Of a stretch of DNA of 64,000 bases, positions 1-64,000 are shown piece by piece (position 1 is the first letter of the stretch; the number at the start of each line of letters is the position of its first letter). The notes beneath the pieces are model-generated. The model was given only the letters and a program-made list of their open reading frames with translations, was not told the origin of the DNA and did not search any database. This DNA is from Pseudomonas brassicacearum. Its GTDB lineage: Bacteria > Pseudomonadota > Gammaproteobacteria > Pseudomonadales > Pseudomonadaceae. The DNA is taken from contig NZ_CP045701.2 in NCBI RefSeq assembly GCF_009601685.2, positions 4,154,001 through 4,218,000 on the forward strand, written 5' to 3'. Both the position numbers and the translations under genes were made by a program.

Positions 1-2
1 CG

Positions 3-191
3 GCCAAGGTTCGCTACCGCCAGAGCGACCAACCCTGCATGCTGGAAAAAACCGCCACGGGCTATCGCGCGACGTTCGACGACCCACAACGAGCAGTCAC
101 ACCCGGCCAGTCCGTGGTGTTCTACGACGGGGAAATCTGCCTGGGCGGCGGCGTGATCGAAATCGCAGAGCCCTGGAGCAGCAAGGCATGA
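3..191 (+). CDS. mnmA: tRNA 2-thiouridylase MnmA, C-terminal part
   Basis: This is the last 62 codons of a gene that enters from the left edge, in frame from base 3 to a TGA at 189-191. The translated tail contains [12 protein letters not shown] and a final [14 protein letters not shown] stretch, which matches the C-terminal beta-barrel of MnmA (TrmU), the enzyme that puts sulfur on the wobble uridine of tRNA for Lys, Glu and Gln. Its TGA overlaps the ATG of the next gene (ATGA at 188-191), so the two are translationally coupled. The order mnmA-hflD-purB is the one known from Escherichia coli and Pseudomonas and supports the call. The catalytic cysteines lie outside the window. Confidence 0.9.
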
Positions 192-811
192 CCCCTATCC
201 AGGAACAACTGACGGCATTGGGCGGCGTGTTTCTCGCCGCCGTGCTGGTGGACCGGATCGCCAAGACCGGCCAGGCCAGCGACGCGGGCGTGGCCTGCAT
301 GCTCGGCAGCCTGCTGGTTCGCGACCCCAAGGACACCCTGGAAGTCTACGGCGGCGACGACCTGAACCTGCGCGAAGGCTACCGTGCACTGATCGGCGCC
401 CTGGAGCGCGATCCCAGCGCCCTGCAACGCGAACCGCTGCGCTATGCCCTGTCGATGCTGGGCCTTGAGCGCCAGTTGGCCAAGCGCGACGACCTGCTGG
501 AGACCATCGGCAAACGCTTGCCGCAGATCCAGTCCCAGGTCGAGCACTTCGGCCCTTCCCACGAAAACGTCGTCGCGGCCTGCGGCGCGCTGTACCAGGA
601 CACCCTGAGCACCTTGCGCCAGCGCATCCAGGTGCATGGCGACATGCGCAACCTGCAGCAACCGAGCAATGCCTCGAAGATCCGTGCCCTTCTGCTGGCC
701 GGGATTCGTTCGGCACGGCTGTGGCGGCAGTTGGGCGGCCATCGCTGGCAGCTGGTGGTCAGCCGACGCAAATTACTTAAAGAGCTTTACCCGTTGATGC
801 GCAACGAATAA
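188..811 (+). CDS. hflD: HflD homologue (high-frequency lysogenization protein)
   Basis: The 207-residue product has the length of the HflD family (E. coli about 213). It is predicted to be all-helical, with no membrane segment or signal peptide. In E. coli HflD is a membrane-associated protein that binds phage lambda CII and affects lysogeny; its housekeeping role is unclear. Recognition rests on the family sequence (for example the [18 protein letters not shown] start and the central [17 protein letters not shown] stretch) and on the mnmA-hflD-purB order. The start ATG overlaps the mnmA stop. No terminator is obvious after it; a large nested palindrome follows before purB. Confidence 0.92.
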
Positions 812-830
812 GTCGCCTCAACCCGTTTTT

Positions 831-984
831 TGTGGCGAGCTTGCTCCCATCGGACTTGTAGGAGCTGCCGAAGGCTGCGATCTTTTGATCTTTCGCTTGG
901 GATTCAAGCGCCCAGGGAAAGATCGCAGCCTCGTTGCACTCGACAGCTCCTACAGACCCAGCAGGAGCAAGCGCCCTCGCCACA
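831..984. repeat. Nested REP-like palindrome (three concentric inverted arms)
   Basis: Three arm pairs are nested here. The outer arms are TGTGGCGAG (831-839) and CTCGCCACA (976-984). The middle arms are TGTAGGAGCTG (857-867) and CAGCTCCTACA (944-954). The inner arms are GGCTGCGATCTTT near 872 and AAAGATCGCAGCC near 918-930. The element fills the hflD-purB gap. The same building blocks return in expanded form near 33.6 kb. It is non-coding and probably a repetitive extragenic element with hairpin potential in RNA. Confidence 0.85.
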
Positions 985-1015
985 AGCATCAAAAGTTTTA
1001 TTTCGTTACGCGTAA

Positions 1016-2473
<1,458 letters not shown>

Positions 2474-2494
2474 TACATCGTTTTACCTTTGAGA

Positions 2495-2518
2495 CGCCCG
2501 GCCGCGCCGGGCGTTTTT
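2495..2518 (+). terminator. Rho-independent terminator after purB
   Basis: A GC-rich hairpin with arms CGCCCGGC and GCCGGGCG is followed by TTTTT. It starts 21 bases after the purB stop codon and ends the mnmA-hflD-purB transcript. Confidence 0.9.
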
Positions 2519-2557
2519 ATTCGCGTCTGAAAAGTATATTTTTTCAATAGGTTACAC

Positions 2558-3724
2558 ATGAATCCTGATATTCCTCTGCAACTCCTGGGCGGCATCACGG
2601 CACGGGAATTCCTGCGCGACTACTGGCAGAAAAAACCCCTGCTGATCCGTCAGGCGATTCCTGACTTCCAGAACCCGATCGATGCCGACGAACTGGCCGG
2701 CCTGGCCCTGGAAGAAGAAGTCGAATCGCGCCTGGTGATCGAGCACGGCGAGCGCCCCTGGGAATTGCGTCGCGGCCCGTTCGCCGAAGACGAATTCAGC
2801 AAGCTGCCGGAGCGCGAGTGGACCCTGCTGGTTCAGGCGGTCGATCAGTTCGTACCGGAAGTCAGCGAGCTGCTGGAGCACTTCCGCTTCCTGCCGAGCT
2901 GGCGCATCGACGACGTGATGATCAGCTTCGCCGCCCCGGGTGGCAGCGTGGGTCCGCATTTCGATAACTATGACGTGTTCCTGCTGCAGGGCCACGGCCA
3001 GCGCAACTGGAAAATCGGCCAGATGTGCGACTCCGAAAGCCCGCTGCTGCAGCACGCCGACCTGCGCATCCTCGCCGAATTCGAAGCCACCGACGAGTGG
3101 ACCCTGGAACCGGGCGACATGCTCTACCTGCCGCCGCGCCTGGCGCACTGCGGCGTGGCTGTGGACGACTGCATGACCTACTCGGTGGGCTTCCGTGCGC
3201 CGAGCGCCGCTGAGGTGCTGACCCACTTCACCGACTTCCTCAGCCAGTTCCTGCCGGACGAAGAACGCTACACCGACGCCGACGCACGCCCTGTCGCCGA
3301 CCCGCACCAGATCCAGCAGGACGCCCTCGACCGCCTCAAGGGCTTGCTGGCCGAGCACATGAGCGACGAGCGCCTGCTGTTGACCTGGTTCGGCCAGTTC
3401 ATGACCGAGCCGCGCTACCCGGAACTGGTGGTGGGCCCGGAGCTGGAAGAAGACGACCTGCTGGCCAGCCTGGAACAAGGCGCCGTGATCATTCGCAACC
3501 CGAGCGCGCGCCTGGCCTGGTCGGAAGTCGATGACGACCTGCTGCTGTTCGCCAGCGGCCAGAGCCGCTACCTGCCAGGCAAGCTGCGCGAGCTGCTGAA
3601 AATGATCTGCGCCGCCGACGCCCTGCACATCGAGAACCTCGGTCCGTGGTTGGCCGACGAAGACGGTCGCGGCCTGGTCTGCGAGCTGGTCAAGCAAGGC
3701 AGCCTGGGGTTCGCCGATGAATAA
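2558..3724 (+). CDS. roxA: Ribosomal protein uL16 3-hydroxylase (RoxA/YcfD-type)
   Basis: This 388-residue cupin/JmjC protein belongs to the YcfD/RoxA family of Fe(II)- and 2-oxoglutarate-dependent oxygenases, which hydroxylate an arginine of ribosomal protein L16. The iron-binding facial triad is visible as H134-x-D136 (in VGPHFDNYDVF) and H197 (in LPPRLAHCGV). Both sit at positions expected from E. coli YcfD (H125, D127, H187) plus a longer N-terminus. A winged-helix-like C-terminal region completes the family layout. The gene overlaps the next one by 8 bases, so the two are probably co-translated. Assignment to L16 as substrate is by family, not visible here. Confidence 0.9.
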   Translation: MNPDIPLQLLGGITAREFLRDYWQKKPLLIRQAIPDFQNPIDADELAGLALEEEVESRLVIEHGERPWELRRGPFAEDEFSKLPEREWTLLVQAVDQFVPEVSELLEHFRFLPSWRIDDVMISFAAPGGSVGPHFDNYDVFLLQGHGQRNWKIGQMCDSESPLLQHADLRILAEFEATDEWTLEPGDMLYLPPRLAHCGVAVDDCMTYSVGFRAPSAAEVLTHFTDFLSQFLPDEERYTDADARPVADPHQIQQDALDRLKGLLAEHMSDERLLLTWFGQFMTEPRYPELVVGPELEEDDLLASLEQGAVIIRNPSARLAWSEVDDDLLLFASGQSRYLPGKLRELLKMICAADALHIENLGPWLADEDGRGLVCELVKQGSLGFADE

Positions 3725-4142
3725 AATTCACGTTCGTGTCGCAGACTGGCAAAAGGATATCGCCGAGATCCGGCGCATTCGTGAGACCGTGTTCATTGCC
3801 GAGCAGTCCGTTCCACCTGAGCTGGAATGGGATGCCGATGACCAGAGCGCGGTGCATTTTCTGGCGTTTGAAGGCGACTTTCCCATCGGCACCGCCCGCC
3901 TGTTGACCGACGGCCATATCGGCCGTGTCTCGGTCCTCAAGGACTGGCGTGGCCTGAAGGTGGGCGATGCGCTGATGCACGCCGTGATCGCCGAAGCCGA
4001 GAAACGCGGGCTCCAGCAACAGATGCTCAGCGCCCAGGTGCACGCCACGCCGTTCTATGAGCGGCTGGGGTTTGCGGTGGTCAGTGAGGAGTTCCTGGAA
4101 GCCGGGATTCCTCATGTGGACATGGTGCGGCATTCGCTCTGA
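3717..4142 (+). CDS. GNAT family N-acetyltransferase
   Basis: The product is a 141-residue single-domain GNAT protein. The acetyl-CoA-binding region is recognisable as VSVLKDWRGLKVGDALM around residues 70-86, a variant of the RxxGxG/A motif, followed by the typical ATPFYERLGF strand-helix near the C-terminus. It starts inside the 3' end of the roxA-like gene (8-base overlap), an arrangement that suggests translational coupling. The substrate cannot be read from the sequence. A REP pair and a hairpin follow its stop. Confidence 0.88.
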   Translation: MNKIHVRVADWQKDIAEIRRIRETVFIAEQSVPPELEWDADDQSAVHFLAFEGDFPIGTARLLTDGHIGRVSVLKDWRGLKVGDALMHAVIAEAEKRGLQQQMLSAQVHATPFYERLGFAVVSEEFLEAGIPHVDMVRHSL

Positions 4143-4147
4143 ACCTC

Positions 4148-4267
4148 TGTGGCGAGGGGATTTATCCCCGCTGGGTTGCGCAGCAACCCCAATGAATCTG
4201 ACGCTACCACCGTGGCGGCTGTTTGGGGCTGCTTCGCAGCCCAGCGGGGATAAATCCCCTCGCCACA
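4148..4267. repeat. REP pair with TGTGGCGAGGGG arms
   Basis: The outer arms TGTGGCGAGGGGATTTATCC (from 4148) and its complement ending CTCGCCACA at 4267 are inverted. Each side carries its own small GGGTTGCGCAGCAACCC or GGGCTGCTTCGCAGCCC hairpin. This is a typical Pseudomonas REP doublet (REPIN-like) immediately after the GNAT gene. Confidence 0.85.
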
Positions 4268-4287
4268 AAAGCATCCTGCAACACCAC

Positions 4288-4323
4288 AAAACGCCCCGCC
4301 ATCCACCGATGCCGGGGCGTTTT
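4288..4323. terminator. Possible bidirectional terminator
   Basis: The arms ACGCCCCG (4291-4298) and CGGGGCGT (4313-4320) are flanked by AAAA on the left and TTTT on the right. It would end transcription from the roxA-GNAT pair. Confidence 0.6.
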
Positions 4324-4401
4324 GCCGTCTAACATTCAACTTGCACCACCCCAGGCCGACAAACTGGCAATATCAAGCCTTTGTCTCGCGGAGAAATGGA
4401 C

Positions 4402-5163
4402 ATGTCCTTACGCACCCTGCTCGCCACCCTGCTGCTCGGCTGCAGCCTGTCGGTGATGGCCGATACGCAAATCGTGCCGCTGAACTACCGCACCAGCGCC
4501 GACCTGCTGCCGGTGGCACAGAACTTCATCGGCAAGGACGGCCAGGTCAGCGCCTACGGCAACCAACTGATCGTCAACGCCGAGCCCGGCAAGATCGAAG
4601 AACTTCGGCAGTTCCTGGCCCAATTGGACACCGCGCCCAAGCGCCTGCTGATCACGGTCGACACCAACGAAAACAACCTGCAGGGCGACCAGGGCTACTC
4701 CATCAACGGCGCCGCGCCCAGCCAGACCCGCATCATCAACCGCAGCACCGCCAGCCGTGACGGCGGCGTGCAGCAGGTGCAAGCCAGCGAAGGCCAGCCG
4801 GCGCTGATCCAGGTTGGCCAGAGCGTGCCCTTCACCAGCAGCCAGACCGACAATTATGGCCGCCTGCAAAGCCAGACCGAATACCGCAACGTCACCCAAG
4901 GTTTTTATGTCACGGCGAGCGTCACCGGCGAGACCGTTCATCTCAGCATCAGTACCAACCGTGACCGCATGAGCCAGGAACGTCCCGATGTAGTGAACGT
5001 TCAGAGTACCGACACAACCGTCAGCGGCCGCCTGGGCGAATGGATCACCCTGGCCGGCGTCAATCGCCAGACTCAGGCCGACAAACAGGGCCTGAGCCGC
5101 AGCTACTCGACCCAGGGCCGCGACGACATGATTTTGCGGGTCAAGGTCGACACGCTGAACTGA
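4402..5163 (+). CDS. Exported secretin/NolW-like N-terminal domain protein
   Basis: The chosen ATG at 4402 lies eight bases after GGAG and gives 253 residues. The upstream in-frame ATG at 4396 is too close to that ribosome site. Residues 1-20 form a signal peptide (MSLRTLLATLLLGCSLSVMA), so the protein is probably periplasmic. Residues 25-80 (VPLNYRTSADLLPVAQNFI to IEELRQFLAQLDTAP) match the short secretin N-domain found in type II/III secretion and pilus secretins. The second half, with SVPFTSSQTDNYGRLQS and GEWITLAGVNRQ, resembles the secretin beta domain in part, but a complete pore-forming domain is absent. No secretion genes are near it. Its function is unknown. Confidence 0.7.
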   Translation: MSLRTLLATLLLGCSLSVMADTQIVPLNYRTSADLLPVAQNFIGKDGQVSAYGNQLIVNAEPGKIEELRQFLAQLDTAPKRLLITVDTNENNLQGDQGYSINGAAPSQTRIINRSTASRDGGVQQVQASEGQPALIQVGQSVPFTSSQTDNYGRLQSQTEYRNVTQGFYVTASVTGETVHLSISTNRDRMSQERPDVVNVQSTDTTVSGRLGEWITLAGVNRQTQADKQGLSRSYSTQGRDDMILRVKVDTLN

Positions 5164-5620
5164 AGCATCAAAAACTGACTGATGAGTCGTATTAGACCAA
5201 AGATGTAGTGCAACGAAAAAAGCACTACAAAACGTTTGACGAGCCAAAAAACCAAAGGCATGATGGCCTCGCTCCCGCTAATCAGGGGCCCTGGCAAGGG
5301 CCTTCGGGTCGACGCTTGCAATTACCCTGCGAGCCGATTCGTGTCTGTACCGCCCACAAGGTGTGTTTGACGAGGTTGCGACTGGAACGAAGTTGTCCCG
5401 AGGGACGGAAGCGTAACTAGGTAACCCGGCATCACTCTGAGTTCGTATTAAAGGCCCACGACGCCCGAATGCGCCCGCAGTTCGCCCCTACCTGCTCACT
5501 TTCCCCTCGAGCCCATCGTTCATCCCGTCGCCGCCGCGCCTGAACCGACTTGTACGCCAGCCCCCTGGTCGGCAGGAGCAGGAATTTTCCACCAAGACCT
5601 ATGCGACGAGGTTTATCTCC
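5164..5620. other. 457-base gap before aceA, nothing assigned
   Basis: No convincing gene, REP element or tRNA was found. It must hold the aceA promoter and possibly a long leader. A short inverted pair (GGGCCCTGGCAAGGGCC near 5286) is the only obvious structure. Ribosome binding for aceA is weak: the bases just before the ATG at 5621 are GAGGTTTATCTCC. Confidence 0.5.
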
Positions 5621-6946
5621 ATGGCACTGACACGCGAACAGCAAATTGCAGCCCTTGAAAAAGATTGGGCTGAAAACCCGCGCTGGAAAGGCGTGAAGCG
5701 CAATTATTCCGCTGCTGACGTCGTCCGTCTGCGTGGCTCGGTTCAACCTGAGCACACCCTTGCGAAAATGGGCGCCGACAAGCTCTGGAACCTGGTCACC
5801 CAGGGCGCCAAGCCAGCCTTCCGTCCCGAGAAAGATTTCGTCAACTGCATGGGCGCCCTGACCGGCGGCCAGGCTGTGCAGCAAGTCAAGGCCGGCATCC
5901 AGGCGATCTACCTGTCGGGCTGGCAAGTGGCCGCGGACAATAACTCCGCCGAGTCGATGTACCCCGACCAGTCGCTGTACCCAGTGGATTCGGTTCCAAC
6001 CGTGGTCAAGCGCATCAACAACTCGTTCCGTCGTGCCGACCAGATCCAGTGGAAAGCCGGCAAGAACCCGGGCGACGAAGGCTACATCGACTACTTCGCG
6101 CCGATCGTGGCTGACGCTGAAGCCGGTTTCGGCGGCGTTCTGAACGCCTACGAGCTGATGAAGAGCATGATCGAGGCAGGCGCCGCCGGCGTTCACTTCG
6201 AAGACCAATTGGCTTCGGTGAAGAAATGCGGCCACATGGGCGGCAAGGTACTGGTTCCAACCCAGGAAGCCGTGCAGAAGCTGACCGCTGCCCGCCTCGC
6301 GGCCGACGTTGCCGGTGTACCGACCATCATCCTGGCCCGTACCGACGCCAACGCCGCTGACCTGCTGACCTCCGACTGCGACCCGTACGACCAGCCGTTC
6401 GTGACCGGTACCCGCACCCAGGAAGGCTTCTACAAGGTGCGCGCCGGTCTCGACCAAGCCATCGCCCGCGGCCTGGCCTATGCGCCATACGCCGACCTGA
6501 TCTGGTGCGAAACCGCCAAGCCAGACCTGGACGAGGCTCGTCGCTTCGCCGAAGCGATCAAGAAGGAATACCCGGACCAGATCCTGTCGTACAACTGCTC
6601 GCCTTCCTTCAACTGGAAGAAAAACCTGGACGACGCGACCATCGCCAAGTTCCAGCGTGAATTGTCCGCCATGGGTTACAAGCACCAGTTCATCACCCTG
6701 GCCGGCATTCACAACATGTGGCACAGCATGTTCAACCTGGCGCACGACTACGCCCGCAACGACATGACCGCCTACGTAAAGCTGCAAGAGCAAGAGTTCG
6801 CCGACGCCGCCAAGGGCTACACCTTCGTGGCTCACCAGCAGGAAGTGGGCACCGGCTACTTCGACGACATGACCACCGTGATCCAGGGTGGCACTTCGTC
6901 GGTGACCGCACTGACCGGTTCCACCGAAGAAGAACAGTTCCACTGA
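5621..6946 (+). CDS. aceA: Isocitrate lyase
   Basis: AceA splits isocitrate into glyoxylate and succinate, the first step of the glyoxylate shunt used on acetate and fatty acids. The 441-residue length fits the short bacterial form. The catalytic loop KKCGHMGGK is present with the active-site cysteine at residue 203, and further conserved stretches ([36 protein letters not shown]) are intact. A strong terminator follows the stop codon. It is monocistronic here; aceB/glcB is not in the window. Confidence 0.97.
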
Positions 6947-7008
6947 TACACGCCATAAACGGCCCTTGCGGACCGAGTAAAAGCTAACCGCAAAGCCGAT
7001 GATCTGAC

Positions 7009-7035
7009 GCCCCGACTGGTTCGGGGCTTTTTTTT
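7009..7035 (+). terminator. Terminator after aceA
   Basis: The stem GCCCCGA / TCGGGGC (7009-7027) is followed by eight T residues. It lies between the convergent aceA and chemoreceptor genes. Confidence 0.9.
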
Positions 7036-7058
7036 GCCGGTTTTCACCGCTTCGTTTT

Positions 7059-8981
7059 TCACACCTTGAAGTGACTGACCAACTGCTGCAACTGGTTACC
7101 CAGGCGCGCCAGTTCGATGCTGGAGGCTGCGGTTTCCTCGCTGGCTGAGGCGGTCTGTTCGGATACATCGCGCACGCTCAGGATACTGCGGCTGATTTCC
7201 TCGGCCACCGAGCTTTGTTGCACCGCGGCGGCGGCAATCTGTTGATTCATTGCCTGAATGCCAGAAACCGCCTGGGTGATGTTGCTCAGGGAGGTGCCGG
7301 CCTGGCCTGCCAATTCCACGCTGCTGTCGGTCAGTTCGCGGCTGTTTCGCATGATACTCGATACCTGGCGCGTGCCGTTCTGCAAGCCCGCTACCAGGCT
7401 TTCAATCTCTTCGGTGGAATGCTGGGTACGCTGGGCCAACCCACGTACTTCATCGGCGACCACGGCAAAACCGCGCCCGGCGTCACCCGCGCGAGCGGCC
7501 TCAATGGCGGCGTTAAGGGCCAGCAAGTTGGTCTGCTCAGCCACCGCCCTGATCACGTCCATGATTTTGCCGATGCGCCCGCTTTCTTGTTCCAGCTCGT
7601 TCATGGCTTCGACTGAGCGCCCGACCTCGCCGGCCAAGCGCTCAATCTGAACGATGGCTTGCGCGACCACTTGGTCACCCATACGGGCTTGCGCATCGGC
7701 CTCTGATGCGGCTGCGCGAGCCTGTTCAGCATTACGCGCAACTTCATGCACGGTGACCGACATTTCGTGCATGGCAGTTGCCACCTGGTCGGTCTCGGTC
7801 TTCTGGCTATTGACCCCGGCACTGGTCTGCTCGGTGACAGCCGATAGCTCTTCGGCGGCACTGGCGATTTGGGTGACGCCATCGCGGATGCCACCGATCA
7901 GATCGCGCAAGGTGAGACCCATGCGCTGAATGCCCTGCTGCAAAACACCCAGCTCATCACGACGGGTCACGATCAGGTGCTGCGTAAGGTCGCCCGCTGC
8001 AATGCGATCGACCACAGCCAATGTGTCCTGCAACGGCCGTGTAATCTGGCGAGTGATGATCAAGGCGGCAAAAACCCCCAACAACATCGCCAGGGCAGTA
8101 CAACTCAGCTGCAGGATGCGAGCCTGGGCGCTGTCTTCGTCCCGGGAGAGCAGTTGGCTGGCATACATTTCGTCAGACAGGCGAGTGATGGTTCCACCCA
8201 AATCGACAGTGTCCTGCACGGCCTTGCCAATGGCCTGATTGCTGGCAGTGAAGTCCTGCACCGAACGGCGATAAGCAATCACCGCGGTTTGCAGCTGCTT
8301 GATGGTGTCGGCATAGGTCGGGCCGAAAGCGCTGTTGAGGGCCTCGATGCTCTTGAGCGCATTTTCGAGCTGGCGGGCGGCGGCTTGTTCGGTGGCGCTG
8401 TTGGGGTTGCCGGTATAGCCGCGCACTTCATAACGCACCAGCGCCAAGTCCTCCTTGGCCTTGAGGATGACCCTATAAAGGTCAAAGCGGCGCTCATCCG
8501 AGGCGGGCATTGCCTCTACATCACTGATGACCTTGGCAATCAGCGCGGCGCCTTTGACCGCATTGACGCCCATCTCCTTGCGCATGGCCACGTCGTTGCG
8601 ATAAGCCTCGCGCATCGTATTCAGTGCCACTTGATACTGCGTGCTGGCCTGCTCGATCAGCGCAAGCTTTTTCAGGTTTTCAGGTTTTTTCAACTCGCTG
8701 GCGAGGCTTTTTTGCTGGGCAACAAACTGCTCCAGCGACGCCTGGATCAATGCACCCTTTTGTTCATCTCCCTTGTCCAACTGGTATTGCAAGCGAGCCC
8801 TGCGTAGGTGATCAAGACGGTCGCCGAGTTCGGTAATGCTCGTCATGCGATCAGTACGCTCGATCATCTTTCCCAGGCTGAACCAGCCGGTCGCGGCGAG
8901 AATAGCGGTCAGAAGCAGCACAACGGCAAAGCCCAAAGCCAGCTTGAGCATAACGCTCATATTCGCGATCCGAGAGTTCAT
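7059..8981 (-). CDS. Methyl-accepting chemotaxis protein with HBM-type sensor
   Basis: This 640-residue receptor has one N-terminal membrane helix (about residues 10-32, [20 protein letters not shown]). It is followed by a long all-helical periplasmic part of roughly 250 residues that resembles the helical bimodular (HBM) domain, known to bind TCA-cycle acids in Pseudomonas McpS. A second membrane helix (near residues 290-312, [15 protein letters not shown]), a HAMP linker and the cytoplasmic signalling domain follow, with the hairpin tip [36 protein letters not shown] sequence intact. It signals to CheA/CheW. The ligand is not certain. It lies convergent to aceA. Confidence 0.93.
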
Positions 8982-9329
8982 GACATTCCTTAAGGTAATC
9001 AGCCGCGAACAATGAAAACTGACGTGGCTATCTAAGAAGGGGCGTTAGCCTAATCAAATATTGATATAGATGATTAGATGAATAAAGCACAAAGATAGCC
9101 ATTTGGCATCATTTCTTCAAGGGAGTTGACGATGTATAGATTGGTGGGAGGCTAGCGAGCAAAAATCGGCAGAGAACGAGCCTAAAGCACCAAAGCGGTG
9201 CCGCTCCAACACGCAGACCCCATGCCCACGGTGCCTGCGCGGGCTCAACTGCTCGACAGCGATCTGAAGACCGGGTTTTTTCACCCGTTTTTTTTGAAGC
9301 AACCTACGCTGTAAGAGCAAGCCTGCATC

Positions 9330-9418
9330 TGTGGGAGCCAGGCATGCCCGCGATGGACAATGACGCCGTCTGCCTCGGGACCGCGTTGCCGACATCGCGG
9401 GCAAGCTTGGCTCCCACA
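9330..9418. repeat. REP pair with TGTGGGAGCCA arms
   Basis: The inverted arms TGTGGGAGCCA (9330-9340) and TGGCTCCCACA (9408-9418) enclose a second pair, GCCCGCGATG and CATCGCGGGC. It is a Pseudomonas REP doublet. Confidence 0.85.
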
Positions 9419-9617
9419 GGAGCAGTCCCCCACGCAGATCCAGCCTTCACCAACCCCTCCCCCACAAAACGTCGGCGCACGGGTAGAAAAATTGATCGAA
9501 CGCAGTATTGGGCAGTCCGAAAAGGAGTAAAACGTTCGGCGCTGACAATTGCAGTAGCGGCGATGTAAGACAGTCTCTCAGTCACAACACTAAGTGCGCG
9601 GTAGAAAGGTCGCCACA

Positions 9618-9636
9618 GATAATAATAATTATCATT
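9618..9636. promoter_or_regulatory. Fur-box-like site upstream of nuoA
   Basis: The bases GATAATAATAATTATCATT match the 19-bp Fur consensus GATAATGATAATCATTATC at 15 positions by eye. The site lies about 250 bases upstream of nuoA. A second partial copy (CATTATCATTG) follows a few bases later. No other gene is nearby for it to serve. Confidence 0.45.
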
Positions 9637-9888
9637 TGGAAGCCATTATCATTGTTACATTCCTCACAAAATATTATTGCTGAACAGACGGTCAACGCCC
9701 GCCCGGCCTGGGCCGCGGGGTCATGGAGGCGTGCTATGTCCTTATTCCAATAAATAATTTCGCTATAGGAATTTTACTTGCCCGGTGTTTAGCCATAAAA
9801 TCACCGCGATTGATTGCTGCGACATATCGTCACTGCGTTATTTCTTTTCAAGCTCAGAGACCTTTGCTCTCTGTTAAGGATTTCCAGC

Positions 9889-10302
9889 ATGCCCGAAGCG
9901 ACAGGACTCATGGCCCACAACTGGGGCTTTGCCATTTTCCTTCTGGGTGTTGTCGGCCTGTGTGCCTTCATGCTCGGGGTATCGAGCCTGCTCGGGTCAA
10001 AAGCCTGGGGCCGCAGCAAAAACGAACCGTTCGAGTCCGGCATGCTACCTACCGGTGGCGCCCGCTTGCGGCTCTCAGCCAAATTCTATCTGGTCGCGAT
10101 GCTGTTCGTGATCTTCGATATCGAAGCCCTCTTTCTCTTTGCATGGTCTGTGTCCGTCCGCGAAAGCGGCTGGACCGGATTCGTCGAAGCTCTCGTTTTC
10201 ATAGCAATTCTGTTGGCAGGTCTTGTCTACCTTTACCGAGTGGGGGCGCTTGATTGGGCTCCGGAAGCTCGGCGCAAGCGGCAAGCGAAGCTGAAACAAT
10301 GA
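9889..10302 (+). CDS. nuoA: NADH-quinone oxidoreductase subunit A
   Basis: NuoA is a small membrane subunit of complex I with three predicted helices, at about residues 12-34, 65-85 and 95-115. The ATG at 9889 ([17 protein letters not shown]) gives 137 residues, the Pseudomonas length, and is preceded by TAAGGA. An upstream in-frame ATG at 9814 would add non-conserved residues. The conserved loop [20 protein letters not shown], with its NEPFESG core, is present. It is the first gene of a continuous 13-gene nuo operon. Confidence 0.96.
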
Positions 10303-10312
10303 GGCTTTGGCA

Positions 10313-10987
10313 ATGCAATACAATCTCACCAGGATCGACCCCGATGCTCCTAACGAGCAGTATCCGATTGGCGAACGGGAAACCGTCGCCGATCCGTTAG
10401 AAGATCAAGTCCACAAAAACATCTTCATGGGCAAGCTCGAAGACGTGCTGAACAGCACGGTCAACTGGGGTCGCAAGAACTCCCTGTGGCCGTACAACTT
10501 CGGCCTTTCGTGCTGCTACGTGGAAATGACCACCGCCTTCACGGCGCCCCACGACATCGCGCGCTTTGGCGCCGAGGTGATCCGGGCATCGCCGCGTCAG
10601 GCGGATTTCATGGTTATCGCCGGTACCTGCTTCATCAAGATGGCGCCGATCATCCAGCGTCTCTACGAGCAAATGCTCGAGCCCAAGTGGGTTATCTCCA
10701 TGGGTTCGTGCGCCAACTCCGGTGGCATGTACGACATCTACTCCGTCGTTCAAGGGGTGGACAAGTTCCTGCCCGTGGACGTCTACGTGCCCGGCTGCCC
10801 GCCTCGCCCTGAAGCTTTCCTGCAAGGCCTGATGCTGTTGCAGGAGTCGATTGGCCAGGAGCGTCGCCCACTGTCCTGGGTCGTTGGCGATCAAGGCGTC
10901 TATCGCGCCGACATGCCATCGCAAAAGGAACAGCGCCGCGAACAGCGTATCGCAGTCACCAACCTGCGCAGCCCCGACGAAGTCTGA
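10313..10987 (+). CDS. nuoB: NADH-quinone oxidoreductase subunit B (N2 cluster)
   Basis: NuoB carries the terminal iron-sulfur cluster N2 that hands electrons to quinone. The cysteine ligands are visible in [30 protein letters not shown] and PGCPPRPE. The ATG at 10313 follows TGAGG by eight bases and gives 224 residues; a TTG two codons earlier is also open but less likely. It lies ten bases after nuoA. Confidence 0.96.
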
Positions 10988-11053
10988 TCCAGCTCTGCTC
11001 TGCATAAGAAACGAGAACCTGGCTTCATTCTTTACGTTGACCGAAAGCGATAA

Positions 11054-12844
<1,791 letters not shown>

Positions 12845-12846
12845 GC

Positions 12847-13344
12847 ATGAATAGCACGCTTATCCAGACAGACCGTTTCGCCCTGAGCGAAACCGAGCGC
12901 TCGGCCATCGAGCACGAGCTGCATCACTACGAAGACCCGCGCGCGGCGTCGATCGAAGCCCTGAAGATCGTCCAGAAGGAACGTGGCTGGGTGCCTGACG
13001 GCGCGCTCTACGCCATCGGCGAGATCCTCGGCATCCCGGCCAGCGACGTCGAAGGCGTGGCCACCTTCTACAGCCAGATTTTCCGCCAGCCAGTGGGCCG
13101 TCACATCATTCGTGTCTGCGACAGCATGGTCTGCTACATCGGCGGCCACGAATCGGTGGTCGGCGAGCTCCAGAGCAAGCTGGGCATCGGCCTGGGCCAG
13201 ACCACTGCCGACGGTCGCTTCACCCTGCTGCCGGTGTGCTGCCTGGGTAACTGCGACAAGGCGCCAGCGCTGATGATCGACGACGACACCTTCGGTGACG
13301 TCCAGCCTGACGGCGTCGCCAAACTGCTGGAGGGCTACGTATGA
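12847..13344 (+). CDS. nuoE: NADH-quinone oxidoreductase subunit E
   Basis: NuoE is the 24-kDa-type subunit with a thioredoxin-like fold holding the [2Fe-2S] cluster N1a. The four ligands are visible as C-x4-C (VCDSMVC) and C-x3-C (CLGNC). The length is 165 residues. It overlaps nuoF by four bases (ATGA), a sign of coupled translation of the NADH dehydrogenase module E-F-G. Confidence 0.96.
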
Positions 13345-14699
13345 CCCTGACTTCCTTCGGGCCCGCCAACCGCATCCAGCGTTCGGCCGAAACCCATCCC
13401 CTGACCTGGCGCCTGCGTGACGACGGCGAAGCCGTATGGCTGGACGAGTACCAGGCCAAGAACGGTTATGCCGCCGCGCGCAAGGCGTTCGCCGACATGG
13501 CCGGCGACGACATCGTCCAGACCGTGAAAGACTCCGGCCTCAAGGGCCGCGGCGGCGCGGGCTTTCCCACGGGTGTGAAGTGGGGCCTGATGCCCAAGGA
13601 CGAATCCATCAACATCCGCTACCTGCTGTGCAACGCGGATGAAATGGAGCCCAACACCTGGAAGGACCGCATGCTGATGGAGCAACTGCCCCATCTGCTG
13701 ATCGAAGGCATGCTGATCAGCGCCCGCGCGCTGAAAACCTACCGTGGCTATATCTTCCTGCGTGGCGAGTACACCACCGCCGCCAAGCACCTGAACCGTG
13801 CCGTGGAAGAAGCCAAGGCCGCAGGCCTCTTGGGCAAGAACATCCTGGGCTCGGGCTTCGATTTCGAGCTGTTCGTCCACACCGGTGCCGGACGCTATAT
13901 CTGCGGTGAAGAAACCGCGCTGATCAACTCCCTGGAAGGCCGCCGCGCCAACCCACGTTCCAAGCCGCCCTTCCCTGCCGCCGTCGGCGTGTGGGGCAAG
14001 CCGACCTGCGTGAACAACGTCGAGACCCTGTGCAACGTGCCGGCGATCATCGCCGACGGCGTGGACTGGTACAAATCCCTGGCCCGCGACGGCAGCGAAG
14101 ACATGGGCACCAAGCTCATGGGCTTCTCCGGCAAGGTCAAGAACCCTGGCCTGTGGGAACTGCCGTTCGGCGTCACCGGCCGCGAACTGTTCGAAGACTA
14201 CGCCGGCGGCATGCGCGACGGCTACACGCTCAAGTGCTGGCAGCCTGGCGGCGCCGGTACCGGTTTCCTGTTGCCCGAACACCTGGACGCCCAAATGTAC
14301 GCCGGCGGCATCGCCAAGGTCGGCACCCGCATGGGTACCGGCCTGGCCATGGCGGTGGACGACAGCGTCAACATGGTGTCGCTGCTGCGCAACATGGAAG
14401 AGTTCTTCTCCCGTGAGTCGTGCGGTTTCTGCACCCCTTGCCGCGATGGCCTGCCGTGGAGCGTCAAGCTGCTGCGGGCCCTTGAAAACGGCGAAGGCCA
14501 GGCCGGCGACATCGAGACCCTGCTGGGTCTGGTGGGTTTCCTCGGCCCAGGCAAGACCTTCTGTGCTCACGCACCGGGTGCCGTGGAGCCGTTGGGCAGC
14601 GCGATCAAATACTTCCGCCCTGAATTCGAGGCCGGCATCGCGCCAACCCGCGCGGGCGATCTCAATCAGGTGGTCACGCCGACCATGGTCGGCGCGTAA
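13341..14699 (+). CDS. nuoF: NADH-quinone oxidoreductase subunit F (FMN, NADH site)
   Basis: NuoF binds NADH and FMN and carries cluster N3. Motifs seen are the glycine-rich [14 protein letters not shown] near residues 60-75, the [16 protein letters not shown] stretch near residue 185, and the cluster ligands in [12 protein letters not shown] plus a later cysteine in KTFCAHA. The length is 452 residues. It overlaps nuoE by four bases and is followed by a 137-base gap before nuoG. Confidence 0.97.
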
Positions 14700-14836
14700 C
14701 GACGCTTTGAAAGGCGAAGGGTCCGTGCCCTGCGCCTTCGTCCGATGACGCCTTTGAAGGCTGTTTGGATTCGGACGAATAACAAGATTCCATTAGCCAC
14801 GCCCGCTGACACCGGGCCAACGAAGAACTTTGAACC
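14700..14836 (+). other. nuoF-nuoG spacer with a hairpin
   Basis: This is the longest spacer inside the nuo operon. It contains a GC hairpin (arms GGCGAAGGG near 14713 and CCCTGCGCC near 14728) without a T tract. No gene is seen. It may affect message stability rather than termination. Confidence 0.45.
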
Positions 14837-17551
14837 ATGGCCACTATCCACGTAGACGGCAAAGAGCTCGAAGTCGATGGCGCAGACAACCTGTTACAGG
14901 CATGTCTGTCGCTGGGCCTCGACATTCCATATTTCTGCTGGCACCCCGCCCTTGGCAGCGTTGGCGCTTGTCGCCAGTGCGCAGTCAAGCAGTACACCGA
15001 CGAAAACGACAAGCGTGGTCGGATCGTCATGTCCTGCATGACCCCCGCCACCGACGGCAGCTGGATCTCCATCGACGACGAAGAAGCGAAAGTGTTTCGC
15101 GCCAGCGTCGTCGAATGGCTGATGACCAACCACCCTCACGACTGCCCGGTCTGCGAGGAAGGCGGCCACTGCCACTTGCAAGACATGACGGTGATGACCG
15201 GCCACAACGAGCGCCGTTATCGCTTCACCAAGCGCACCCACCAGAACCAGGACCTCGGCCCGTTCATCTCCCACGAGATGAACCGCTGCATCGCCTGCTA
15301 TCGCTGCGTGCGCTTCTACAAGGACTACGCCGGCGGCACCGACCTGGGTGTTTTCGGCGCCCACGACAACGTGTACTTCGGTCGCGTTGAAGACGGCACC
15401 CTGGAAAGCGAGTTCTCCGGCAACCTCACCGAGGTCTGCCCGACCGGTGTGTTCACCGACAAGACTCACTCCGAGCGTTACAACCGCAAGTGGGACATGC
15501 AGTTCTCGCCGAGCATCTGCCATGGCTGCTCCAGCGGTTGCAACATTTCCCCGGGCGAGCGCTACGGTGAACTGCGTCGTATCGAAAACCGCTTCAACGG
15601 TTCGGTGAACCAGTACTTCCTGTGTGACCGTGGCCGTTTCGGCTATGGCTACGTCAACCGCAAGGATCGTCCACGCCAGCCGCTGCTGGCAAACGGCGCC
15701 AAGCTGAGCCTGGACCAAGCCCTGGACAAGGCCGCCGACCTGCTGCGCGGTCGCAACATCGTCGGCATCGGTTCGCCACGGGCCAGCCTGGAAAGCAACT
15801 ACGCGCTGCGTGAACTGGTCGGCGCCGAGCACTTCTACAGTGGCATCGAGGCCGGTGAGCTGGAACGCATCCGCCTGGTGCTGCAAGTGCTCAAGAACAG
15901 CCCGCTGCCCGTGCCGAACATGCGCGACATCGAAGACCACGACGCGGTGTTCGTCCTCGGCGAAGACCTGACCCAGACTGCCGCCCGCATGGCCCTGGCC
16001 CTGCGCCAGTCGGTCAAGGGCAAGGCCGAAGACATGGCCGACGCCATGCGCGTGCAGCCATGGCTCGACGCCGCCGTGAAGAACATCGGCCAGCACGCGC
16101 TGAACCCGCTGTTCATCGCCAGCCTGGCTGAAACCAAGCTCGACGACGTGGCCGAAGAATGCGTCCACGCCGCCCCTGACGACCTGGCCCGCATCGGTTT
16201 CGCCGTGGCCCACGCCCTGGACGCCAGCGCCCCGGCCGTCGACGGGCTGGACAGCGAAGCGGCCGCCCTGGCCCAACGCATCGCCGACGCCCTGCTGGCG
16301 GCCAAGCGCCCACTGATCATCGCCGGCACCTCGTTGGGTTCCAAGGCGCTGATCGAAGCCGCGGCCAACATCGCCAAGGCCTTGAAGCTGCGCGAGAAGA
16401 ACGGTTCCATCAGTCTGATCGTCCCGGAAGCCAACAGCCTCGGCCTGGCCATGCTCGGTGGCGAATCGGTAGACGCCGCCCTGCAAGCGGTGATCGACGG
16501 CAGCGCCGACGCCATCGTGGTGCTGGAAAACGACCTGTATACCCGCACCGACAAGGCCCGGGTGGACGCCGCCCTGAACGCCGCGAAAGTGCTGATCGTC
16601 GCCGACCATCAGAAAACCGCCACCACCGACCGCGCCCACCTGGTGCTGCCGGCGGCGAGCTTCGCCGAAGGCGACGGTACGCTGGTCAGCCAGGAAGGTC
16701 GCGCCCAGCGCTTCTTCCAGGTCTTCGACCCGCAATACCTGGACGCCAGCATCCTGGTTCATGAAGGCTGGCGCTGGCTGCATGCCCTGCGCTCGACCCT
16801 GCTGGACCAGCCGGTGGACTGGACGCAACTGGACCACGCGACCGCTGCCTGCGCCGAGAGCAACCCGCAACTGGCGCGCATCGTCGATGCCGCTCCGTCG
16901 GCCTCGTTCCGCATCAAAGGCCTGAAGCTGGCGCGCGAACCGCTGCGCTACTCCGGTCGCACCGCCATGCGCGCCGACATCAGCGTTCACGAACCGCGCA
17001 CCTCCCAGGACAACGACACCGCGTTCTCGTTCTCCATGGAAGGCTACTCGGGCTCGACCGAACCGCGTTCCCAGGTGCCATTCGCCTGGTCGCCGGGCTG
17101 GAACTCGCCGCAAGCCTGGAACAAGTTCCAGGACGAAGTCGGTGGTCACCTGCGTGCCGGCGACCCGGGCACCCGCCTGATCGAAAGCCAGGGCGATGGC
17201 CTGAGCTGGTTCGCCAGCGTGCCACGCGCCTTCAACCCGGCACCGGGCACCTGGCAGGTCGTGCCGTTCCATCACCTGTTCGGCAGCGAAGAGAACTCTT
17301 CCAAGGCCGCACCGGTGCAGGAGCGCATCCCGGCCGCCTACGTGTCGCTGGCCAAGTCCGAAGCCGACCGCCTGGGCGTCAACGACGGAGCCCTGCTGAG
17401 CCTGAACGTGGCCGGCCAGACCTTGCGTCTGCCACTGCGCATCAATGAAGAACTGGGCGCCGGCCTGGTGGCCCTGCCGGCTGGCCTGGCAGGCATCCCG
17501 CCAGCGATTTTCGGCAAAACCGTCGACGGTCTGCAGGAGGCAGCGCAATGA
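14837..17551 (+). CDS. nuoG: NADH-quinone oxidoreductase subunit G
   Basis: NuoG is the large iron-sulfur subunit of the NADH module. The [2Fe-2S] ligands C34, C45, C48 and C67 are visible. The His-Cys-rich [14 protein letters not shown] motif gives cluster N5, [13 protein letters not shown] gives one 4Fe-4S set, and [10 protein letters not shown] marks the molybdopterin-oxidoreductase-like cluster N7 region. The remaining two thirds resemble a molybdopterin enzyme fold without cofactor. Its 904 residues match the family. It overlaps nuoH by four bases. Confidence 0.97.
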
Positions 17552-18555
17552 GCTGGTTCACCCCTGAAGTGATCGCTGTGATCCTGACGGTCCTCAAGGC
17601 CATCGTGATCCTGCTGGCCGTGGTGGTCGCAGGCGCACTGTTGAGCTTCGTCGAACGTCGCCTGCTGGGCTGGTGGCAGGACCGCTACGGTCCGAACCGC
17701 GTCGGCCCGTACGGGATGTTCCAGATCGCCGCCGACATGATCAAGATGTTCTTCAAGGAAGACTGGACGCCACCGTTTGCCGACAAGGTGATCTTCACCC
17801 TGGCACCGGTGGTGGCCATGAGCGCCTTGCTGATCGCCTTCGCGATCATCCCGATCACCCCGACCTGGGGCGTGGCGGACCTGAACATCGGCCTGCTGTT
17901 CTTCTTCGCCATGGCCGGCCTGTCGGTGTATGCGGTGCTGTTCGCCGGCTGGTCGAGCAACAACAAGTTCGCCCTGCTGGGCAGCCTGCGGGCCTCGGCC
18001 CAGACCGTGTCCTACGAAGTGTTCATGGGCCTGTCGCTCATGGGCATCGTGATCCAGGCCGGCTCGTTCAACATGCGCGACATCGTCGAGTACCAGGCCC
18101 AGAACCTGTGGTTCATCATTCCGCAGTTCTTCGGTTTCTGTACCTTCTTCATCGCTGGCGTGGCCGTGACTCACCGTCACCCCTTCGACCAGCCGGAAGC
18201 GGAGCAGGAACTGGCCGACGGTTACCACATTGAATATGCCGGCATGAAATGGGGCATGTTCTTCGTCGGTGAATATATCGGCATCATCCTGATCTCGGCG
18301 CTGCTGGTAACGCTGTTCTTCGGTGGCTGGCACGGTCCGTTCGGCATCCTGCCGCAACTGTCCTTCGTCTGGTTCGCCCTGAAGACCGCGTTCTTCATCA
18401 TGCTGTTCGTCCTGCTGCGCGCCTCGATCCCGCGCCCACGCTACGACCAGGTGATGGACTTCAGCTGGAAATTCTGCCTGCCGCTGACCCTGATCAACAT
18501 GCTGGTGACCGCTGCGATCGTTTTGATGAACGCGCCTGCGGCCGCGGTTCAGTGA
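17548..18555 (+). CDS. nuoH: NADH-quinone oxidoreductase subunit H
   Basis: NuoH is the membrane subunit that joins the peripheral arm and forms part of the quinone chamber. It has 335 residues with about eight hydrophobic helices. Conserved loops are seen: [19 protein letters not shown] near residue 35 and [17 protein letters not shown] near residue 210. It overlaps nuoG by four bases and ends 11 bases before nuoI. Confidence 0.97.
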
Positions 18556-18566
18556 GGATTTGACCC

Positions 18567-19115
18567 ATGTTCAAATATATTGGCGACATCGTTAAGGGTA
18601 CCGGTACCCAACTGCGAAGCCTGGTCATGATCTTCGGCCATGGCTTTCGCAAGCGCGACACCCTGCAATACCCGGAAGAGCCGGTCTACCTGGCACCGCG
18701 CTATCGTGGCCGCATCGTCCTGACCCGCGACCCCGACGGCGAAGAGCGCTGCGTGGCCTGCAACCTGTGCGCCGTGGCGTGCCCGGTGGGTTGCATCTCG
18801 CTGCAGAAAGCTGAAACCGAAGACGGTCGCTGGTACCCGGACTTCTTCCGTATCAACTTCTCGCGCTGCATTTTCTGCGGCCTCTGCGAGGAAGCCTGCC
18901 CGACCACCGCGATCCAGCTCACGCCGGATTTCGAAATGGCCGAGTTCAAACGTCAGGACCTGGTGTACGAGAAAGAAGATCTGCTGATTTCCGGTCCCGG
19001 TAAAAACCCTGATTACAACTTCTATCGTGTTGCAGGTATGGCCATTGCCGGTAAGCCAAAAGGCGCCGCGCAGAACGAAGCCGAACCGATCAACGTGAAG
19101 AGCTTGCTGCCTTAA
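18567..19115 (+). CDS. nuoI: NADH-quinone oxidoreductase subunit I
   Basis: NuoI carries the two 4Fe-4S clusters N6a and N6b. Both ferredoxin motifs are complete: [12 protein letters not shown] and [12 protein letters not shown]. The length is 182 residues. The N-terminus contains an amphipathic stretch that contacts NuoH. It sits in operon order between nuoH and nuoJ. Confidence 0.97.
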
Positions 19116-19124
19116 GGAAGAAAG

Positions 19125-19625
19125 ATGGAATTCGCTTTCTATTTCGCATCGGGTATCGCGGTGGTGTCCACGCTTCGTGTGGTCACCAACACCAACCCCG
19201 TGCACGCCCTGCTCTACCTGATCATTTCGCTGATCGCCGTGGCCATGACCTTCTTCGCCCTCGGCGCGCCGTTCGCCGGAGCCCTGGAAGTGATCGCCTA
19301 CGCTGGCGCCATCATGGTGCTGTTCGTGTTCGTGGTGATGATGCTCAACCTCGGCCCGGCCGCGGTCCAGCAGGAACGCTCCTGGCTCAAGCCCGGCATC
19401 TGGGCGGGACCGGTGATCCTGTCCGCCCTGCTGCTGGGTGAACTGCTGTATGTGCTGTTCGCTCACCAGAGCGGCCAGGCCATCGGCCACACCACCGTAG
19501 ACGCCAAGGCCGTGGGCATCAGCCTGTTCGGTCCGTACCTGCTGGTGGTCGAACTCGCCTCGATGCTGCTGCTTGCCGCAGCCGTCACGGCGTTCCATTT
19601 GGGCCGTAACGAGGCGAAGGAGTAA
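19125..19625 (+). CDS. nuoJ: NADH-quinone oxidoreductase subunit J
   Basis: NuoJ is a five-helix membrane subunit of 166 residues. The helix [18 protein letters not shown] (about residues 57-74), with its conserved glycine that forms a pi-bulge in complex I, is present. It starts nine bases after nuoI, with AAGGAAG before the ATG, and is followed by nuoK. Confidence 0.95.
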
Positions 19626-19629
19626 TCAC

Positions 19630-19938
19630 ATGCCTGCTATCCCTCTCGAGCATGGTCTGGCGGTTGCCGGCATCCTGTTCTGCCTCGGTCTGGTTGGCCT
19701 GATGGTCCGCCGCAACATTCTGTTCGTGCTGATGAGCCTGGAGGTCATGATGAATGCCTCCGCCCTGGCCTTCATCGTCGCGGGCGCTCGCTGGGCGCAG
19801 CCGGATGGACAGATCATGTTCATCCTGGTGATCAGCCTGGCAGCCGCCGAGGCCAGTATCGGCCTGGCGATCCTGTTGCAGCTGTATCGCCGCTTCCACA
19901 CCCTCGACATTGACGCTGCCAGCGAGATGCGCGGATGA
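19630..19938 (+). CDS. nuoK: NADH-quinone oxidoreductase subunit K
   Basis: NuoK is a three-helix proton-channel subunit. The ATG at 19630 ([16 protein letters not shown]) gives 102 residues, the family length. The conserved glutamates are seen in MSLEVMMNA and [11 protein letters not shown]. It overlaps nuoL by four bases. Confidence 0.95.
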
Positions 19939-21788
19939 ACCTTCTCTTCCTGACTTTCATATTCCCCCTCATCGGTTTCCTGCTGCTGTCGTTCTCCCGT
20001 GGACGCTGGTCGGAAAACCTGTCAGCGCTGGTTGGCGTGGGTTCCATCGGCCTGTCTGCCATCGTCACGGCCTACGTGATCTGGCAATTCAACGTCGCCC
20101 CACCGGAAGGTGGCAGGTACGTGCAGGTGCTGTGGCAGTGGATGGCCGTTGAAGGCTTCACGCCGAACTTCGCCCTGTACCTGGACGGCCTGTCCATCAC
20201 CATGCTTGGCGTGGTGGTCGGCGTGGGTTTCCTGATCCACCTGTTCGCCTCCTGGTACATGCGCGGTGAAGCCGGTTATTCGCGCTTCTTCGCCTACACC
20301 AACCTGTTCATCGCCAGCATGTTGTTCCTGGTGCTCGGCGATAACCTGTTGTTCCTGTACTTCGGCTGGGAAGGCGTGGGCCTGTGCTCGTACCTGTTGA
20401 TCGGTTTCTACTACAGCAACCGCAACAACGGGAATGCCGCACTCAAGGCGTTCATCGTCACCCGGATCGGCGACGTGTTCATGGCCATCGGCCTGTTCAT
20501 CCTGTTCCAGCAACTGGGCACGCTGAACATCCAGGAACTGCTGGTCAAGGCACCCGAGCACTTCAAGGTCGGTGACTTCTGGATCGTCCTGGCGACCCTG
20601 ATGCTGCTGGGCGGCGCCGTCGGTAAATCCGCGCAACTGCCGCTGCAAACCTGGTTGGCGGACGCGATGGCCGGCCCTACCCCGGTTTCGGCACTGATCC
20701 ACGCCGCGACCATGGTGACCGCGGGCGTCTACCTGATCGCCCGTACCCACGGCCTGTTCGCCCTGGCGCCGGACATCCTGCACCTGGTGGGCATCGTCGG
20801 CGGCGTAACCCTGGTACTGGCCGGTTTTGCCGCCCTGGTGCAAACCGACATCAAGCGCATCCTCGCCTACTCGACCATGAGCCAGATCGGCTACATGTTC
20901 CTGGCCCTGGGCGTCGGTGCCTGGGAAGGCGCGATCTTCCACCTGATGACCCATGCCTTCTTCAAGGCGCTGCTGTTCCTTGCTTCCGGTGCGGTGATCG
21001 TTGCCTGCCACCACGAGCAGAACATCTTCAAGATGGGCGGCCTGTGGAAGAAACTGCCGTTGGCCTACGCCAGTTTCATCGTCGGCGGCGCGGCCCTGGC
21101 GGCCCTGCCACTGGTCACCGCCGGTTTCTACTCCAAGGACGAGATCCTCTGGGAAGCGTTCGCCAGCGGTAACCAGGCACTGCTCTATGCCGGCCTGGTG
21201 GGTGCGTTCATGACCTCGCTGTACACCTTCCGCCTGATCTTCATCGCGTTCCATGGTGAAGCCAAGACCCAAGCCCATGCCGGCCACGGCATTGCCCACT
21301 GGCTGCCACTGTCGGTGCTGATCGTGCTGTCGACCTTCGTCGGCGCCATGATCACCCCGCCGCTGGCCGATGTGCTGCCGCAAAGCGTCGGCCATGCCGG
21401 CGGCGAAGCCAAGCACAGCCTGGAAATCGCCTCGGGCGCCATCGCCCTGGCGGGTATCCTGCTGGCCGCCCTGCTGTTCCTGGGCAAGCGTCGTTTCGTC
21501 ACGGCGATCGCCAACAGCGGCATCGGGCGATTCCTTTCGGCCTGGTGGTTCGCCGCCTGGGGCTTCGACTGGATCTACGACAAACTGTTCGTCAAGCCAT
21601 ACCTTGCGATCAGCCACATTCTGCGCAAAGACCCGCTCGACCAGACCATTGGCCTGATCCCGCGCATGGCCAAGGGCGGCCACACCGCCCTGAGCCGTAC
21701 CGAGACCGGTCAACTGCGTTGGTATGCGGCTTCCATGGCGGCTGGCGCCGTGCTGGTTATCGGCGCCATCGTGCTGGTAGCGGTCTGA
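19935..21788 (+). CDS. nuoL: NADH-quinone oxidoreductase subunit L
   Basis: NuoL is the most distal antiporter-like proton pump, with about 14 helices plus the long lateral helix. The 617-residue length is typical. Conserved stretches include [23 protein letters not shown] sequence near residue 140, the channel lysine region, and [15 protein letters not shown] near residue 255. It overlaps nuoK by four bases and is separated from nuoM by 39 bases. Confidence 0.97.
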
Positions 21789-21827
21789 TATGAACCTTGC
21801 GAACTTGCGAAAGGAAACGAGCCCGTC

Positions 21828-23360
21828 ATGATTCTGCCCTGGCTAATCCTGATCCCCTTCATCGGCGGCCTGCTGTGCTGGATCGCGGAGCGCTCCAGCT
21901 CCACGCTCCCGCGCTGGATTGCGCTGCTGACCATGTCCCTGGAACTCGCGCTCGGCCTCTGGCTCTGGGCGACCGGCGACTATTCATTTGCTCCGGCCCC
22001 TGGCGCCGATCCAACCTGGGCGCTTGAATTCAAGCACGTCTGGATCGCGCGCTTCGGCATCAGCGTGCACCTGGCCCTCGACGGCCTGTCGCTGCTGATG
22101 ATCCTGCTGACCGGCCTGCTGGGTATCCTCTCGGTACTCTGCTCCTGGAAAGAGATCCAGCGTCACGTGGGTTTCTTCCACCTGAACCTGATGTGGATCC
22201 TGGGCGGCGTCATCGGCGTGTTCCTGGCGCTGGACCTGTTCATGTTCTTCTTCTTCTGGGAAATGATGCTGGTGCCGATGTACTTCCTCATTGCGCTCTG
22301 GGGTCACAGTTCTTCGGACGGCAAGAAAACCCGGATCTACGCGGCGACCAAGTTCTTCATCTTCACCCAGGCTTCCGGCCTGATCATGTTGGTGGCGATC
22401 CTTGGCCTGGTGCTGGTCAACTTCAACAACACCGGCGTGATTACCTTCAACTACGCCGACCTGTTGAAAGTGCAGATGTCCAAGACCACCGAGTACGTGC
22501 TGATGCTCGGCTTCTTCATCGCCTTCGCGGTGAAGCTGCCGGTGGTGCCGTTCCACTCCTGGCTGCCGGACGCCCACGCCCAGGCGCCGACCGCAGGCTC
22601 CGTGGACCTGGCGGGTATCTTGCTCAAGACGGCGGCCTACGGCCTGCTGCGTTTTGCCCTGCCGCTGTTCCCCAATGCGTCGGCCGAGTTCGCGCCGATC
22701 GCCATGACCCTGGGCCTGATCGGGATTTTCTACGGTGCGTTCCTGGCGTTCGCCCAGACCGACATCAAGCGCCTGATCGCGTTCTCCAGCGTTTCGCACA
22801 TGGGCTTCGTGCTGATCGGGATCTACTCCGGCAGCCAGCTCGCCCTGCAAGGCGCGGTGATCCAGATGTTGGCTCACGGCCTGTCGGCGGCGGCGCTGTT
22901 TATCCTCAGCGGTCAGTTGTACGAGCGCCTGCACACCCGGGACATGCGTGAGATGGGCGGCATCTGGTCGCGCATCGCCTACCTGCCGGCCATCAGCCTG
23001 TTCTTCGCCGCCGCTTCCCTGGGCCTGCCAGGCACTGGCAACTTCGTCGGCGAGTTCCTGATCCTGATCGGCACGTTCGCCAGTTCGCCATGGATCACCG
23101 CCATTGCGACTTCCGGCCTGGTGTTCGGTTCGGTCTACTCGCTGATCATGATCCACCGTGCCTACTTCGGCCCGACCAAGTCGGACGAAGTGCTGCGTGG
23201 CATGGACGGTCGCGAACTGATCATGGTGCTCGGCCTTGCGGTGCTGCTGGTTTACCTCGGCGTTTTCCCGCAACCGTTCCTCGACACCTCTGCCGCCACG
23301 ATGCATGGCGTGCAGCAGTGGCTCGGCACCGCCTTCTCTCAACTCGCTTCGGCCCGGTAA
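21828..23360 (+). CDS. nuoM: NADH-quinone oxidoreductase subunit M
   Basis: NuoM is the second antiporter-like subunit, with 510 residues and about 14 helices. The channel glutamate lies in [15 protein letters not shown], and the lysine and histidine network region [15 protein letters not shown] is intact. It pumps protons during NADH oxidation. It ends seven bases before nuoN. Confidence 0.97.
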
Positions 23361-23367
23361 GAGCGCT

Positions 23368-24831
23368 ATGGAATTCACGATTCAACACTTTATCGCGCTT
23401 GCACCGCTGTTGATCACCAGCGCCACGATCATCGTGGTGATGCTGGCGATCGCCTGGCGGCGCAATCACTCACAGACCTTCCTGCTGTCGGTGGCGGGGC
23501 TGAACCTGGCCCTGCTGTCGATCTTGCCGGCCCTGAAAGTCGCGCCACTGGCGGTCACCCCGCTGATACAGATCGACAGCTTCGCCTGCCTCTACATGGC
23601 GTTGATCCTGGTCGCCACCCTGGCCTGTGTCACCCTCGCCCACGCCTACCTCGGCGATGGCGGTTCGGGTTACCCGGGCAACCGCGAAGAACTGTACCTG
23701 CTGATCCTGATGGCCGCCGCCGGTGGCCTGGTCCTGGTCAGCGCGCAGCACCTGGCCAGCCTGTTCATCGGCCTGGAACTGCTGTCGGTACCGGTCTACG
23801 GCCTGGTGGCCTATGCCTTCTTCAACAAGCGCTCCCTGGAAGCCGGCATCAAGTACATGGTGCTGTCGGCGGCCGGTTCCGCGTTCCTGTTGTTCGGTAT
23901 GGCCCTGCTCTACGCCGAAGCCGGCACCCTGAGCTTCGTCGGCATCGGCCAGGCCCTGGCGGCTACCGGCCTGCCTAGCCCGATCGCGCAACTGGGCCTG
24001 GGCATGATGCTGATCGGCCTGGCGTTCAAACTGTCGCTGGTACCGTTCCACCTCTGGACCCCGGACGTCTACGAAGGCGCCCCGGCGCCAGTGGCGGCGT
24101 TCCTGGCCACCGCTTCGAAAGTGGCGGTGTTCGCGGTCATGGTGCGTCTGTTCCAGATCTCGCCAGTGGCCAGCAGCGGTGTGCTGAGCAACGTGCTGAC
24201 CATCATCGCCATCGCGTCGATCCTGTTCGGTAACCTGCTGGCACTGACCCAGAGCAACCTCAAGCGTCTGCTGGGTTACTCGTCCATTGCCCACTTCGGC
24301 TACCTGCTGATCGCCCTGATCGCCAGCAAAGGCCTGGCCGTGGAAGCCATCGGCGTGTACCTGGTCACCTACGTGATCACCAGCCTCGGCGCCTTTGGCG
24401 TGATCACCCTGATGTCCTCGCCGTACAACGGCCGCGACGCCGACGCCCTGTACGAATACCGCGGCCTGTTCTGGCGCCGTCCGTACCTGACCGCCGTGCT
24501 GACCGTGATGATGCTGTCCCTGGCCGGCATCCCGCTGACCGCCGGCTTCATCGGCAAGTTCTACATCATCGCCACCGGCGTCGAAGCTCACCAATGGTGG
24601 CTGGTCGGCTCCCTGGTGCTGGGCAGTGCCATCGGCGTGTTCTACTACCTGCGCGTCATGGTCACCCTGTACCTGATGGAACCGAACCTGCGTCGTCACG
24701 ACGCCGAGTTGCACTGGGAACAAAAGGCAGGCGGCGTGATGCTGCTGGCCATCGCCGTACTGGCATTCTTCCTCGGTGTGTACCCGCAGCCGTTGCTGAC
24801 CCTGGTTCAGCAGGCTGGCTTGACGGGCTGA
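23368..24831 (+). CDS. nuoN: NADH-quinone oxidoreductase subunit N
   Basis: NuoN is the third antiporter-like subunit. The ATG at 23368 ([11 protein letters not shown]) gives 487 residues; an earlier in-frame ATG inside nuoM is a shadow. Motifs seen are [18 protein letters not shown] and [18 protein letters not shown]. It closes the operon, and a clear terminator follows within 40 bases. Confidence 0.97.
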
Positions 24832-24860
24832 TCGTGTAGCGGTAGATCGTAGAAAACAGA

Positions 24861-24887
24861 AACGGCACCTTTGGGGTGCCGTTTTTG
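24861..24887 (+). terminator. Terminator of the nuo operon
   Basis: The stem AACGGCACC / GGTGCCGTT is followed by a T tract, 30 bases after the nuoN stop. Confidence 0.92.
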
Positions 24888-24940
24888 CGTTTGGGGCATG
24901 ATGGATTTTCAGGAACCCGAGCCGTGAAGGAGAAACAACC

Positions 24941-26050
24941 TTGAATGTCGATATCGAGTGCATCGTCGTAGGCGCGGGGGTCGTCGGGCTCGCCGTGGCG
25001 CGGGAAATGGCCCAGGCCGGTCATGAAGTGCTGGTGATCGAAGCCGCCGAAGCCATCGGCATGGGCATCAGCTCGCGCAACTCCGAAGTCATCCATGCAG
25101 GCATCTATTATCCGCCGGGCAGTCTCAAGGCGCAGCTGTGCGTCGAAGGCCGGCACCGGCTGTACGCCTATTGTGAAAGCCACGGCGTCGCCACCCGCCG
25201 GCTCGGCAAGTTGATCGTTGCCACGGATCAGGCGCAGGTGGCCGGACTCGAAACATTGCTTGAACGGGGCTTGATGAACGGCGTGGATGACCTGCGCCTG
25301 CTCGATCAAGAACAGGCGCTGGCATTGGAACCGGCCCTGGCCTGTGTCGCCGCGCTGTATTCGCCTTCCACCGGTATCGTCGATTCCCACGCTCTGATGC
25401 TTGCCTTGCTGGGCGACGCCGAAGCGGCCAGGGCGAACATTGCCTTCCACACGCCTTTGCTGGGAGCTCGCGTCATCACTGGGGGGTTCATGCTGGAATT
25501 GGGCGGCACGGCGCAGATGACCCTGTCCTGTCGCCTGCTGATCAACGCCGCGGGCCTCCAGGCACCGGCCCTCGCCCGCTGCATCGAAGGCCTGGAGATG
25601 CAATCGGTACCCGAGGACTTTTTGTGCAAGGGCAACTACTTCAGCCTCGCCGGGCGAGCACCGTTCCGCCATTTGGTCTATCCCGCACCGGAAGCTGCTG
25701 GCCTGGGCATCCACATGACGCTCGATTTAGCAGGCCAGGCGCGTTTCGGCCCGGACACCGAATGGGTCGAGTGCGAGGACTATCGAGTGGATCCGGCCCG
25801 GGCCGAAGCGTTTTACCCGGCGATCCGCAATTATTGGCCGGGCCTGCCCAACCAGAGCCTGCAACCAGCCTACAGCGGCATCCGCCCAAAGATCTCCGCG
25901 CCCGGCGAACCGGCCCGCGACTTTGTCATCAGCAGCGAGGCCGAACACCGGGTGCCAGGGTTGATCAACCTGCTCGGGATCGAATCGCCCGGGCTGACGT
26001 CCTGCCTGGCAATCGCCAGCCGGGTCCGACAACGGATCGAAAATGCCTAG
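24941..26050 (+). CDS. FAD-dependent oxidoreductase, LhgO/DAO family
   Basis: The 369-residue protein starts with a TTG, chosen because AAGGAG lies eight bases upstream and no in-frame ATG precedes the nucleotide-binding motif. The dinucleotide fold is at residues 6-35 ([19 protein letters not shown]), followed by [18 protein letters not shown], a stretch typical of the L-2-hydroxyglutarate oxidase (LhgO) group of the D-amino-acid oxidase superfamily. The C-terminal [16 protein letters not shown] also fits. It probably oxidises a 2-hydroxy acid. The exact substrate is not shown. It stands alone after nuoN. Confidence 0.85.
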
Positions 26051-26248
26051 CCACCAGCGCAAAGTGCAACGCGTTTTGCCCCCCGCTCATGCAGCTTGCA
26101 CGACGCCGGAAATTCCTTGCGTTTCAACTTATTGTTTTTAAAGGGTTTTAAATCGATCTTCGGCTGGCACAGCTGATGCAATTCAGCTCTTACGCGGCGT
26201 AGGCGTCTCCAAGCCTGCCCGCTTCCGTGTATTGCCGAGGAGCTACCT

Positions 26249-26725
26249 ATGAATGCCATTGATCTGTTGAAAGCCGACCACGAACGCGTCAAAGCCATTC
26301 TGACTCAACTGAGCGAGTCGACCGACCGCGCCGTGAAAAAACGCACCGACCTGTTGGCAAAACTGGAAATGGAAATTTCCATCCACACCCGCCTGGAAGA
26401 AGAAATTCTTTATCCGGCTTTCAAGCAGGCCGGTGGCAAGGACGAGGCCGAAATGTATTACGAAGCCAAGGAAGAACACCGTACTGTCGATTCGCTGGTG
26501 CTGCCGGACCTGAAAACCACCGATCCGACCCAGCCGGAATTCGCCGGGCGGGTGAAAGTGGTCAAGGAACTGCTTGAGCACCACATCGAGGAAGAAGAAA
26601 AGGAAATGTTCCCCCAGGCGAAAAAACTGCTGGGCAAGGCAAAACTCGATGCCTTGGGTGCTGACATGGAGACCATGAAAGCGCAGTACAAAAAAGAACT
26701 GAGCAGCGCCAATCTCGCCGCCTGA
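26249..26725 (+). CDS. Hemerythrin HHE-domain protein
   Basis: The product has 158 residues and a four-helix bundle of the hemerythrin HHE type. Iron ligands are seen in order: ADHERVK, HTRLEEEILYP, EEHRTVD and HHIEEEEKEMFP. Such proteins bind oxygen or act in redox or NO responses. The start follows GAGG by a suitable distance. A hairpin lies between it and the convergent LysR gene. Confidence 0.92.
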   Translation: MNAIDLLKADHERVKAILTQLSESTDRAVKKRTDLLAKLEMEISIHTRLEEEILYPAFKQAGGKDEAEMYYEAKEEHRTVDSLVLPDLKTTDPTQPEFAGRVKVVKELLEHHIEEEEKEMFPQAKKLLGKAKLDALGADMETMKAQYKKELSSANLAA

Positions 26726-26727
26726 TC

Positions 26728-26784
26728 AAAGCGCCGTGGATGCTTCAGCCGTCATGTGACGGCTGAATGCGTTGCGGCGCTTTT
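26728..26784. terminator. Bidirectional terminator between hemerythrin and LysR genes
   Basis: The outer arms AAAGCGCCG (26728-26736) and CGGCGCTTTT (ending 26784) enclose an inner hairpin with arms TCAGCCGTCA and TGACGGCTGA. The A-run on one side and T-run on the other suit both convergent genes. It reaches the last codon of the LysR gene. Confidence 0.8.
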
Positions 26785-27661
26785 ATTGCATTTGTTCGCG
26801 CAAGAATTCCACCAGCGCCTGCACCGGGCGTGCACTTTGCCGATGCTGGGGATACACCGCCGACAACGCCAGCGGTGCGGTCTCGAAACCTTCCAGGACC
26901 TTGATCAGCCGTCCATCCTTCAAGGCATCGCCGAGGATGAAAGCGGGCAGATAGGTGATGCCCATGCCGGCGATGGCCGCGTCCCTGAGCAAATCGCCGT
27001 TATTGGCGCGCATACGTCCCGTGACCTCCAGGGTCAACGGTTTGCCGGTCCCCGCGAAACGCCATTGCACCTGGCGACTGTGACCATAGGGCAAGCAGTC
27101 GTGATTGCGCAGGTCTTCAGGCCGCGCAGGCGTGCCTTTTTGCGCCAGGTAAGTGGGGCTGGCGCAGTACACCCGCTCGATGGTCGCGATGCGCCGGGCA
27201 ATCAGCGTTGAATCCTCCAGCACGCCGATGCGCAGCGCCAGGTCATAGCCCTCCCCCAGCAGATCCACCGAGCGGTCGCTCAGGTCCACCTCGACGCTGA
27301 CGCCCGGATGGCGCTGCAGAAACAGCGGCAGCAGGCTGCCCAGGTGCGCCACGGCGAAAGACAGCGGTGCGCTGAGGCGAATGGTACCGCGGGGCTCGCT
27401 GGTCTGGCCGCTGATGCCCTGCTCCACCTGTTCGACTTCATTGAGCAGGCGCAGCGCCGCTTCGTAATAGCGCTGGCCCAGGGGCGTGACATCCAACCGC
27501 CGGGTCGAGCGATTGAGCAGGCGCACGCCCAGGCGCTGTTCCAACTCCATCAGCTTGCGACTGACGAACTGTTTGGACAGCCCCAGCTTGTCCGCCGCTG
27601 CGGTGAAACTGCCCGACTCCATGACCTGGGCAAAGATACGCATTTCTTCGAAGGGGTTCAT
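26783..27661 (-). CDS. LysR family transcriptional regulator
   Basis: The 292-residue product has an N-terminal winged helix (residues 1-60, FAQVMESGSFTAAADKLGLSKQ) and a periplasmic-binding-like effector domain. The start ATG at 27661 is chosen over the ATG at 27667 because AGGA is better spaced. It resembles the CrgA-like LysR subgroup. Upstream lies a REP pair and then the YcaC-like gene on the same strand, so its target is not apparent. Confidence 0.9.
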   Translation of the reverse strand: MNPFEEMRIFAQVMESGSFTAAADKLGLSKQFVSRKLMELEQRLGVRLLNRSTRRLDVTPLGQRYYEAALRLLNEVEQVEQGISGQTSEPRGTIRLSAPLSFAVAHLGSLLPLFLQRHPGVSVEVDLSDRSVDLLGEGYDLALRIGVLEDSTLIARRIATIERVYCASPTYLAQKGTPARPEDLRNHDCLPYGHSRQVQWRFAGTGKPLTLEVTGRMRANNGDLLRDAAIAGMGITYLPAFILGDALKDGRLIKVLEGFETAPLALSAVYPQHRQSARPVQALVEFLREQMQ

Positions 27662-27752
27662 TGTCATTCCTGGGGTGGACAGTCAGCGGTTTCTGTTGGC
27701 CATTGTGGTTTAGGTAAAGCAGATAGGAAAGGTGTGGGATGTGCCGCCGTCA

Positions 27753-27818
27753 TCGCGAGCAAGCTTTGCTCCCACATTGGATCGGGCGAAACCCTGTGGG
27801 AGCAAAGCTTGCTCGCGA
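27753..27818. repeat. REP pair
   Basis: The inverted arms TCGCGAGCAAGCTTTGCTCC (27753 on) and GGAGCAAAGCTTGCTCGCGA (to 27818) are nearly perfect complements, separated by about 20 bases. Confidence 0.88.
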
Positions 27819-27855
27819 TAGCGGTGAATCAGCTTGAAAGAAGTGAATGCCAAAC

Positions 27856-27881
27856 ACAAAAACGCCCGCACACGGCGGGCG
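27856..27881 (-). terminator. Terminator of the YcaC-like gene
   Basis: Read on the minus strand, the stem with arms CGCCCGC and GCGGGCG is followed by TTTTTGTGTTTGG. It lies 19 bases after the stop codon at 27900. Confidence 0.75.
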
Positions 27882-27899
27882 TCGTTCAGCATGGACCGC

Positions 27900-28529
27900 T
27901 TACTTGGCCGTCAGCGCCGCGTAGCTGTTCATCAGGTTGCGGTAGTTCGGAATGCGCTGGGACAGCAGGTTGCCCAGGCCTTCGATGTCGTTGCGCCAGT
28001 CGCGGTGCAGCTCACAGGCCACCGAGAACCAGTTCATCATTTGCGCGCCGGCCGCGGTCATGCGCACCCAGGCGGCCTGTTGCACGGTTTCGTTGAACGT
28101 ACCCGAAGCGTCGGTCACAACGAACACGTCGAAACCTTCAGCCAGCGCCGACAGGGTCGGGAACGCCACGCAGACATCGGTGACCACGCCGGCGATGATC
28201 AGTTGCTTGCGGCCGGTGGCCTTGATCGCCTTGACGAAATCTTCGTTGTCCCAGGCATTGATCTGGCCTGGACGGGGGATGTACGGCGCATCCGGGAACA
28301 TTTCCTTGAGCTCCGGCACGATCGGACCGTTGGGGCCTTGTTCGAAGCTGGTGGTCAGGATGGTCGGCAGTTCGAAGAACTTCGCCAGGTCGGCCAAGGC
28401 CAGCACGTTGTTCTTGAACTCGTTGGGCGAGAAATCCTGGACCAGGGAAATCAGGCCGGTCTGGTGATCGACCAGCAGGACGACCGCGTCGTCTTTGTTC
28501 AGACGGTTGTAGGCGGGAACGTTGCTCAT
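27900..28529 (-). CDS. YcaC-type isochorismatase-family hydrolase
   Basis: The product has 209 residues, the length of YcaC and related cysteine hydrolases. The catalytic aspartate lies at residue 21 (LLVDHQTGL) and the nucleophile cysteine in AGVVTDVCVAFPTL. A conserved TTSFEQGPNGP loop is present. YcaC proteins form octameric rings and their substrate is not well established, though nicotinamidase-like amide hydrolysis is the family chemistry. A REP pair separates it from the upstream amidohydrolase. Confidence 0.9.
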   Translation of the reverse strand: MSNVPAYNRLNKDDAVVLLVDHQTGLISLVQDFSPNEFKNNVLALADLAKFFELPTILTTSFEQGPNGPIVPELKEMFPDAPYIPRPGQINAWDNEDFVKAIKATGRKQLIIAGVVTDVCVAFPTLSALAEGFDVFVVTDASGTFNETVQQAAWVRMTAAGAQMMNWFSVACELHRDWRNDIEGLGNLLSQRIPNYRNLMNSYAALTAK

Positions 28530-28564
28530 GGGATGACTCCTTTGGGATGGATGTTACAAAACCT

Positions 28565-28668
28565 TGTGGGAGCGAGCTTGCTCGCGATAGCGGCGTGTCA
28601 GGCGGCGGCGACGTTGAATGTTCCGCCGCCATCGTCGGATCGCCGACCGGAGCAAGCTCGCTCCCTCA
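28565..28668. repeat. REP pair
   Basis: TGTGGGAGCGAGCTTGCTCG begins at 28565, and the opposing arm GGAGCAAGCTCGCTCC ends near 28665. The element fills the gap between two minus-strand genes. Confidence 0.85.
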
Positions 28669-28688
28669 GGGGGAAATCCGCGTGTTAG

Positions 28689-30527
28689 TCAAAAGGCAAA
28701 ACAGGAACAGCCAAATGCGCCCCAGAAGCCTTGGAAATCACTGACCGGGACGTTCGACAACCGCGCCCGTTCATGGCTGTGGGAATGCACCGTGCACGGA
28801 CCGCTGCACTGGTGGACCTGGGCCTGCAACGGTGACGTCGGGCGCCAGTGGCCCGGGACCTTGACCACCGGCGACCAGTCGGGCAGCACCGGGACGCTGG
28901 CCGGCCCGAGTTTTTCGAAGTCGCCGGCGGCGTACACCACCTTGCCGTCGACCACGGTCAGCACCGACTCGATCCACTTGATGGCTTCTTCCTCGACGCT
29001 GAAAAAGTCCGCGCTCAGGGCCGCCAGGTCCGCCAATTGGCCAACCTTGATCTGGCCTTTCTTGCCCTGCTCCGACGAGAACCAGGCACTGCCGTGGGTA
29101 AACAGTTCCAACGCCGTCAGGCGCGGCAAGCCTTCTTCGTGCAACGAAAGGCCACCGACCGTGCGACCGCTGACCATCCAGTACAACGAGGTCCAGGGGT
29201 TGTAGCTGGAGACGCGGGTGGCGTCGGTGCCGGCGCCCACCGGCACGCCTTCGGCGAGCATGCGCTTGATCGGCGGCGTGGCTTCGGCAGCCTTGGCACC
29301 GTAGCGGTCGACGAAGTATTCACCCTGGAAGGCCATGCGATCCTGGATCGCGATGCCGCCGCCCAGCGCTCGCACACGCTCGATGTTTTTCGGCGTGATG
29401 GTCTCGGCGTGGTCGAAAAACCAAGGCAGGCCGTTGAACGGGATGTCGCGGTTCACTTTTTCGAACACATCGAGCATGCGGCTGATGGATTCGTCATAGG
29501 TGGCATGCAGGCGGAACGGCCAACGCTGCTCCACCAGGTGCCGGACCACGGGCTCCAGGTCCTGCTCCATGCCAGGCGGCAGGTCCGGGCGCGGCTCCAG
29601 GAAGTCCTCGAAATCCGCCGCCGAGAACACCAGCATTTCCCCGGCGCCGTTGTGCCGCAGGAAATCATCGCCCTGGTGCAACTTGACGCTGCCGGTCCAG
29701 TTCTTGAAGTCGGTGAGCTCTTCCTTGGGCTTCTGGGTGAACAGGTTGTAGGCGATGCGCACCGTCAACTGCTCCTCCCGAGCCAACTGCTCGATCACCG
29801 CGTAGTCGTCCGGGTAGTTCTGGAAGCCGCCGCCGGCATCGATGGCACTGGTCAGGCCCAGGCGATTGAGTTCACGCATGAACTGGCGGGTGGAGTTGAC
29901 CTGGTACTCCAACGGCAACTTCGGCCCCTTGGCCAACGTCGAGTACAGGATCATCGCGTTAGGCCGTGCCACCAGCATGCCGGTGGGTTCACCCTTGCTG
30001 TCACGCACGATCTCGCCACCCGGCGGGTTCGGCGTGTCACGGGTGTAGCCGGCCACCCGCAGCGCGGCACGGTTGAGCAAGGCACGGTCGTACAGGTGCA
30101 ACACGAACACTGGCGTGTCGGGAGCGGCCTGGTTGAGTTCTTCCAGGGTCGGCATACGCTTTTCGGCGAACTGGAATTCGTTCCAGCCGCCCACCACGCG
30201 CACCCATTGCGGCGTCGGCGTGCGGTCGGCCTGGTCCTTGAGCATGCGCAAGGCGTCGGCCAGGGACGGTACGCCTTCCCAGCGCAGCTCCAGGTTGTAG
30301 TTCAGGCCGCCACGGATCAGGTGCAAGTGCGAGTCGTTGAGCCCGGGAATGACGGTGCGGCCCTTGAGGTCGATGACTTGGGTAGCGCTGCCGCGCAGGG
30401 CCATGGCCTCGGCGTCGGTGCCCACGGCGACGAAGCGCCCCTGGCTGATGGCAACCGCGCTGGCGCGGGGTTTTTCACGGTCGACGGTATGGAACTGGCC
30501 ATTGAACAGAATCAGATCGGCGTTCAT
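28689..30527 (-). CDS. Amidohydrolase, YtcJ-like
   Basis: The ATG at 30527 (MNADLILFNGQFHTVD) follows AAGGAAA and gives 612 residues. The longer open frame to 30569 is unlikely. The amidohydrolase_3 layout is seen: the entry strand region GLNDSHLHLIRGG near residue 67 with the HxH metal motif, a central DHAETITPKN with its histidine, and GTDATRVSSYNPW with the late aspartate. These metal enzymes hydrolyse amides or imines; the substrate is unknown. The cysteine-rich tail (CSGPCTVHSHSH to FGCSCFAF) looks like part of the family form. Confidence 0.87.
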   Translation of the reverse strand: MNADLILFNGQFHTVDREKPRASAVAISQGRFVAVGTDAEAMALRGSATQVIDLKGRTVIPGLNDSHLHLIRGGLNYNLELRWEGVPSLADALRMLKDQADRTPTPQWVRVVGGWNEFQFAEKRMPTLEELNQAAPDTPVFVLHLYDRALLNRAALRVAGYTRDTPNPPGGEIVRDSKGEPTGMLVARPNAMILYSTLAKGPKLPLEYQVNSTRQFMRELNRLGLTSAIDAGGGFQNYPDDYAVIEQLAREEQLTVRIAYNLFTQKPKEELTDFKNWTGSVKLHQGDDFLRHNGAGEMLVFSAADFEDFLEPRPDLPPGMEQDLEPVVRHLVEQRWPFRLHATYDESISRMLDVFEKVNRDIPFNGLPWFFDHAETITPKNIERVRALGGGIAIQDRMAFQGEYFVDRYGAKAAEATPPIKRMLAEGVPVGAGTDATRVSSYNPWTSLYWMVSGRTVGGLSLHEEGLPRLTALELFTHGSAWFSSEQGKKGQIKVGQLADLAALSADFFSVEEEAIKWIESVLTVVDGKVVYAAGDFEKLGPASVPVLPDWSPVVKVPGHWRPTSPLQAQVHQCSGPCTVHSHSHERARLSNVPVSDFQGFWGAFGCSCFAF

Positions 30528-30573
30528 CGGATTTCCTTTGACGATAAATGAATCGATAGGCGGCGACATTTAG

Positions 30574-30617
30574 AGGGATCGCTTCGCGATCCCACGGGGA
30601 TAAATCCCCTCGCCACA
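30574..30617. repeat. REP element
   Basis: AGAGGGATCGCTTCGCGATC and GGGGATAAATCCCCTCGCCA lie next to each other in the 120-base gap upstream of the amidohydrolase. This is half of the doublet seen at 4148. Confidence 0.75.
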
Positions 30618-30647
30618 ACAGTGCTAGTCACAAAAGCTCGGCGCTGC

Positions 30648-31274
30648 TCAGGGCTCCAGGTGCACGTGAGCTTTCGAGTCCTCAAGCCACGGTGCGAACA
30701 GCCGGGTCGCCAGCGGCATGCACACGTACACCACCGAAAGCACGATGGTCAGGGTGATCAGGAACGTGGCCACCACGTAGTTGGAAAGAAAACTGTTGAG
30801 TTGCAGCAACGGCCCCCAGATCAGCGGCACCAGCAAGGTGTGCGGCAGGATGACCAGCAGCGTTACCACGGCCTGCTTCCAGCGTGGCGGCGGTGTGGCC
30901 GCATCGGCCAGCGGGGTGAACCAGAATTCCTTGTGCGCCCCGACTTCGGTCTGGTCACCGTCGGCCAGCAACGGCATGGCCTCCTCCACCAGTTCGCGGC
31001 GCTCGGGCGAGTCCAGCCAGCGTTGCATGGCCTCGGTGGAACAGAAGCGCAGCACGCAGGTGAACAGCGCCAGCCCGTCCTGCTTGCCCCGCACCACATC
31101 CACCCCCAGGTGCCCTGGCCATTGACCGGCCACGCGCACGATGCGGCGCAACCAGGCTTCATACGCCGCGTCCTGGCCGGCCTTGATCCGGTGCTTGACC
31201 ACCAGGGTCACGATTTCATCGAAGCCGGGCTTGGCCGGGCTCGCGGTGGATTCAACGGTTTGAGACTCAGACAT
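30648..31274 (-). CDS. Antibiotic biosynthesis monooxygenase-domain protein with membrane tail
   Basis: The ATG at 31274 (MSESQTVES) gives 208 residues. Residues 20-120 resemble an ABM dimeric ferredoxin-like domain (ETFVTLVVKHRIKAGQ-like start, then WPGHLGVDVVRGKQ). Residues 135-200 carry two hydrophobic helices (VVTLLVILPHTLLVPLIW and YVVATFLITLTIVLSVVYV). The start lies inside the 3' end of the DoxX gene by eight bases, so the two are translated together. The membrane-bound ABM type is common in pseudomonads, without a firm function. Confidence 0.82.
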   Translation of the reverse strand: MSESQTVESTASPAKPGFDEIVTLVVKHRIKAGQDAAYEAWLRRIVRVAGQWPGHLGVDVVRGKQDGLALFTCVLRFCSTEAMQRWLDSPERRELVEEAMPLLADGDQTEVGAHKEFWFTPLADAATPPPRWKQAVVTLLVILPHTLLVPLIWGPLLQLNSFLSNYVVATFLITLTIVLSVVYVCMPLATRLFAPWLEDSKAHVHLEP

Positions 31275-31680
31275 GACGAAGCACTCCAACAAAACGCGTA
31301 TTGATTGCCAGGCGTCCGGGCCCGGCGATCAACACACTGGTAAATACGATCAGCAGCAGCCAGCCGAACTGGCCTTCTTCCAGGCTCCACTGCGGGTGCA
31401 CCACCAGCAGCGCCACGACCAGCAGAAACAGGATCGGCAAGCACGCCAGGCGCACCAACACACCGGCCATGATCAGCAGCGGACACAGCACCTCGGCGAA
31501 AATCGCCAGGACCAGGGTCGGCGCCGCGCCAAGGTGAAACGGGTCTTCGATACGGGTCAGCTCGACGCTGTAGTGCAACAGCTTCGGCAACCCATGGACC
31601 CACAGCAAAAACAACGCGCCACTCAGGCGCAGGAACAACAAGCCCAGATCCTGCAGCGGGCGCTCATCGGTCATGTTCAT
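31267..31680 (-). CDS. DoxX family membrane protein
   Basis: The product has 137 residues with four predicted helices, matching the small DoxX family. The ATG at 31680 overlaps the TGA of the upstream LysR gene by four bases (ATGA). A second ATG two codons later is possible. DoxX-like proteins are quinone- or redox-linked membrane proteins of unclear role. It is the middle gene of an overlapping lysR-doxX-monooxygenase operon. Confidence 0.88.
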   Translation of the reverse strand: MNMTDERPLQDLGLLFLRLSGALFLLWVHGLPKLLHYSVELTRIEDPFHLGAAPTLVLAIFAEVLCPLLIMAGVLVRLACLPILFLLVVALLVVHPQWSLEEGQFGWLLLIVFTSVLIAGPGRLAINTRFVGVLRHV

Positions 31681-32624
31681 CGGTGGGCTCCGTCCGCGGC
31701 GATCGAAGCCGCCGCTGGCAGCGGTTGGGACATATGGCTGGCAATGCGCGAGCGTAGCCAGCGCTCGGCCGGGTCGTTGTCATGCACGCCGCTCCAGACC
31801 ATCGACAGTTCCGCGGCATTGATCTCGAACGGCGGGTCCTCGGCGCGCAGCGCGCAGCCTTCCACCAGCGCGCAGGCGGCATAGTCGGGCACGGTGGCGA
31901 TCAGTTCGGTGCCGGCCAGCAAGGCCCGCAGGCCGCTGAATTGCGGCACCGCCAGCACCACTTTGCGGGTCCGGCCGATGCGGGCCAGGTCCAGGTCGAT
32001 GTTGCCGCTCAGGTCGCCCGAGAACGAGACCATGGCGTGGGGCCGCGAACAGTATTCGTCCAGGGTCAAGGGCCCCGGGCGCTTGTCGCCACGCAAGACT
32101 TTGCAAGGAATGTCCCGCAGCTTCTTGCGCTTGGCATTGGCCGGTAGATCGGTGGTGTAGCTGACGCCGACGCTGATTTCACCGCTGGCCAGCAGCGACG
32201 ACATCAGCAGGAAATTGGCCCGGCGCACCACCACGATGATCCCCGGCGCTTCTTCGCGCAGTTGACTCAGAAGCGGTGGAAACAGGCCGAATTCGGCATC
32301 GTCGGACAGACCGATGCGAAACACGTCGCAACTGGTTGACGGATCGAACGCCTTGGCGCGGCTGACCGCGCCAGAGATGGTGTCCATGGCCGGTTGCAGC
32401 TCTTGCAGGATCGCCAGGGCTCGCGGCGTCGGCTCCATGCCGCGCCCGTGGCGGATCAGCAAAGGATCATCGAACAGATCCCGCAGCCGCCCCAGCGCCG
32501 CGCTCACCGCCGGCTGGCCCATGAACAGTTTTTCGGCAACGCGGGTCAGGTTTTTCTCGAACATCAGCGCCTCGAAGATCACCAGCAGGTTCATGTCGAG
32601 ACGGCGTAAATCGTTGCGGTTCAT
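31677..32624 (-). CDS. LysR family regulator, NodD/LeuO-like
   Basis: The 315-residue product begins with RRLDMNLLVIFEALMFEKNL and carries the winged helix FMGQPAVSAALGRLRDLF near residue 40, typical of the NodD/SyrM/LeuO branch. It overlaps the DoxX gene by four bases and is transcribed first in that operon. This is unusual because LysR genes are more often divergent from their targets. Its ribosome site is weak. Confidence 0.9.
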   Translation of the reverse strand: MNRNDLRRLDMNLLVIFEALMFEKNLTRVAEKLFMGQPAVSAALGRLRDLFDDPLLIRHGRGMEPTPRALAILQELQPAMDTISGAVSRAKAFDPSTSCDVFRIGLSDDAEFGLFPPLLSQLREEAPGIIVVVRRANFLLMSSLLASGEISVGVSYTTDLPANAKRKKLRDIPCKVLRGDKRPGPLTLDEYCSRPHAMVSFSGDLSGNIDLDLARIGRTRKVVLAVPQFSGLRALLAGTELIATVPDYAACALVEGCALRAEDPPFEINAAELSMVWSGVHDNDPAERWLRSRIASHMSQPLPAAASIAADGAHR

Positions 32625-32645
32625 GGGTGTGAGTCCTATCGATCC

Positions 32646-32669
32646 TGTGGGAGCAAACCCGCTCCCACA
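32646..32669. repeat. Single REP palindrome
   Basis: TGTGGGAGC and GCTCCCACA face each other across six bases, upstream of the LysR start and after the chloroperoxidase-like gene. Confidence 0.8.
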
Positions 32670-32683
32670 GTTTCATGGTTTGA

Positions 32684-33505
32684 TCAACCCTGGATGAACG
32701 CCAGCAGGTCCGCGTTCAGGCGGTCCTTGTGGGTGTCGGTCAGGCCGTGGGGCGCGCCGGGGTAGATCAGCAACTGGGAGTTCTTGAGCAACTTGGCGGC
32801 GGCGATGCCAGCCGTTTCGATGGGGACCACCTGATCGTCATCGCCATGGACCACCAGGGTCGGCACGTCGATGTTGCGCAGGTCTTCGGAAAGATCGGTT
32901 TCCGAGAACGCCTTGATGCAGTCGTAGGTGTTCTTGTGGCCGGCGAGCATGCCCTGCATCCAGAACCAGTCGATCATGCCTTGGGACACCTTGGCGCCCG
33001 GGCGGTTGGCACCGAAAAACGCGCTGGCCACATCTTTGTATAGCTGAGAACGGTCGGCCAGGGAGGCCTGGCGGAAACCGTCGAACACTTCCACAGGCAG
33101 ACCGCCGGGGTTGGCCGGAGTCTTGAGCATCAGCGGCGTCACCGCCGAAATCAGGCCGAGCTTGGCGACACGGGCGGCGCCATGGCGGCCGATGTAGCGC
33201 GCCACTTCGCCACCGCCGGTGGAGAAGCCGAGCAACACCGCATCCTTCAAGTCCAGGCGCTCGATCAGCTCGGCCAGGTCATCGGCGTAGGTGTCCATGT
33301 CGTTGCCGTCCCAGGGCTGGCTGGAGCGCCCGTGCCCACGGCGGTCATGGGCGATCACCCGGTAGCCATTGGACGCCAGGAACATCATCTGCGCCTCCCA
33401 ACTGTCCGAGTTCAACGGCCAGCCGTGGCTGAAGACCACCGGTTGACCACTGCCCCAATCCTTGTAGTAAATCTCGGTGCCGTCGCGGGTGATGAAGGTG
33501 CTCAT
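32684..33505 (-). CDS. Alpha/beta hydrolase, non-heme chloroperoxidase-like
   Basis: The product has 273 residues, the length of cofactor-free haloperoxidases. The nucleophile elbow GFSTGG holds S95, the oxyanion region is [11 protein letters not shown], the acid lies in [11 protein letters not shown], and the histidine in [16 protein letters not shown] lies eight bases upstream of the ATG. These enzymes hydrolyse esters and, with peracid, halogenate in vitro. A physiological substrate is not known. Confidence 0.92.
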
Positions 33506-33631
33506 GACATGACTCCTTGAGGTGGGTGGATCGCTTTATGGTCCAGCCATGGGGGGTACCTGCGTGAGTTAAACGTTGTTAATTTTTTCGGCACGGCGGT
33601 GTTAAAAACCCGCTTCCGCGGGGCCGCCCCC

Positions 33632-33752
33632 GTAGCAGCTGCGTAGAAGCTCTGTAGAAGCTCTGTAGGAGCTGTGTAGGAGCTCTGTAGAAGCTCTGTA
33701 GAAGCTCTGTAGGAGCTGTGTAGGAGCTGTGTAGGAGCTGTGTAGGAGCTGT
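33632..33752. repeat. 11-bp tandem repeat, 11 copies
   Basis: Eleven consecutive units of the form GTAGNAGCTNT/C run without interruption. They include GTAGCAGCTGC (1), GTAGAAGCTCT (4), GTAGGAGCTGT (5) and GTAGGAGCTCT (1). The unit equals the middle arm TGTAGGAGCTG of the nested REP-like palindrome at 831-984, of which a single complementary copy (AGCTCCTACA) remains near 33860. Confidence 0.92.
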
Positions 33753-33801
33753 CGAGTGCAACGAGGCTGCGATCTTTCCAAAGACACTTGAATCTCAAGC
33801 G

Positions 33802-33849
33802 AAAGATCGAAAGATCGAAAGATCAAAAGATCAAAAGATCAAAAAATCG
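33802..33849. repeat. 8-bp tandem repeat, 6 copies
   Basis: Six units of AAAGATCG or AAAGATCA (the last AAAAATCG) lie in the loop of the expanded REP-like element. They correspond to the inner arm GATCTTT of the copy at 831-984. Confidence 0.88.
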
Positions 33850-34016
33850 CAGGCTTCGCCAGCTCCTACAGAAGCCCAGCGCGAGCAAGCTCCCTCGCCA
33901 CGGGATTTGCCGGCTGGAAGACTGGGAGTAGAGCCTGCGCCGTTGCGCTTGTAACCAAACCTGAGGAATATGCTCGGGTAACGCCCCAGCACCGGGACCA
34001 GAACATTGAGAGCAAC

Positions 34017-36806
34017 ATGAGCCAATACCTCAGCCTGCCCGTCGAACAGACGGTGCATTTCGGCCCTTATCGGGTCCATCCTCGCCAGCGCCTGGTGCTC
34101 GAGGGTGGGCAACCGTTGCGCCTGGGACGGCGGGCCGTGGAGATTCTGCTGGTGCTGCTCGAACACGCTGGCGAGGTGGTGAGCAAGCAGCAACTGATCG
34201 CCCGGGTCTGGCCCAGGAGCGTGGTGGAAGACACCAACCTGCGCGTGCACGTGGCGGCACTGCGCAAGGCCCTCGGGGATGGCCAGGCCGGGCAGCGCTA
34301 CATCGTCACCGTGGCGCAGCGCGGCTACAGTTTTGTCGCGCCACTGTCATTCGAGCCGTTCGACCAATGGGCGCATATTCCTCATCCGTCTTTGACGCGC
34401 AACCTGCCGCTGCAGCGCACGCGCCTGATCGGACGCCAGGCCCTGGTGGAAAACCTGGTGGCCCAACTGCCGCGAAAACGCTTCATTACCCTGGTCGGCA
34501 CCGGCGGCATCGGCAAGACCAGCGTTGCCCTGCGGGTGGCTGAACGGCTGATCGGCCAGTACCGTGACGGTACGCATCTGCTGGACCTGGCATCGCTCAA
34601 CGACGCGGCCATGATCGCCCCCAACCTGTGCGCATTGCTCGAGCTTCCACTGCAGGACGGTGATCCGCTGGACGCCATCGCCCGGCAGCTCAGGGAGCGG
34701 CATCTGCTGTTGGTGATCGACAACTGCGAGCACCTGATCGACGCCATCGCCCAGCTCAGCGAAACCCTGCTGCGCGGCGCCCCCCACCTGCACATCCTGG
34801 CCACCAGCCGCGAAGGTTTGCGCGCCGAAGGTGAACACGTGCAGCGCCTGGACGCCCTGGCGTTCCCGCCCCGGGAAATGCCCATCGAAGGCTGTCCCGC
34901 CCTGGAATACCCGGCGCTTCAACTGTTTGCCGAGCGCGCGCTGGCCAGTCGTGACGACTTCGAACTGAGCGACCACGAGGTGCCGTTGGTGGTCGACATC
35001 TGCCAGCGGCTGGACGGCATTCCCTTGGCCATCGAACTGGCCGCCGGACAACTGGACCGCTTCACCCTGGAGGAACTTCAGCGGCAACTGCAAGACAGCG
35101 TCGCCCTGCTTCACAACGACACCGACGCCGCACCGCGCCAGCAGACCCTACGCGCCACGCTGGACTGGAGCTTCACGTTACTCACGGCCTGCGAGCAGAC
35201 CTGCCTGCGGCGGCTGGCGGTGTTCATGGGCAGTTTCAACCTGGCCTCGGCCGCCGCGGTGATCGTCGGCCAGCACGTCGCGCCCGACCAGGTGCTGGTG
35301 TCGGTCAGCCAGTTGGTCGCCAAATCGTTGCTCAATGTAGAGATCGGCGATGAAGAGGTGCGCTATCGCCTGCTGGACACTACCCGCCGCTATGCCTTGG
35401 AACAACTGGCCGAAGCCGGGGAGTTGGCGGTCAGCCAGGAACGCCACGCCGAGCGCTGCCTGGCGCTCATGGGGCAAGCGGAAAGCGATTGGGAAAACAC
35501 CCCCACCCGACTGTGGATCGCCCGCTACGCCGACTATCGCGACGACATCCGCGCGGCACTCGACCGAGGCTTGGGCCCGCAGGGTTCACACGCCGTCGCG
35601 ATCCGCCTGACCGCCCGTACCCTGCCCCTCTGGCAGGAGTTGTCGCTGCTCAAGGAACACGGTCTCTACGTCAACAAAGCGCTGCAACTGTTGCAGGCCA
35701 GCCCCGCGCCATGTCCTCGCCTGACGCTGGCCCTGGAACTGGCCCACGCCAGTTTCAGCTACCACACCGAGGGTGGCACGCCGACCACCGTCCGCGCCTT
35801 TGGCGCGGCCCGGCAACTGGCCCGGCAATGCCAGGACCTGGCCGGCGAGCTGCGGGCCGTGTCGGGGCAAATGACCGTCGACCTCAGTTGCGGCAGCTAC
35901 CAACAGGCCCTGGCACACAGCCTGGATTTCGACCGGTTGGGCTTGCAGGGCGATCCGATCCTGTCCTTGAGCGCCCAACGCCTGCGGGTGCTGGCGCTGC
36001 ATTTCACCGGCGACCAGGGCGCGGCGCGGCGCGAAGCCGAACAGGTAATCCAGCGCCTGGCCCAGAGCGGTCACCGCAGCCGTTTCACCCACGGCTTCGG
36101 CGTGCAATACGATCAAAGCGTAGCCGCGCTGACGATTCTGGCGCGCATCCTCTGGCTGCAAGGTTTTGCCGAGAAAGCCCGGCGCACTGCCGACCTGGCG
36201 TTGCAGATCGCCGTGCAGATCAACCACGGTATTTCGATCTGCTACACCTTGGCGCTGGCCGGTTGCGTGATCGCCCACTACAACGGCGATTATCCGACTG
36301 CCCGGGAAAGGCTCGACCTGCTGAAGCAGCAGGCCAAGAAACATTCGGTGATGCTGTTCCATGACTGGGCTTGCCATTACGACCGCGCATTCGATGACCA
36401 GCCCCTGACAACGCGCCCGCCAGACGGGTTGATCCAGGACATCGCCATCACCCTGCGCAGCGACTTCGTCAGCCCGGCGCAAATCGAACGGGCCCGCAGT
36501 GGCGCCGCGGGCTGGTGTTCTGCGCAGATCCTGCGGGCCAGTGCCGAGACCTTGCTGGCCCGCAACGACCCCTCTCTAGAGGAAGCAGCCGAAGCGCAAC
36601 TGCTGGCCGCCCTGGGCATTGCCCGTCGTCACCAGGCCCTGGCCTGGGAACTGCGCAGCGCCACGTCCCTGGCTCGTTTGTGGCAGCGCCAAGGGCAAGC
36701 GCATGCAGCGCAGGCACTGCTCGGGCCCGTCTATCGACGCTTTACCGAAGGTTTCGAGACCCCCGACCTATTGGAAGCCAGCATGCTGCTCCAGGCGCTG
36801 ACTTGA
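34017..36806 (+). CDS. Winged-helix STAND-type ATPase regulator
   Basis: The product has 929 residues. Residues 10-105 form an OmpR-type winged helix (FGPYRVHPRQRLVLEGGQ to QRGYSFVAPL). An NTPase follows with Walker A GTGGIGKTS near residue 160 and Walker B LLLVIDNCEHL near residue 238. The C-terminal half is helical and TPR-like (for example the repeated ARQLARQC and QALAHSLDFD stretches). The layout is that of LuxR/CadC-like STAND regulators that switch on ATP binding. No histidine kinase or partner is adjacent. It converges on a shorter paralogue and overlaps it by 39 bases. Confidence 0.88.
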   Translation: MSQYLSLPVEQTVHFGPYRVHPRQRLVLEGGQPLRLGRRAVEILLVLLEHAGEVVSKQQLIARVWPRSVVEDTNLRVHVAALRKALGDGQAGQRYIVTVAQRGYSFVAPLSFEPFDQWAHIPHPSLTRNLPLQRTRLIGRQALVENLVAQLPRKRFITLVGTGGIGKTSVALRVAERLIGQYRDGTHLLDLASLNDAAMIAPNLCALLELPLQDGDPLDAIARQLRERHLLLVIDNCEHLIDAIAQLSETLLRGAPHLHILATSREGLRAEGEHVQRLDALAFPPREMPIEGCPALEYPALQLFAERALASRDDFELSDHEVPLVVDICQRLDGIPLAIELAAGQLDRFTLEELQRQLQDSVALLHNDTDAAPRQQTLRATLDWSFTLLTACEQTCLRRLAVFMGSFNLASAAAVIVGQHVAPDQVLVSVSQLVAKSLLNVEIGDEEVRYRLLDTTRRYALEQLAEAGELAVSQERHAERCLALMGQAESDWENTPTRLWIARYADYRDDIRAALDRGLGPQGSHAVAIRLTARTLPLWQELSLLKEHGLYVNKALQLLQASPAPCPRLTLALELAHASFSYHTEGGTPTTVRAFGAARQLARQCQDLAGELRAVSGQMTVDLSCGSYQQALAHSLDFDRLGLQGDPILSLSAQRLRVLALHFTGDQGAARREAEQVIQRLAQSGHRSRFTHGFGVQYDQSVAALTILARILWLQGFAEKARRTADLALQIAVQINHGISICYTLALAGCVIAHYNGDYPTARERLDLLKQQAKKHSVMLFHDWACHYDRAFDDQPLTTRPPDGLIQDIAITLRSDFVSPAQIERARSGAAGWCSAQILRASAETLLARNDPSLEEAAEAQLLAALGIARRHQALAWELRSATSLARLWQRQGQAHAAQALLGPVYRRFTEGFETPDLLEASMLLQALT

Positions 36807-38258
36807 CGGTTGGGGCCTTGAACGCCGGGCTCCCCAAGCGCCTTGCAGCACGTAACGCCGATGAAACACAGGCCACTGACCACTGCGCCGCAGTTTGTCC
36901 ATGGCATAGGCGCGAGTGGTGTGGAGCAGATGAAAGCGCTCCCCTTCGGCAAGCGGCTCGACCATCAGCAGTGACACGCTTACCAGCCGCGACAGCAGCG
37001 AGGGTAATTGCCCGACACTCAATTCAGCGCAACTGATCACGGCCAGCGCCGCCTTGAGCGTAAACGGCCCCTCGAACACCGCCAGGCGCTGGAATGCGGT
37101 TTGTTCGTCAGTGCTCAAACGCTCGAAACTCGAGTCCAGCACCGCCTCCAGGCTTTGGTGTCGGGCCACCGCGGTACGCCGCCCGTGGCTCAAGAGTGAT
37201 AAACCGTAGTCCAGTTGTTCCAGGACCCCCGCCACCCCCAACACGTCAACCTGGGCCGCCGCCAGTTCCAACGCCAGCGGCAACCCGTCCAGGCGCTGGC
37301 AGATCTGTGCAAGCGTCGGCCAGTCGCGGCCATCCGGCTTGAAACCCTCCTGCCGGGCGCCAACCCGCTCGATCAACAACTGCACCGCCGGACATGCCTC
37401 GATCTGGTGCGCCGGTTCCAGGGACGACGCCACGGCCAGGCCCGGCAGCGTGACAATCCTTTCGTCCGGCAAGTCCAAGGGTTCGCGACTGCTGAGCAGC
37501 AGCGACACCCCGGGCGCCGTCGCAGCCACTGCCTGGACCAGTTCCCGACAGGCCTCGAGCAGGTGCTCGCAACCATCGAGCACCAGCAACATCCGACAGG
37601 GTTCGAGGGAGCAAGCCAAAGCCCCCTGCTCCACGCCCAGCACGCCGGCCACTTGCGCCACCACTTGTGAGGGATCGCTGATGGCCGCCAGGTCAACGAA
37701 CCAGGCACCGTCTTCAAAGTGTTCGAGCAGCAGCTCCGCCACCCGCGACACCACCGTGGTCTTGCCGGCCCCGCCGGGGCCGGTGACGGTGGTCACGGTT
37801 TGACGGGGCACTTGCGCCAGCAACCGCCCCAGGACCTTGTCGCGACCCACCACCGGGCTCAAGCGTGCAGGCAGGTTGTGTCGCTCGGCTTGGGGACTGA
37901 CAGGCGACTCAACGCGCTCTTGCAACGCCAGGGGCACTGCAAGGCAATAGCCTTGTCGAGGATGATTGAGGATATAGCGAGCGCCGCTGCGTCCATCACC
38001 GAAGGCCCGCCGCAGCGCCGCGATGTGCACCCGCAGGTTGATGGCCTCCACGACGCTGTCAGGCCAGACGTGGGCGATGAGCGTTTGCGTGCTGACGTAG
38101 TGGCCGGCGTGTTCCACCAGCACCTGCAGGACATCCAGGGCACGGCCGCCCAGTGCGAGGGGCTGGCCGTCACGGGTGACCAGCCGCTGCTGCCGGTAGA
38201 AGGCAAACGGACCGAAGCCCACCGCCGGCTCGCTATCGGGTTTGACGAAACTGTTCAT
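36768..38258 (-). CDS. Winged-helix ATPase regulator, apparently truncated
   Basis: This 496-residue protein is a paralogue of the convergent 929-residue gene. It has a winged helix in residues 12-107 (FGPFAFYRQQRLVTRDGQP), Walker A GPGGAGKTTV near residue 153 and Walker B LLVLDGCEHLLE. The match to the neighbour holds up to TTRAYAMDKLRRSG near residue 460 (TTRRYALEQLAEAG in the neighbour), where the neighbour continues for another 470 residues. Here about 36 unrelated residues follow (WPVFHRRYVLQGAWGARRS). The TPR half is missing. It could be a pseudogene, or a short regulator that still binds DNA and ATP. Confidence 0.75.
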   Translation of the reverse strand: MNSFVKPDSEPAVGFGPFAFYRQQRLVTRDGQPLALGGRALDVLQVLVEHAGHYVSTQTLIAHVWPDSVVEAINLRVHIAALRRAFGDGRSGARYILNHPRQGYCLAVPLALQERVESPVSPQAERHNLPARLSPVVGRDKVLGRLLAQVPRQTVTTVTGPGGAGKTTVVSRVAELLLEHFEDGAWFVDLAAISDPSQVVAQVAGVLGVEQGALACSLEPCRMLLVLDGCEHLLEACRELVQAVAATAPGVSLLLSSREPLDLPDERIVTLPGLAVASSLEPAHQIEACPAVQLLIERVGARQEGFKPDGRDWPTLAQICQRLDGLPLALELAAAQVDVLGVAGVLEQLDYGLSLLSHGRRTAVARHQSLEAVLDSSFERLSTDEQTAFQRLAVFEGPFTLKAALAVISCAELSVGQLPSLLSRLVSVSLLMVEPLAEGERFHLLHTTRAYAMDKLRRSGQWPVFHRRYVLQGAWGARRSRPQPSSQRLEQHAGFQ

Positions 38259-38440
38259 GGGCGATCCAGCGCCGGATAACCGGTGCGGGCGTCAGCGTGC
38301 GAATCATCGAACACGTCTGCCCTGGCTCCTGCGCATCCTTTCCAAAGGGTTCGCCGTTATCTTGGCAGGCACAGGCTTGAGGACAATACTGGCACAGGGA
38401 GCGTCACGGACATCACGGTGCCCTGGACGGACACCATGGC

Positions 38441-39391
38441 TCAACTGAACTGCTGGCGATACTGCACCGGCGTCAGCCCGAGCTTTTCGCTGAACAAGAA
38501 GCGCATGTGCCGCACACTGCCGAAGCCACTGCGAAACGCCACGGTCTTGAGCGGCAGGTCGGTGCTTTCCAGCAACTGACGCGCCCGGTCGATGCGTGCG
38601 CCCTGCAGGAACTCCATGGGCGTCATCTTCACTTCACGGGCGAAGACCCGGGCGAAATGCCGCGCGCTCATGGCCGCCAGCGCGGCCATGCGCTCGATGG
38701 TGAAGGGTTCTTCCAGACGTTCCATCACATGATTCTGCACGCGGGTAATGGCCGATTCCTGCGTCGACACCGCCGCCACCGAGGGGCTGAACTGCGCCTG
38801 TCCACCCTGGCGCTTCATCACTACCAGCAACACCTTGGCCACGTCCAACGCGACTTTGCGGCCATGGTCCTGGGCGACGATGGACAGGGCCAGGTCAATC
38901 CCGGCGGTGACGCCGCCGGAGGTGATCAGACGCCGATCCTGCAGGAAGATCTTGTCGGTTTCCACCAGGGCCTTGGGGAAACGCTGTAACAAACGTTCGG
39001 TGTAATGCCAGTGGGTGGTGACGCGATAACCGTCGAGCAAGCCCGCCTCACCGAGCACAAAGACCCCAGTGCAGATGGAGCCGTAGCGCGTGGCCCGTTG
39101 CGCCGCGGCCCGCAGCCAGGTGTGCAACCCCGGATGCTGGTCGTTATAGGCTCCCGGCCCGCCCGGCACCAGCAACACGTCATAGGCCGCCCATGCCTGG
39201 TCGATATGGATATCGGCCTGCACCGTCACGCCATTGGACGCTCGCAATGGCCCGCGCTCGGTGCCCAGGGTGAGCAATTGATAACGCTGATCCGGCTCGA
39301 GATAGCGATTGGCGATGGAAAACACCTCCAGAGGCCCAGCCATGTCGAGCAGCAAAAAATCCGGGAACAGCACCATTGCAACGGTTTTCAT
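38441..39391 (-). CDS. GlxA family regulator (DJ-1/PfpI plus AraC helix-turn-helix)
   Basis: The ATG at 39391 (MKTVAMVLFPDFLLLD) gives 316 residues; the frame is open upstream without a better start. Residues 1-170 form a DJ-1/PfpI-like amidotransferase fold (SICTGVFVLGEAGLLDG with the nucleophile-elbow cysteine). Residues 215-316 carry the AraC DNA-binding domain (FTIERMAALAAMSARHFARVF and VAFRSGFGSVRHMRFLF). It may control nearby genes such as the pirin. A REP pair lies upstream. Confidence 0.9.
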   Translation of the reverse strand: MKTVAMVLFPDFLLLDMAGPLEVFSIANRYLEPDQRYQLLTLGTERGPLRASNGVTVQADIHIDQAWAAYDVLLVPGGPGAYNDQHPGLHTWLRAAAQRATRYGSICTGVFVLGEAGLLDGYRVTTHWHYTERLLQRFPKALVETDKIFLQDRRLITSGGVTAGIDLALSIVAQDHGRKVALDVAKVLLVVMKRQGGQAQFSPSVAAVSTQESAITRVQNHVMERLEEPFTIERMAALAAMSARHFARVFAREVKMTPMEFLQGARIDRARQLLESTDLPLKTVAFRSGFGSVRHMRFLFSEKLGLTPVQYRQQFS

Positions 39392-39430
39392 CGGGAAGAC
39401 GCCAAAAAATCCAGACACTATAAATGCCCC

Positions 39431-39519
39431 TGTGGGAGCGAGCTTGCTCGCGATAGCGTCGAGGCAGTCGCATCAATTCCAACTGACCCGACGCTATCGC
39501 GAGCAAGCTCGCTCCCATA
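39431..39519. repeat. REP pair
   Basis: TGTGGGAGCGAGCTTGCTCG with CGATAGCGTC (39431 on) faces GACGCTATCG and CGAGCAAGCTCGCTCCCATA (to 39519). It is nearly perfect over 30 bases per arm. Confidence 0.9.
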
Positions 39520-39694
39520 GGGTTTATGCATTATGTCGAAGCGAAGCATCCGCCGGTAGCATTCTCGATTGTCTACCGATAACGGACAGTATTTCGTTTT
39601 CCAGCTGCTTATTGAACATTTTGATAACCATTAACCTTCTTCTGAACCCGGCGAACGGCCCCAGCCGTCGCCCATAGACTCAGGAGAATTCATC

Positions 39695-40417
39695 ATGCTG
39701 ACCCTTCGCAAAGCTTCGGATCGCGGCATTGCCCGCCACGGCTGGCTGACCTCGTTCCACACCTTCTCGTTCGCCAACTACCGTGACCTCAACGAACAGG
39801 GCTTCTCCGACCTGCTGGTCATCAACGATGACCGCGTCGCCGCTGCCAAAGGGTTCGGCCAGCATCCCCACCGGGACATGGAGATCTTTTCCTATGTGCT
39901 TGAAGGGGCGCTGGAACACAAGGACACCCTGGGCACGGGCTCGGTCATTCGCCCGGGTGACGTGCAGTTGATGAGTGCCGGCAGCGGCGTGGCCCATAGC
40001 GAGTTCAACCATAGTGCGGACGAGCCTGTGCACTTCCTGCAAATATGGATCGTGCCCAACGTCAGCGGCGCCACGCCCCGCTACCAACAGGAGCATTTCA
40101 GCAGCGAGCAGAAAAGCGGTCGCCTGCAATTGATCATCTCCCCCGACGGTGCCGACGGCTCGCTCAAGGTGCGCCAGGATGCACGGGTCTACGCCGGGCT
40201 GTTCGATGGCGAACAAAGCGCCACCCTGACCCTGGCGCCGGATCGCTATGCCTATGTGCACGTGGCACGAGGTGCTGTGGAACTCAACGGCATATCGTTA
40301 CAGGAAGGTGATGGCGTGCGGGTGCGCGAGGAGCAGCTCCTGACCTTCAATAACGGCCGGGATGCCGAGGTGCTGGTGTTCGACCTACGGCCGCAGGAAT
40401 TGCCGCAGATGCCATGA
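39695..40417 (+). CDS. Pirin family protein, YhhW-like
   Basis: The product has 240 residues in a double-cupin fold. The metal site of the N-terminal cupin is visible in FGQHPHRDMEIFSYVLEG with later AGSGVAHSEFN, matching the four ligands of bacterial pirin and quercetinase. AGGAG precedes the ATG at 39695. Such proteins show quercetin 2,3-dioxygenase activity in vitro and their native role is unclear. It stands alone, followed by a REP half and a broken MFS gene. Confidence 0.9.
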   Translation: MLTLRKASDRGIARHGWLTSFHTFSFANYRDLNEQGFSDLLVINDDRVAAAKGFGQHPHRDMEIFSYVLEGALEHKDTLGTGSVIRPGDVQLMSAGSGVAHSEFNHSADEPVHFLQIWIVPNVSGATPRYQQEHFSSEQKSGRLQLIISPDGADGSLKVRQDARVYAGLFDGEQSATLTLAPDRYAYVHVARGAVELNGISLQEGDGVRVREEQLLTFNNGRDAEVLVFDLRPQELPQMP

Positions 40418-40433
40418 AGCAAGCGGGAAGCCT

Positions 40434-40463
40434 TGTGGGAGCGAGCCTGTTCGCGATAGTTCC
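40434..40463. repeat. REP half element
   Basis: TGTGGGAGCGAGCCTGTTCG occurs without an opposing arm, directly next to the 5' break of an MFS pseudogene. Confidence 0.7.
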
Positions 40464-40489
40464 AAAATGCACGACTTGGGCGCCCCCGT

Positions 40490-40840
40490 CGGGGCGCGCA
40501 GGAGTATTCGATTGGTCCTTTGCCTTGGCATGCTGGCGATTTCACACACCTTCATGGCATTGGCGTTGCTGGCGCTGATCATCGGTTCGTTCCCTGGCAT
40601 CGTGCCTTCGGCCCTGGCCCGGTTGCATGAACTGGTGCCGGACCATCATCGCCAACAAGTCGCCTGGAGCCGTGCCACCGGTTCATTGCTACCTTTCAGG
40701 CCATGGCCGGGTTTGCCTATTCAGCGCTGTTCAATACCAGCGGCGGACATCACACCGTGCTTTTCCTGGTTTCTGGCGCAACGATTGTTGCTGCGCTGAT
40801 GTTCGATTTTATCCTCGCGGAGAAAGAAAGCTCGAAATAA
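40490..40840 (+). pseudogene. MFS transporter remnant (C-terminal fragment, frameshifted)
   Basis: In the first frame the sequence reads LVLCLGMLAISHTFMALALLALIIGSFPGIVPSA and LHELVPDHHRQQVAWSRATGS, like the last third of a YbfB/YjiJ-type major facilitator. Near 40685 the reading changes: IATFQAMAGFAYSALFNTSG then LFLVSGATIVAALMFDFILAEKESSK and TAA at 40838-40840 continue in another frame. The first two thirds of the gene are absent, and a REP half lies at the break. It is a non-functional relic. Confidence 0.75.
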
Positions 40841-41145
40841 CGGAGTTCATTGCCCAAGGGGGATTTTTGGGTGAAAAAAATCTAAAAACCCCCCGGCAAT
40901 CCGGCGAATTCAAGCTTCACTCTGTGAGGCGCGGCCTAATGGTGTGGGGAAACGCTTGCACGCCTGCGCGTGTCTGTTGCACGCGAACCCTGATCGTCTA
41001 AGAAGTTCCACTGGAAGTCCGGCTTTCTTGACCAGCAGTCACCAAACCGTCACATTGGATTGTTGACTCAATGTTACAAGCCAAGCAAAATGATTTCACT
41101 TTGCCATCCACCCCTGAGCTTTAGCTTAATTTCATGGAAGAAAGC
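40841..41145. other. 305-base gap, nothing assigned
   Basis: AT-richer sequence follows the MFS relic. No gene, REP or clear terminator was found. The promoter of the small exported protein at 41146 should lie here. Confidence 0.5.
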
Positions 41146-41547
41146 ATGAAAACGGTTATATCCATCGCCGTATTATTCGTGACGTGCTGCGCCTCAGCGG
41201 ACGTGCAGACAATCAAATATAACTACGACGATTCCGCTGCCGAATACTCCATCGTCTCGTTTGCTGAGAATGGTCCAGGTATTCACGCGACCATCCGAAG
41301 AACCGGGGCCTACTTCACCAGCTATACAAAACTGGAGCTCGATTGCGCGAACCACAATGTCCGTCACATGGGTATGTACAACAGCGTCGAGGCCCTGGAA
41401 AACGTTCAGTTTGACGAGATGCAGGGGCGAATCGTCGAGGGCTCGGTGGCTGATGAAGTAGGGAAAGTGCTCTGCAACGGCTCCACCTTGACCGCATCAC
41501 AGTCCGACGAACTGCCTGCCGAAGCACAACCAGACGACAAGAGCTGA
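41146..41547 (+). CDS. Small exported protein, unknown function
   Basis: The ATG at 41146 follows GGAAG by seven bases; an ATG four codons earlier is also open. The 133-residue product has a signal peptide (MKTVISIAVLFVTCCASA, cut before DVQT) and a mature part with two cysteines (ELDCAN and VLCNGS) that could form a disulfide. No family was recognised. Lower GC than the surrounding region suggests recent acquisition. Confidence 0.65.
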   Translation: MKTVISIAVLFVTCCASADVQTIKYNYDDSAAEYSIVSFAENGPGIHATIRRTGAYFTSYTKLELDCANHNVRHMGMYNSVEALENVQFDEMQGRIVEGSVADEVGKVLCNGSTLTASQSDELPAEAQPDDKS

Positions 41548-41766
41548 TTCCGACGCCGCTAGTCTGCGGCGTTGCCTTTCGCACTCGTGCGAAAGTCACT
41601 ACAGAGCAAAACGCTCTGACATGGATGTCTTCGTATTTGATGGCGCGGCCTCGCAACGGCTCGCCAGCAAATACGGCGAGACCCTTTATTTCTGCGCAGA
41701 CAGAAAAAGGCAACCTGACCCGATCACCTGAAGTGCCTGCCTACTCTTGGCGGGTGGGATAGATTC

Positions 41767-41973
41767 ATGCACGCAAAAAAGATATTCGAACTCCTGATGT
41801 CGCTGTTGACCTACGCTATTGTCTCACTGCTTTGGTTCGCGTACGCCGTTCCAGGCATGATCGAGCATGACTCAGACCTCTCAATGATCGTGGCCGCGAC
41901 CGGGTCGATCATTTGGATGTGCGCCACGGGTTGTATCGTTCTGTACATGATCCAGAAGGTCCGAGCGACCTGA
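41767..41973 (+). CDS. Small membrane protein, two helices
   Basis: The product has 68 residues with helices at about residues 8-30 (LLMSLLTYAIVSLLWFAYAV) and 41-62 (MIVAATGSIIWMCATGCIVL). The ribosome site is poorly defined: GGCGGGTGGG lies about 15 bases upstream. No family was recognised. It may be a real small gene, because the hydrophobic pattern is regular. Confidence 0.5.
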   Translation: MHAKKIFELLMSLLTYAIVSLLWFAYAVPGMIEHDSDLSMIVAATGSIIWMCATGCIVLYMIQKVRAT

Positions 41974-42025
41974 TCGAGAGATCGAGCCGCTCGGCTGCAT
42001 AGAAAAAACGTGTGACACCGAGACC

Positions 42026-43069
42026 TCAGCGCAACGCTTGTTTTCGCTCGAGTCTGGAGCGATAGCTACCAGGCGGCACCCCAAAAAAATCCCGGAAACG
42101 ACGCTGGAAGTGCGGGGAGCTGACGAAGCCTGTCGCCACGGCGATTTCGGTCACGGATCGATTGGTTTGCTGGATAAGCTGACGGGCACGGGTCAAGCGC
42201 AGCTCCAAGTAATAGCGTGTGGGGGTCGCACCGAGAAAACTGCAGAACCGCCGCTCCAACTGTCGTTTGGAAATCTTGACGCACGCCGCCAGCTCATCGA
42301 TGGTCAACGGCTCTTCTACGTTTTGCCACATCAGCTCCAACGCCAGCTTGAGGCTTTCCGGCAGCGTCGGGTCGGTCTCGACGAAGACCGGAGGCAAGTC
42401 TGTCGCATCATCGCCTGACTCGTCACAGCGAAGAATTTCCTCGATGGCGCCCACCAGCGCCGCCCCGCCCGTCTGGCGAATCAACTGGAGCATCATGCGC
42501 AGCGAACTGTTGGCGCCCGCGCAACTGACCCGCTCCCGATCAACGACATAGGCCCGGTTGGACACCTTCACGTGGGGGAACACCTCCGCCATCATGGCGC
42601 GGCTTTCCGGGTGGACAGCGCATTCGAAACCGTCCAGCAGATTGGCATCGGCCACGAAGAAGGCGCCGTTCCACAGCCCTCCCAGTATCGCCCCGGACGC
42701 CGCGTTGGCGCGCAGCTTGCGTCGCAGCAAGGGATGGCCTTGCAACTTCACGCGAAAGCCTCCGGCGACAATCAGCACGTCCTGGTTTTCCGGCATCTGC
42801 GCCAGTTCGATGTCGGTCGAGATGACAATGCCCAGGTCGCTCGTCACTTGCCCACCCGAAACCCCTACCGTGAGCACCTTGTAGAGGGGCATGTCGCTCA
42901 TCAGGTTGGCGGTCACCAGCGCGTCCACCGCACCGGTGAAGGACATCATCGAGAAATTATCCATCAATACAAACGCGACGCGGATCGGTGCCTGGCTGGC
43001 AGGCGCCGATCCGAGTGGTCGATAAGCCATGTTCTTGTTTTTGAGTACGCTCTCGAATGCGCTTGGCAT
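42026..43069 (-). CDS. GlxA family AraC-type regulator
   Basis: The product has 347 residues. Residues 28-200 form the DJ-1/PfpI-like sensor (VAFVLMDNFSMMSFTGAVDAL and GGLWNGAFFVADANLLDG), and residues 240-340 hold an AraC helix-turn-helix (LTIDELAACVKISKRQLERRF and VTEIAVATGFVSSPHFQRRF). The sensor type matches regulators of betaine, carnitine and arginine catabolism in Pseudomonas (GbdR, CdhR, ArgR). It is divergent from the chemoreceptor at 43363 and stands at the left border of the betaine-type island, so a role in its control is plausible but not shown. Confidence 0.88.
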   Translation of the reverse strand: MPSAFESVLKNKNMAYRPLGSAPASQAPIRVAFVLMDNFSMMSFTGAVDALVTANLMSDMPLYKVLTVGVSGGQVTSDLGIVISTDIELAQMPENQDVLIVAGGFRVKLQGHPLLRRKLRANAASGAILGGLWNGAFFVADANLLDGFECAVHPESRAMMAEVFPHVKVSNRAYVVDRERVSCAGANSSLRMMLQLIRQTGGAALVGAIEEILRCDESGDDATDLPPVFVETDPTLPESLKLALELMWQNVEEPLTIDELAACVKISKRQLERRFCSFLGATPTRYYLELRLTRARQLIQQTNRSVTEIAVATGFVSSPHFQRRFRDFFGVPPGSYRSRLERKQALR

Positions 43070-43362
43070 AGGGCCTCGTTAATACATTAAAGACGATGAG
43101 GATTGACGGCACGCGGGTGTCTTGAACCACCGGGCGAAGGAACAGAGCAAACCACACTATCTTCCAGACTAGTCAAACCGGCTGCAATCACCCCAGCGCC
43201 CCCTACTGGTCGACCCGCGCCAAAATGGCAAGCCTCAAGTGCCTACGACTTTGGTCGATACACTGGCAGTAGGTATGGGCGCTTTTCCCTTTAAGAGACT
43301 CGCAACGCCAACCACAGCTGTTTCCGCCGTTCCAACACTTAAAATATTCCGCGGGAGAAGTC

Positions 43363-45306
43363 ATGAATATCAAACAGAAGCTGACATGGGCGTTCGCGGC
43401 CATCGCCTGCCTTCCGGTTATCCTGGTGGCGGTGCTTGTCGTGCTGAACCTGCGCGACGCCGCAAAAGCCAACTTCCTGGACAGCAGCGGACGTGAAATC
43501 CGTCAGATCGACAACGGCATGAAGCAGTTCTTCGATGGCATCATGCAAAACGTCGAATTCTTCGCCAAGGATCCGCGGATCGTCGCGGCCAAGGACCTGA
43601 AAAACTATTCCGGTGCCGACGCCGCACAAATTCCTCTCCCCGAGAACAACAAACAGCTTTTGGATATCTTTGACAGATTCGCCAAGAGCCACCCGACCAC
43701 AGCCTATCTTTCCCTGGGCCTGGAGGACGGTGGCTACGCCAGTTGGCCGGATGATCCGAAGATTTCCAACTACGATCCACGCGTGCGCCCCTGGTACAAG
43801 GCGGCCATCGCCAATCCGGGCACTACCGTGAAGACCGATGCCTATTACTGGGCGCCGGACGATGTGTCGCTGATCGGCATCGTGCACACCGTCGCCGATG
43901 CTGGCGGCAAGCTGGTGGGCGTGGTCGGCCTGGACGTATCGCTCAAGCAACTGACCGAACTGGTCAAGAACATCAAGCTGGGCGAGAGCGGCTACCTGAT
44001 GCTGGTGGAAGCCAACGGCAACGTCCTGGTGGACCCTGCCGATGCCAAGCACAACTTCAAGCCGCTGGCCGACCTGGGCCCCAACTATGCCGAACTGGCC
44101 AAGAGCAGCGATGGCGTGACCCAGATCGAGATTGACGGCGTGTCTTACATGGCCAACGTGGTCACTTCCAAAGACCTGGGCTGGCGCTTCATCGGCCTGA
44201 TCAAACGCGATGAAGTGATGGCCGAGGCCTCGAGCCTGACTTGGCTGATCGCCGCCATCGCCGCCGCGCTGGCAGTGGTCTTCGCCGTGGTGGGCGCCAG
44301 TTTCGCCAGCGTGATCGTGCGGCCGATCCGCGGCGTTGCCAACGGCCTGCAGGAAATCGCCGAAGGTGAAGGCGACCTCACCCGCAAGCTCTCGGTGCAA
44401 GGCAAGGACGAAACCGCCACCCTGGCAAGCTGGTTCAACCAGTTCCTGGGCATGATCGCTCAACTGGTGCAGCGCATCGGTAGTGCCTCATCCGATCTGC
44501 AAACCGCCGCGGCCGACACCAGCGAAGTGGCCCAGAACATGAACGAAGCGGCCGGGCGCCAGCGCCAGGCCGTGGAACTGGTGAGCACCGCGTTCAACGA
44601 AATGGTCGCCACCGCCAACGAAGTGGCCCGCTCGTGCAGCCAGGCCGCGTCCAGTGCGGACGAAGGCTATCGCGATGTACACGATGGCCAGCATCACATC
44701 GGCGAAGCCACCGGCAGCGTGATGAAACTGAGCGAGGACCTGCAACAGTCGACCCAGACCATGCAGGCGCTGGAACAGGACAGCAAGAACATCAACACCA
44801 TCCTCGACACCATTCGCTCCATCGCCGAGCAGACCAACCTGTTGGCGCTGAACGCCGCCATCGAAGCCGCACGGGCCGGCGATCAAGGTCGCGGGTTTGC
44901 CGTGGTGGCCGACGAAGTCCGGGCCCTGGCGCGGCGCACCGCCGACTCCACCGGCGAGATCGACAGCCTGCTGGGCAACCTGGCACGGCGCACCCAGGAA
45001 GTGACCCAACAGATGCAAAGCAGCCTGCAGGTGTCGCACACCAGTGTGGAACGCATCCAGCAGGCCCGCGACAGCTTCGACAAGATCCGCAACTCGGTGG
45101 ACTCGATCCGCGACCAGAATACGCAGATCGCCACAGCGGCAGAGGAGCAGCACCAGGTGGCCGAAGACATCAACCGGCACATCGCGCAGATCCATGCCGA
45201 TGCCCAGTTGGTCGAGGAATTCGCCCACTCGGCGCAGACCGGCTCGGGGCGTCTGACGGATATTTCCGGGCAGCTCAAAGGCTTGGTGGGGCGCTTCAAG
45301 TTCTAA
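43363..45306 (+). CDS. Methyl-accepting chemotaxis protein with dCache_1 sensor
   Basis: The product has 647 residues: a membrane helix at about 10-30, a periplasmic double-Cache domain at 35-280, a second helix near 290-312, HAMP, and the signalling domain with the tip [18 protein letters not shown]. The ligand-pocket motif YxxxxRxWY is present (YDPRVRPWY), as is the distal aspartate (GVVGLDVSL). The Y-x-D found in amino-acid sensors is replaced by [10 protein letters not shown] tryptophan there could suit a quaternary amine, as in McpX of Sinorhizobium. This is inference. It borders the betaine-type island. Confidence 0.92.
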
Positions 45307-45378
45307 GCAGTAGTGCCTGGAAGAGCCAAGGATGGCTCTGTGCGGATCACGAGTCGGCGATAAGGAAAATCGCGGTAC

Positions 45379-46242
45379 CTACCCTTTCGCCTTGACCGCA
45401 TACAGACCACCGATGACCACCAGGCTCGCCCCTACGACTGTCCATAGGTCCGGCAATTCGCCAAACACGAACAGGCCGATGAACGTGGCGAATACCAGCA
45501 GTGTGTAATTGAAAGGCTGGAGCGTGGCCGCCGTCGCATATCTGAGCGCCTGGATAAGTAAAAGCTGGGCCACTACACCTGTGGAAGAAAGCACCCCCAT
45601 CAAGACCCACTCCATCGGACTCGGCGCAACCCATCCGGGAAGGCCGGGAACCGTGACGGCCATTGCGCCGAAAAAACCCATGTAGAGCATGTTCGTAGCA
45701 AACGAATCGTCGCGGCTAATCCGCCGCGTCAGCACATTGAACACGGCGAACCCCAGCGCGGACATCAGGGGAATCAACGCTGCGAGTTCGAAGACACCCG
45801 TGCCGGGGCGAAGGATAACCAACGTGCCCAGGAAGCCTATCGCAGCGGCAATCCATCGACGCACGCCAATGAACTCACCCAGAAATGCTCCCGCCAAGGC
45901 CAGCGTCATCAGGGGAAAAACCGCATACAAGGCATGCATCTCAGCCAAGCCAAGATAACGCAGGCCAAATCCAAACAAAGCGATTTCTCCCACCCCAACC
46001 AGGGCACGAGTTATCTGGAGAAAAGGATGCTGGCTTCGACATGCGGTTCGCAAACCTCCCTGATAGATGCCATAGCCAACGGCAAACGCAAGGAATACCC
46101 AATAGCGCACCATGACGAGTTGGGCGACGGGCAGATCCCTTACCAGCACTTTGGTGACGCCATCCTGGCTCGCAAAGATCAGCATGGACAAAAGACACAA
46201 GGCGATGCCTAGCTGAGGCCGCGGCGCATCATGATCACGCAC
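45379..46242 (-). CDS. EamA/DMT family transporter
   Basis: Ten hydrophobic helices in two EamA repeats are seen (for example IALCLLSMLIFASQDGVTKVL and WVLMGVLSSTGVVAQLLLIQ). The start is uncertain. A GTG at 46242 gives 287 residues and overlaps the end of the upstream RHH gene by eight bases, with AAGGA upstream; the open frame reaches an ATG at 46287. DMT proteins export small metabolites. It is the last gene of a dddQ-like - RHH - EamA overlapping operon, which suggests export of a product or toxic intermediate. Confidence 0.85.
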   Translation of the reverse strand: MRDHDAPRPQLGIALCLLSMLIFASQDGVTKVLVRDLPVAQLVMVRYWVFLAFAVGYGIYQGGLRTACRSQHPFLQITRALVGVGEIALFGFGLRYLGLAEMHALYAVFPLMTLALAGAFLGEFIGVRRWIAAAIGFLGTLVILRPGTGVFELAALIPLMSALGFAVFNVLTRRISRDDSFATNMLYMGFFGAMAVTVPGLPGWVAPSPMEWVLMGVLSSTGVVAQLLLIQALRYATAATLQPFNYTLLVFATFIGLFVFGELPDLWTVVGASLVVIGGLYAVKAKG

Positions 46243-46519
46243 CGTGCACACTATCCTTGGTCGATGCCATCGGGGCGGTATCGTCACGCGGGCCGTTATC
46301 CCTGCGCCGTCGTGCGATGCTATGGCGCAACGTATCCCTTTCCAGCGCCTCGACCGCTACAAACGCTTCAACGTCGGCCCCGGCCTCCACTTTTTCAATG
46401 AAATGCAAAATCGCCTTCTTCATGAACCAATGTGAGGTGCGATCCAACTTGACCGCCGCCGACTTCAGCCTGGCACGCGTATCCCCATCCAATTTGATGC
46501 CCAGTGTGGTTACCGACAT
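46235..46519 (-). CDS. Stand-alone PutA-type ribbon-helix-helix protein
   Basis: The product has 94 residues. Its first 45 residues (TTLGIKLDGDTRARLKSAA then DRTSHWFMKKAILHFIEKVE) match the DNA-binding domain found at the N-terminus of PutA, the bifunctional proline oxidase and repressor. The enzymatic domains are absent and the rest is a charged tail. It probably represses or activates its own operon. It starts inside the 3' end of the DddQ-like gene (10-base overlap) and overlaps the EamA gene. Confidence 0.82.
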   Translation of the reverse strand: MSVTTLGIKLDGDTRARLKSAAVKLDRTSHWFMKKAILHFIEKVEAGADVEAFVAVEALERDTLRHSIARRRRDNGPRDDTAPMASTKDSVHGA

Positions 46520-47178
46520 AGCTCAGCCTCTGAATGAATCAAACCCCATAAAGCAAGAAGTGGAACGCACGTCGATCTCATTGCATGCATGCAAGAAGGC
46601 GGATTGAAGACCACGCCCCCCGCGCCAGGACTCCACCAACCCACGTCCTCCCGGTACCAGTCGCCCGGCGAAAGAACGAGATAGAACTCGGCAGGAGGGT
46701 GTTGGTGATAGGGGTAGCAAGTCTCGGGCATCATGAGCGCCAGCCCCAAGGTCAAGGTGGAACACTCAAAAAGCGCTCCCGGACCGGCGATCATCCCGTG
46801 GCGATGCCGCTCCACGAAAGCGCTGTCCTGGTCGGCCCGAGCTTGGCGGTTTATCCAGTGAAGATGGGGCAAGAGCGTCATCAACGCATCCCGTATCGAC
46901 GCCAGATGCGGACTGCTCCTGGGTGCAGCATTGAGTGCCTGGGATAAACTGGGTGCCAGGCACTCTGGTAATGCACGTGGTGTTTCCAATGTTTGTTTCA
47001 AGGTCCATCGGGCAGCATCCAGGACACTCGCATGCGCCTGTATCGAATCCGGCTCTCCATTGCGAGCCTGGTTCAACAGCGCCGCATGAAGCGCTCGTTG
47101 AAGCGACTTCCCGCGACTCAAGACATCCGATTCCAACAACACATGCCCGGTATTGTTTACCATCATTTTCAACCCCAT
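46510..47178 (-). CDS. DddQ-like cupin, DMSP lyase family
   Basis: The product has 222 residues with a C-terminal cupin. The metal and active-site residues of Ruegeria DddQ (from memory Y120, H123, H125, E129, Y131, H163) are matched in identity and spacing by Y155, H158, H160, E164, Y166 and H198 (in CYPYHQHPPAEFYLVLS and PPSCMHAM). DddQ cleaves dimethylsulfoniopropionate to dimethyl sulfide and acrylate. Terrestrial pseudomonads carry such homologues, whose substrate may differ. The start is uncertain: ATG at 47178, with ATGs four and five codons further in also possible. First gene of a three-gene overlapping operon. Confidence 0.78.
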   Translation of the reverse strand: MGLKMMVNNTGHVLLESDVLSRGKSLQRALHAALLNQARNGEPDSIQAHASVLDAARWTLKQTLETPRALPECLAPSLSQALNAAPRSSPHLASIRDALMTLLPHLHWINRQARADQDSAFVERHRHGMIAGPGALFECSTLTLGLALMMPETCYPYHQHPPAEFYLVLSPGDWYREDVGWWSPGAGGVVFNPPSCMHAMRSTCVPLLALWGLIHSEAELCR

Positions 47179-47311
47179 CCCGAGCCGGACTGCAACGGCT
47201 TAACCGACGCAAGCCTTGGCCGTAGTTTTCAGGGTATCGCTTTAAGCTCATCGACACGGCCGGCGCCCCTCACACCTGGCCAAGGGCACCGGACTGCAAC
47301 ACCGCAATGGA

Positions 47312-48211
47312 TTACTGGGACGGTGTAGCGGAAGCGGTCTGGCTACCGAACATCGCTTCGAAGCGAGGCTTGTTGGCGGCGTAGTACTCTGCAACGACCT
47401 TGTCTGCCGAGCTGTCACGGGCGGTGGACATCAACTTCTCAAGGTCAGCCTTGGGGATCTTGAAGTTGGCGAAGAACCGGGCTACATCGGGATGCTCGGC
47501 GCTGAAGCCTTTGCGGGCAACCGCGTGAATTTGCTCGGCACCACCGAAAATCTGCTTCGGATCATCCAGGTAGCGCAGCGGCCACTTGGCAAACATCCAG
47601 TGCGGGCTCCAGGCATTGATCAACGACCATTTGTCACGCTTGAGGTTGCGATCGAGCTCACTCAACATTCCAGACTCTGAAGAAGCGATCATCTTGTAAC
47701 CATCGAGTTTATATTCCTTGATGGCCTTTTCCGTGAGTTTGTATTGACCGTTACCCACTTCCGAAGTCAGGATCTTGCCGCCCAGTTTCTCCCGCACTTC
47801 TGGCTTATTAAGATCTTCGACGCTGGCAATCTCGCTGGTTGGAATAGAAGTAGGCACCGCCATGCCGATCCGACCTTCATACAGCACGCCGAGGTCTTCG
47901 AGCTTGTCCTGGTATTTGTCGTAGAACGCCTTGTGAGTGCTCGGCAGCCAGACCATTGGGATCAGGTCGATATTGCCGTTAGCCAAAGCCTGGAACTGAA
48001 TGCCAATATCGGCGAGTACCAATTTGACCGGTTGCTTCAAGTGGTCGCGCAATGCCGTATCTGCCAGCTTTACAGCGATTTCCGTATCCGACCAATTCAC
48101 CCATCCAATACGGATAGGCGTGGGTTCCTCGGCGTGAGCCATCAGGCTACCGGCGGCCATCGCCAGACCCGCAAGCCAACCGATACAAGTTTTACTGGAC
48201 AACGTCATCAT
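47312..48211 (-). CDS. Betaine-type ABC transporter substrate-binding protein (OpuAC family)
   Basis: The product has 299 residues with a signal peptide (CIGWLAGLAMAAGSLMAHA). The mature protein has the OpuAC/ProX fold with tryptophans placed as in quaternary-amine binders: GWVNWSD, PMVWLPS and NAWSPHWMFAKW. GGAG precedes the ATG at 48211 by seven bases. It would deliver glycine betaine, proline betaine, choline or a related compound to a permease. The permease and ATPase are 7 kb away at 55130-57198. Confidence 0.88.
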   Translation of the reverse strand: MMTLSSKTCIGWLAGLAMAAGSLMAHAEEPTPIRIGWVNWSDTEIAVKLADTALRDHLKQPVKLVLADIGIQFQALANGNIDLIPMVWLPSTHKAFYDKYQDKLEDLGVLYEGRIGMAVPTSIPTSEIASVEDLNKPEVREKLGGKILTSEVGNGQYKLTEKAIKEYKLDGYKMIASSESGMLSELDRNLKRDKWSLINAWSPHWMFAKWPLRYLDDPKQIFGGAEQIHAVARKGFSAEHPDVARFFANFKIPKADLEKLMSTARDSSADKVVAEYYAANKPRFEAMFGSQTASATPSQ

Positions 48212-48313
48212 GGTGCATCTCCGCGTACTGTATTAATAGTTATTGGCAGGGCAGCAGAAGAATTAACTTCCCTCATAAAAGCAGAGTGCCATTACACCCT
48301 CAAGGGATTTTAT

Positions 48314-48341
48314 GTTATGCATGGATAAGTTTTAGTTATAC
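48314..48341. promoter_or_regulatory. Candidate LysR half-sites upstream of the binding-protein gene
   Basis: GTTATGC (48314-48320) and GTTATAC (48335-48341) lie 21 bases apart, about 100 bases before the start of the minus-strand binding-protein gene. They repeat the arm of the perfect inverted repeat at 58196-58214. Confidence 0.4.
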
Positions 48342-48411
48342 GAAAACCCTTCATGTATTCAGGTCGTTCGGCCCTCCTCCGCCATTTGGCGGCGCTTATA
48401 AATGTCAGCAC

Positions 48412-49347
48412 TCACAATGCGTTTTCGAGCGCCGGCAAGGCCTCGAACAAATCCGCCACCCACATGTAATCCGCCACTTGGGCAATCGGCGCTTCAGCGT
48501 CCTGGTTGATCGCAACGATGACCTTTGAGCCACTCATGCCCGCCAAATGTTGAATGGCGCCGCTGATACCCGCGGCGATGTAAAGCTCTGGCGCGACGAT
48601 TTTCCCCGTCTGCCCGACCTGCAAATCATTGGGGGCAAAACCCGAATCCACCGCGGCACGCGAGGCCCCTACGGCACCACCGAGCTTGTCGGCCACACGC
48701 TCGATCAAGGCGAAATGTTCCTTGGATTGCATGCCGCGGCCACCGGAAACAACGACGCGGGCACTCGACAAATCGGGCCTTTCACTGGCCGTCAGTTGTT
48801 CGCTCACGAAACGCACGTTGCTTGCGCTTTGCCCGCCCTCCACCGCCACCACTTCGCAACGATGTTCATGGGACAAGGCCTGGGCGAACGCCGAGGCACG
48901 AACGGTGAGCAACTTGATCGGGTCAAGGGACTGCACCGTGGCGATGGCATTGCCGGCATAAATGGGGCGCTGGAAGGTGTCCGCCGAGACAATCTGGGTG
49001 ACGTCGGAGAGCATGCCGACATCCAGGCTGGCCGCGACCCGTGGCAACACATTGCGGCCCATGCTGCTGGCGTCGGCAACGACGTGCGTATACCCCTCGA
49101 CCACCAGTGAAGTGATCAGCGGCTGGGCATTTTCAGCCAGGGCGTTTTCGAACATCGCACCTTGTGCGAGCAGCACCCGGTCCAGGCCCTGGGCCAGTGC
49201 TGCCTGTTGCGCCACTGCCGACGCGTCCGTCCCGCCCATCACCAGCAAATCCGTCTCGGTCCCCAGTGCCATGGCGGCGGTCACGGCACTCCACGTACCT
49301 GCCGTCAGCTGACCTGCACTGTGCTCGGCGATCACCAATGTGCGCAT
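48412..49347 (-). CDS. etfA: Electron transfer flavoprotein alpha subunit
   Basis: The ATG at 49347 gives 311 residues, overlapping the etfB stop by one base (TGATG). The C-terminal FAD-binding region is typical: VVSGGRGMQSKEHF, then VGQTGKIVAPELYIAAGISGAIQHLAG and AINQDAEAPIAQVADYMWV. EtfA/B accept electrons from flavin dehydrogenases and pass them to the quinone pool. This extra ETF pair, divergent from a demethylase, matches the dgcAB-etfAB and stc clusters of betaine degradation. Confidence 0.93.
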   Translation of the reverse strand: MRTLVIAEHSAGQLTAGTWSAVTAAMALGTETDLLVMGGTDASAVAQQAALAQGLDRVLLAQGAMFENALAENAQPLITSLVVEGYTHVVADASSMGRNVLPRVAASLDVGMLSDVTQIVSADTFQRPIYAGNAIATVQSLDPIKLLTVRASAFAQALSHEHRCEVVAVEGGQSASNVRFVSEQLTASERPDLSSARVVVSGGRGMQSKEHFALIERVADKLGGAVGASRAAVDSGFAPNDLQVGQTGKIVAPELYIAAGISGAIQHLAGMSGSKVIVAINQDAEAPIAQVADYMWVADLFEALPALENAL

Positions 49348-50096
49348 CAAATCACCCCCGCAACATTTTTCAGTTTATCCACCAGCTCGGCCACCGAACC
49401 GACGTTAATGCCCGCTTTGCGCACCGCAGGCGGGACAACCCCTAACAATCGAACGTGTTCCTTCACGCTCGCACCCAAGGTGTCAGCGGCAATGATTTGC
49501 AGCGGTTTTTTCTTGGCTTTCATGATGTTCGGCAACGAGGCGTAGCGCGGTTGGTTCAGGCGCAAGTCGCAGGTCACCACAGCCGGCATCGCGAGGGCGA
49601 GCACCTGGCTGCCACCGTCCACCTCACGCTCGACCACCCATTGCCCTTCAACGTGATTGATTGCAGAGGCGTAAGTGGCCTGACCGCTGCCAATCAGCTG
49701 CGCGACCATTTGCCCGACCTGGTTGTTCTCCTGGTCGATCGCCTGTTTGCCGAACAGGATCAGTTGCGGCTTTTCCTGATCGATCACTTTGCTCAGGTAC
49801 TTGGCGACGTTGAGCGGCTCGAGTAGCGCACTCGTCTCGACCAGCAGCGCCCGATCCGCGCCGAGTGCCAAAGCCGTGCGCAGTTGCTCCTGGGCGGCCG
49901 AAGTGCCCACCGAGACCACCACCACTTCGGATACCAGCCCCTTCTCCTTGAGGCGAATCGCCTCTTCCACCGCGATTTCGCAGAACGGATTCAAGGCCAT
50001 CTTCACGCCATTGAGCTCAACGTCTGAACCGTCGGCTTTCACCCGGACTTTTACATTCGGGTCGATGGCGCGTTTTACCGCAACGAGCACTTTCAT
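49347..50096 (-). CDS. etfB: Electron transfer flavoprotein beta subunit
   Basis: The ATG at 50096 (MKVLVAVKRAIDPNVKVRVK) is the family start and gives 249 residues; an ATG four codons earlier is also open. Conserved stretches are NPFCEIAVEEAIRLKE and LFGKQAIDQENNQVGQMVA. It is first in the etfB-etfA pair and divergent from the DgcA/StcD-like demethylase across 211 bases that hold two candidate operators. Confidence 0.93.
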   Translation of the reverse strand: MKVLVAVKRAIDPNVKVRVKADGSDVELNGVKMALNPFCEIAVEEAIRLKEKGLVSEVVVVSVGTSAAQEQLRTALALGADRALLVETSALLEPLNVAKYLSKVIDQEKPQLILFGKQAIDQENNQVGQMVAQLIGSGQATYASAINHVEGQWVVEREVDGGSQVLALAMPAVVTCDLRLNQPRYASLPNIMKAKKKPLQIIAADTLGASVKEHVRLLGVVPPAVRKAGINVGSVAELVDKLKNVAGVI

Positions 50097-50210
50097 AGTT
50101 CTTTGCATAGCCCCCTTGCACTCTGGATCGATGCGGGATGACCGACCGGATATGCCGGATCACCCCTGTTTCGACTGGATGGTAATCCTGGTTTTTCCGC
50201 CACGCAAGAA

Positions 50211-50243
50211 AAATGTACACCTGTGTCTCAATCATTGACACAC
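50211..50243. promoter_or_regulatory. Candidate operators in the etfB/demethylase divergent promoter
   Basis: AAATGTACACCTG (50211-50223) is identical over 13 bases to the left part of the TetR palindrome at 54718. It overlaps the arms TGTGTC (50222-50227) and GACACA (50237-50242), a separate inverted repeat with a nine-base spacer. Both lie between divergent catabolic genes. Confidence 0.55.
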
Positions 50244-50307
50244 ATGAACATTCAACTTACCGTTATGTCAAACCAAGCCTGATGTTCTGTTCCCGGAGCG
50301 CAACACC

Positions 50308-52344
50308 ATGTCCAGCGATCCTCTGCTGCAGCCCTATAAGATCAAACACCTGACCCTCAAAAACCGGATCATGACCACCTCCCATGAGCCCGCTTATCCT
50401 GTCGACGGTATGCCGAAGGATCTGTACCGCGCCTACCACGTTGAACGCGCCAAGGCCGGTGTGGCGCTGACCATGACGGCGGGCTCCGCCGCCGTTTCCC
50501 GGGACAGCCCGCCAGTGTTCAACAACGTGCTGGCGTACAAGGATGAAGTGGTCAAATGGATGAAGGACCTGACCGACGAGTGCCACGAACACGGCGCGGC
50601 GGTGATGATTCAACTGACCCACCTGGGACGGCGTACGCGCTGGGACAAGGCCGACTGGCTCCCGGTGGTATCGCCTTCCCATCGTCGTGAAGCGTCCCAC
50701 CGGGCCTTCCCGAAAAAGATGGAAGAATGGGACATCGACCGGATCATCAAGGATTACGTGGACGCCGCCGAACGCATGAAGGCCGCCGGTCTTGATGGGT
50801 TGGAACTGCAGGCCTACGGGCACCTCATGGATCAGTTCTGGTCGCCCCTGACCAACGATCTCGACGGGCCCTACGGTGGTTCGCTGGAAAACCGGATGCG
50901 CTTCACTTTTGATGTGTTGCGCGGCATTCGCCAGCGTTGTGGCGAGGATTTCCTGCTCGGGGTGCGCTACACCGGCGATGAAGACCTGCCCGGCGGCTTC
51001 GGTGCCAGCGATGGCCTGCAGATCTCCCACATGCTCAAGGACAGTGGGCTGGTGGACTTCCTCAACGTCGTTCGCGGGCACATCGATACCGATGCCGGCC
51101 TCACCGACGTGATTCCGATCCAGGGCATGCGCAACTCACCGCACCTGGATTTTGCCGGCGAGATTCGTTCGGCCACCGGCTTCCCGACGTTCCATGCGGC
51201 CAAGATCCCGGACGTCGCCACGGCGCGACACGCCATCGCCTCCGGCAAGGTGGACATGATCGGCATGACCCGGGCGCACATGACCGACCCGCACATCGTG
51301 CGCAAGATCATCGAGAAGCGCGAAGAAGAAATCCGCCCCTGCGTCGGCGCCAACTATTGCCTGGATCGCATCTATCAGGGCGGCGCTGCGTATTGCATCC
51401 ACAACGCCGCCACTGGCCGCGAAACCACCATGCCCCACGAAATCCCCAAGGCGGCTGTCAAGCGCAAGGTGGTGGTGATCGGCACCGGCCCGGCGGGCCT
51501 GGAGGCGGCACGGGTGGCCGGCGAACGTGGCCACGACGTCACGGTGTTCGAAGTGGCGGATCAGCCCGGTGGGCAGATTCGCTTGACTGCCCAGAGCGAG
51601 CGTCGCCGCGAGATGATCAGCATCATCGACTGGCGCATGGCGCAATGCGAACGGCTGGGGGTGAAGTTCCAGTTCAACACCTGGGCCGAAGCCGAGACGG
51701 TCATGGCCGAGGCGCCGGACGTGGTGATCGTCGCCACCGGCGGCTTGCCCCATACCGAAGTGCTCAAGCAGGGCAATGAACTGGTGGTGTCGACCTGGGA
51801 CATTATTTCCGGCGACGTCAAGCCCGGCCAGAACGTGCTGATCTTCGACGACGCCGGCGACCATGCGGCGCTGCAGGCGGCCGAGGTCATCGCCAACAGC
51901 GGCGCAAAACTGGAGATCGTCACGCCGGATCGGTCGTTTGCGCCGGAGGTGATGGCGATGAACCTGGTGCCTTACATGCGCAGCCTGCAAGACTTGAACG
52001 TCACCTTCACGGTCACCTATCGGGTCGATTCCGTGGAGAAACGCGACGGTCAGTTGCTGGCCAACTTCGGCAGCGATTACGGCCAGGTGCACAAGCAGCG
52101 CGTGGTCGATCAGGTGGTGGTCAACCACGGCACCCTGCCCTTGGACGATTTGTACTTCGAGCTGCGCCCGCATTCGAGCAATAACGGCGCGGTGGAACAG
52201 CACGACCTGATCGCCGGCAAAACCCAGAATATCGTGACCAACCCAGAGGGTCGCTTCCAGCTGTTCCGGATCGGCGACGCGGTGTCGGCGCGTAATACCC
52301 ACGCGGCCATCTACGATGCGCTGCGGCTGGTCAAGGACATCTGA
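50308..52344 (+). CDS. DgcA/StcD-like flavin- and iron-sulfur-dependent demethylase
   Basis: The product has 678 residues. Residues 1-340 form an Old-Yellow-Enzyme TIM barrel (QLTHLGRRTRWDKADW, ENRMRFTFDVL). A cysteine-rich iron-sulfur segment (CVGANYCLDRIYQGG, near residue 345) and a dinucleotide domain (VVVIGTGPAGLEAARVAGERGHDV) follow. This is the layout of dimethylglycine demethylase DgcA and N-methylproline demethylase StcD. It would remove an N-methyl group as formaldehyde and pass electrons to the divergent EtfAB. The actual substrate is not readable from the sequence. GGAG lies eight bases before the ATG. Confidence 0.88.
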   Translation: MSSDPLLQPYKIKHLTLKNRIMTTSHEPAYPVDGMPKDLYRAYHVERAKAGVALTMTAGSAAVSRDSPPVFNNVLAYKDEVVKWMKDLTDECHEHGAAVMIQLTHLGRRTRWDKADWLPVVSPSHRREASHRAFPKKMEEWDIDRIIKDYVDAAERMKAAGLDGLELQAYGHLMDQFWSPLTNDLDGPYGGSLENRMRFTFDVLRGIRQRCGEDFLLGVRYTGDEDLPGGFGASDGLQISHMLKDSGLVDFLNVVRGHIDTDAGLTDVIPIQGMRNSPHLDFAGEIRSATGFPTFHAAKIPDVATARHAIASGKVDMIGMTRAHMTDPHIVRKIIEKREEEIRPCVGANYCLDRIYQGGAAYCIHNAATGRETTMPHEIPKAAVKRKVVVIGTGPAGLEAARVAGERGHDVTVFEVADQPGGQIRLTAQSERRREMISIIDWRMAQCERLGVKFQFNTWAEAETVMAEAPDVVIVATGGLPHTEVLKQGNELVVSTWDIISGDVKPGQNVLIFDDAGDHAALQAAEVIANSGAKLEIVTPDRSFAPEVMAMNLVPYMRSLQDLNVTFTVTYRVDSVEKRDGQLLANFGSDYGQVHKQRVVDQVVVNHGTLPLDDLYFELRPHSSNNGAVEQHDLIAGKTQNIVTNPEGRFQLFRIGDAVSARNTHAAIYDALRLVKDI

Positions 52345-52348
52345 AGTC

Positions 52349-52426
52349 ATGACCCTGGACAAGATCAACGACGCCTTCGAGTTGATGCACAGCGGGCAAA
52401 GCATTCGCACCGTCATTCATTTCTGA
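52349..52426 (+). pseudogene. C-terminal remnant of formaldehyde dehydrogenase (FrmA, class III alcohol dehydrogenase)
   Basis: Twenty-five codons and a stop follow the demethylase by four bases. They read MTLDKINDAFELMHSGQSI then RTVIHF, the C-terminus of glutathione-dependent formaldehyde dehydrogenase (commonly LDDINxAFDLMHxGxSIRxVI). The rest of the gene is missing. A deletion probably fused the position after the demethylase to this tail. It supports formaldehyde as a product of the cluster. Confidence 0.75.
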
Positions 52427-52469
52427 GTTTCGGTCGATCGTTCAACTACCCCATAGAAAGGAAACCAAG

Positions 52470-52853
52470 ATGTCTGTTTTTACCCATGTCACCGTCGGTA
52501 CCAACAACCTGGCAAAAGCACGTGCGTTTTATGATGCCACCTTGAAGGAGATCGGCCTCAAGCGTGTTGCCGATCTCAACGATGCCGGTTCCATCTGGGG
52601 CGTCGATAAGCCTTCGTTCTTTGTACTCAACCCGGCCAATGGCAGTCCGGCGACCCTTGGTAACGGTGTTACGGTGAGCTTCGAGGCACCGAACCGTGCT
52701 GCGGTTCTGGCGTTCCATACAGCGGCATTGGCGAGCGGTGGCGTATGTGAAGGCCTGCCGGGTCCGCGTGGCTGGGCGGACAATGCCTATGCAGCTTATG
52801 CACGGGATCTGGATGGAAACAAGCTGGCGGTGTATTGCTTCAAGGCTGAATAG
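52470..52853 (+). CDS. VOC family (glyoxalase-like) protein
   Basis: The product has 127 residues: a single vicinal-oxygen-chelate unit (TNNLAKARAFYDATLKEIGL and AYARDLDGNKLAVYCFKAE). The metal-ligand glutamate of true glyoxalases is not at the usual place. The native role is unknown. It follows the formaldehyde dehydrogenase fossil. In pseudomonads such VOC genes often sit next to frmA, so it may be the survivor of a formaldehyde-handling operon. Confidence 0.85.
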   Translation: MSVFTHVTVGTNNLAKARAFYDATLKEIGLKRVADLNDAGSIWGVDKPSFFVLNPANGSPATLGNGVTVSFEAPNRAAVLAFHTAALASGGVCEGLPGPRGWADNAYAAYARDLDGNKLAVYCFKAE

Positions 52854-52873
52854 GATTTGAGGTTGGCTTGAGG

Positions 52874-52924
52874 AAAACGGCGCCTTTCGTTTTTTGGAGG
52901 AGTGCCGTTTTTTTATCTGGGGGT
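52874..52924 (+). terminator. Terminator after the VOC gene
   Basis: The arms AAACGGC (52875-52881) and GCCGTTT (52914-52920) are followed by a T tract, with a T-rich loop in between. It closes the demethylase-VOC transcript. Confidence 0.7.
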
Positions 52925-53185
52925 GGGGTGAATATCCGTTGCTGCGGTAGCGGCGGCTGGCGGTTCCGCTCTTACAGCGGCGGCTCACTTTTGAAGAGCC
53001 CGGAAGCCGGCCCAGTCAAAAGTAAGCAAAACGCTTTTTGCCCCACCACTCGGCACCTCGCGTAGGCTCGGGGCGCCTGAGATCAACGTCAACCGCGAGG
53101 CGGCCTAACAGCCGACATGGCTCTTGGTGGGATCGCGTTTTTACTGTGGGAGCGAGCTTGCTCGCGATGCGGTGGTGGCCGTTAA
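52925..53185. other. Gap with GC hairpins and a REP half
   Basis: The 260 bases hold several short inverted stretches (for example AGCGGCGGCTGGCGG) and a REP half TGTGGGAGCGAGCTTGCTCG (from 53145). No gene was found. Confidence 0.5.
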
Positions 53186-53971
53186 TCAGGCTTGAAGCCC
53201 CTTGCGGGCAACCGCAGCACCTGCTTGCAACGCCCTTCCAACCTGCTCTTCGAAATGCCCCTGGGTCATCGCCTGCAAGGCGGCGGCCGTTACACCGCGG
53301 TAGGCCACCAAGGCATCGATCATCTGCTGGGCATCACGGTTGGCCAGCAGTTGGCTGCTGTTGACCACGACATTTTTCGCGGCAAGCTGCGCGATATCAC
53401 CAGGTATACCGGCCAGCATTGCCTGATTGGTCAGCGCCGTCATCAACAAGGCCGGAAAGGCCGGGCCGGTGCCTGAGAGTGCTGAGAGATAATCGATGAA
53501 GCCTTCTTCCTGGACTTCAGCAGCGGTGCCCACACATTCAAACAGGCGCTGCACGAGGCTTTTCGTGGTCGCCTCTACTCCGCCCGAACAATACCAGGGC
53601 GTAAAGGACTGCTCGATTTCCACCGCCGCATTGGGCATCGCCCGTACGACTGCCGAAGCCATAGTCTGTGTAGCAATTGCCTGTGCCGTGATGCCGGCCA
53701 TCAAGGAGATCACGGTTTTGCCCGTCGCATTGATGTTCAAGCTGGCGAACTGCTCGGGGCGAACCGCGATGATCACGATCGCGCTGCGATCCACCAGGTC
53801 CTGGTTGTCCGTGACCAGGCTGGCACCTTGTTGGACCAACGGGTGGTCTCCCGAACGATTGGAAATGATCAGGTTTGCGGACGGCACCAGTCCCTTCGCC
53901 AGGACGGCCTTGGCAATCGCGCCGCCCAGCCAGCCGGTTCCGCCAATGATTCCCACGGTCTCATTGATCAT
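53186..53971 (-). CDS. Pyrroline-5-carboxylate reductase-like protein
   Basis: The product has 261 residues. Residues 4-30 are an NAD(P) fold (ETVGIIGGTGWLGGAIAKAVL), and the C-terminal half is the ProC dimer domain (LSALSGTGPAFPALLMTALTNQAM). True ProC makes proline from pyrroline-5-carboxylate; a housekeeping copy is expected elsewhere. Here it overlaps a TetR gene by 11 bases and lies inside a betaine-type cluster. It may act on a cyclic imine derived from the betaine rather than in proline synthesis. Confidence 0.85.
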   Translation of the reverse strand: MINETVGIIGGTGWLGGAIAKAVLAKGLVPSANLIISNRSGDHPLVQQGASLVTDNQDLVDRSAIVIIAVRPEQFASLNINATGKTVISLMAGITAQAIATQTMASAVVRAMPNAAVEIEQSFTPWYCSGGVEATTKSLVQRLFECVGTAAEVQEEGFIDYLSALSGTGPAFPALLMTALTNQAMLAGIPGDIAQLAAKNVVVNSSQLLANRDAQQMIDALVAYRGVTAAALQAMTQGHFEEQVGRALQAGAAVARKGLQA

Positions 53972-54665
53972 CGCCGTTACCTTCGAACGTGTCCGTCAAG
54001 GGAACAAAGACCCCGGGTTCTTTTTCGGCATAGCCAAACTTTCCATAGAAACGATCCAGCTCACGCTGCTTGGGGACTTTGCCGGTGAAGATGCTCACGT
54101 AATGAGGAATGCGCTGGAAACGCACGGTAATCAGCTCACTCGTATTCATGGTGATGTAGCCGATCTGCGTCAGATAAATCGTTCGGGCCCGGGTATCAGC
54201 GCCTTGGCTGTCGTAGCCAAAGCGCTTGAACATGCTCGCCAGGGCGTTCATGCGCTGCTCGTCTACCGCAGCGACCTCTTGAGCCACTTCAGCGGACTGC
54301 AGCGCCCAGCTGCGCACGGCAAACTCGAATTGCGAGTCGAACAACTGTGGGTTGAGCCAGCACTCGAACACATTCAGGATCGCTTCGGAGATGCTTTCGG
54401 CATAGCTTTCACATTGCCGTATCAAGCCCCCCGTATTGGTCTCTCGCCAACGCGACAGCAACGCCGCCAGCAGTTGCTCGCGATCCTCGAAGAACCAGTA
54501 GAAGCTGGTGCGTGACAAGCCCAGGCGCTTGGCCAGCGGCATGACCCGGACCGCATCGATGCCCGACTCCTTGAGGGCCTCGTAGGCCGCTTCCAGCCAA
54601 CCCTCTGGCGAGCCCCGCCAGCCTGCGTCCTGAGCCTTGCCACGTGCCTTCCCTACCTGGGACAT
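53961..54665 (-). CDS. TetR family regulator
   Basis: The ATG at 54665 (MSQVGKARGKAQDAG) gives 234 residues. The helix-turn-helix is AVRVMPLAKRLGLSRTSFYW near residues 40-60, and a ligand-binding helical domain follows. It is the first gene of a two-gene operon with the ProC-like gene (11-base overlap). A near-perfect palindrome lies 53 bases upstream of the start and is likely its operator. Confidence 0.9.
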   Translation of the reverse strand: MSQVGKARGKAQDAGWRGSPEGWLEAAYEALKESGIDAVRVMPLAKRLGLSRTSFYWFFEDREQLLAALLSRWRETNTGGLIRQCESYAESISEAILNVFECWLNPQLFDSQFEFAVRSWALQSAEVAQEVAAVDEQRMNALASMFKRFGYDSQGADTRARTIYLTQIGYITMNTSELITVRFQRIPHYVSIFTGKVPKQRELDRFYGKFGYAEKEPGVFVPLTDTFEGNGDDQ

Positions 54666-54717
54666 CCTGCTTACCTTCTTTAAATATGCGTAGCGCGAAT
54701 GTACTCGGATGACCGTC

Positions 54718-54739
54718 AAATGTACACCTGAGTACATTT
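54718..54739. promoter_or_regulatory. TetR operator candidate (22-bp palindrome)
   Basis: The arms AAATGTAC (54718-54725) and GTACATTT (54732-54739) are exact complements across ACCTGA. A further half-site GAATGTACTC lies 20 bases closer to the gene (from 54698). It sits upstream of the TetR start. Confidence 0.75.
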
Positions 54740-55129
54740 GATTGACTTTCTCGACTTAGACTTCGTTGAAGTTGCAGATCATTAATGACAAGAACTCATG
54801 AGTCGCGGACATAAAATGATTTGTCAGCAAAAGGCACCTGAATAACCATCTCCCACAGGCAACGGACTCCAAACCAAAACAACAACGAGCCGCCATCATG
54901 AATCTTGCAGTGCACACCTCTGAAAGACACTCGACACCCGGCCAAAGAATGCCGGGGCGACTGGCTTTGACACACGCTTCTTCTGTTACTCATCCCCTGC
55001 CCAAATTTCGATAACTGCTTACGCGACGCCTCGCGCCGTCGCTTTGTGTTGCCTGCAAAACCTGGCACACGAAGCCGCGTCCGGGCGGTTGCTGGCGTGC
55101 TGTTTCTTTCCATCAGCCGGATTAGTGAT
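54740..55129. other. 390-base divergent promoter region of the TetR and ABC permease genes
   Basis: No gene or REP was found. Short repeats such as AAGACACTCGACACCC and TTTGACACACG lie near 54920 and 54966; the TTGACACA core resembles the inverted repeat arm GACACA at 50237. Confidence 0.45.
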
Positions 55130-55978
55130 ATGTGGATTACACAAGAGAAGCTTCCACTGGGCGAATACATCGCCCGGTATGTCGAATGGTTGACTCAACA
55201 TGGCGCCGATATTTTCGACGCCATATCGTTATCCTTGTCTGGCGTCATCACCGCATTGACCAACGCGCTCCTTTGGTTCAACCCCTTGGCGTTGATCGCC
55301 GTATTTGCCCTGCTGGCCTATTACATCCAACGCAAGGTGAGCCTCACCCTCTTCGTGGCCCTCTCGTTCCTGCTGATCTTCAATCTCGGTTACTGGCAGG
55401 AGACCATGGAGACCCTTGCCCAAGTGACCTTCGCCACACTCGTGTGCGTAGTCATCGGCGTACCGCTGGGCATCGTCGCGGCGCATCGACCCTGGTTCTA
55501 TATGGCCTTGCGGCCAGTCCTCGACCTGATGCAGACCGTGCCCACCTTCGTCTATCTGATCCCTACCCTGACCCTTTTCGGCCTGGGAGTGGTCCCAGGC
55601 CTGATATCCACCGTGGTATTCGCCATCGCCGCCCCTATTCGCCTGACCTACCTGGGCATCTGTGATGTACCCGAAGAGTTGATGGATGCCGGCAAGGCCT
55701 TTGGCTGTTCGCGCCGCCAATTGTTGGCGCGCATCGAACTGCCCCACGCCATGCCCAGCATCGCCGCCGGCATTACCCAGTGCATCATGCTGTCGCTGTC
55801 CATGGTGGTGATCGCCGCACTGGTGGGTGCCGACGGCCTGGGCAAACCCGTGGTCAATGCGCTGAACACCGCCGATATCTCGATGGGTTTTGAAGCCGGC
55901 CTGGCGATCGTGCTGCTGGCCATCATCCTCGACCGAATCTGCAAACAACGTGAAGCCGTGAAAAGAGGTGACGTATGA
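55130..55978 (+). CDS. Betaine/proline-type ABC transporter permease (ProW-like)
   Basis: The ATG at 55130 (MWITQEKLPLGEYIARYVEWL) gives 282 residues. About six helices and the permease EAA-like loop DAGKAFGCSRRQLLARIELP (near residue 190) are typical of the ProW/OpuAB/ChoW group. The long open frame upstream has no clear start. It overlaps the ATPase gene by four bases (ATGA). It would form an importer with the ATPase and, probably, the binding protein at 47312. Confidence 0.9.
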   Translation: MWITQEKLPLGEYIARYVEWLTQHGADIFDAISLSLSGVITALTNALLWFNPLALIAVFALLAYYIQRKVSLTLFVALSFLLIFNLGYWQETMETLAQVTFATLVCVVIGVPLGIVAAHRPWFYMALRPVLDLMQTVPTFVYLIPTLTLFGLGVVPGLISTVVFAIAAPIRLTYLGICDVPEELMDAGKAFGCSRRQLLARIELPHAMPSIAAGITQCIMLSLSMVVIAALVGADGLGKPVVNALNTADISMGFEAGLAIVLLAIILDRICKQREAVKRGDV

Positions 55979-57198
55979 GCATCATCCGTTTTGAAGACGT
56001 CGACGTCATCTTCTCTGCCCGTCCGAAGCCCGCCCTGGATCTACTCGACCAAGGTTTTTCGCGCCCGGAGATTCTTCAGAAAACCGGTTTGATCGTCGGC
56101 GTGGAGAAAGCCAACCTGGAGATCAACAAGGGGGAAATCTGCGTGCTCATGGGCCTGTCCGGCTCCGGCAAATCCAGCCTGCTGCGCTGCATCAACGGCC
56201 TGAACACCGTCAGCCGCGGCAAGCTGTTCGTCGAACACGAAGGCCGGCAGATCGACATCGCCTCCTGTACCCCCGCCGAACTGAAGATGATGCGCACCCA
56301 GCGCATCGCCATGGTGTTCCAGAAGTTCGCCCTGATGCCCTGGCTGACGGTGCGCGAGAACATCAGTTTCGGTCTGGAAATGCAGGGCCGGTCGGAAAAG
56401 GAATGCCGCACACTGGTGGATGAAAAACTCGAACTGGTGGGCCTGACCCAGTGGCGCAACAAGAAGCCTGACGAATTGTCCGGCGGCATGCAGCAACGGG
56501 TCGGCCTGGCCCGCGCCCTGGCGATGGACGCCGACATCCTGCTGATGGACGAACCGTTCTCGGCCCTCGACCCGTTGATTCGCCAAGGCCTGCAAGATGA
56601 GTTGCTCGATCTGCAGCGCAAATTGCACAAGACCATCGTGTTCGTCAGCCATGACCTGGACGAAGCCCTGAAGCTGGGCACGCGCATCGCCATCATGAAA
56701 GACGGCAAGATCATCCAGTACAGCAAACCCGAAGAGATCGTGCTGAACCCAGCCGACGACTACGTGCGTAACTTCGTCGCCCACACCAACCCGTTGAATG
56801 TGCTGTGTGCGAAAAGCTTGATGACCCCGCTGGAGCAGTGCGTCGTCGCCCGCGGCGAATATTGCCTGGATACTGCTCAAAACCTATGGATGATAGTGAA
56901 CCCGCAGCGTCATTTGACCAGCCTTCGAAAAGGCGTCACGACAGCGCACGTCCAACCATGGAGTCCGGCCCAGCAAATCGAGACCTTGGCACGACAACCG
57001 ACTTGCGTGCCACCGGCGACCACCATGCGCGACGCCCTGCAGATTCGCTACGAAACGGGCCACCCCCTGATCGTGCAGGACGAGGCCGGTACCGTCCTGG
57101 GCATATTGGGCGATGGCGAACTGTATCGGGCACTGCTGGGGCACAACCTGTCGCACCCCACGCTTTCTGAACCCGCAAGAGAATCTTCGGTGGCTTGA
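55975..57198 (+). CDS. Betaine/proline-type ABC transporter ATPase (ProV-like)
   Basis: The product has 407 residues: Walker A GLSGSGKSSL (near residue 59), Q-loop VFQKFALMPW, signature LSGGMQQRVGLARAL, Walker B ILLMDEPFSALDP, and switch histidine in VFVSHDLDEA. The C-terminal 120 residues replace the usual pair of CBS domains with a degenerate form (DALQIRYETGHPLIVQDEAG looks like one CBS remnant). Length and layout match ProV/OpuAA/ChoV. It is coupled to the permease. Confidence 0.9.
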   Translation: MSIIRFEDVDVIFSARPKPALDLLDQGFSRPEILQKTGLIVGVEKANLEINKGEICVLMGLSGSGKSSLLRCINGLNTVSRGKLFVEHEGRQIDIASCTPAELKMMRTQRIAMVFQKFALMPWLTVRENISFGLEMQGRSEKECRTLVDEKLELVGLTQWRNKKPDELSGGMQQRVGLARALAMDADILLMDEPFSALDPLIRQGLQDELLDLQRKLHKTIVFVSHDLDEALKLGTRIAIMKDGKIIQYSKPEEIVLNPADDYVRNFVAHTNPLNVLCAKSLMTPLEQCVVARGEYCLDTAQNLWMIVNPQRHLTSLRKGVTTAHVQPWSPAQQIETLARQPTCVPPATTMRDALQIRYETGHPLIVQDEAGTVLGILGDGELYRALLGHNLSHPTLSEPARESSVA

Positions 57199-57228
57199 TT
57201 CACCAGGCAGCAACCTCGGAATACACCT

Positions 57229-58167
57229 ATGCAACCCAGCGTTATCGATAAAAAGGTCAAGGGCTATCGGCGGTTGATACCGTCGATGACGGCGTTGCTG
57301 GAATTCGAAGCCGTGGCGCGATTGGCCAGTTTCACCCTGGCCGCCCAAGAACTGGGCGTGACCCAGGCGGCCGTCAGCAAGCAAATCCGATTGTTGGAAG
57401 ATACCCTGGGGACCAAGCTGTTCCATCGACTTCATCGGGCGATCAAGCTGACTCATGAAGGCTACGTCCTGCACCTGGTCGTCGCAGAGTCCATTCATCG
57501 CATGGCCAGTGTCTTCGACAAAATCGCCGAGGGCATTGGTGAGCAAGAGATCACCATTGCCTGCACGGAGGCGTTCTCTCACTTGAGGATACTCCCCAGA
57601 TTGATCGCTCTGCGCACGCTGCAACCGAAGTTGAAATTGCGCCTGATGACGCAGCAGGTCTCGCCAAGTTCATATCGGGATGACGTCGACCTGGCCATCC
57701 GTTTCGGCAATGGAAAATGGGAAGATGGCAGTTCGGTTTTCCTGTTCGATGAAGAAGTGTTTCCCGTTTGCTCGCCAGCCTGGCTCGCCGCCAACCCGGC
57801 ACCTTCAGCCATTGCCGATTTTCTGGACACGGCGCTGATTGACTCCGATTCCACCCTTGAAGGCTGGATGACCTGGAACCGTTGGTGCCGGGAACTGGGC
57901 GATATGCGCCCCAAGCTCAACTATTCATTTCGCTGCAGTTCCTACAACGATGCGATCCAGGCGGCCATTCAAGGCCACGGCATTGCACTGGGATGGAGTC
58001 GACTGATCGCGCACCGCCTCAACAGTGGCGAACTGATCAGAATCACGCCCTACGTGGTCAAGCCAAAAGACGCTTATTACCTGGTCATTCCGAGCGGTCG
58101 AAAACTTGAGCCCATTACCCAGGCACTGGTCGATTGGCTGCGCGATGACAGTTATCTAACTAACTGA
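57229..58167 (+). CDS. LysR family regulator, GcvA-like
   Basis: The product has 312 residues with helix-turn-helix SFTLAAQELGVTQAAVSKQIRL-type sequence (residues 36-57) in the GcvA/AmpR style. It is transcribed in the same direction as the permease and ATPase and stands 31 bases after them. A perfect T-N11-A LysR box lies between its stop codon and the Rieske gene, so it probably controls the oxygenase and reductase. Confidence 0.9.
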   Translation: MQPSVIDKKVKGYRRLIPSMTALLEFEAVARLASFTLAAQELGVTQAAVSKQIRLLEDTLGTKLFHRLHRAIKLTHEGYVLHLVVAESIHRMASVFDKIAEGIGEQEITIACTEAFSHLRILPRLIALRTLQPKLKLRLMTQQVSPSSYRDDVDLAIRFGNGKWEDGSSVFLFDEEVFPVCSPAWLAANPAPSAIADFLDTALIDSDSTLEGWMTWNRWCRELGDMRPKLNYSFRCSSYNDAIQAAIQGHGIALGWSRLIAHRLNSGELIRITPYVVKPKDAYYLVIPSGRKLEPITQALVDWLRDDSYLTN

Positions 58168-58195
58168 TAATCAACAGTTTTTAGTCAGCTTTCAG

Positions 58196-58214
58196 GCATA
58201 ACGCAAAGTTATGC
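58196..58214. promoter_or_regulatory. LysR box upstream of the Rieske gene
   Basis: GCATAAC (58196-58202) and GTTATGC (58208-58214) are exact complements across GCAAA. The core fits T-N11-A, the LysR consensus. It lies 92 bases before the Rieske start. Confidence 0.7.
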
Positions 58215-58305
58215 GAGCGTGAAAATAAAGCGCGTTGACGGTCTTATTCCACCTTTCCAAACTGTGCTCGCCGCCTGATCAATTTGAATGTGAGCGAGAC
58301 CTATA

Positions 58306-59562
58306 ATGACAATCAATGCCGTGAAGACCCATCGTGAACTTCTGGCCGACCGCACGCCCGGCCATGGCATGCCAAGCGGTTTGTTTGGTCGCCAGGATAT
58401 TTTTGAAACCGACGTCGATATCTTTTTCACCAAACACTGGATTCTGGTGGGGGTCACCAGCGACATCCCCGAACCCGGTGATGTCTCGACCATCGACATT
58501 GGCAAATCCTCCATCCTCCTGGTGCGCGACGATGACGAGCATGTGCAGGCGTTTCGCAACGTTTGCCGGCACCGCGGGGCTCGCTTGAAACAGGCCGGCA
58601 AGTCGACGGTGGGCATGCTGGTCTGTCCCTACCACCAGTGGAGCTACGACCTGGACGGCAGCCTGAAACATGCGGCACACATGGGCCAGGACTTCGACCC
58701 TAACTGCAAAAGCCTGATCCCTGTGCACACTCGAGTCATCGGCACCCATGTCTTCGTCTGCCTGGGCGACGAACCACCAGAAGACATCCTGTACCTTGAC
58801 CAGGTCATGACACCGCGTTTCGCCCAATACGACATTGCCCACTCGAAGATCGCCTACGAATCGGAAATCATCGAGAACGGCAATTGGAAACTGGTAATCG
58901 AGAATAACCGCGAGTGTTATCACTGCGCCGCCACCCACCCGGAATTGACCGCGTCTTTCCTGCCCGAAGATTTCGGTTTCTGCACCGATGGGCTGGGCGA
59001 GGATTCACTACAGGCACTGGCCGAATATCACCGCCGCAATGCCGACACCAAGACCAACTGGGAGAACGAAGGCTATATCTGCGATGCCGTCGAACACTTG
59101 GGTGAAGATGCCGTGACCCAGTTCCGCTCGCAACGACTGGCCATTGCCGGCAACGGCGAATCCCAGACCCTGGACACCCGCGTGGCGTGCACCCGGCTGT
59201 TCGGCGACCTCACCCGCCGCGACTTGGGCGACGTGCATCTTTGGACGCACAACTCCTGGACCCATGTCATGAGCGACCATGCCGTGGTCTCCTACATCAT
59301 CCCCCTGGCGCCCGATAAAACCCTGGTGCGCACCAAATGGCTGGTCCATGCCGATGCCGTCGAAGGCGTCGACTACCAGGTGGATAAGCTGACCGAAGTC
59401 TGGGCGGCGACCAACCTGCAAGACGCCAACCTCGTCGGCATCACCCACAGCGGCACCCAGGATCCCGCCTACACACCCGGGCCGTTCTCAGCCTTTACCG
59501 AAACCTATGTCGACCAGTTCTCTCGCTGGTACGCGGCGCGTCTGGCCGCCCATGGCGTGTGA
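58306..59562 (+). CDS. Rieske non-heme iron oxygenase, GbcA/Stc2-like
   Basis: The product has 418 residues. The Rieske cluster ligands are C87-x-H89 (VCRHRGA) and, 17 residues on, C-x2-H (VCPYHQWSY). The mononuclear iron site has the H-x4-H pattern in RECYHCAATHPEL; the third ligand was not pinned down. The layout matches the oxygenase GbcA of glycine betaine demethylation and Stc2 of stachydrine demethylation. It removes one methyl group as formaldehyde. The reductase gene follows after nine bases. Confidence 0.9.
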   Translation: MTINAVKTHRELLADRTPGHGMPSGLFGRQDIFETDVDIFFTKHWILVGVTSDIPEPGDVSTIDIGKSSILLVRDDDEHVQAFRNVCRHRGARLKQAGKSTVGMLVCPYHQWSYDLDGSLKHAAHMGQDFDPNCKSLIPVHTRVIGTHVFVCLGDEPPEDILYLDQVMTPRFAQYDIAHSKIAYESEIIENGNWKLVIENNRECYHCAATHPELTASFLPEDFGFCTDGLGEDSLQALAEYHRRNADTKTNWENEGYICDAVEHLGEDAVTQFRSQRLAIAGNGESQTLDTRVACTRLFGDLTRRDLGDVHLWTHNSWTHVMSDHAVVSYIIPLAPDKTLVRTKWLVHADAVEGVDYQVDKLTEVWAATNLQDANLVGITHSGTQDPAYTPGPFSAFTETYVDQFSRWYAARLAAHGV

Positions 59563-59571
59563 GGAATGAAC

Positions 59572-60708
59572 ATGACGACTTACGAAAACCCGGCACGCCC
59601 TGCAACTGCCAGCGTGGTTCAACGTTTTACCGACCCGACCACCTGGAGCACGTTCGGCTCGCAGTGGCACAGCGGTGAACAAAAAACCCTGCAATGCTGC
59701 GCTGTGCGCCAGGAAACCCATGACGTAAAAACCTTCATTTTTCGTTGTGCGGACTTCAGCGCGCTGAGCTTCGAGCCCGGTCAATTCATCACGATCTCAC
59801 CGGTCATTGGCGGGCAGAGCCTCTTGCGCTGCTACACCCTGTCGTCCTCCCCCACCCGGCCCTTTGCGTTTTCCATTACCGTCAAGCGCGTACCGGGGGG
59901 AACGGTATCGAACTGGCTGCATGACCACCTCAAGCCCGGCGACAGCCTGAAGGCGTCCGGCCCCGCGGGCAGCTTTACACCGGTCGGCCATCCTGCGACC
60001 AAGTTGTTGTACCTGTCGGCCGGTTCCGGCGTAACGCCCCTGATGTCCATGACCCGGGCCGCCTGCGACATGGCGGGCAACCTCGACATCGTTTTTGTGC
60101 ACAGCGCCCGTACGCCCAACGACGTCATCTTCCACACAGAACTGACGCGTATGCAGGCCGCCATGCCGGGGCTGCGGGTCATCAGTGTTTGCGAAGGACC
60201 TGGCGACACCGCTCAATGGCAGCAACCGATAGGCCGGCTCGATTTGTCGTTGCTGAGCCAGCACGTGCCGGACTACAAGGAACGGGAAATCTTTACTTGC
60301 GGTCCCCTGGGCTACATGGAAGCGGTCAAGTCACTGCTCAGGGAAGCGGCGTTCGATTTCGCCCACTACCATCAGGAAAGCTTCGACATCACCGCACTGA
60401 ATGAAGAACCGTTGATCGAGCAGGCCGCTACGCTCAATCAGCAGGACGTCTTCACCGTGACCCTGTCGCGCTCCGGAAAAACCTTCAGCATGCCGGGCAA
60501 CCAGACCGTGCTGGCCGCCGCAAAGAAGGCCGGCGCCATCGTGCCCTCCTCTTGCAGCCAGGGCGTTTGTGGCACCTGCAAGACCGCCCTGCTACAGGGT
60601 ACGGTCGAGATGAATCACAACGGCGGTATCCGGCAACGGGAAATCGACAAAGGCCTGCGCTTGCTGTGCTGCAGCAAGCCCACTTCTGACCTGGTCCTGG
60701 ATCTTTAG
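59572..60708 (+). CDS. Ferredoxin-NAD(P) reductase partner of the Rieske oxygenase (GbcB-like)
   Basis: The start ATG at 59572 suits GAGGA six bases upstream; an ATG two codons earlier (59566) is possible. The 378 residues hold an FAD domain (LRCYTLSSSP then GSGVTPLMSM), an NAD(P) domain (IFTCGPLGYMEAVKSLL) and a C-terminal plant-type [2Fe-2S] ferredoxin with C-x4-C-x2-C (CSQGVCGTC) and a distal cysteine (LRLLCCSKP). It passes electrons to the Rieske enzyme. Confidence 0.92.
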   Translation: MTTYENPARPATASVVQRFTDPTTWSTFGSQWHSGEQKTLQCCAVRQETHDVKTFIFRCADFSALSFEPGQFITISPVIGGQSLLRCYTLSSSPTRPFAFSITVKRVPGGTVSNWLHDHLKPGDSLKASGPAGSFTPVGHPATKLLYLSAGSGVTPLMSMTRAACDMAGNLDIVFVHSARTPNDVIFHTELTRMQAAMPGLRVISVCEGPGDTAQWQQPIGRLDLSLLSQHVPDYKEREIFTCGPLGYMEAVKSLLREAAFDFAHYHQESFDITALNEEPLIEQAATLNQQDVFTVTLSRSGKTFSMPGNQTVLAAAKKAGAIVPSSCSQGVCGTCKTALLQGTVEMNHNGGIRQREIDKGLRLLCCSKPTSDLVLDL

Positions 60709-60795
60709 CCTTGCATCGCGAATAAGGTAGTCACTGCACACTGGCTTCTGCACAATCTCCGTGCGCTTACCCTAATAAGACAGTGGCCCAGCCTG

Positions 60796-61710
60796 ATGAA
60801 ACTGCAACCCTTGCCGCCCCTCAACAGCCTGGTGGCATTCGAGGCCGCCGCCCGCCACTTGAGCTTCACCGTGGCGGCGCGCGAACTGAACGTCACCCAA
60901 GGCGCCATCAGCCGCCAGGTACGCTTGCTCGAAGACTACCTGGGCACGGCACTGTTCACCCGCACGACCCGCGAAATCAATCTCACCGCCACCGGCAGCC
61001 AGTATTACGAAAGCGTGCGCGATACGTTGCAGCAAATCGCCCAAGCCACGGCAGGCATACGTCACTGGCAAGGCGCGCAACAAGTCACCGTCGTCACCAG
61101 TACGGCGATGGCGTCGTTGTGGCTGCTGCCGCTGGTGTCGCAGTTCCAACGCCAGAATGAGGAGATTGACCTGCGCATCATCGCGACGGATCAAGTCAGT
61201 GATTTTTCCCGCCTGGACTGTGACCTGGCGCTGTATTACTGCAGCACGCCACCGAAAAACATGAAAGTCACGCCGCTGTTCAACGAAGAGATTTTCCCGG
61301 TGTGCAGCCCCGCCTATATGGCGCAGCACCCAGGGATCGAGACGCTGGAGCAGTTGGGGGGATGCACCTGGTTGTGGCTGGAAGACCAGCACCGGGACTG
61401 GATTGGCTGGAAAGAATGGTTCCAGCGCCTTGGCTACCCAGCGCCAGAACCTCGACGGCGCATCAATATCAACAACTACGCCATGCTGATCCAGTCGGCC
61501 CTGGCTGGCCAAGGGATCGCCCTGGCCTGGTCGGGCCTGCTCAGCAATCACTTGCAAACCGGCAACCTCGTGCGGCCGACGCAAGCCATCCTGCGCACCG
61601 ACGCGCAGTTCTGCCTGCTGGAACCTCAAGGCCGGGCCCCGAACAGGCAAAGCGTCAACCGTTTCCGCCAGTGGCTGATGGCACATCTGGCAGAGACGAT
61701 CGACGCTTGA
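60796..61710 (+). CDS. LysR family regulator, GcvA-like
   Basis: The product has 304 residues with helix-turn-helix LSFTVAARELNVTQGAISRQ (residues 25-44). It is close in layout to the LysR at 57229, so the Rieske operon is bracketed by two LysR genes. It starts 87 bases after the reductase. No clear T-N11-A box was found in front of it. Confidence 0.9.
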   Translation: MKLQPLPPLNSLVAFEAAARHLSFTVAARELNVTQGAISRQVRLLEDYLGTALFTRTTREINLTATGSQYYESVRDTLQQIAQATAGIRHWQGAQQVTVVTSTAMASLWLLPLVSQFQRQNEEIDLRIIATDQVSDFSRLDCDLALYYCSTPPKNMKVTPLFNEEIFPVCSPAYMAQHPGIETLEQLGGCTWLWLEDQHRDWIGWKEWFQRLGYPAPEPRRRININNYAMLIQSALAGQGIALAWSGLLSNHLQTGNLVRPTQAILRTDAQFCLLEPQGRAPNRQSVNRFRQWLMAHLAETIDA

Positions 61711-61723
61711 TGCGCCAGGCGAC

Positions 61724-62164
61724 CTAGCCGACTTTCACATTCATGGTGATGCGCGCCGTGAAGACCTTCACCCCAGCCTCGTCGAAGATCTCGACCGGGA
61801 CAATCTTGTCGCCCGAAGTCTGCCAGTCGATTTCGCTACCGTCGGCAATCGCATGGATGGCGGTCTTGGCCTTGGCCAAGTATTCGACAGTCATGCCTTT
61901 GGGAATCCAGCGCGCGCCGCTGGGGATGGACACCTCGGTCATCATGCCGCCCGCCAGTTCTGCCGCGTTGCACAGCGCAATCGCGTGAACGGACGCCAGG
62001 TGATTGGTGATCTCCTTGCGAAACGGCACCTTCACTTCACCGCGACCAGGGGTCAACACAGAAATTTCCGGGGTGATGGTGCCGAAATACGGTGCCATCT
62101 GGCAGGCCATATTGCTGAAAGCGGACGGGCCAACGCTTTGGTACATGCTGAGAGTCTGGCTCAT
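61724..62164 (-). CDS. Hotdog-fold protein (DUF4442-type thioesterase-like)
   Basis: The product has 146 residues with a hotdog fold of the DUF4442 group (NHLASVHAIALCNAAELAGGMM and GMTVEYLAKAKTAIHA). These resemble acyl-CoA thioesterases; the substrate is unknown. It is divergent from the TetR gene at 62327 across a strong palindrome. Confidence 0.82.
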   Translation of the reverse strand: MSQTLSMYQSVGPSAFSNMACQMAPYFGTITPEISVLTPGRGEVKVPFRKEITNHLASVHAIALCNAAELAGGMMTEVSIPSGARWIPKGMTVEYLAKAKTAIHAIADGSEIDWQTSGDKIVPVEIFDEAGVKVFTARITMNVKVG

Positions 62165-62213
62165 GGGGATCTCGGGTCAGGTGGATTGAAGTCACGGACA
62201 GAACATCACTCCA

Positions 62214-62252
62214 TTACAGAATATTGCTCTGTTACAGAACATTATTCTGTAA
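62214..62252. promoter_or_regulatory. TetR operator candidate between the hotdog and TetR genes
   Basis: TTACAGAA (62232-62239) and TTCTGTAA (62245-62252) are exact complements across CATTA. A further TTACAGAA copy lies 18 bases to the left (62214-62221). The site is in the divergent promoter. Confidence 0.75.
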
Positions 62253-62326
62253 ATACCCACCCTGTCAATCGCTCGTGCCGAGCCGTCGTTTCAATTACCA
62301 TGGCCCCTTTTTGCCTGGGCCGAAAA

Positions 62327-62947
62327 ATGGAACCTGTCGATCTCCTCGAGCGCTGCTACCCAGGGCGCCGTGCCGAGTCCAAGCGGCACATCCTGCGATG
62401 TGCCCTGGCGTTGTTTAATCAACAGGGCATAGAAGCGACCACCATCGACATCATCCGTGCCGAAAGCCAGATGAGCGTGGGGGCCATTTATCACCATTTC
62501 GTTAACAAGGAAGGCTTGGTCGCGGCGTTGTACATGACCGCCCTGGATGACCAGGCACAGCTCAGGGACCGCTACCTCAGCGCTGTCACGTCGACCAGGG
62601 AATGGGTCCACGCCTTGGTGTTCAGCTACGTGGATTGGGTGGTCAGCCAACCCGATTGGGCGCGGTTCCAGTACCAGGCTCGCTTTGCAGTCGCACGCAG
62701 CAGCTTCAACGAGCGGCTCGCCGAAGCGAATGTCGCCAGGAACGCCGCGCTCAAGCAATGGTTCAGCGACCCTGCCCACCAGCAGGATTTGCAGGACCTG
62801 CCTTTTGAGCTGATCCCGTCACTGATCATCGGTTCGGCGGAAAGCTATTGCCGCGCCTGGCTCTCGGCCCGCGTCAAACGCAGCCCGGAAGGCTACCGGC
62901 AGCAACTGGCCGAGGCCGCCTGGCGCGCCGTTGGCGTTGGCGGCTGA
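62327..62947 (+). CDS. TetR family regulator
   Basis: The ATG at 62327 (MEPVDLLERCYPGRRAESK) gives 206 residues; an ATG nine codons earlier is also open. The helix-turn-helix is TIDIIRAESQMSVGAIYHHF near residues 37-56. It probably controls itself and the divergent hotdog gene. Confidence 0.88.
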   Translation: MEPVDLLERCYPGRRAESKRHILRCALALFNQQGIEATTIDIIRAESQMSVGAIYHHFVNKEGLVAALYMTALDDQAQLRDRYLSAVTSTREWVHALVFSYVDWVVSQPDWARFQYQARFAVARSSFNERLAEANVARNAALKQWFSDPAHQQDLQDLPFELIPSLIIGSAESYCRAWLSARVKRSPEGYRQQLAEAAWRAVGVGG

Positions 62948-63091
62948 GCAGTTCGCTCCCGTTTCTCCCGGTTCATGGCGCTCCCAGTCAACTCTGGCCG
63001 CTGCGCACAAGCATCACCCATAACAGGGACTTAAAGTCGAAGTGCCAGGGGACATTCCCCCGCTCACAATTCCAAGAATAGAGCCACTTCA

Positions 63092-64000
63092 ATGAGCCCG
63101 ACCAAATCCCTGCCAGCGTGCCTGGCACTCAGCTTCGCGTCATTTGCCGCCCATGCAGCCGATGGCCCTCCTCCACCTTCCGTAAGCCAACCCAGCGGTA
63201 TCAACCTGGGCGGCACCAGCTTTTACGACGGTTTTGCGGGACCACCCGGGCTGAATCACCAGACTTACCTGAAGTTCAGCACCGCCAGCAGCATCAGGAC
63301 CAACGGCGGCAAGAAAAACGGCGCCTTCGATGACCCGAAGATCAACGTCATCACGCTGATCAATCAGTTGAGCTACTACTCACCCGAGACCATTGGAGGG
63401 GGGGCGCACCTGGGTTGGAGCCTATTGGTGCCCATCGTTTCCCTGGACGGCGACTTCGGTGACAACGGCTCCAAGCTCAAGGACAACGCCACTGGCCTGG
63501 GCGATGTCGCGGTCGGCCCCCAGATCCAGTTTGATCCGATCGTCGACGCCAGCGGTAGGCCGGTCTTCGTGCAGCGCATGGCTTTCGACGTCATCCTGCC
63601 GACGGGCAAATACGATAAACACAAAGACCTGAACCCAGGCTCCAACTATTTCTCCCTCAATCCCTACTGGGCAGCGACCTGGATGCCGGCACCCCGTTGG
63701 GAAGTGAGCTGGAGGCTGAACTATCTGTACAACTTCAAGAACGACGATCCGGCGAGCAGTTCGCAGCAGTTCTTTGAAGGGCAAGCGGTGCGCGACACCC
63801 AGTCAGGACAGTCGGCGTGGGCCAACTTCACCGCCTCGTACGAAGTGTTCCCGAAGGTCTCGGTGGGCATCAACGGCTACTACTTCCGGCAGATTTCGGA
63901 TGACAAGGTCAACGGCAATACCCTGACTGACTCCCGGGAAAAAGTTCTGGGATTTGGCCCCGGTCTGTTCTGGAAAATCGCCGAAGACAAAGCGCTCTGG
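63092..64000 (+). CDS. Exported SphA/MetA-pathway-type outer membrane protein, N-terminal part
   Basis: The first 303 codons are in the window. A signal peptide (KSLPACLALSFASFAAHA) is followed by beta-rich sequence typical of the phenol MetA-degradation family (NVITLINQLSYYSPETIGGG, FDVILPTGKYDKH, SYEVFPKVSVGINGYYF). Such proteins are thought to form outer membrane channels for hydrophobic compounds. The 3' end lies outside. Confidence 0.83.
   Translation, partial: MSPTKSLPACLALSFASFAAHAADGPPPPSVSQPSGINLGGTSFYDGFAGPPGLNHQTYLKFSTASSIRTNGGKKNGAFDDPKINVITLINQLSYYSPETIGGGAHLGWSLLVPIVSLDGDFGDNGSKLKDNATGLGDVAVGPQIQFDPIVDASGRPVFVQRMAFDVILPTGKYDKHKDLNPGSNYFSLNPYWAATWMPAPRWEVSWRLNYLYNFKNDDPASSSQQFFEGQAVRDTQSGQSAWANFTASYEVFPKVSVGINGYYFRQISDDKVNGNTLTDSREKVLGFGPGLFWKIAEDKALW

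Follow-up and report, generated by a model that had tools for sequence, protein, structure and literature searches.

The locus analysed here raises two questions: which betaine it serves to degrade, and why a relative of the marine dimethylsulfoniopropionate (DMSP) lyases is encoded within it. The window, a stretch of 64,000 nucleotides from Pseudomonas brassicacearum (NZ_CP045701.2, positions 4,154,001 to 4,218,000), carries between its positions 42026 and 62947 a gene group that is very probably a proline-betaine catabolic island, in which the cupin would abstract an alpha proton from an intermediate that is hydroxylated or in the D-form. Profile searches recovered all the gene families named in the original prediction close to where it had placed them, together with three proteins that it had not mentioned (a PF16867 cupin, an EamA permease and a glyoxalase-family protein). 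The features of the island are as follows.

42026..43069, minus strand: GlxA/GbdR-like AraC-family regulator (DJ-1_PfpI and HTH_18; best NCBIfam match GbdR, 271 bits, below the cut-off of 480)
43363..45306, plus strand: dCache chemoreceptor (dCache_1 and MCPsignal; sensor domain closest to 6mni in the PDB, 329 bits)
45379..46287, minus strand: EamA-type permease, start codon uncertain (PF00892; likewise downstream of the cupin in Pseudomonas locus L002)
46235..46519, minus strand: stand-alone PutA-type RHH protein of 94 aa, overlapping the cupin stop (PF21775, PutA_1st, 42.7 bits, cut-off 27)
46510..47178, minus strand: DMSP-lyase-like (DddQ-type) cupin (PF16867, 119.6 bits, cut-off 27, E 1.4e-34)
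47312..48211, minus strand: OpuAC-type betaine-binding protein (PF04069, 1.9e-60; PDB OpuAC 2b4l, 7.4e-43)
48412..49350, minus strand: EtfA (ETF and ETF_alpha)
49347..50108, minus strand: EtfB (ETF)
50222..50244, no strand assigned: palindrome in front of HpbA that overlaps a TTGACA box, a possible operator for TetR
50308..52344, plus strand: HpbA/StcD-type N-methylproline demethylase of the OYE family, probably Etf-linked (Oxidored_FMN and Pyr_redox_2)
52470..52853, plus strand: glyoxalase-family protein (PF00903, 1.6e-5; 25.7 bits, cut-off 20.6)
53186..53971, minus strand: ProC-like pyrroline-carboxylate reductase (P5CR_dimer; TIGR00112, 149 bits, below the cut-off of 197)
53961..54737, minus strand: TetR regulator of the conserved unit (PF00440)
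55046..55978, plus strand: choline/betaine ABC permease, ChoW-type (TIGR03416, 423 bits, cut-off 363)
55975..57198, plus strand: choline/betaine ABC ATPase, ChoV-type (TIGR03415, 580 bits, cut-off 484)
57229..58167, plus strand: LysR regulator (PF03466 and PF00126)
58306..59562, plus strand: group-V-like Rieske oxygenase, third clade (PF00355 and PF00848)
59566..60708, plus strand: GbcB-like Rieske reductase (NF058606, 362 bits, below the cut-off of 500)
60796..61710, plus strand: LysR regulator, GcvA-type (PF03466)
61853..62947, plus strand: TetR regulator (PF00440, 7e-14, at residues 180-226)

Profile matches reveal a betaine ABC importer in the island (OpuAC, ChoW and ChoV), and the PutA-type RHH protein proposed originally is genuine, with its PutA_1st match at 46235-46519 on the minus strand above the cut-off. 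Since a large part of the grouping recurs in Rhizobium and further Pseudomonas, the gene arrangement is not due to chance.

The OYE-family protein of the window shows 79% identity to L102 and 78% to L103, both named N-methyl-L-proline demethylase HpbA in RefSeq, and in the demethylase tree it lies inside the HpbA clade (support 100/99), whereas the DgcA-like protein of the same genome, 42% identical to it, branches outside. The OYE homologue on pSymB of S. meliloti (L104, a candidate stcD) is 78% identical to the window protein and likewise has a PF16867 cupin following it; StcD, encoded on pSymB, is described as an N-methylproline demethylase in PMC12239276. HpbD, hydroxyproline-type genes, formaldehyde-oxidation genes and PutA-type RHH genes recur in the homologous clusters. 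Both the HpbA placement and these recurrent genes strengthen the earlier guess at a proline-betaine substrate, and on such sequence relationships proline betaines are the putative substrates of the island.

With the Hpb cluster of Paracoccus (L102), the island has in common HpbA, a Rieske oxygenase with its reductase, an ABC importer, a ProC-like protein, a TetR regulator, a PF16867 cupin and EtfBA; unlike that cluster, it gave no match to HpbD or LhpJ-like queries, and its extras are the PutA-type RHH, the chemoreceptor and the EamA permease. This Paracoccus cluster, that of P. pantotrophus, comprises hpbD, Rieske, ProC-like, ABC, TetR and hpbA genes, a PF16867 cupin and EtfBA. The cluster on pRL12 of R. 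johnstonii combines ABC, ProC-like, TetR, OYE, cupin, EtfBA, formaldehyde-oxidation and Rieske genes with those for DHDPS, an aldehyde dehydrogenase, an FAD oxidase and a '4-hydroxyproline epimerase', and putA is located about 34 kb beyond the OYE gene. The island type is already known; the role of the cupin seems to be new.

We propose that proline betaines of plant origin (stachydrine, and probably also forms that are hydroxylated) would be imported by the binding protein and ChoW/ChoV. The Rieske oxygenase of the third clade, together with its reductase, would remove the first N-methyl group, and HpbA with EtfAB the second, formaldehyde being released in both steps, and the proline product would pass to PutA, which is encoded elsewhere in the genome. 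In the DgcA/DgcB glycine-betaine system, the second step is likewise Etf-linked. The DddQ-like cupin would be an accessory enzyme that takes the alpha proton from the metal-bound carboxylate of a ring substrate, a reaction modelled on the mechanism proposed for DddQ with DMSP. It could dehydrate a 3-hydroxyproline-type intermediate to pyrroline-2-carboxylate, to be reduced by an Ldh_2 or a ProC-like reductase, or it could invert the alpha carbon. According to PMC12239276, Medicago seeds exude stachydrine, and the compound is linked to nodulation and to the colonisation of roots, which gives ecological interest to a catabolic unit common to Pseudomonas and rhizobia.

The cupin itself shares the DddQ fold, a helical N-terminal part followed by a cupin barrel, at 19-24% identity in structural alignments. 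Taking the DddQ residues Tyr120, His123, His125, Glu129, Tyr131 and His163 as the reference list (PMC4437653), the catalytic positions are kept in the window cupin as Y155, H158, H160, E164, Y166 and H198, and all six are at least 90% conserved across 62 cupin sequences.

The comparison of the genomic setting of the cupin covered 80 loci, the best among 224 relatives. Of these 80 loci, 51 contain one or more of seven betaine/hydroxyproline markers, whose bit thresholds were fixed after the cupin loci had been inspected, versus 0 of 20 control regions, which were hand-picked at round coordinates in 14 of 30 handled genomes and are non-random; the 29 loci devoid of markers include several short contigs. 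Within the genus, HpbA was found in 7 of 10 cupin-bearing genomes, always within 4.5 kb of the cupin (hypergeometric P 1.3e-4, uncorrected for relatedness). Conversely, 25 of the 32 HpbA-bearing genomes of the genus had no PF16867 match (31 of these HpbA matches are 79-100% identical, that of G211 only 51%), and P. aminovorans has HpbA with no adjoining cupin, so that the cupin is dispensable for N-methylproline demethylation.

Two further genes accompany the cupin in HpbA loci of Pseudomonas. The first, encoding an Ldh_2 reductase with DpkA (1wtj) as its closest PDB match, was present in 7 of 14 cupin-positive versus 0 of 11 cupin-negative loci once two false matches had been taken out, and the PutA-type RHH in 9 of 14 versus 0 of 11. 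The positive group consists of the window, L002-L009 and L107-L111 (L112 was dropped as lying on the same contig as L004, and L015 belongs to neither group), and the negative one represents 11 of the 25 HpbA-positive, cupin-negative genomes. Both comparisons are confounded by the closer kinship of the cupin-positive loci, whose OYE proteins show 95-99% identity versus 81-94% for the cupin-negative ones. The window contains no Ldh_2 gene; a 59-bit match considered as an Ldh_2 remnant was rejected, being an out-of-frame N-terminal query extension over the binding-protein gene. AcnX, a family described elsewhere as dehydrating 3-hydroxyproline (PMC5144071), is already encoded at 3.71 Mb of the same genome. 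Both the missing Ldh_2 and this AcnX count against the proposed reading.

Among the alternatives, the idea that the cupin is an alpha-carbon epimerase of a betaine or of N-methylproline, rather than a dehydratase, has a real, if minor, chance of being correct. Abstraction of an alpha proton without a leaving group yields epimerisation, and genes fitting the handling of D-forms (the FAD oxidase and the epimerase) recur nearby. Against it, HpbD, named 4-hydroxyproline betaine 2-epimerase in RefSeq, shares one locus with the cupin in L102, and close HpbD homologues do so in L011 and L042. The same three loci led us to reject the cupin as a plain substitute for HpbD.

Genuine DMSP lyase activity of the cupin, with the island also handling DMSP, is in our view improbable. 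Its PF16867 domain, DddQ fold and retained catalytic positions would suit a lyase, and betaine transporters often carry DMSP. However, unlike that of DddQ, the genomic setting of the cupin is one of proline-betaine catabolism, its companions in Pseudomonas, Rhizobium and Paracoccus being HpbA and genes of the hydroxyproline type; moreover, a paper cited in PMC8163506 (Lei et al. 2018) states in its title that the DMSP-lyase-like cupin family also has enzymes of unknown function. Among the papers listed by literature searches and judged by title and abstract opening, with Kumar 2014, Zhao 2013 and Lei 2018 outside this scope, none links such cupins to proline betaine. The DMSP-lyase relative recurring in these clusters may have a new job there. 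Rhizobium, Sinorhizobium and Paracoccus records annotate such cupins as 'dimethylsulfoniopropionate lyase', a label that alone is poor ground for assigning DMS production to bacteria of soil and plants, and the tie to proline-betaine catabolism offers a concrete list of substrates for testing.

The Rieske oxygenase bears on the first demethylation and on a third alternative, in which glycine betaine, choline or carnitine is degraded and the proline-linked genes are passengers. The transporter exceeds the cut-offs of the choline ABC models, the AraC-family regulator is GbdR-like, and the best NCBIfam matches of the oxygenase and reductase are GbcA and GbcB. Nevertheless, the GbdR, GbcA and GbcB scores fall far under their cut-offs (for the oxygenase, 389 bits against 670 for the GbcA equivalog NF058607), the OYE protein belongs to the HpbA clade, and the same enzyme families occur at a separate locus of this genome (approximately 6.07-6.09 Mb), where the DgcA-like gene lies together with a canonical GbcA gene (809 bits against a cut-off of 670) that adjoins a reductase homologue. 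This alternative is very improbable, and the island was rejected as a GbcAB glycine-betaine island. The original description of the oxygenase as GbcA/Stc2-like holds for the superfamily and fails for the clade: in a tree built from 16 rows, of which a single one was GbcA (the duplicates L082 and L083, the partial L013 and CntA were left out), it fell into a third clade, 36% identical to Stc2 of S. meliloti and 37% to GbcA, whose join to GbcA the program flagged as a possible long-branch effect. It carries the ECYHC motif, as CntA and Stc2 do, and is 37% identical to the Paracoccus oxygenase (L102). The outcome that would have refuted the original prediction, a Rieske protein clustering with GbcA in a genome devoid of a second gbcAB set, was not obtained.

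Within the proline-betaine pathway, the candidate for the first demethylation is this adjoining oxygenase with its reductase; both belong to the appropriate superfamily, and the oxygenase is assigned to the third clade. To our knowledge, this clade has no characterised member; it seems new and, though outside the Stc2 clade, its enzyme may work like Stc2. P. karstica, P. mediterranea, Pseudomonas PSB18 and Rhizobium CCGE 510 have HpbA and the cupin, and their sole Rieske matches are 38-40% identical, with clades judged from identity, which leaves these four genomes with no evident enzyme for the first step. On a broader scale, we give even chances to the view that many terrestrial PF16867 'DMSP lyases' are a new (hydroxy)proline-betaine enzyme reusing DddQ chemistry on a pyrrolidine ring, with loss of the alpha proton of a metal-bound carboxylate followed by beta-elimination or epimerisation, and that in Pseudomonas, Paraburkholderia and Rhizobium the third Rieske clade replaces Stc2 in the first demethylation of proline betaine.

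A non-catalytic sensor or regulator, as the 'transcriptional regulator' label of the cupin in one Rhizobium record, its accessory nature and its very variable N-terminal part might suggest, is hardly probable in view of the conserved catalytic positions and of the lack of any DNA-binding domain by Pfam. Compared with L002, cupin residues 1-98 are 40% identical (dS 1.39) and residues 99-222 are 95% identical (dS 0.33), and the other genes compared are 93-99% identical (RHH 83%) with dS up to 0.30; fast evolution of the cupin was considered, but these values would fit recombination of its N-terminal part better than weak selection.

Regarding regulation, the TetR protein encoded at 53961..54737 is 55-65% identical to the TetR protein encoded divergently from HpbA in loci of Rhizobiales and Paracoccus, and the ProC-like gene adjoins TetR in the R. 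johnstonii cluster too. A TGTYTY-N3-7-TTGACA pattern, picked after inspection, precedes HpbA in 28 of 42 loci, versus a mean of 0.005 in shuffles preserving base composition only. The membership of the TetR gene at 61853..62947 in the island is uncertain; its HTH starts only at residue 180, and the called start is probably too early. A LysR gene adjoins the homologous Rieske gene in L028, L047, L048, L068 and L078, and a homologue 91% identical to the GcvA-type LysR (60796..61710) follows the reductase in L109.

Profile matches detected in the window all gene families named in the original prediction, including the PutA-type RHH, a stand-alone ribbon protein of 94 aa (46235-46519, minus strand; PF21775, 42.7 bits). 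Three proteins absent from that prediction were also encoded within the island:

46510-47178, minus strand, PF16867 DMSP-lyase-like (DddQ-type) cupin
inside the island, EamA permease
inside the island, glyoxalase-family protein

The island is of an already known kind, to which the DMSP-lyase-like cupin and a third Rieske clade are added here. The function of the cupin is now open to experimental testing.

The idea that the island serves proline betaine was supported by its OYE-family demethylase (50308..52344, plus strand), which is assigned by sequence to the HpbA/StcD type. In a 20-row tree this protein grouped with HpbA (support 100/99), and the DgcA-like protein of the same genome fell outside that group. 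Its homologues in two Paracoccus records, named HpbA, N-methyl-L-proline N-demethylase, were 79% and 78% identical to it, and HpbA of P. brassicacearum was 99% identical. A scan of named genomes with the cupin as query yielded 80 loci (the best 80 of 224 relatives), of which 37 encoded an OYE homologue scoring at least 900 bits, with 73-99% identity to the window protein; one further homologue, in cupin locus L031, was cut by the contig end. The OYE gene lay directly upstream of the cupin in Rhizobiales, Paracoccus and Comamonas loci, across the binding-protein gene from it in Pseudomonas loci L002-L009, some with EtfBA in between, and about 7 kb away in locus L015.

The window genome, a single contig of 6.58 Mb in which the window spans bases 4154001-4218000, holds two betaine systems: the search for canonical genes outside the island located GbcA at 6073027 (809 bits, cut-off 670) and a DgcA-like gene at 6086509, whose product was 42% identical to the window OYE protein. 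The window Rieske protein reached only 389 bits against the same GbcA model. In a 16-row tree, with a single GbcA row and a program warning of long branches, it joined a Paraburkholderia nodosa protein (L028, 70% identity) and Rhizobium-group proteins (53-57%) with support of 100/100. The oxygenase predicted as GbcA/Stc2-like was placed in a third Rieske clade, 36% identical to Stc2 and 37% to GbcA. Its ECYHC active-site motif is common to CntA and Stc2.

Third-clade-like Rieske proteins occurred in 22 of the 30 genomes searched (best match 55-98% identity); the other eight were three Pseudomonas, two Paracoccus, a Comamonas MAG, one Rhizobium and Falsochrobactrum. The clusters of Paracoccus pantotrophus and Falsochrobactrum (L070) carried Stc2-type enzymes (79% and 83%), and an MttB-family gene stood just upstream of HpbA in Comamonas (L035) and Comamonadaceae (L050). 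A shared second step thus appears to be combined with various first-step enzymes, pointing to the third clade as a group of proline-betaine demethylases. Four of the genomes without it count against this: in Rhizobium CCGE 510 and the three Pseudomonas the only Rieske matches were 38-40% identical, which leaves no clear candidate for the first step.

HpbA, a related Rieske, HpbD, LhpJ-like or MttB genes accompanied the cupin in 45 of the best 80 loci among 224 relatives, or in 51 when hydroxyproline-type DHDPS or FAD oxidase was added as a marker, and 29 had no marker; none occurred in 20 control regions of 20 kb that were picked by hand in 14 of these genomes. Among 199 same-genus genomes, HpbA was present in 32, PF16867 in 10 and both in seven, always on the same contig and at most 4.5 kb apart (hypergeometric P 1.3e-4, uncorrected for relatedness). 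Since 25 of the 32 HpbA genomes lacked PF16867, the cupin is accessory. Pseudomonas HpbA loci with the cupin, compared with those without it, more often carried an Ldh_2 reductase (7/14 vs 0/11, excluding two false matches) and RHH (9/14 vs 0/11), the two sets differing also in kinship. Loci L109-L112 shared the order binding protein, Ldh_2, cupin, RHH. The closest PDB match of the Ldh_2 protein in the P. brassicacearum locus L002 was DpkA, delta1-piperideine-2-carboxylate reductase (156 bits; next 101). In Rhizobium johnstonii (L101, 15290-15985), and likewise in some other Rhizobium loci, EtfA was followed by an additional PF16867 cupin that is more distantly related.

The closest named cupin, from a P. 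viridiflava record, was 81% identical to that of the window. Against P. brassicacearum, residues 1-98 showed 40% identity (dS 1.39) and the remainder 95% (dS 0.33), other island genes being 93-99% identical and RHH 83%; the N-terminal 98 residues thus look like a recombined segment of a mosaic gene.

For DddQ, the metal-site Tyr131 is proposed to start catalysis (PMC4437653). A similar start on a ring carboxylate would lead to loss of the 3-hydroxyl or to inversion. Dehydration of 3-hydroxyproline to delta1-pyrroline-2-carboxylate, followed by a reductase step, is described in PMC5144071. The Ldh_2 partner speaks for a dehydratase, which is the leading single possibility although less likely than not. 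AcnX elsewhere in the window genome counts against free cis-3-hydroxyproline as substrate. An epimerase, the inversion outcome, is only slightly less likely, the coexistence of HpbD with the cupin counting partly against it, and DMSP lyase activity is improbable.

The setting of the cupin was recurrent. Cupin loci carried formaldehyde-oxidation genes (S-(hydroxymethyl)glutathione dehydrogenase, S-formylglutathione hydrolase, GFA), as expected because N-methyl groups leave as formaldehyde, together with a DHDPS-family protein, aldehyde dehydrogenase and FAD oxidase. All these lay in one run on R. johnstonii pRL12, which also included a Rieske gene and a gene that RefSeq names 4-hydroxyproline epimerase; putA followed at a distance of about 34 kb from the OYE homologue. 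A promoter adjoining this putA is reported to respond to proline but not 4-hydroxyproline (PMC7371648). The P. pantotrophus run contained hpbD (4-hydroxyproline betaine 2-epimerase), 69% identical to a protein of cupin locus L042, which was in turn 68% identical to one of L011. The window genome encodes PutA elsewhere, and at 3.71 Mb (L097) genes for AcnX and for members of the proline-racemase and DHDPS families form a cluster of the hydroxyproline type.

The sensor domain of the chemoreceptor (43363-45306) was strongly similar to PDB 6mni (329 bits), a structure that may correspond to PscC, a proline sensor of P. syringae. Chemoperception of L-Pro and GABA has been reported in P. syringae (PMC9452764), in an article that does not mention 6mni. 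Upstream of HpbA, a palindrome (50222-50244) may be an operator of the conserved TetR (53961-54737, minus strand). Of 42 regions upstream of HpbA, many closely related, 28 carried the motif TGTYTY-N3-7-TTGACA, picked after inspecting the sequences, between -71 and -84 (shuffles, 0.005); five of these were from Pseudomonas and the remainder from Rhizobiales. The other 14, including other Pseudomonas, Paracoccus and Comamonas, lacked it.

Nine of the best 80 cupin loci among 224 (L048, L003, L004, L005, L015, L061, L068, L077 and L081) also encoded an M24-family relative of DddP, a DMSP lyase; the L048 protein (11439-12719) scored 367 bits (cut-off 600). Locus L010 encoded an MmgE/PrpD-family protein (6098-7507) near Rieske and betaine ABC genes, with 71% identical homologues near HpbA in loci L125 and L126. 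Outside the island, two convergent, slightly overlapping genes at 34017-38258 encode products combining a Trans_reg_C domain with a region resembling STAND NTPases.
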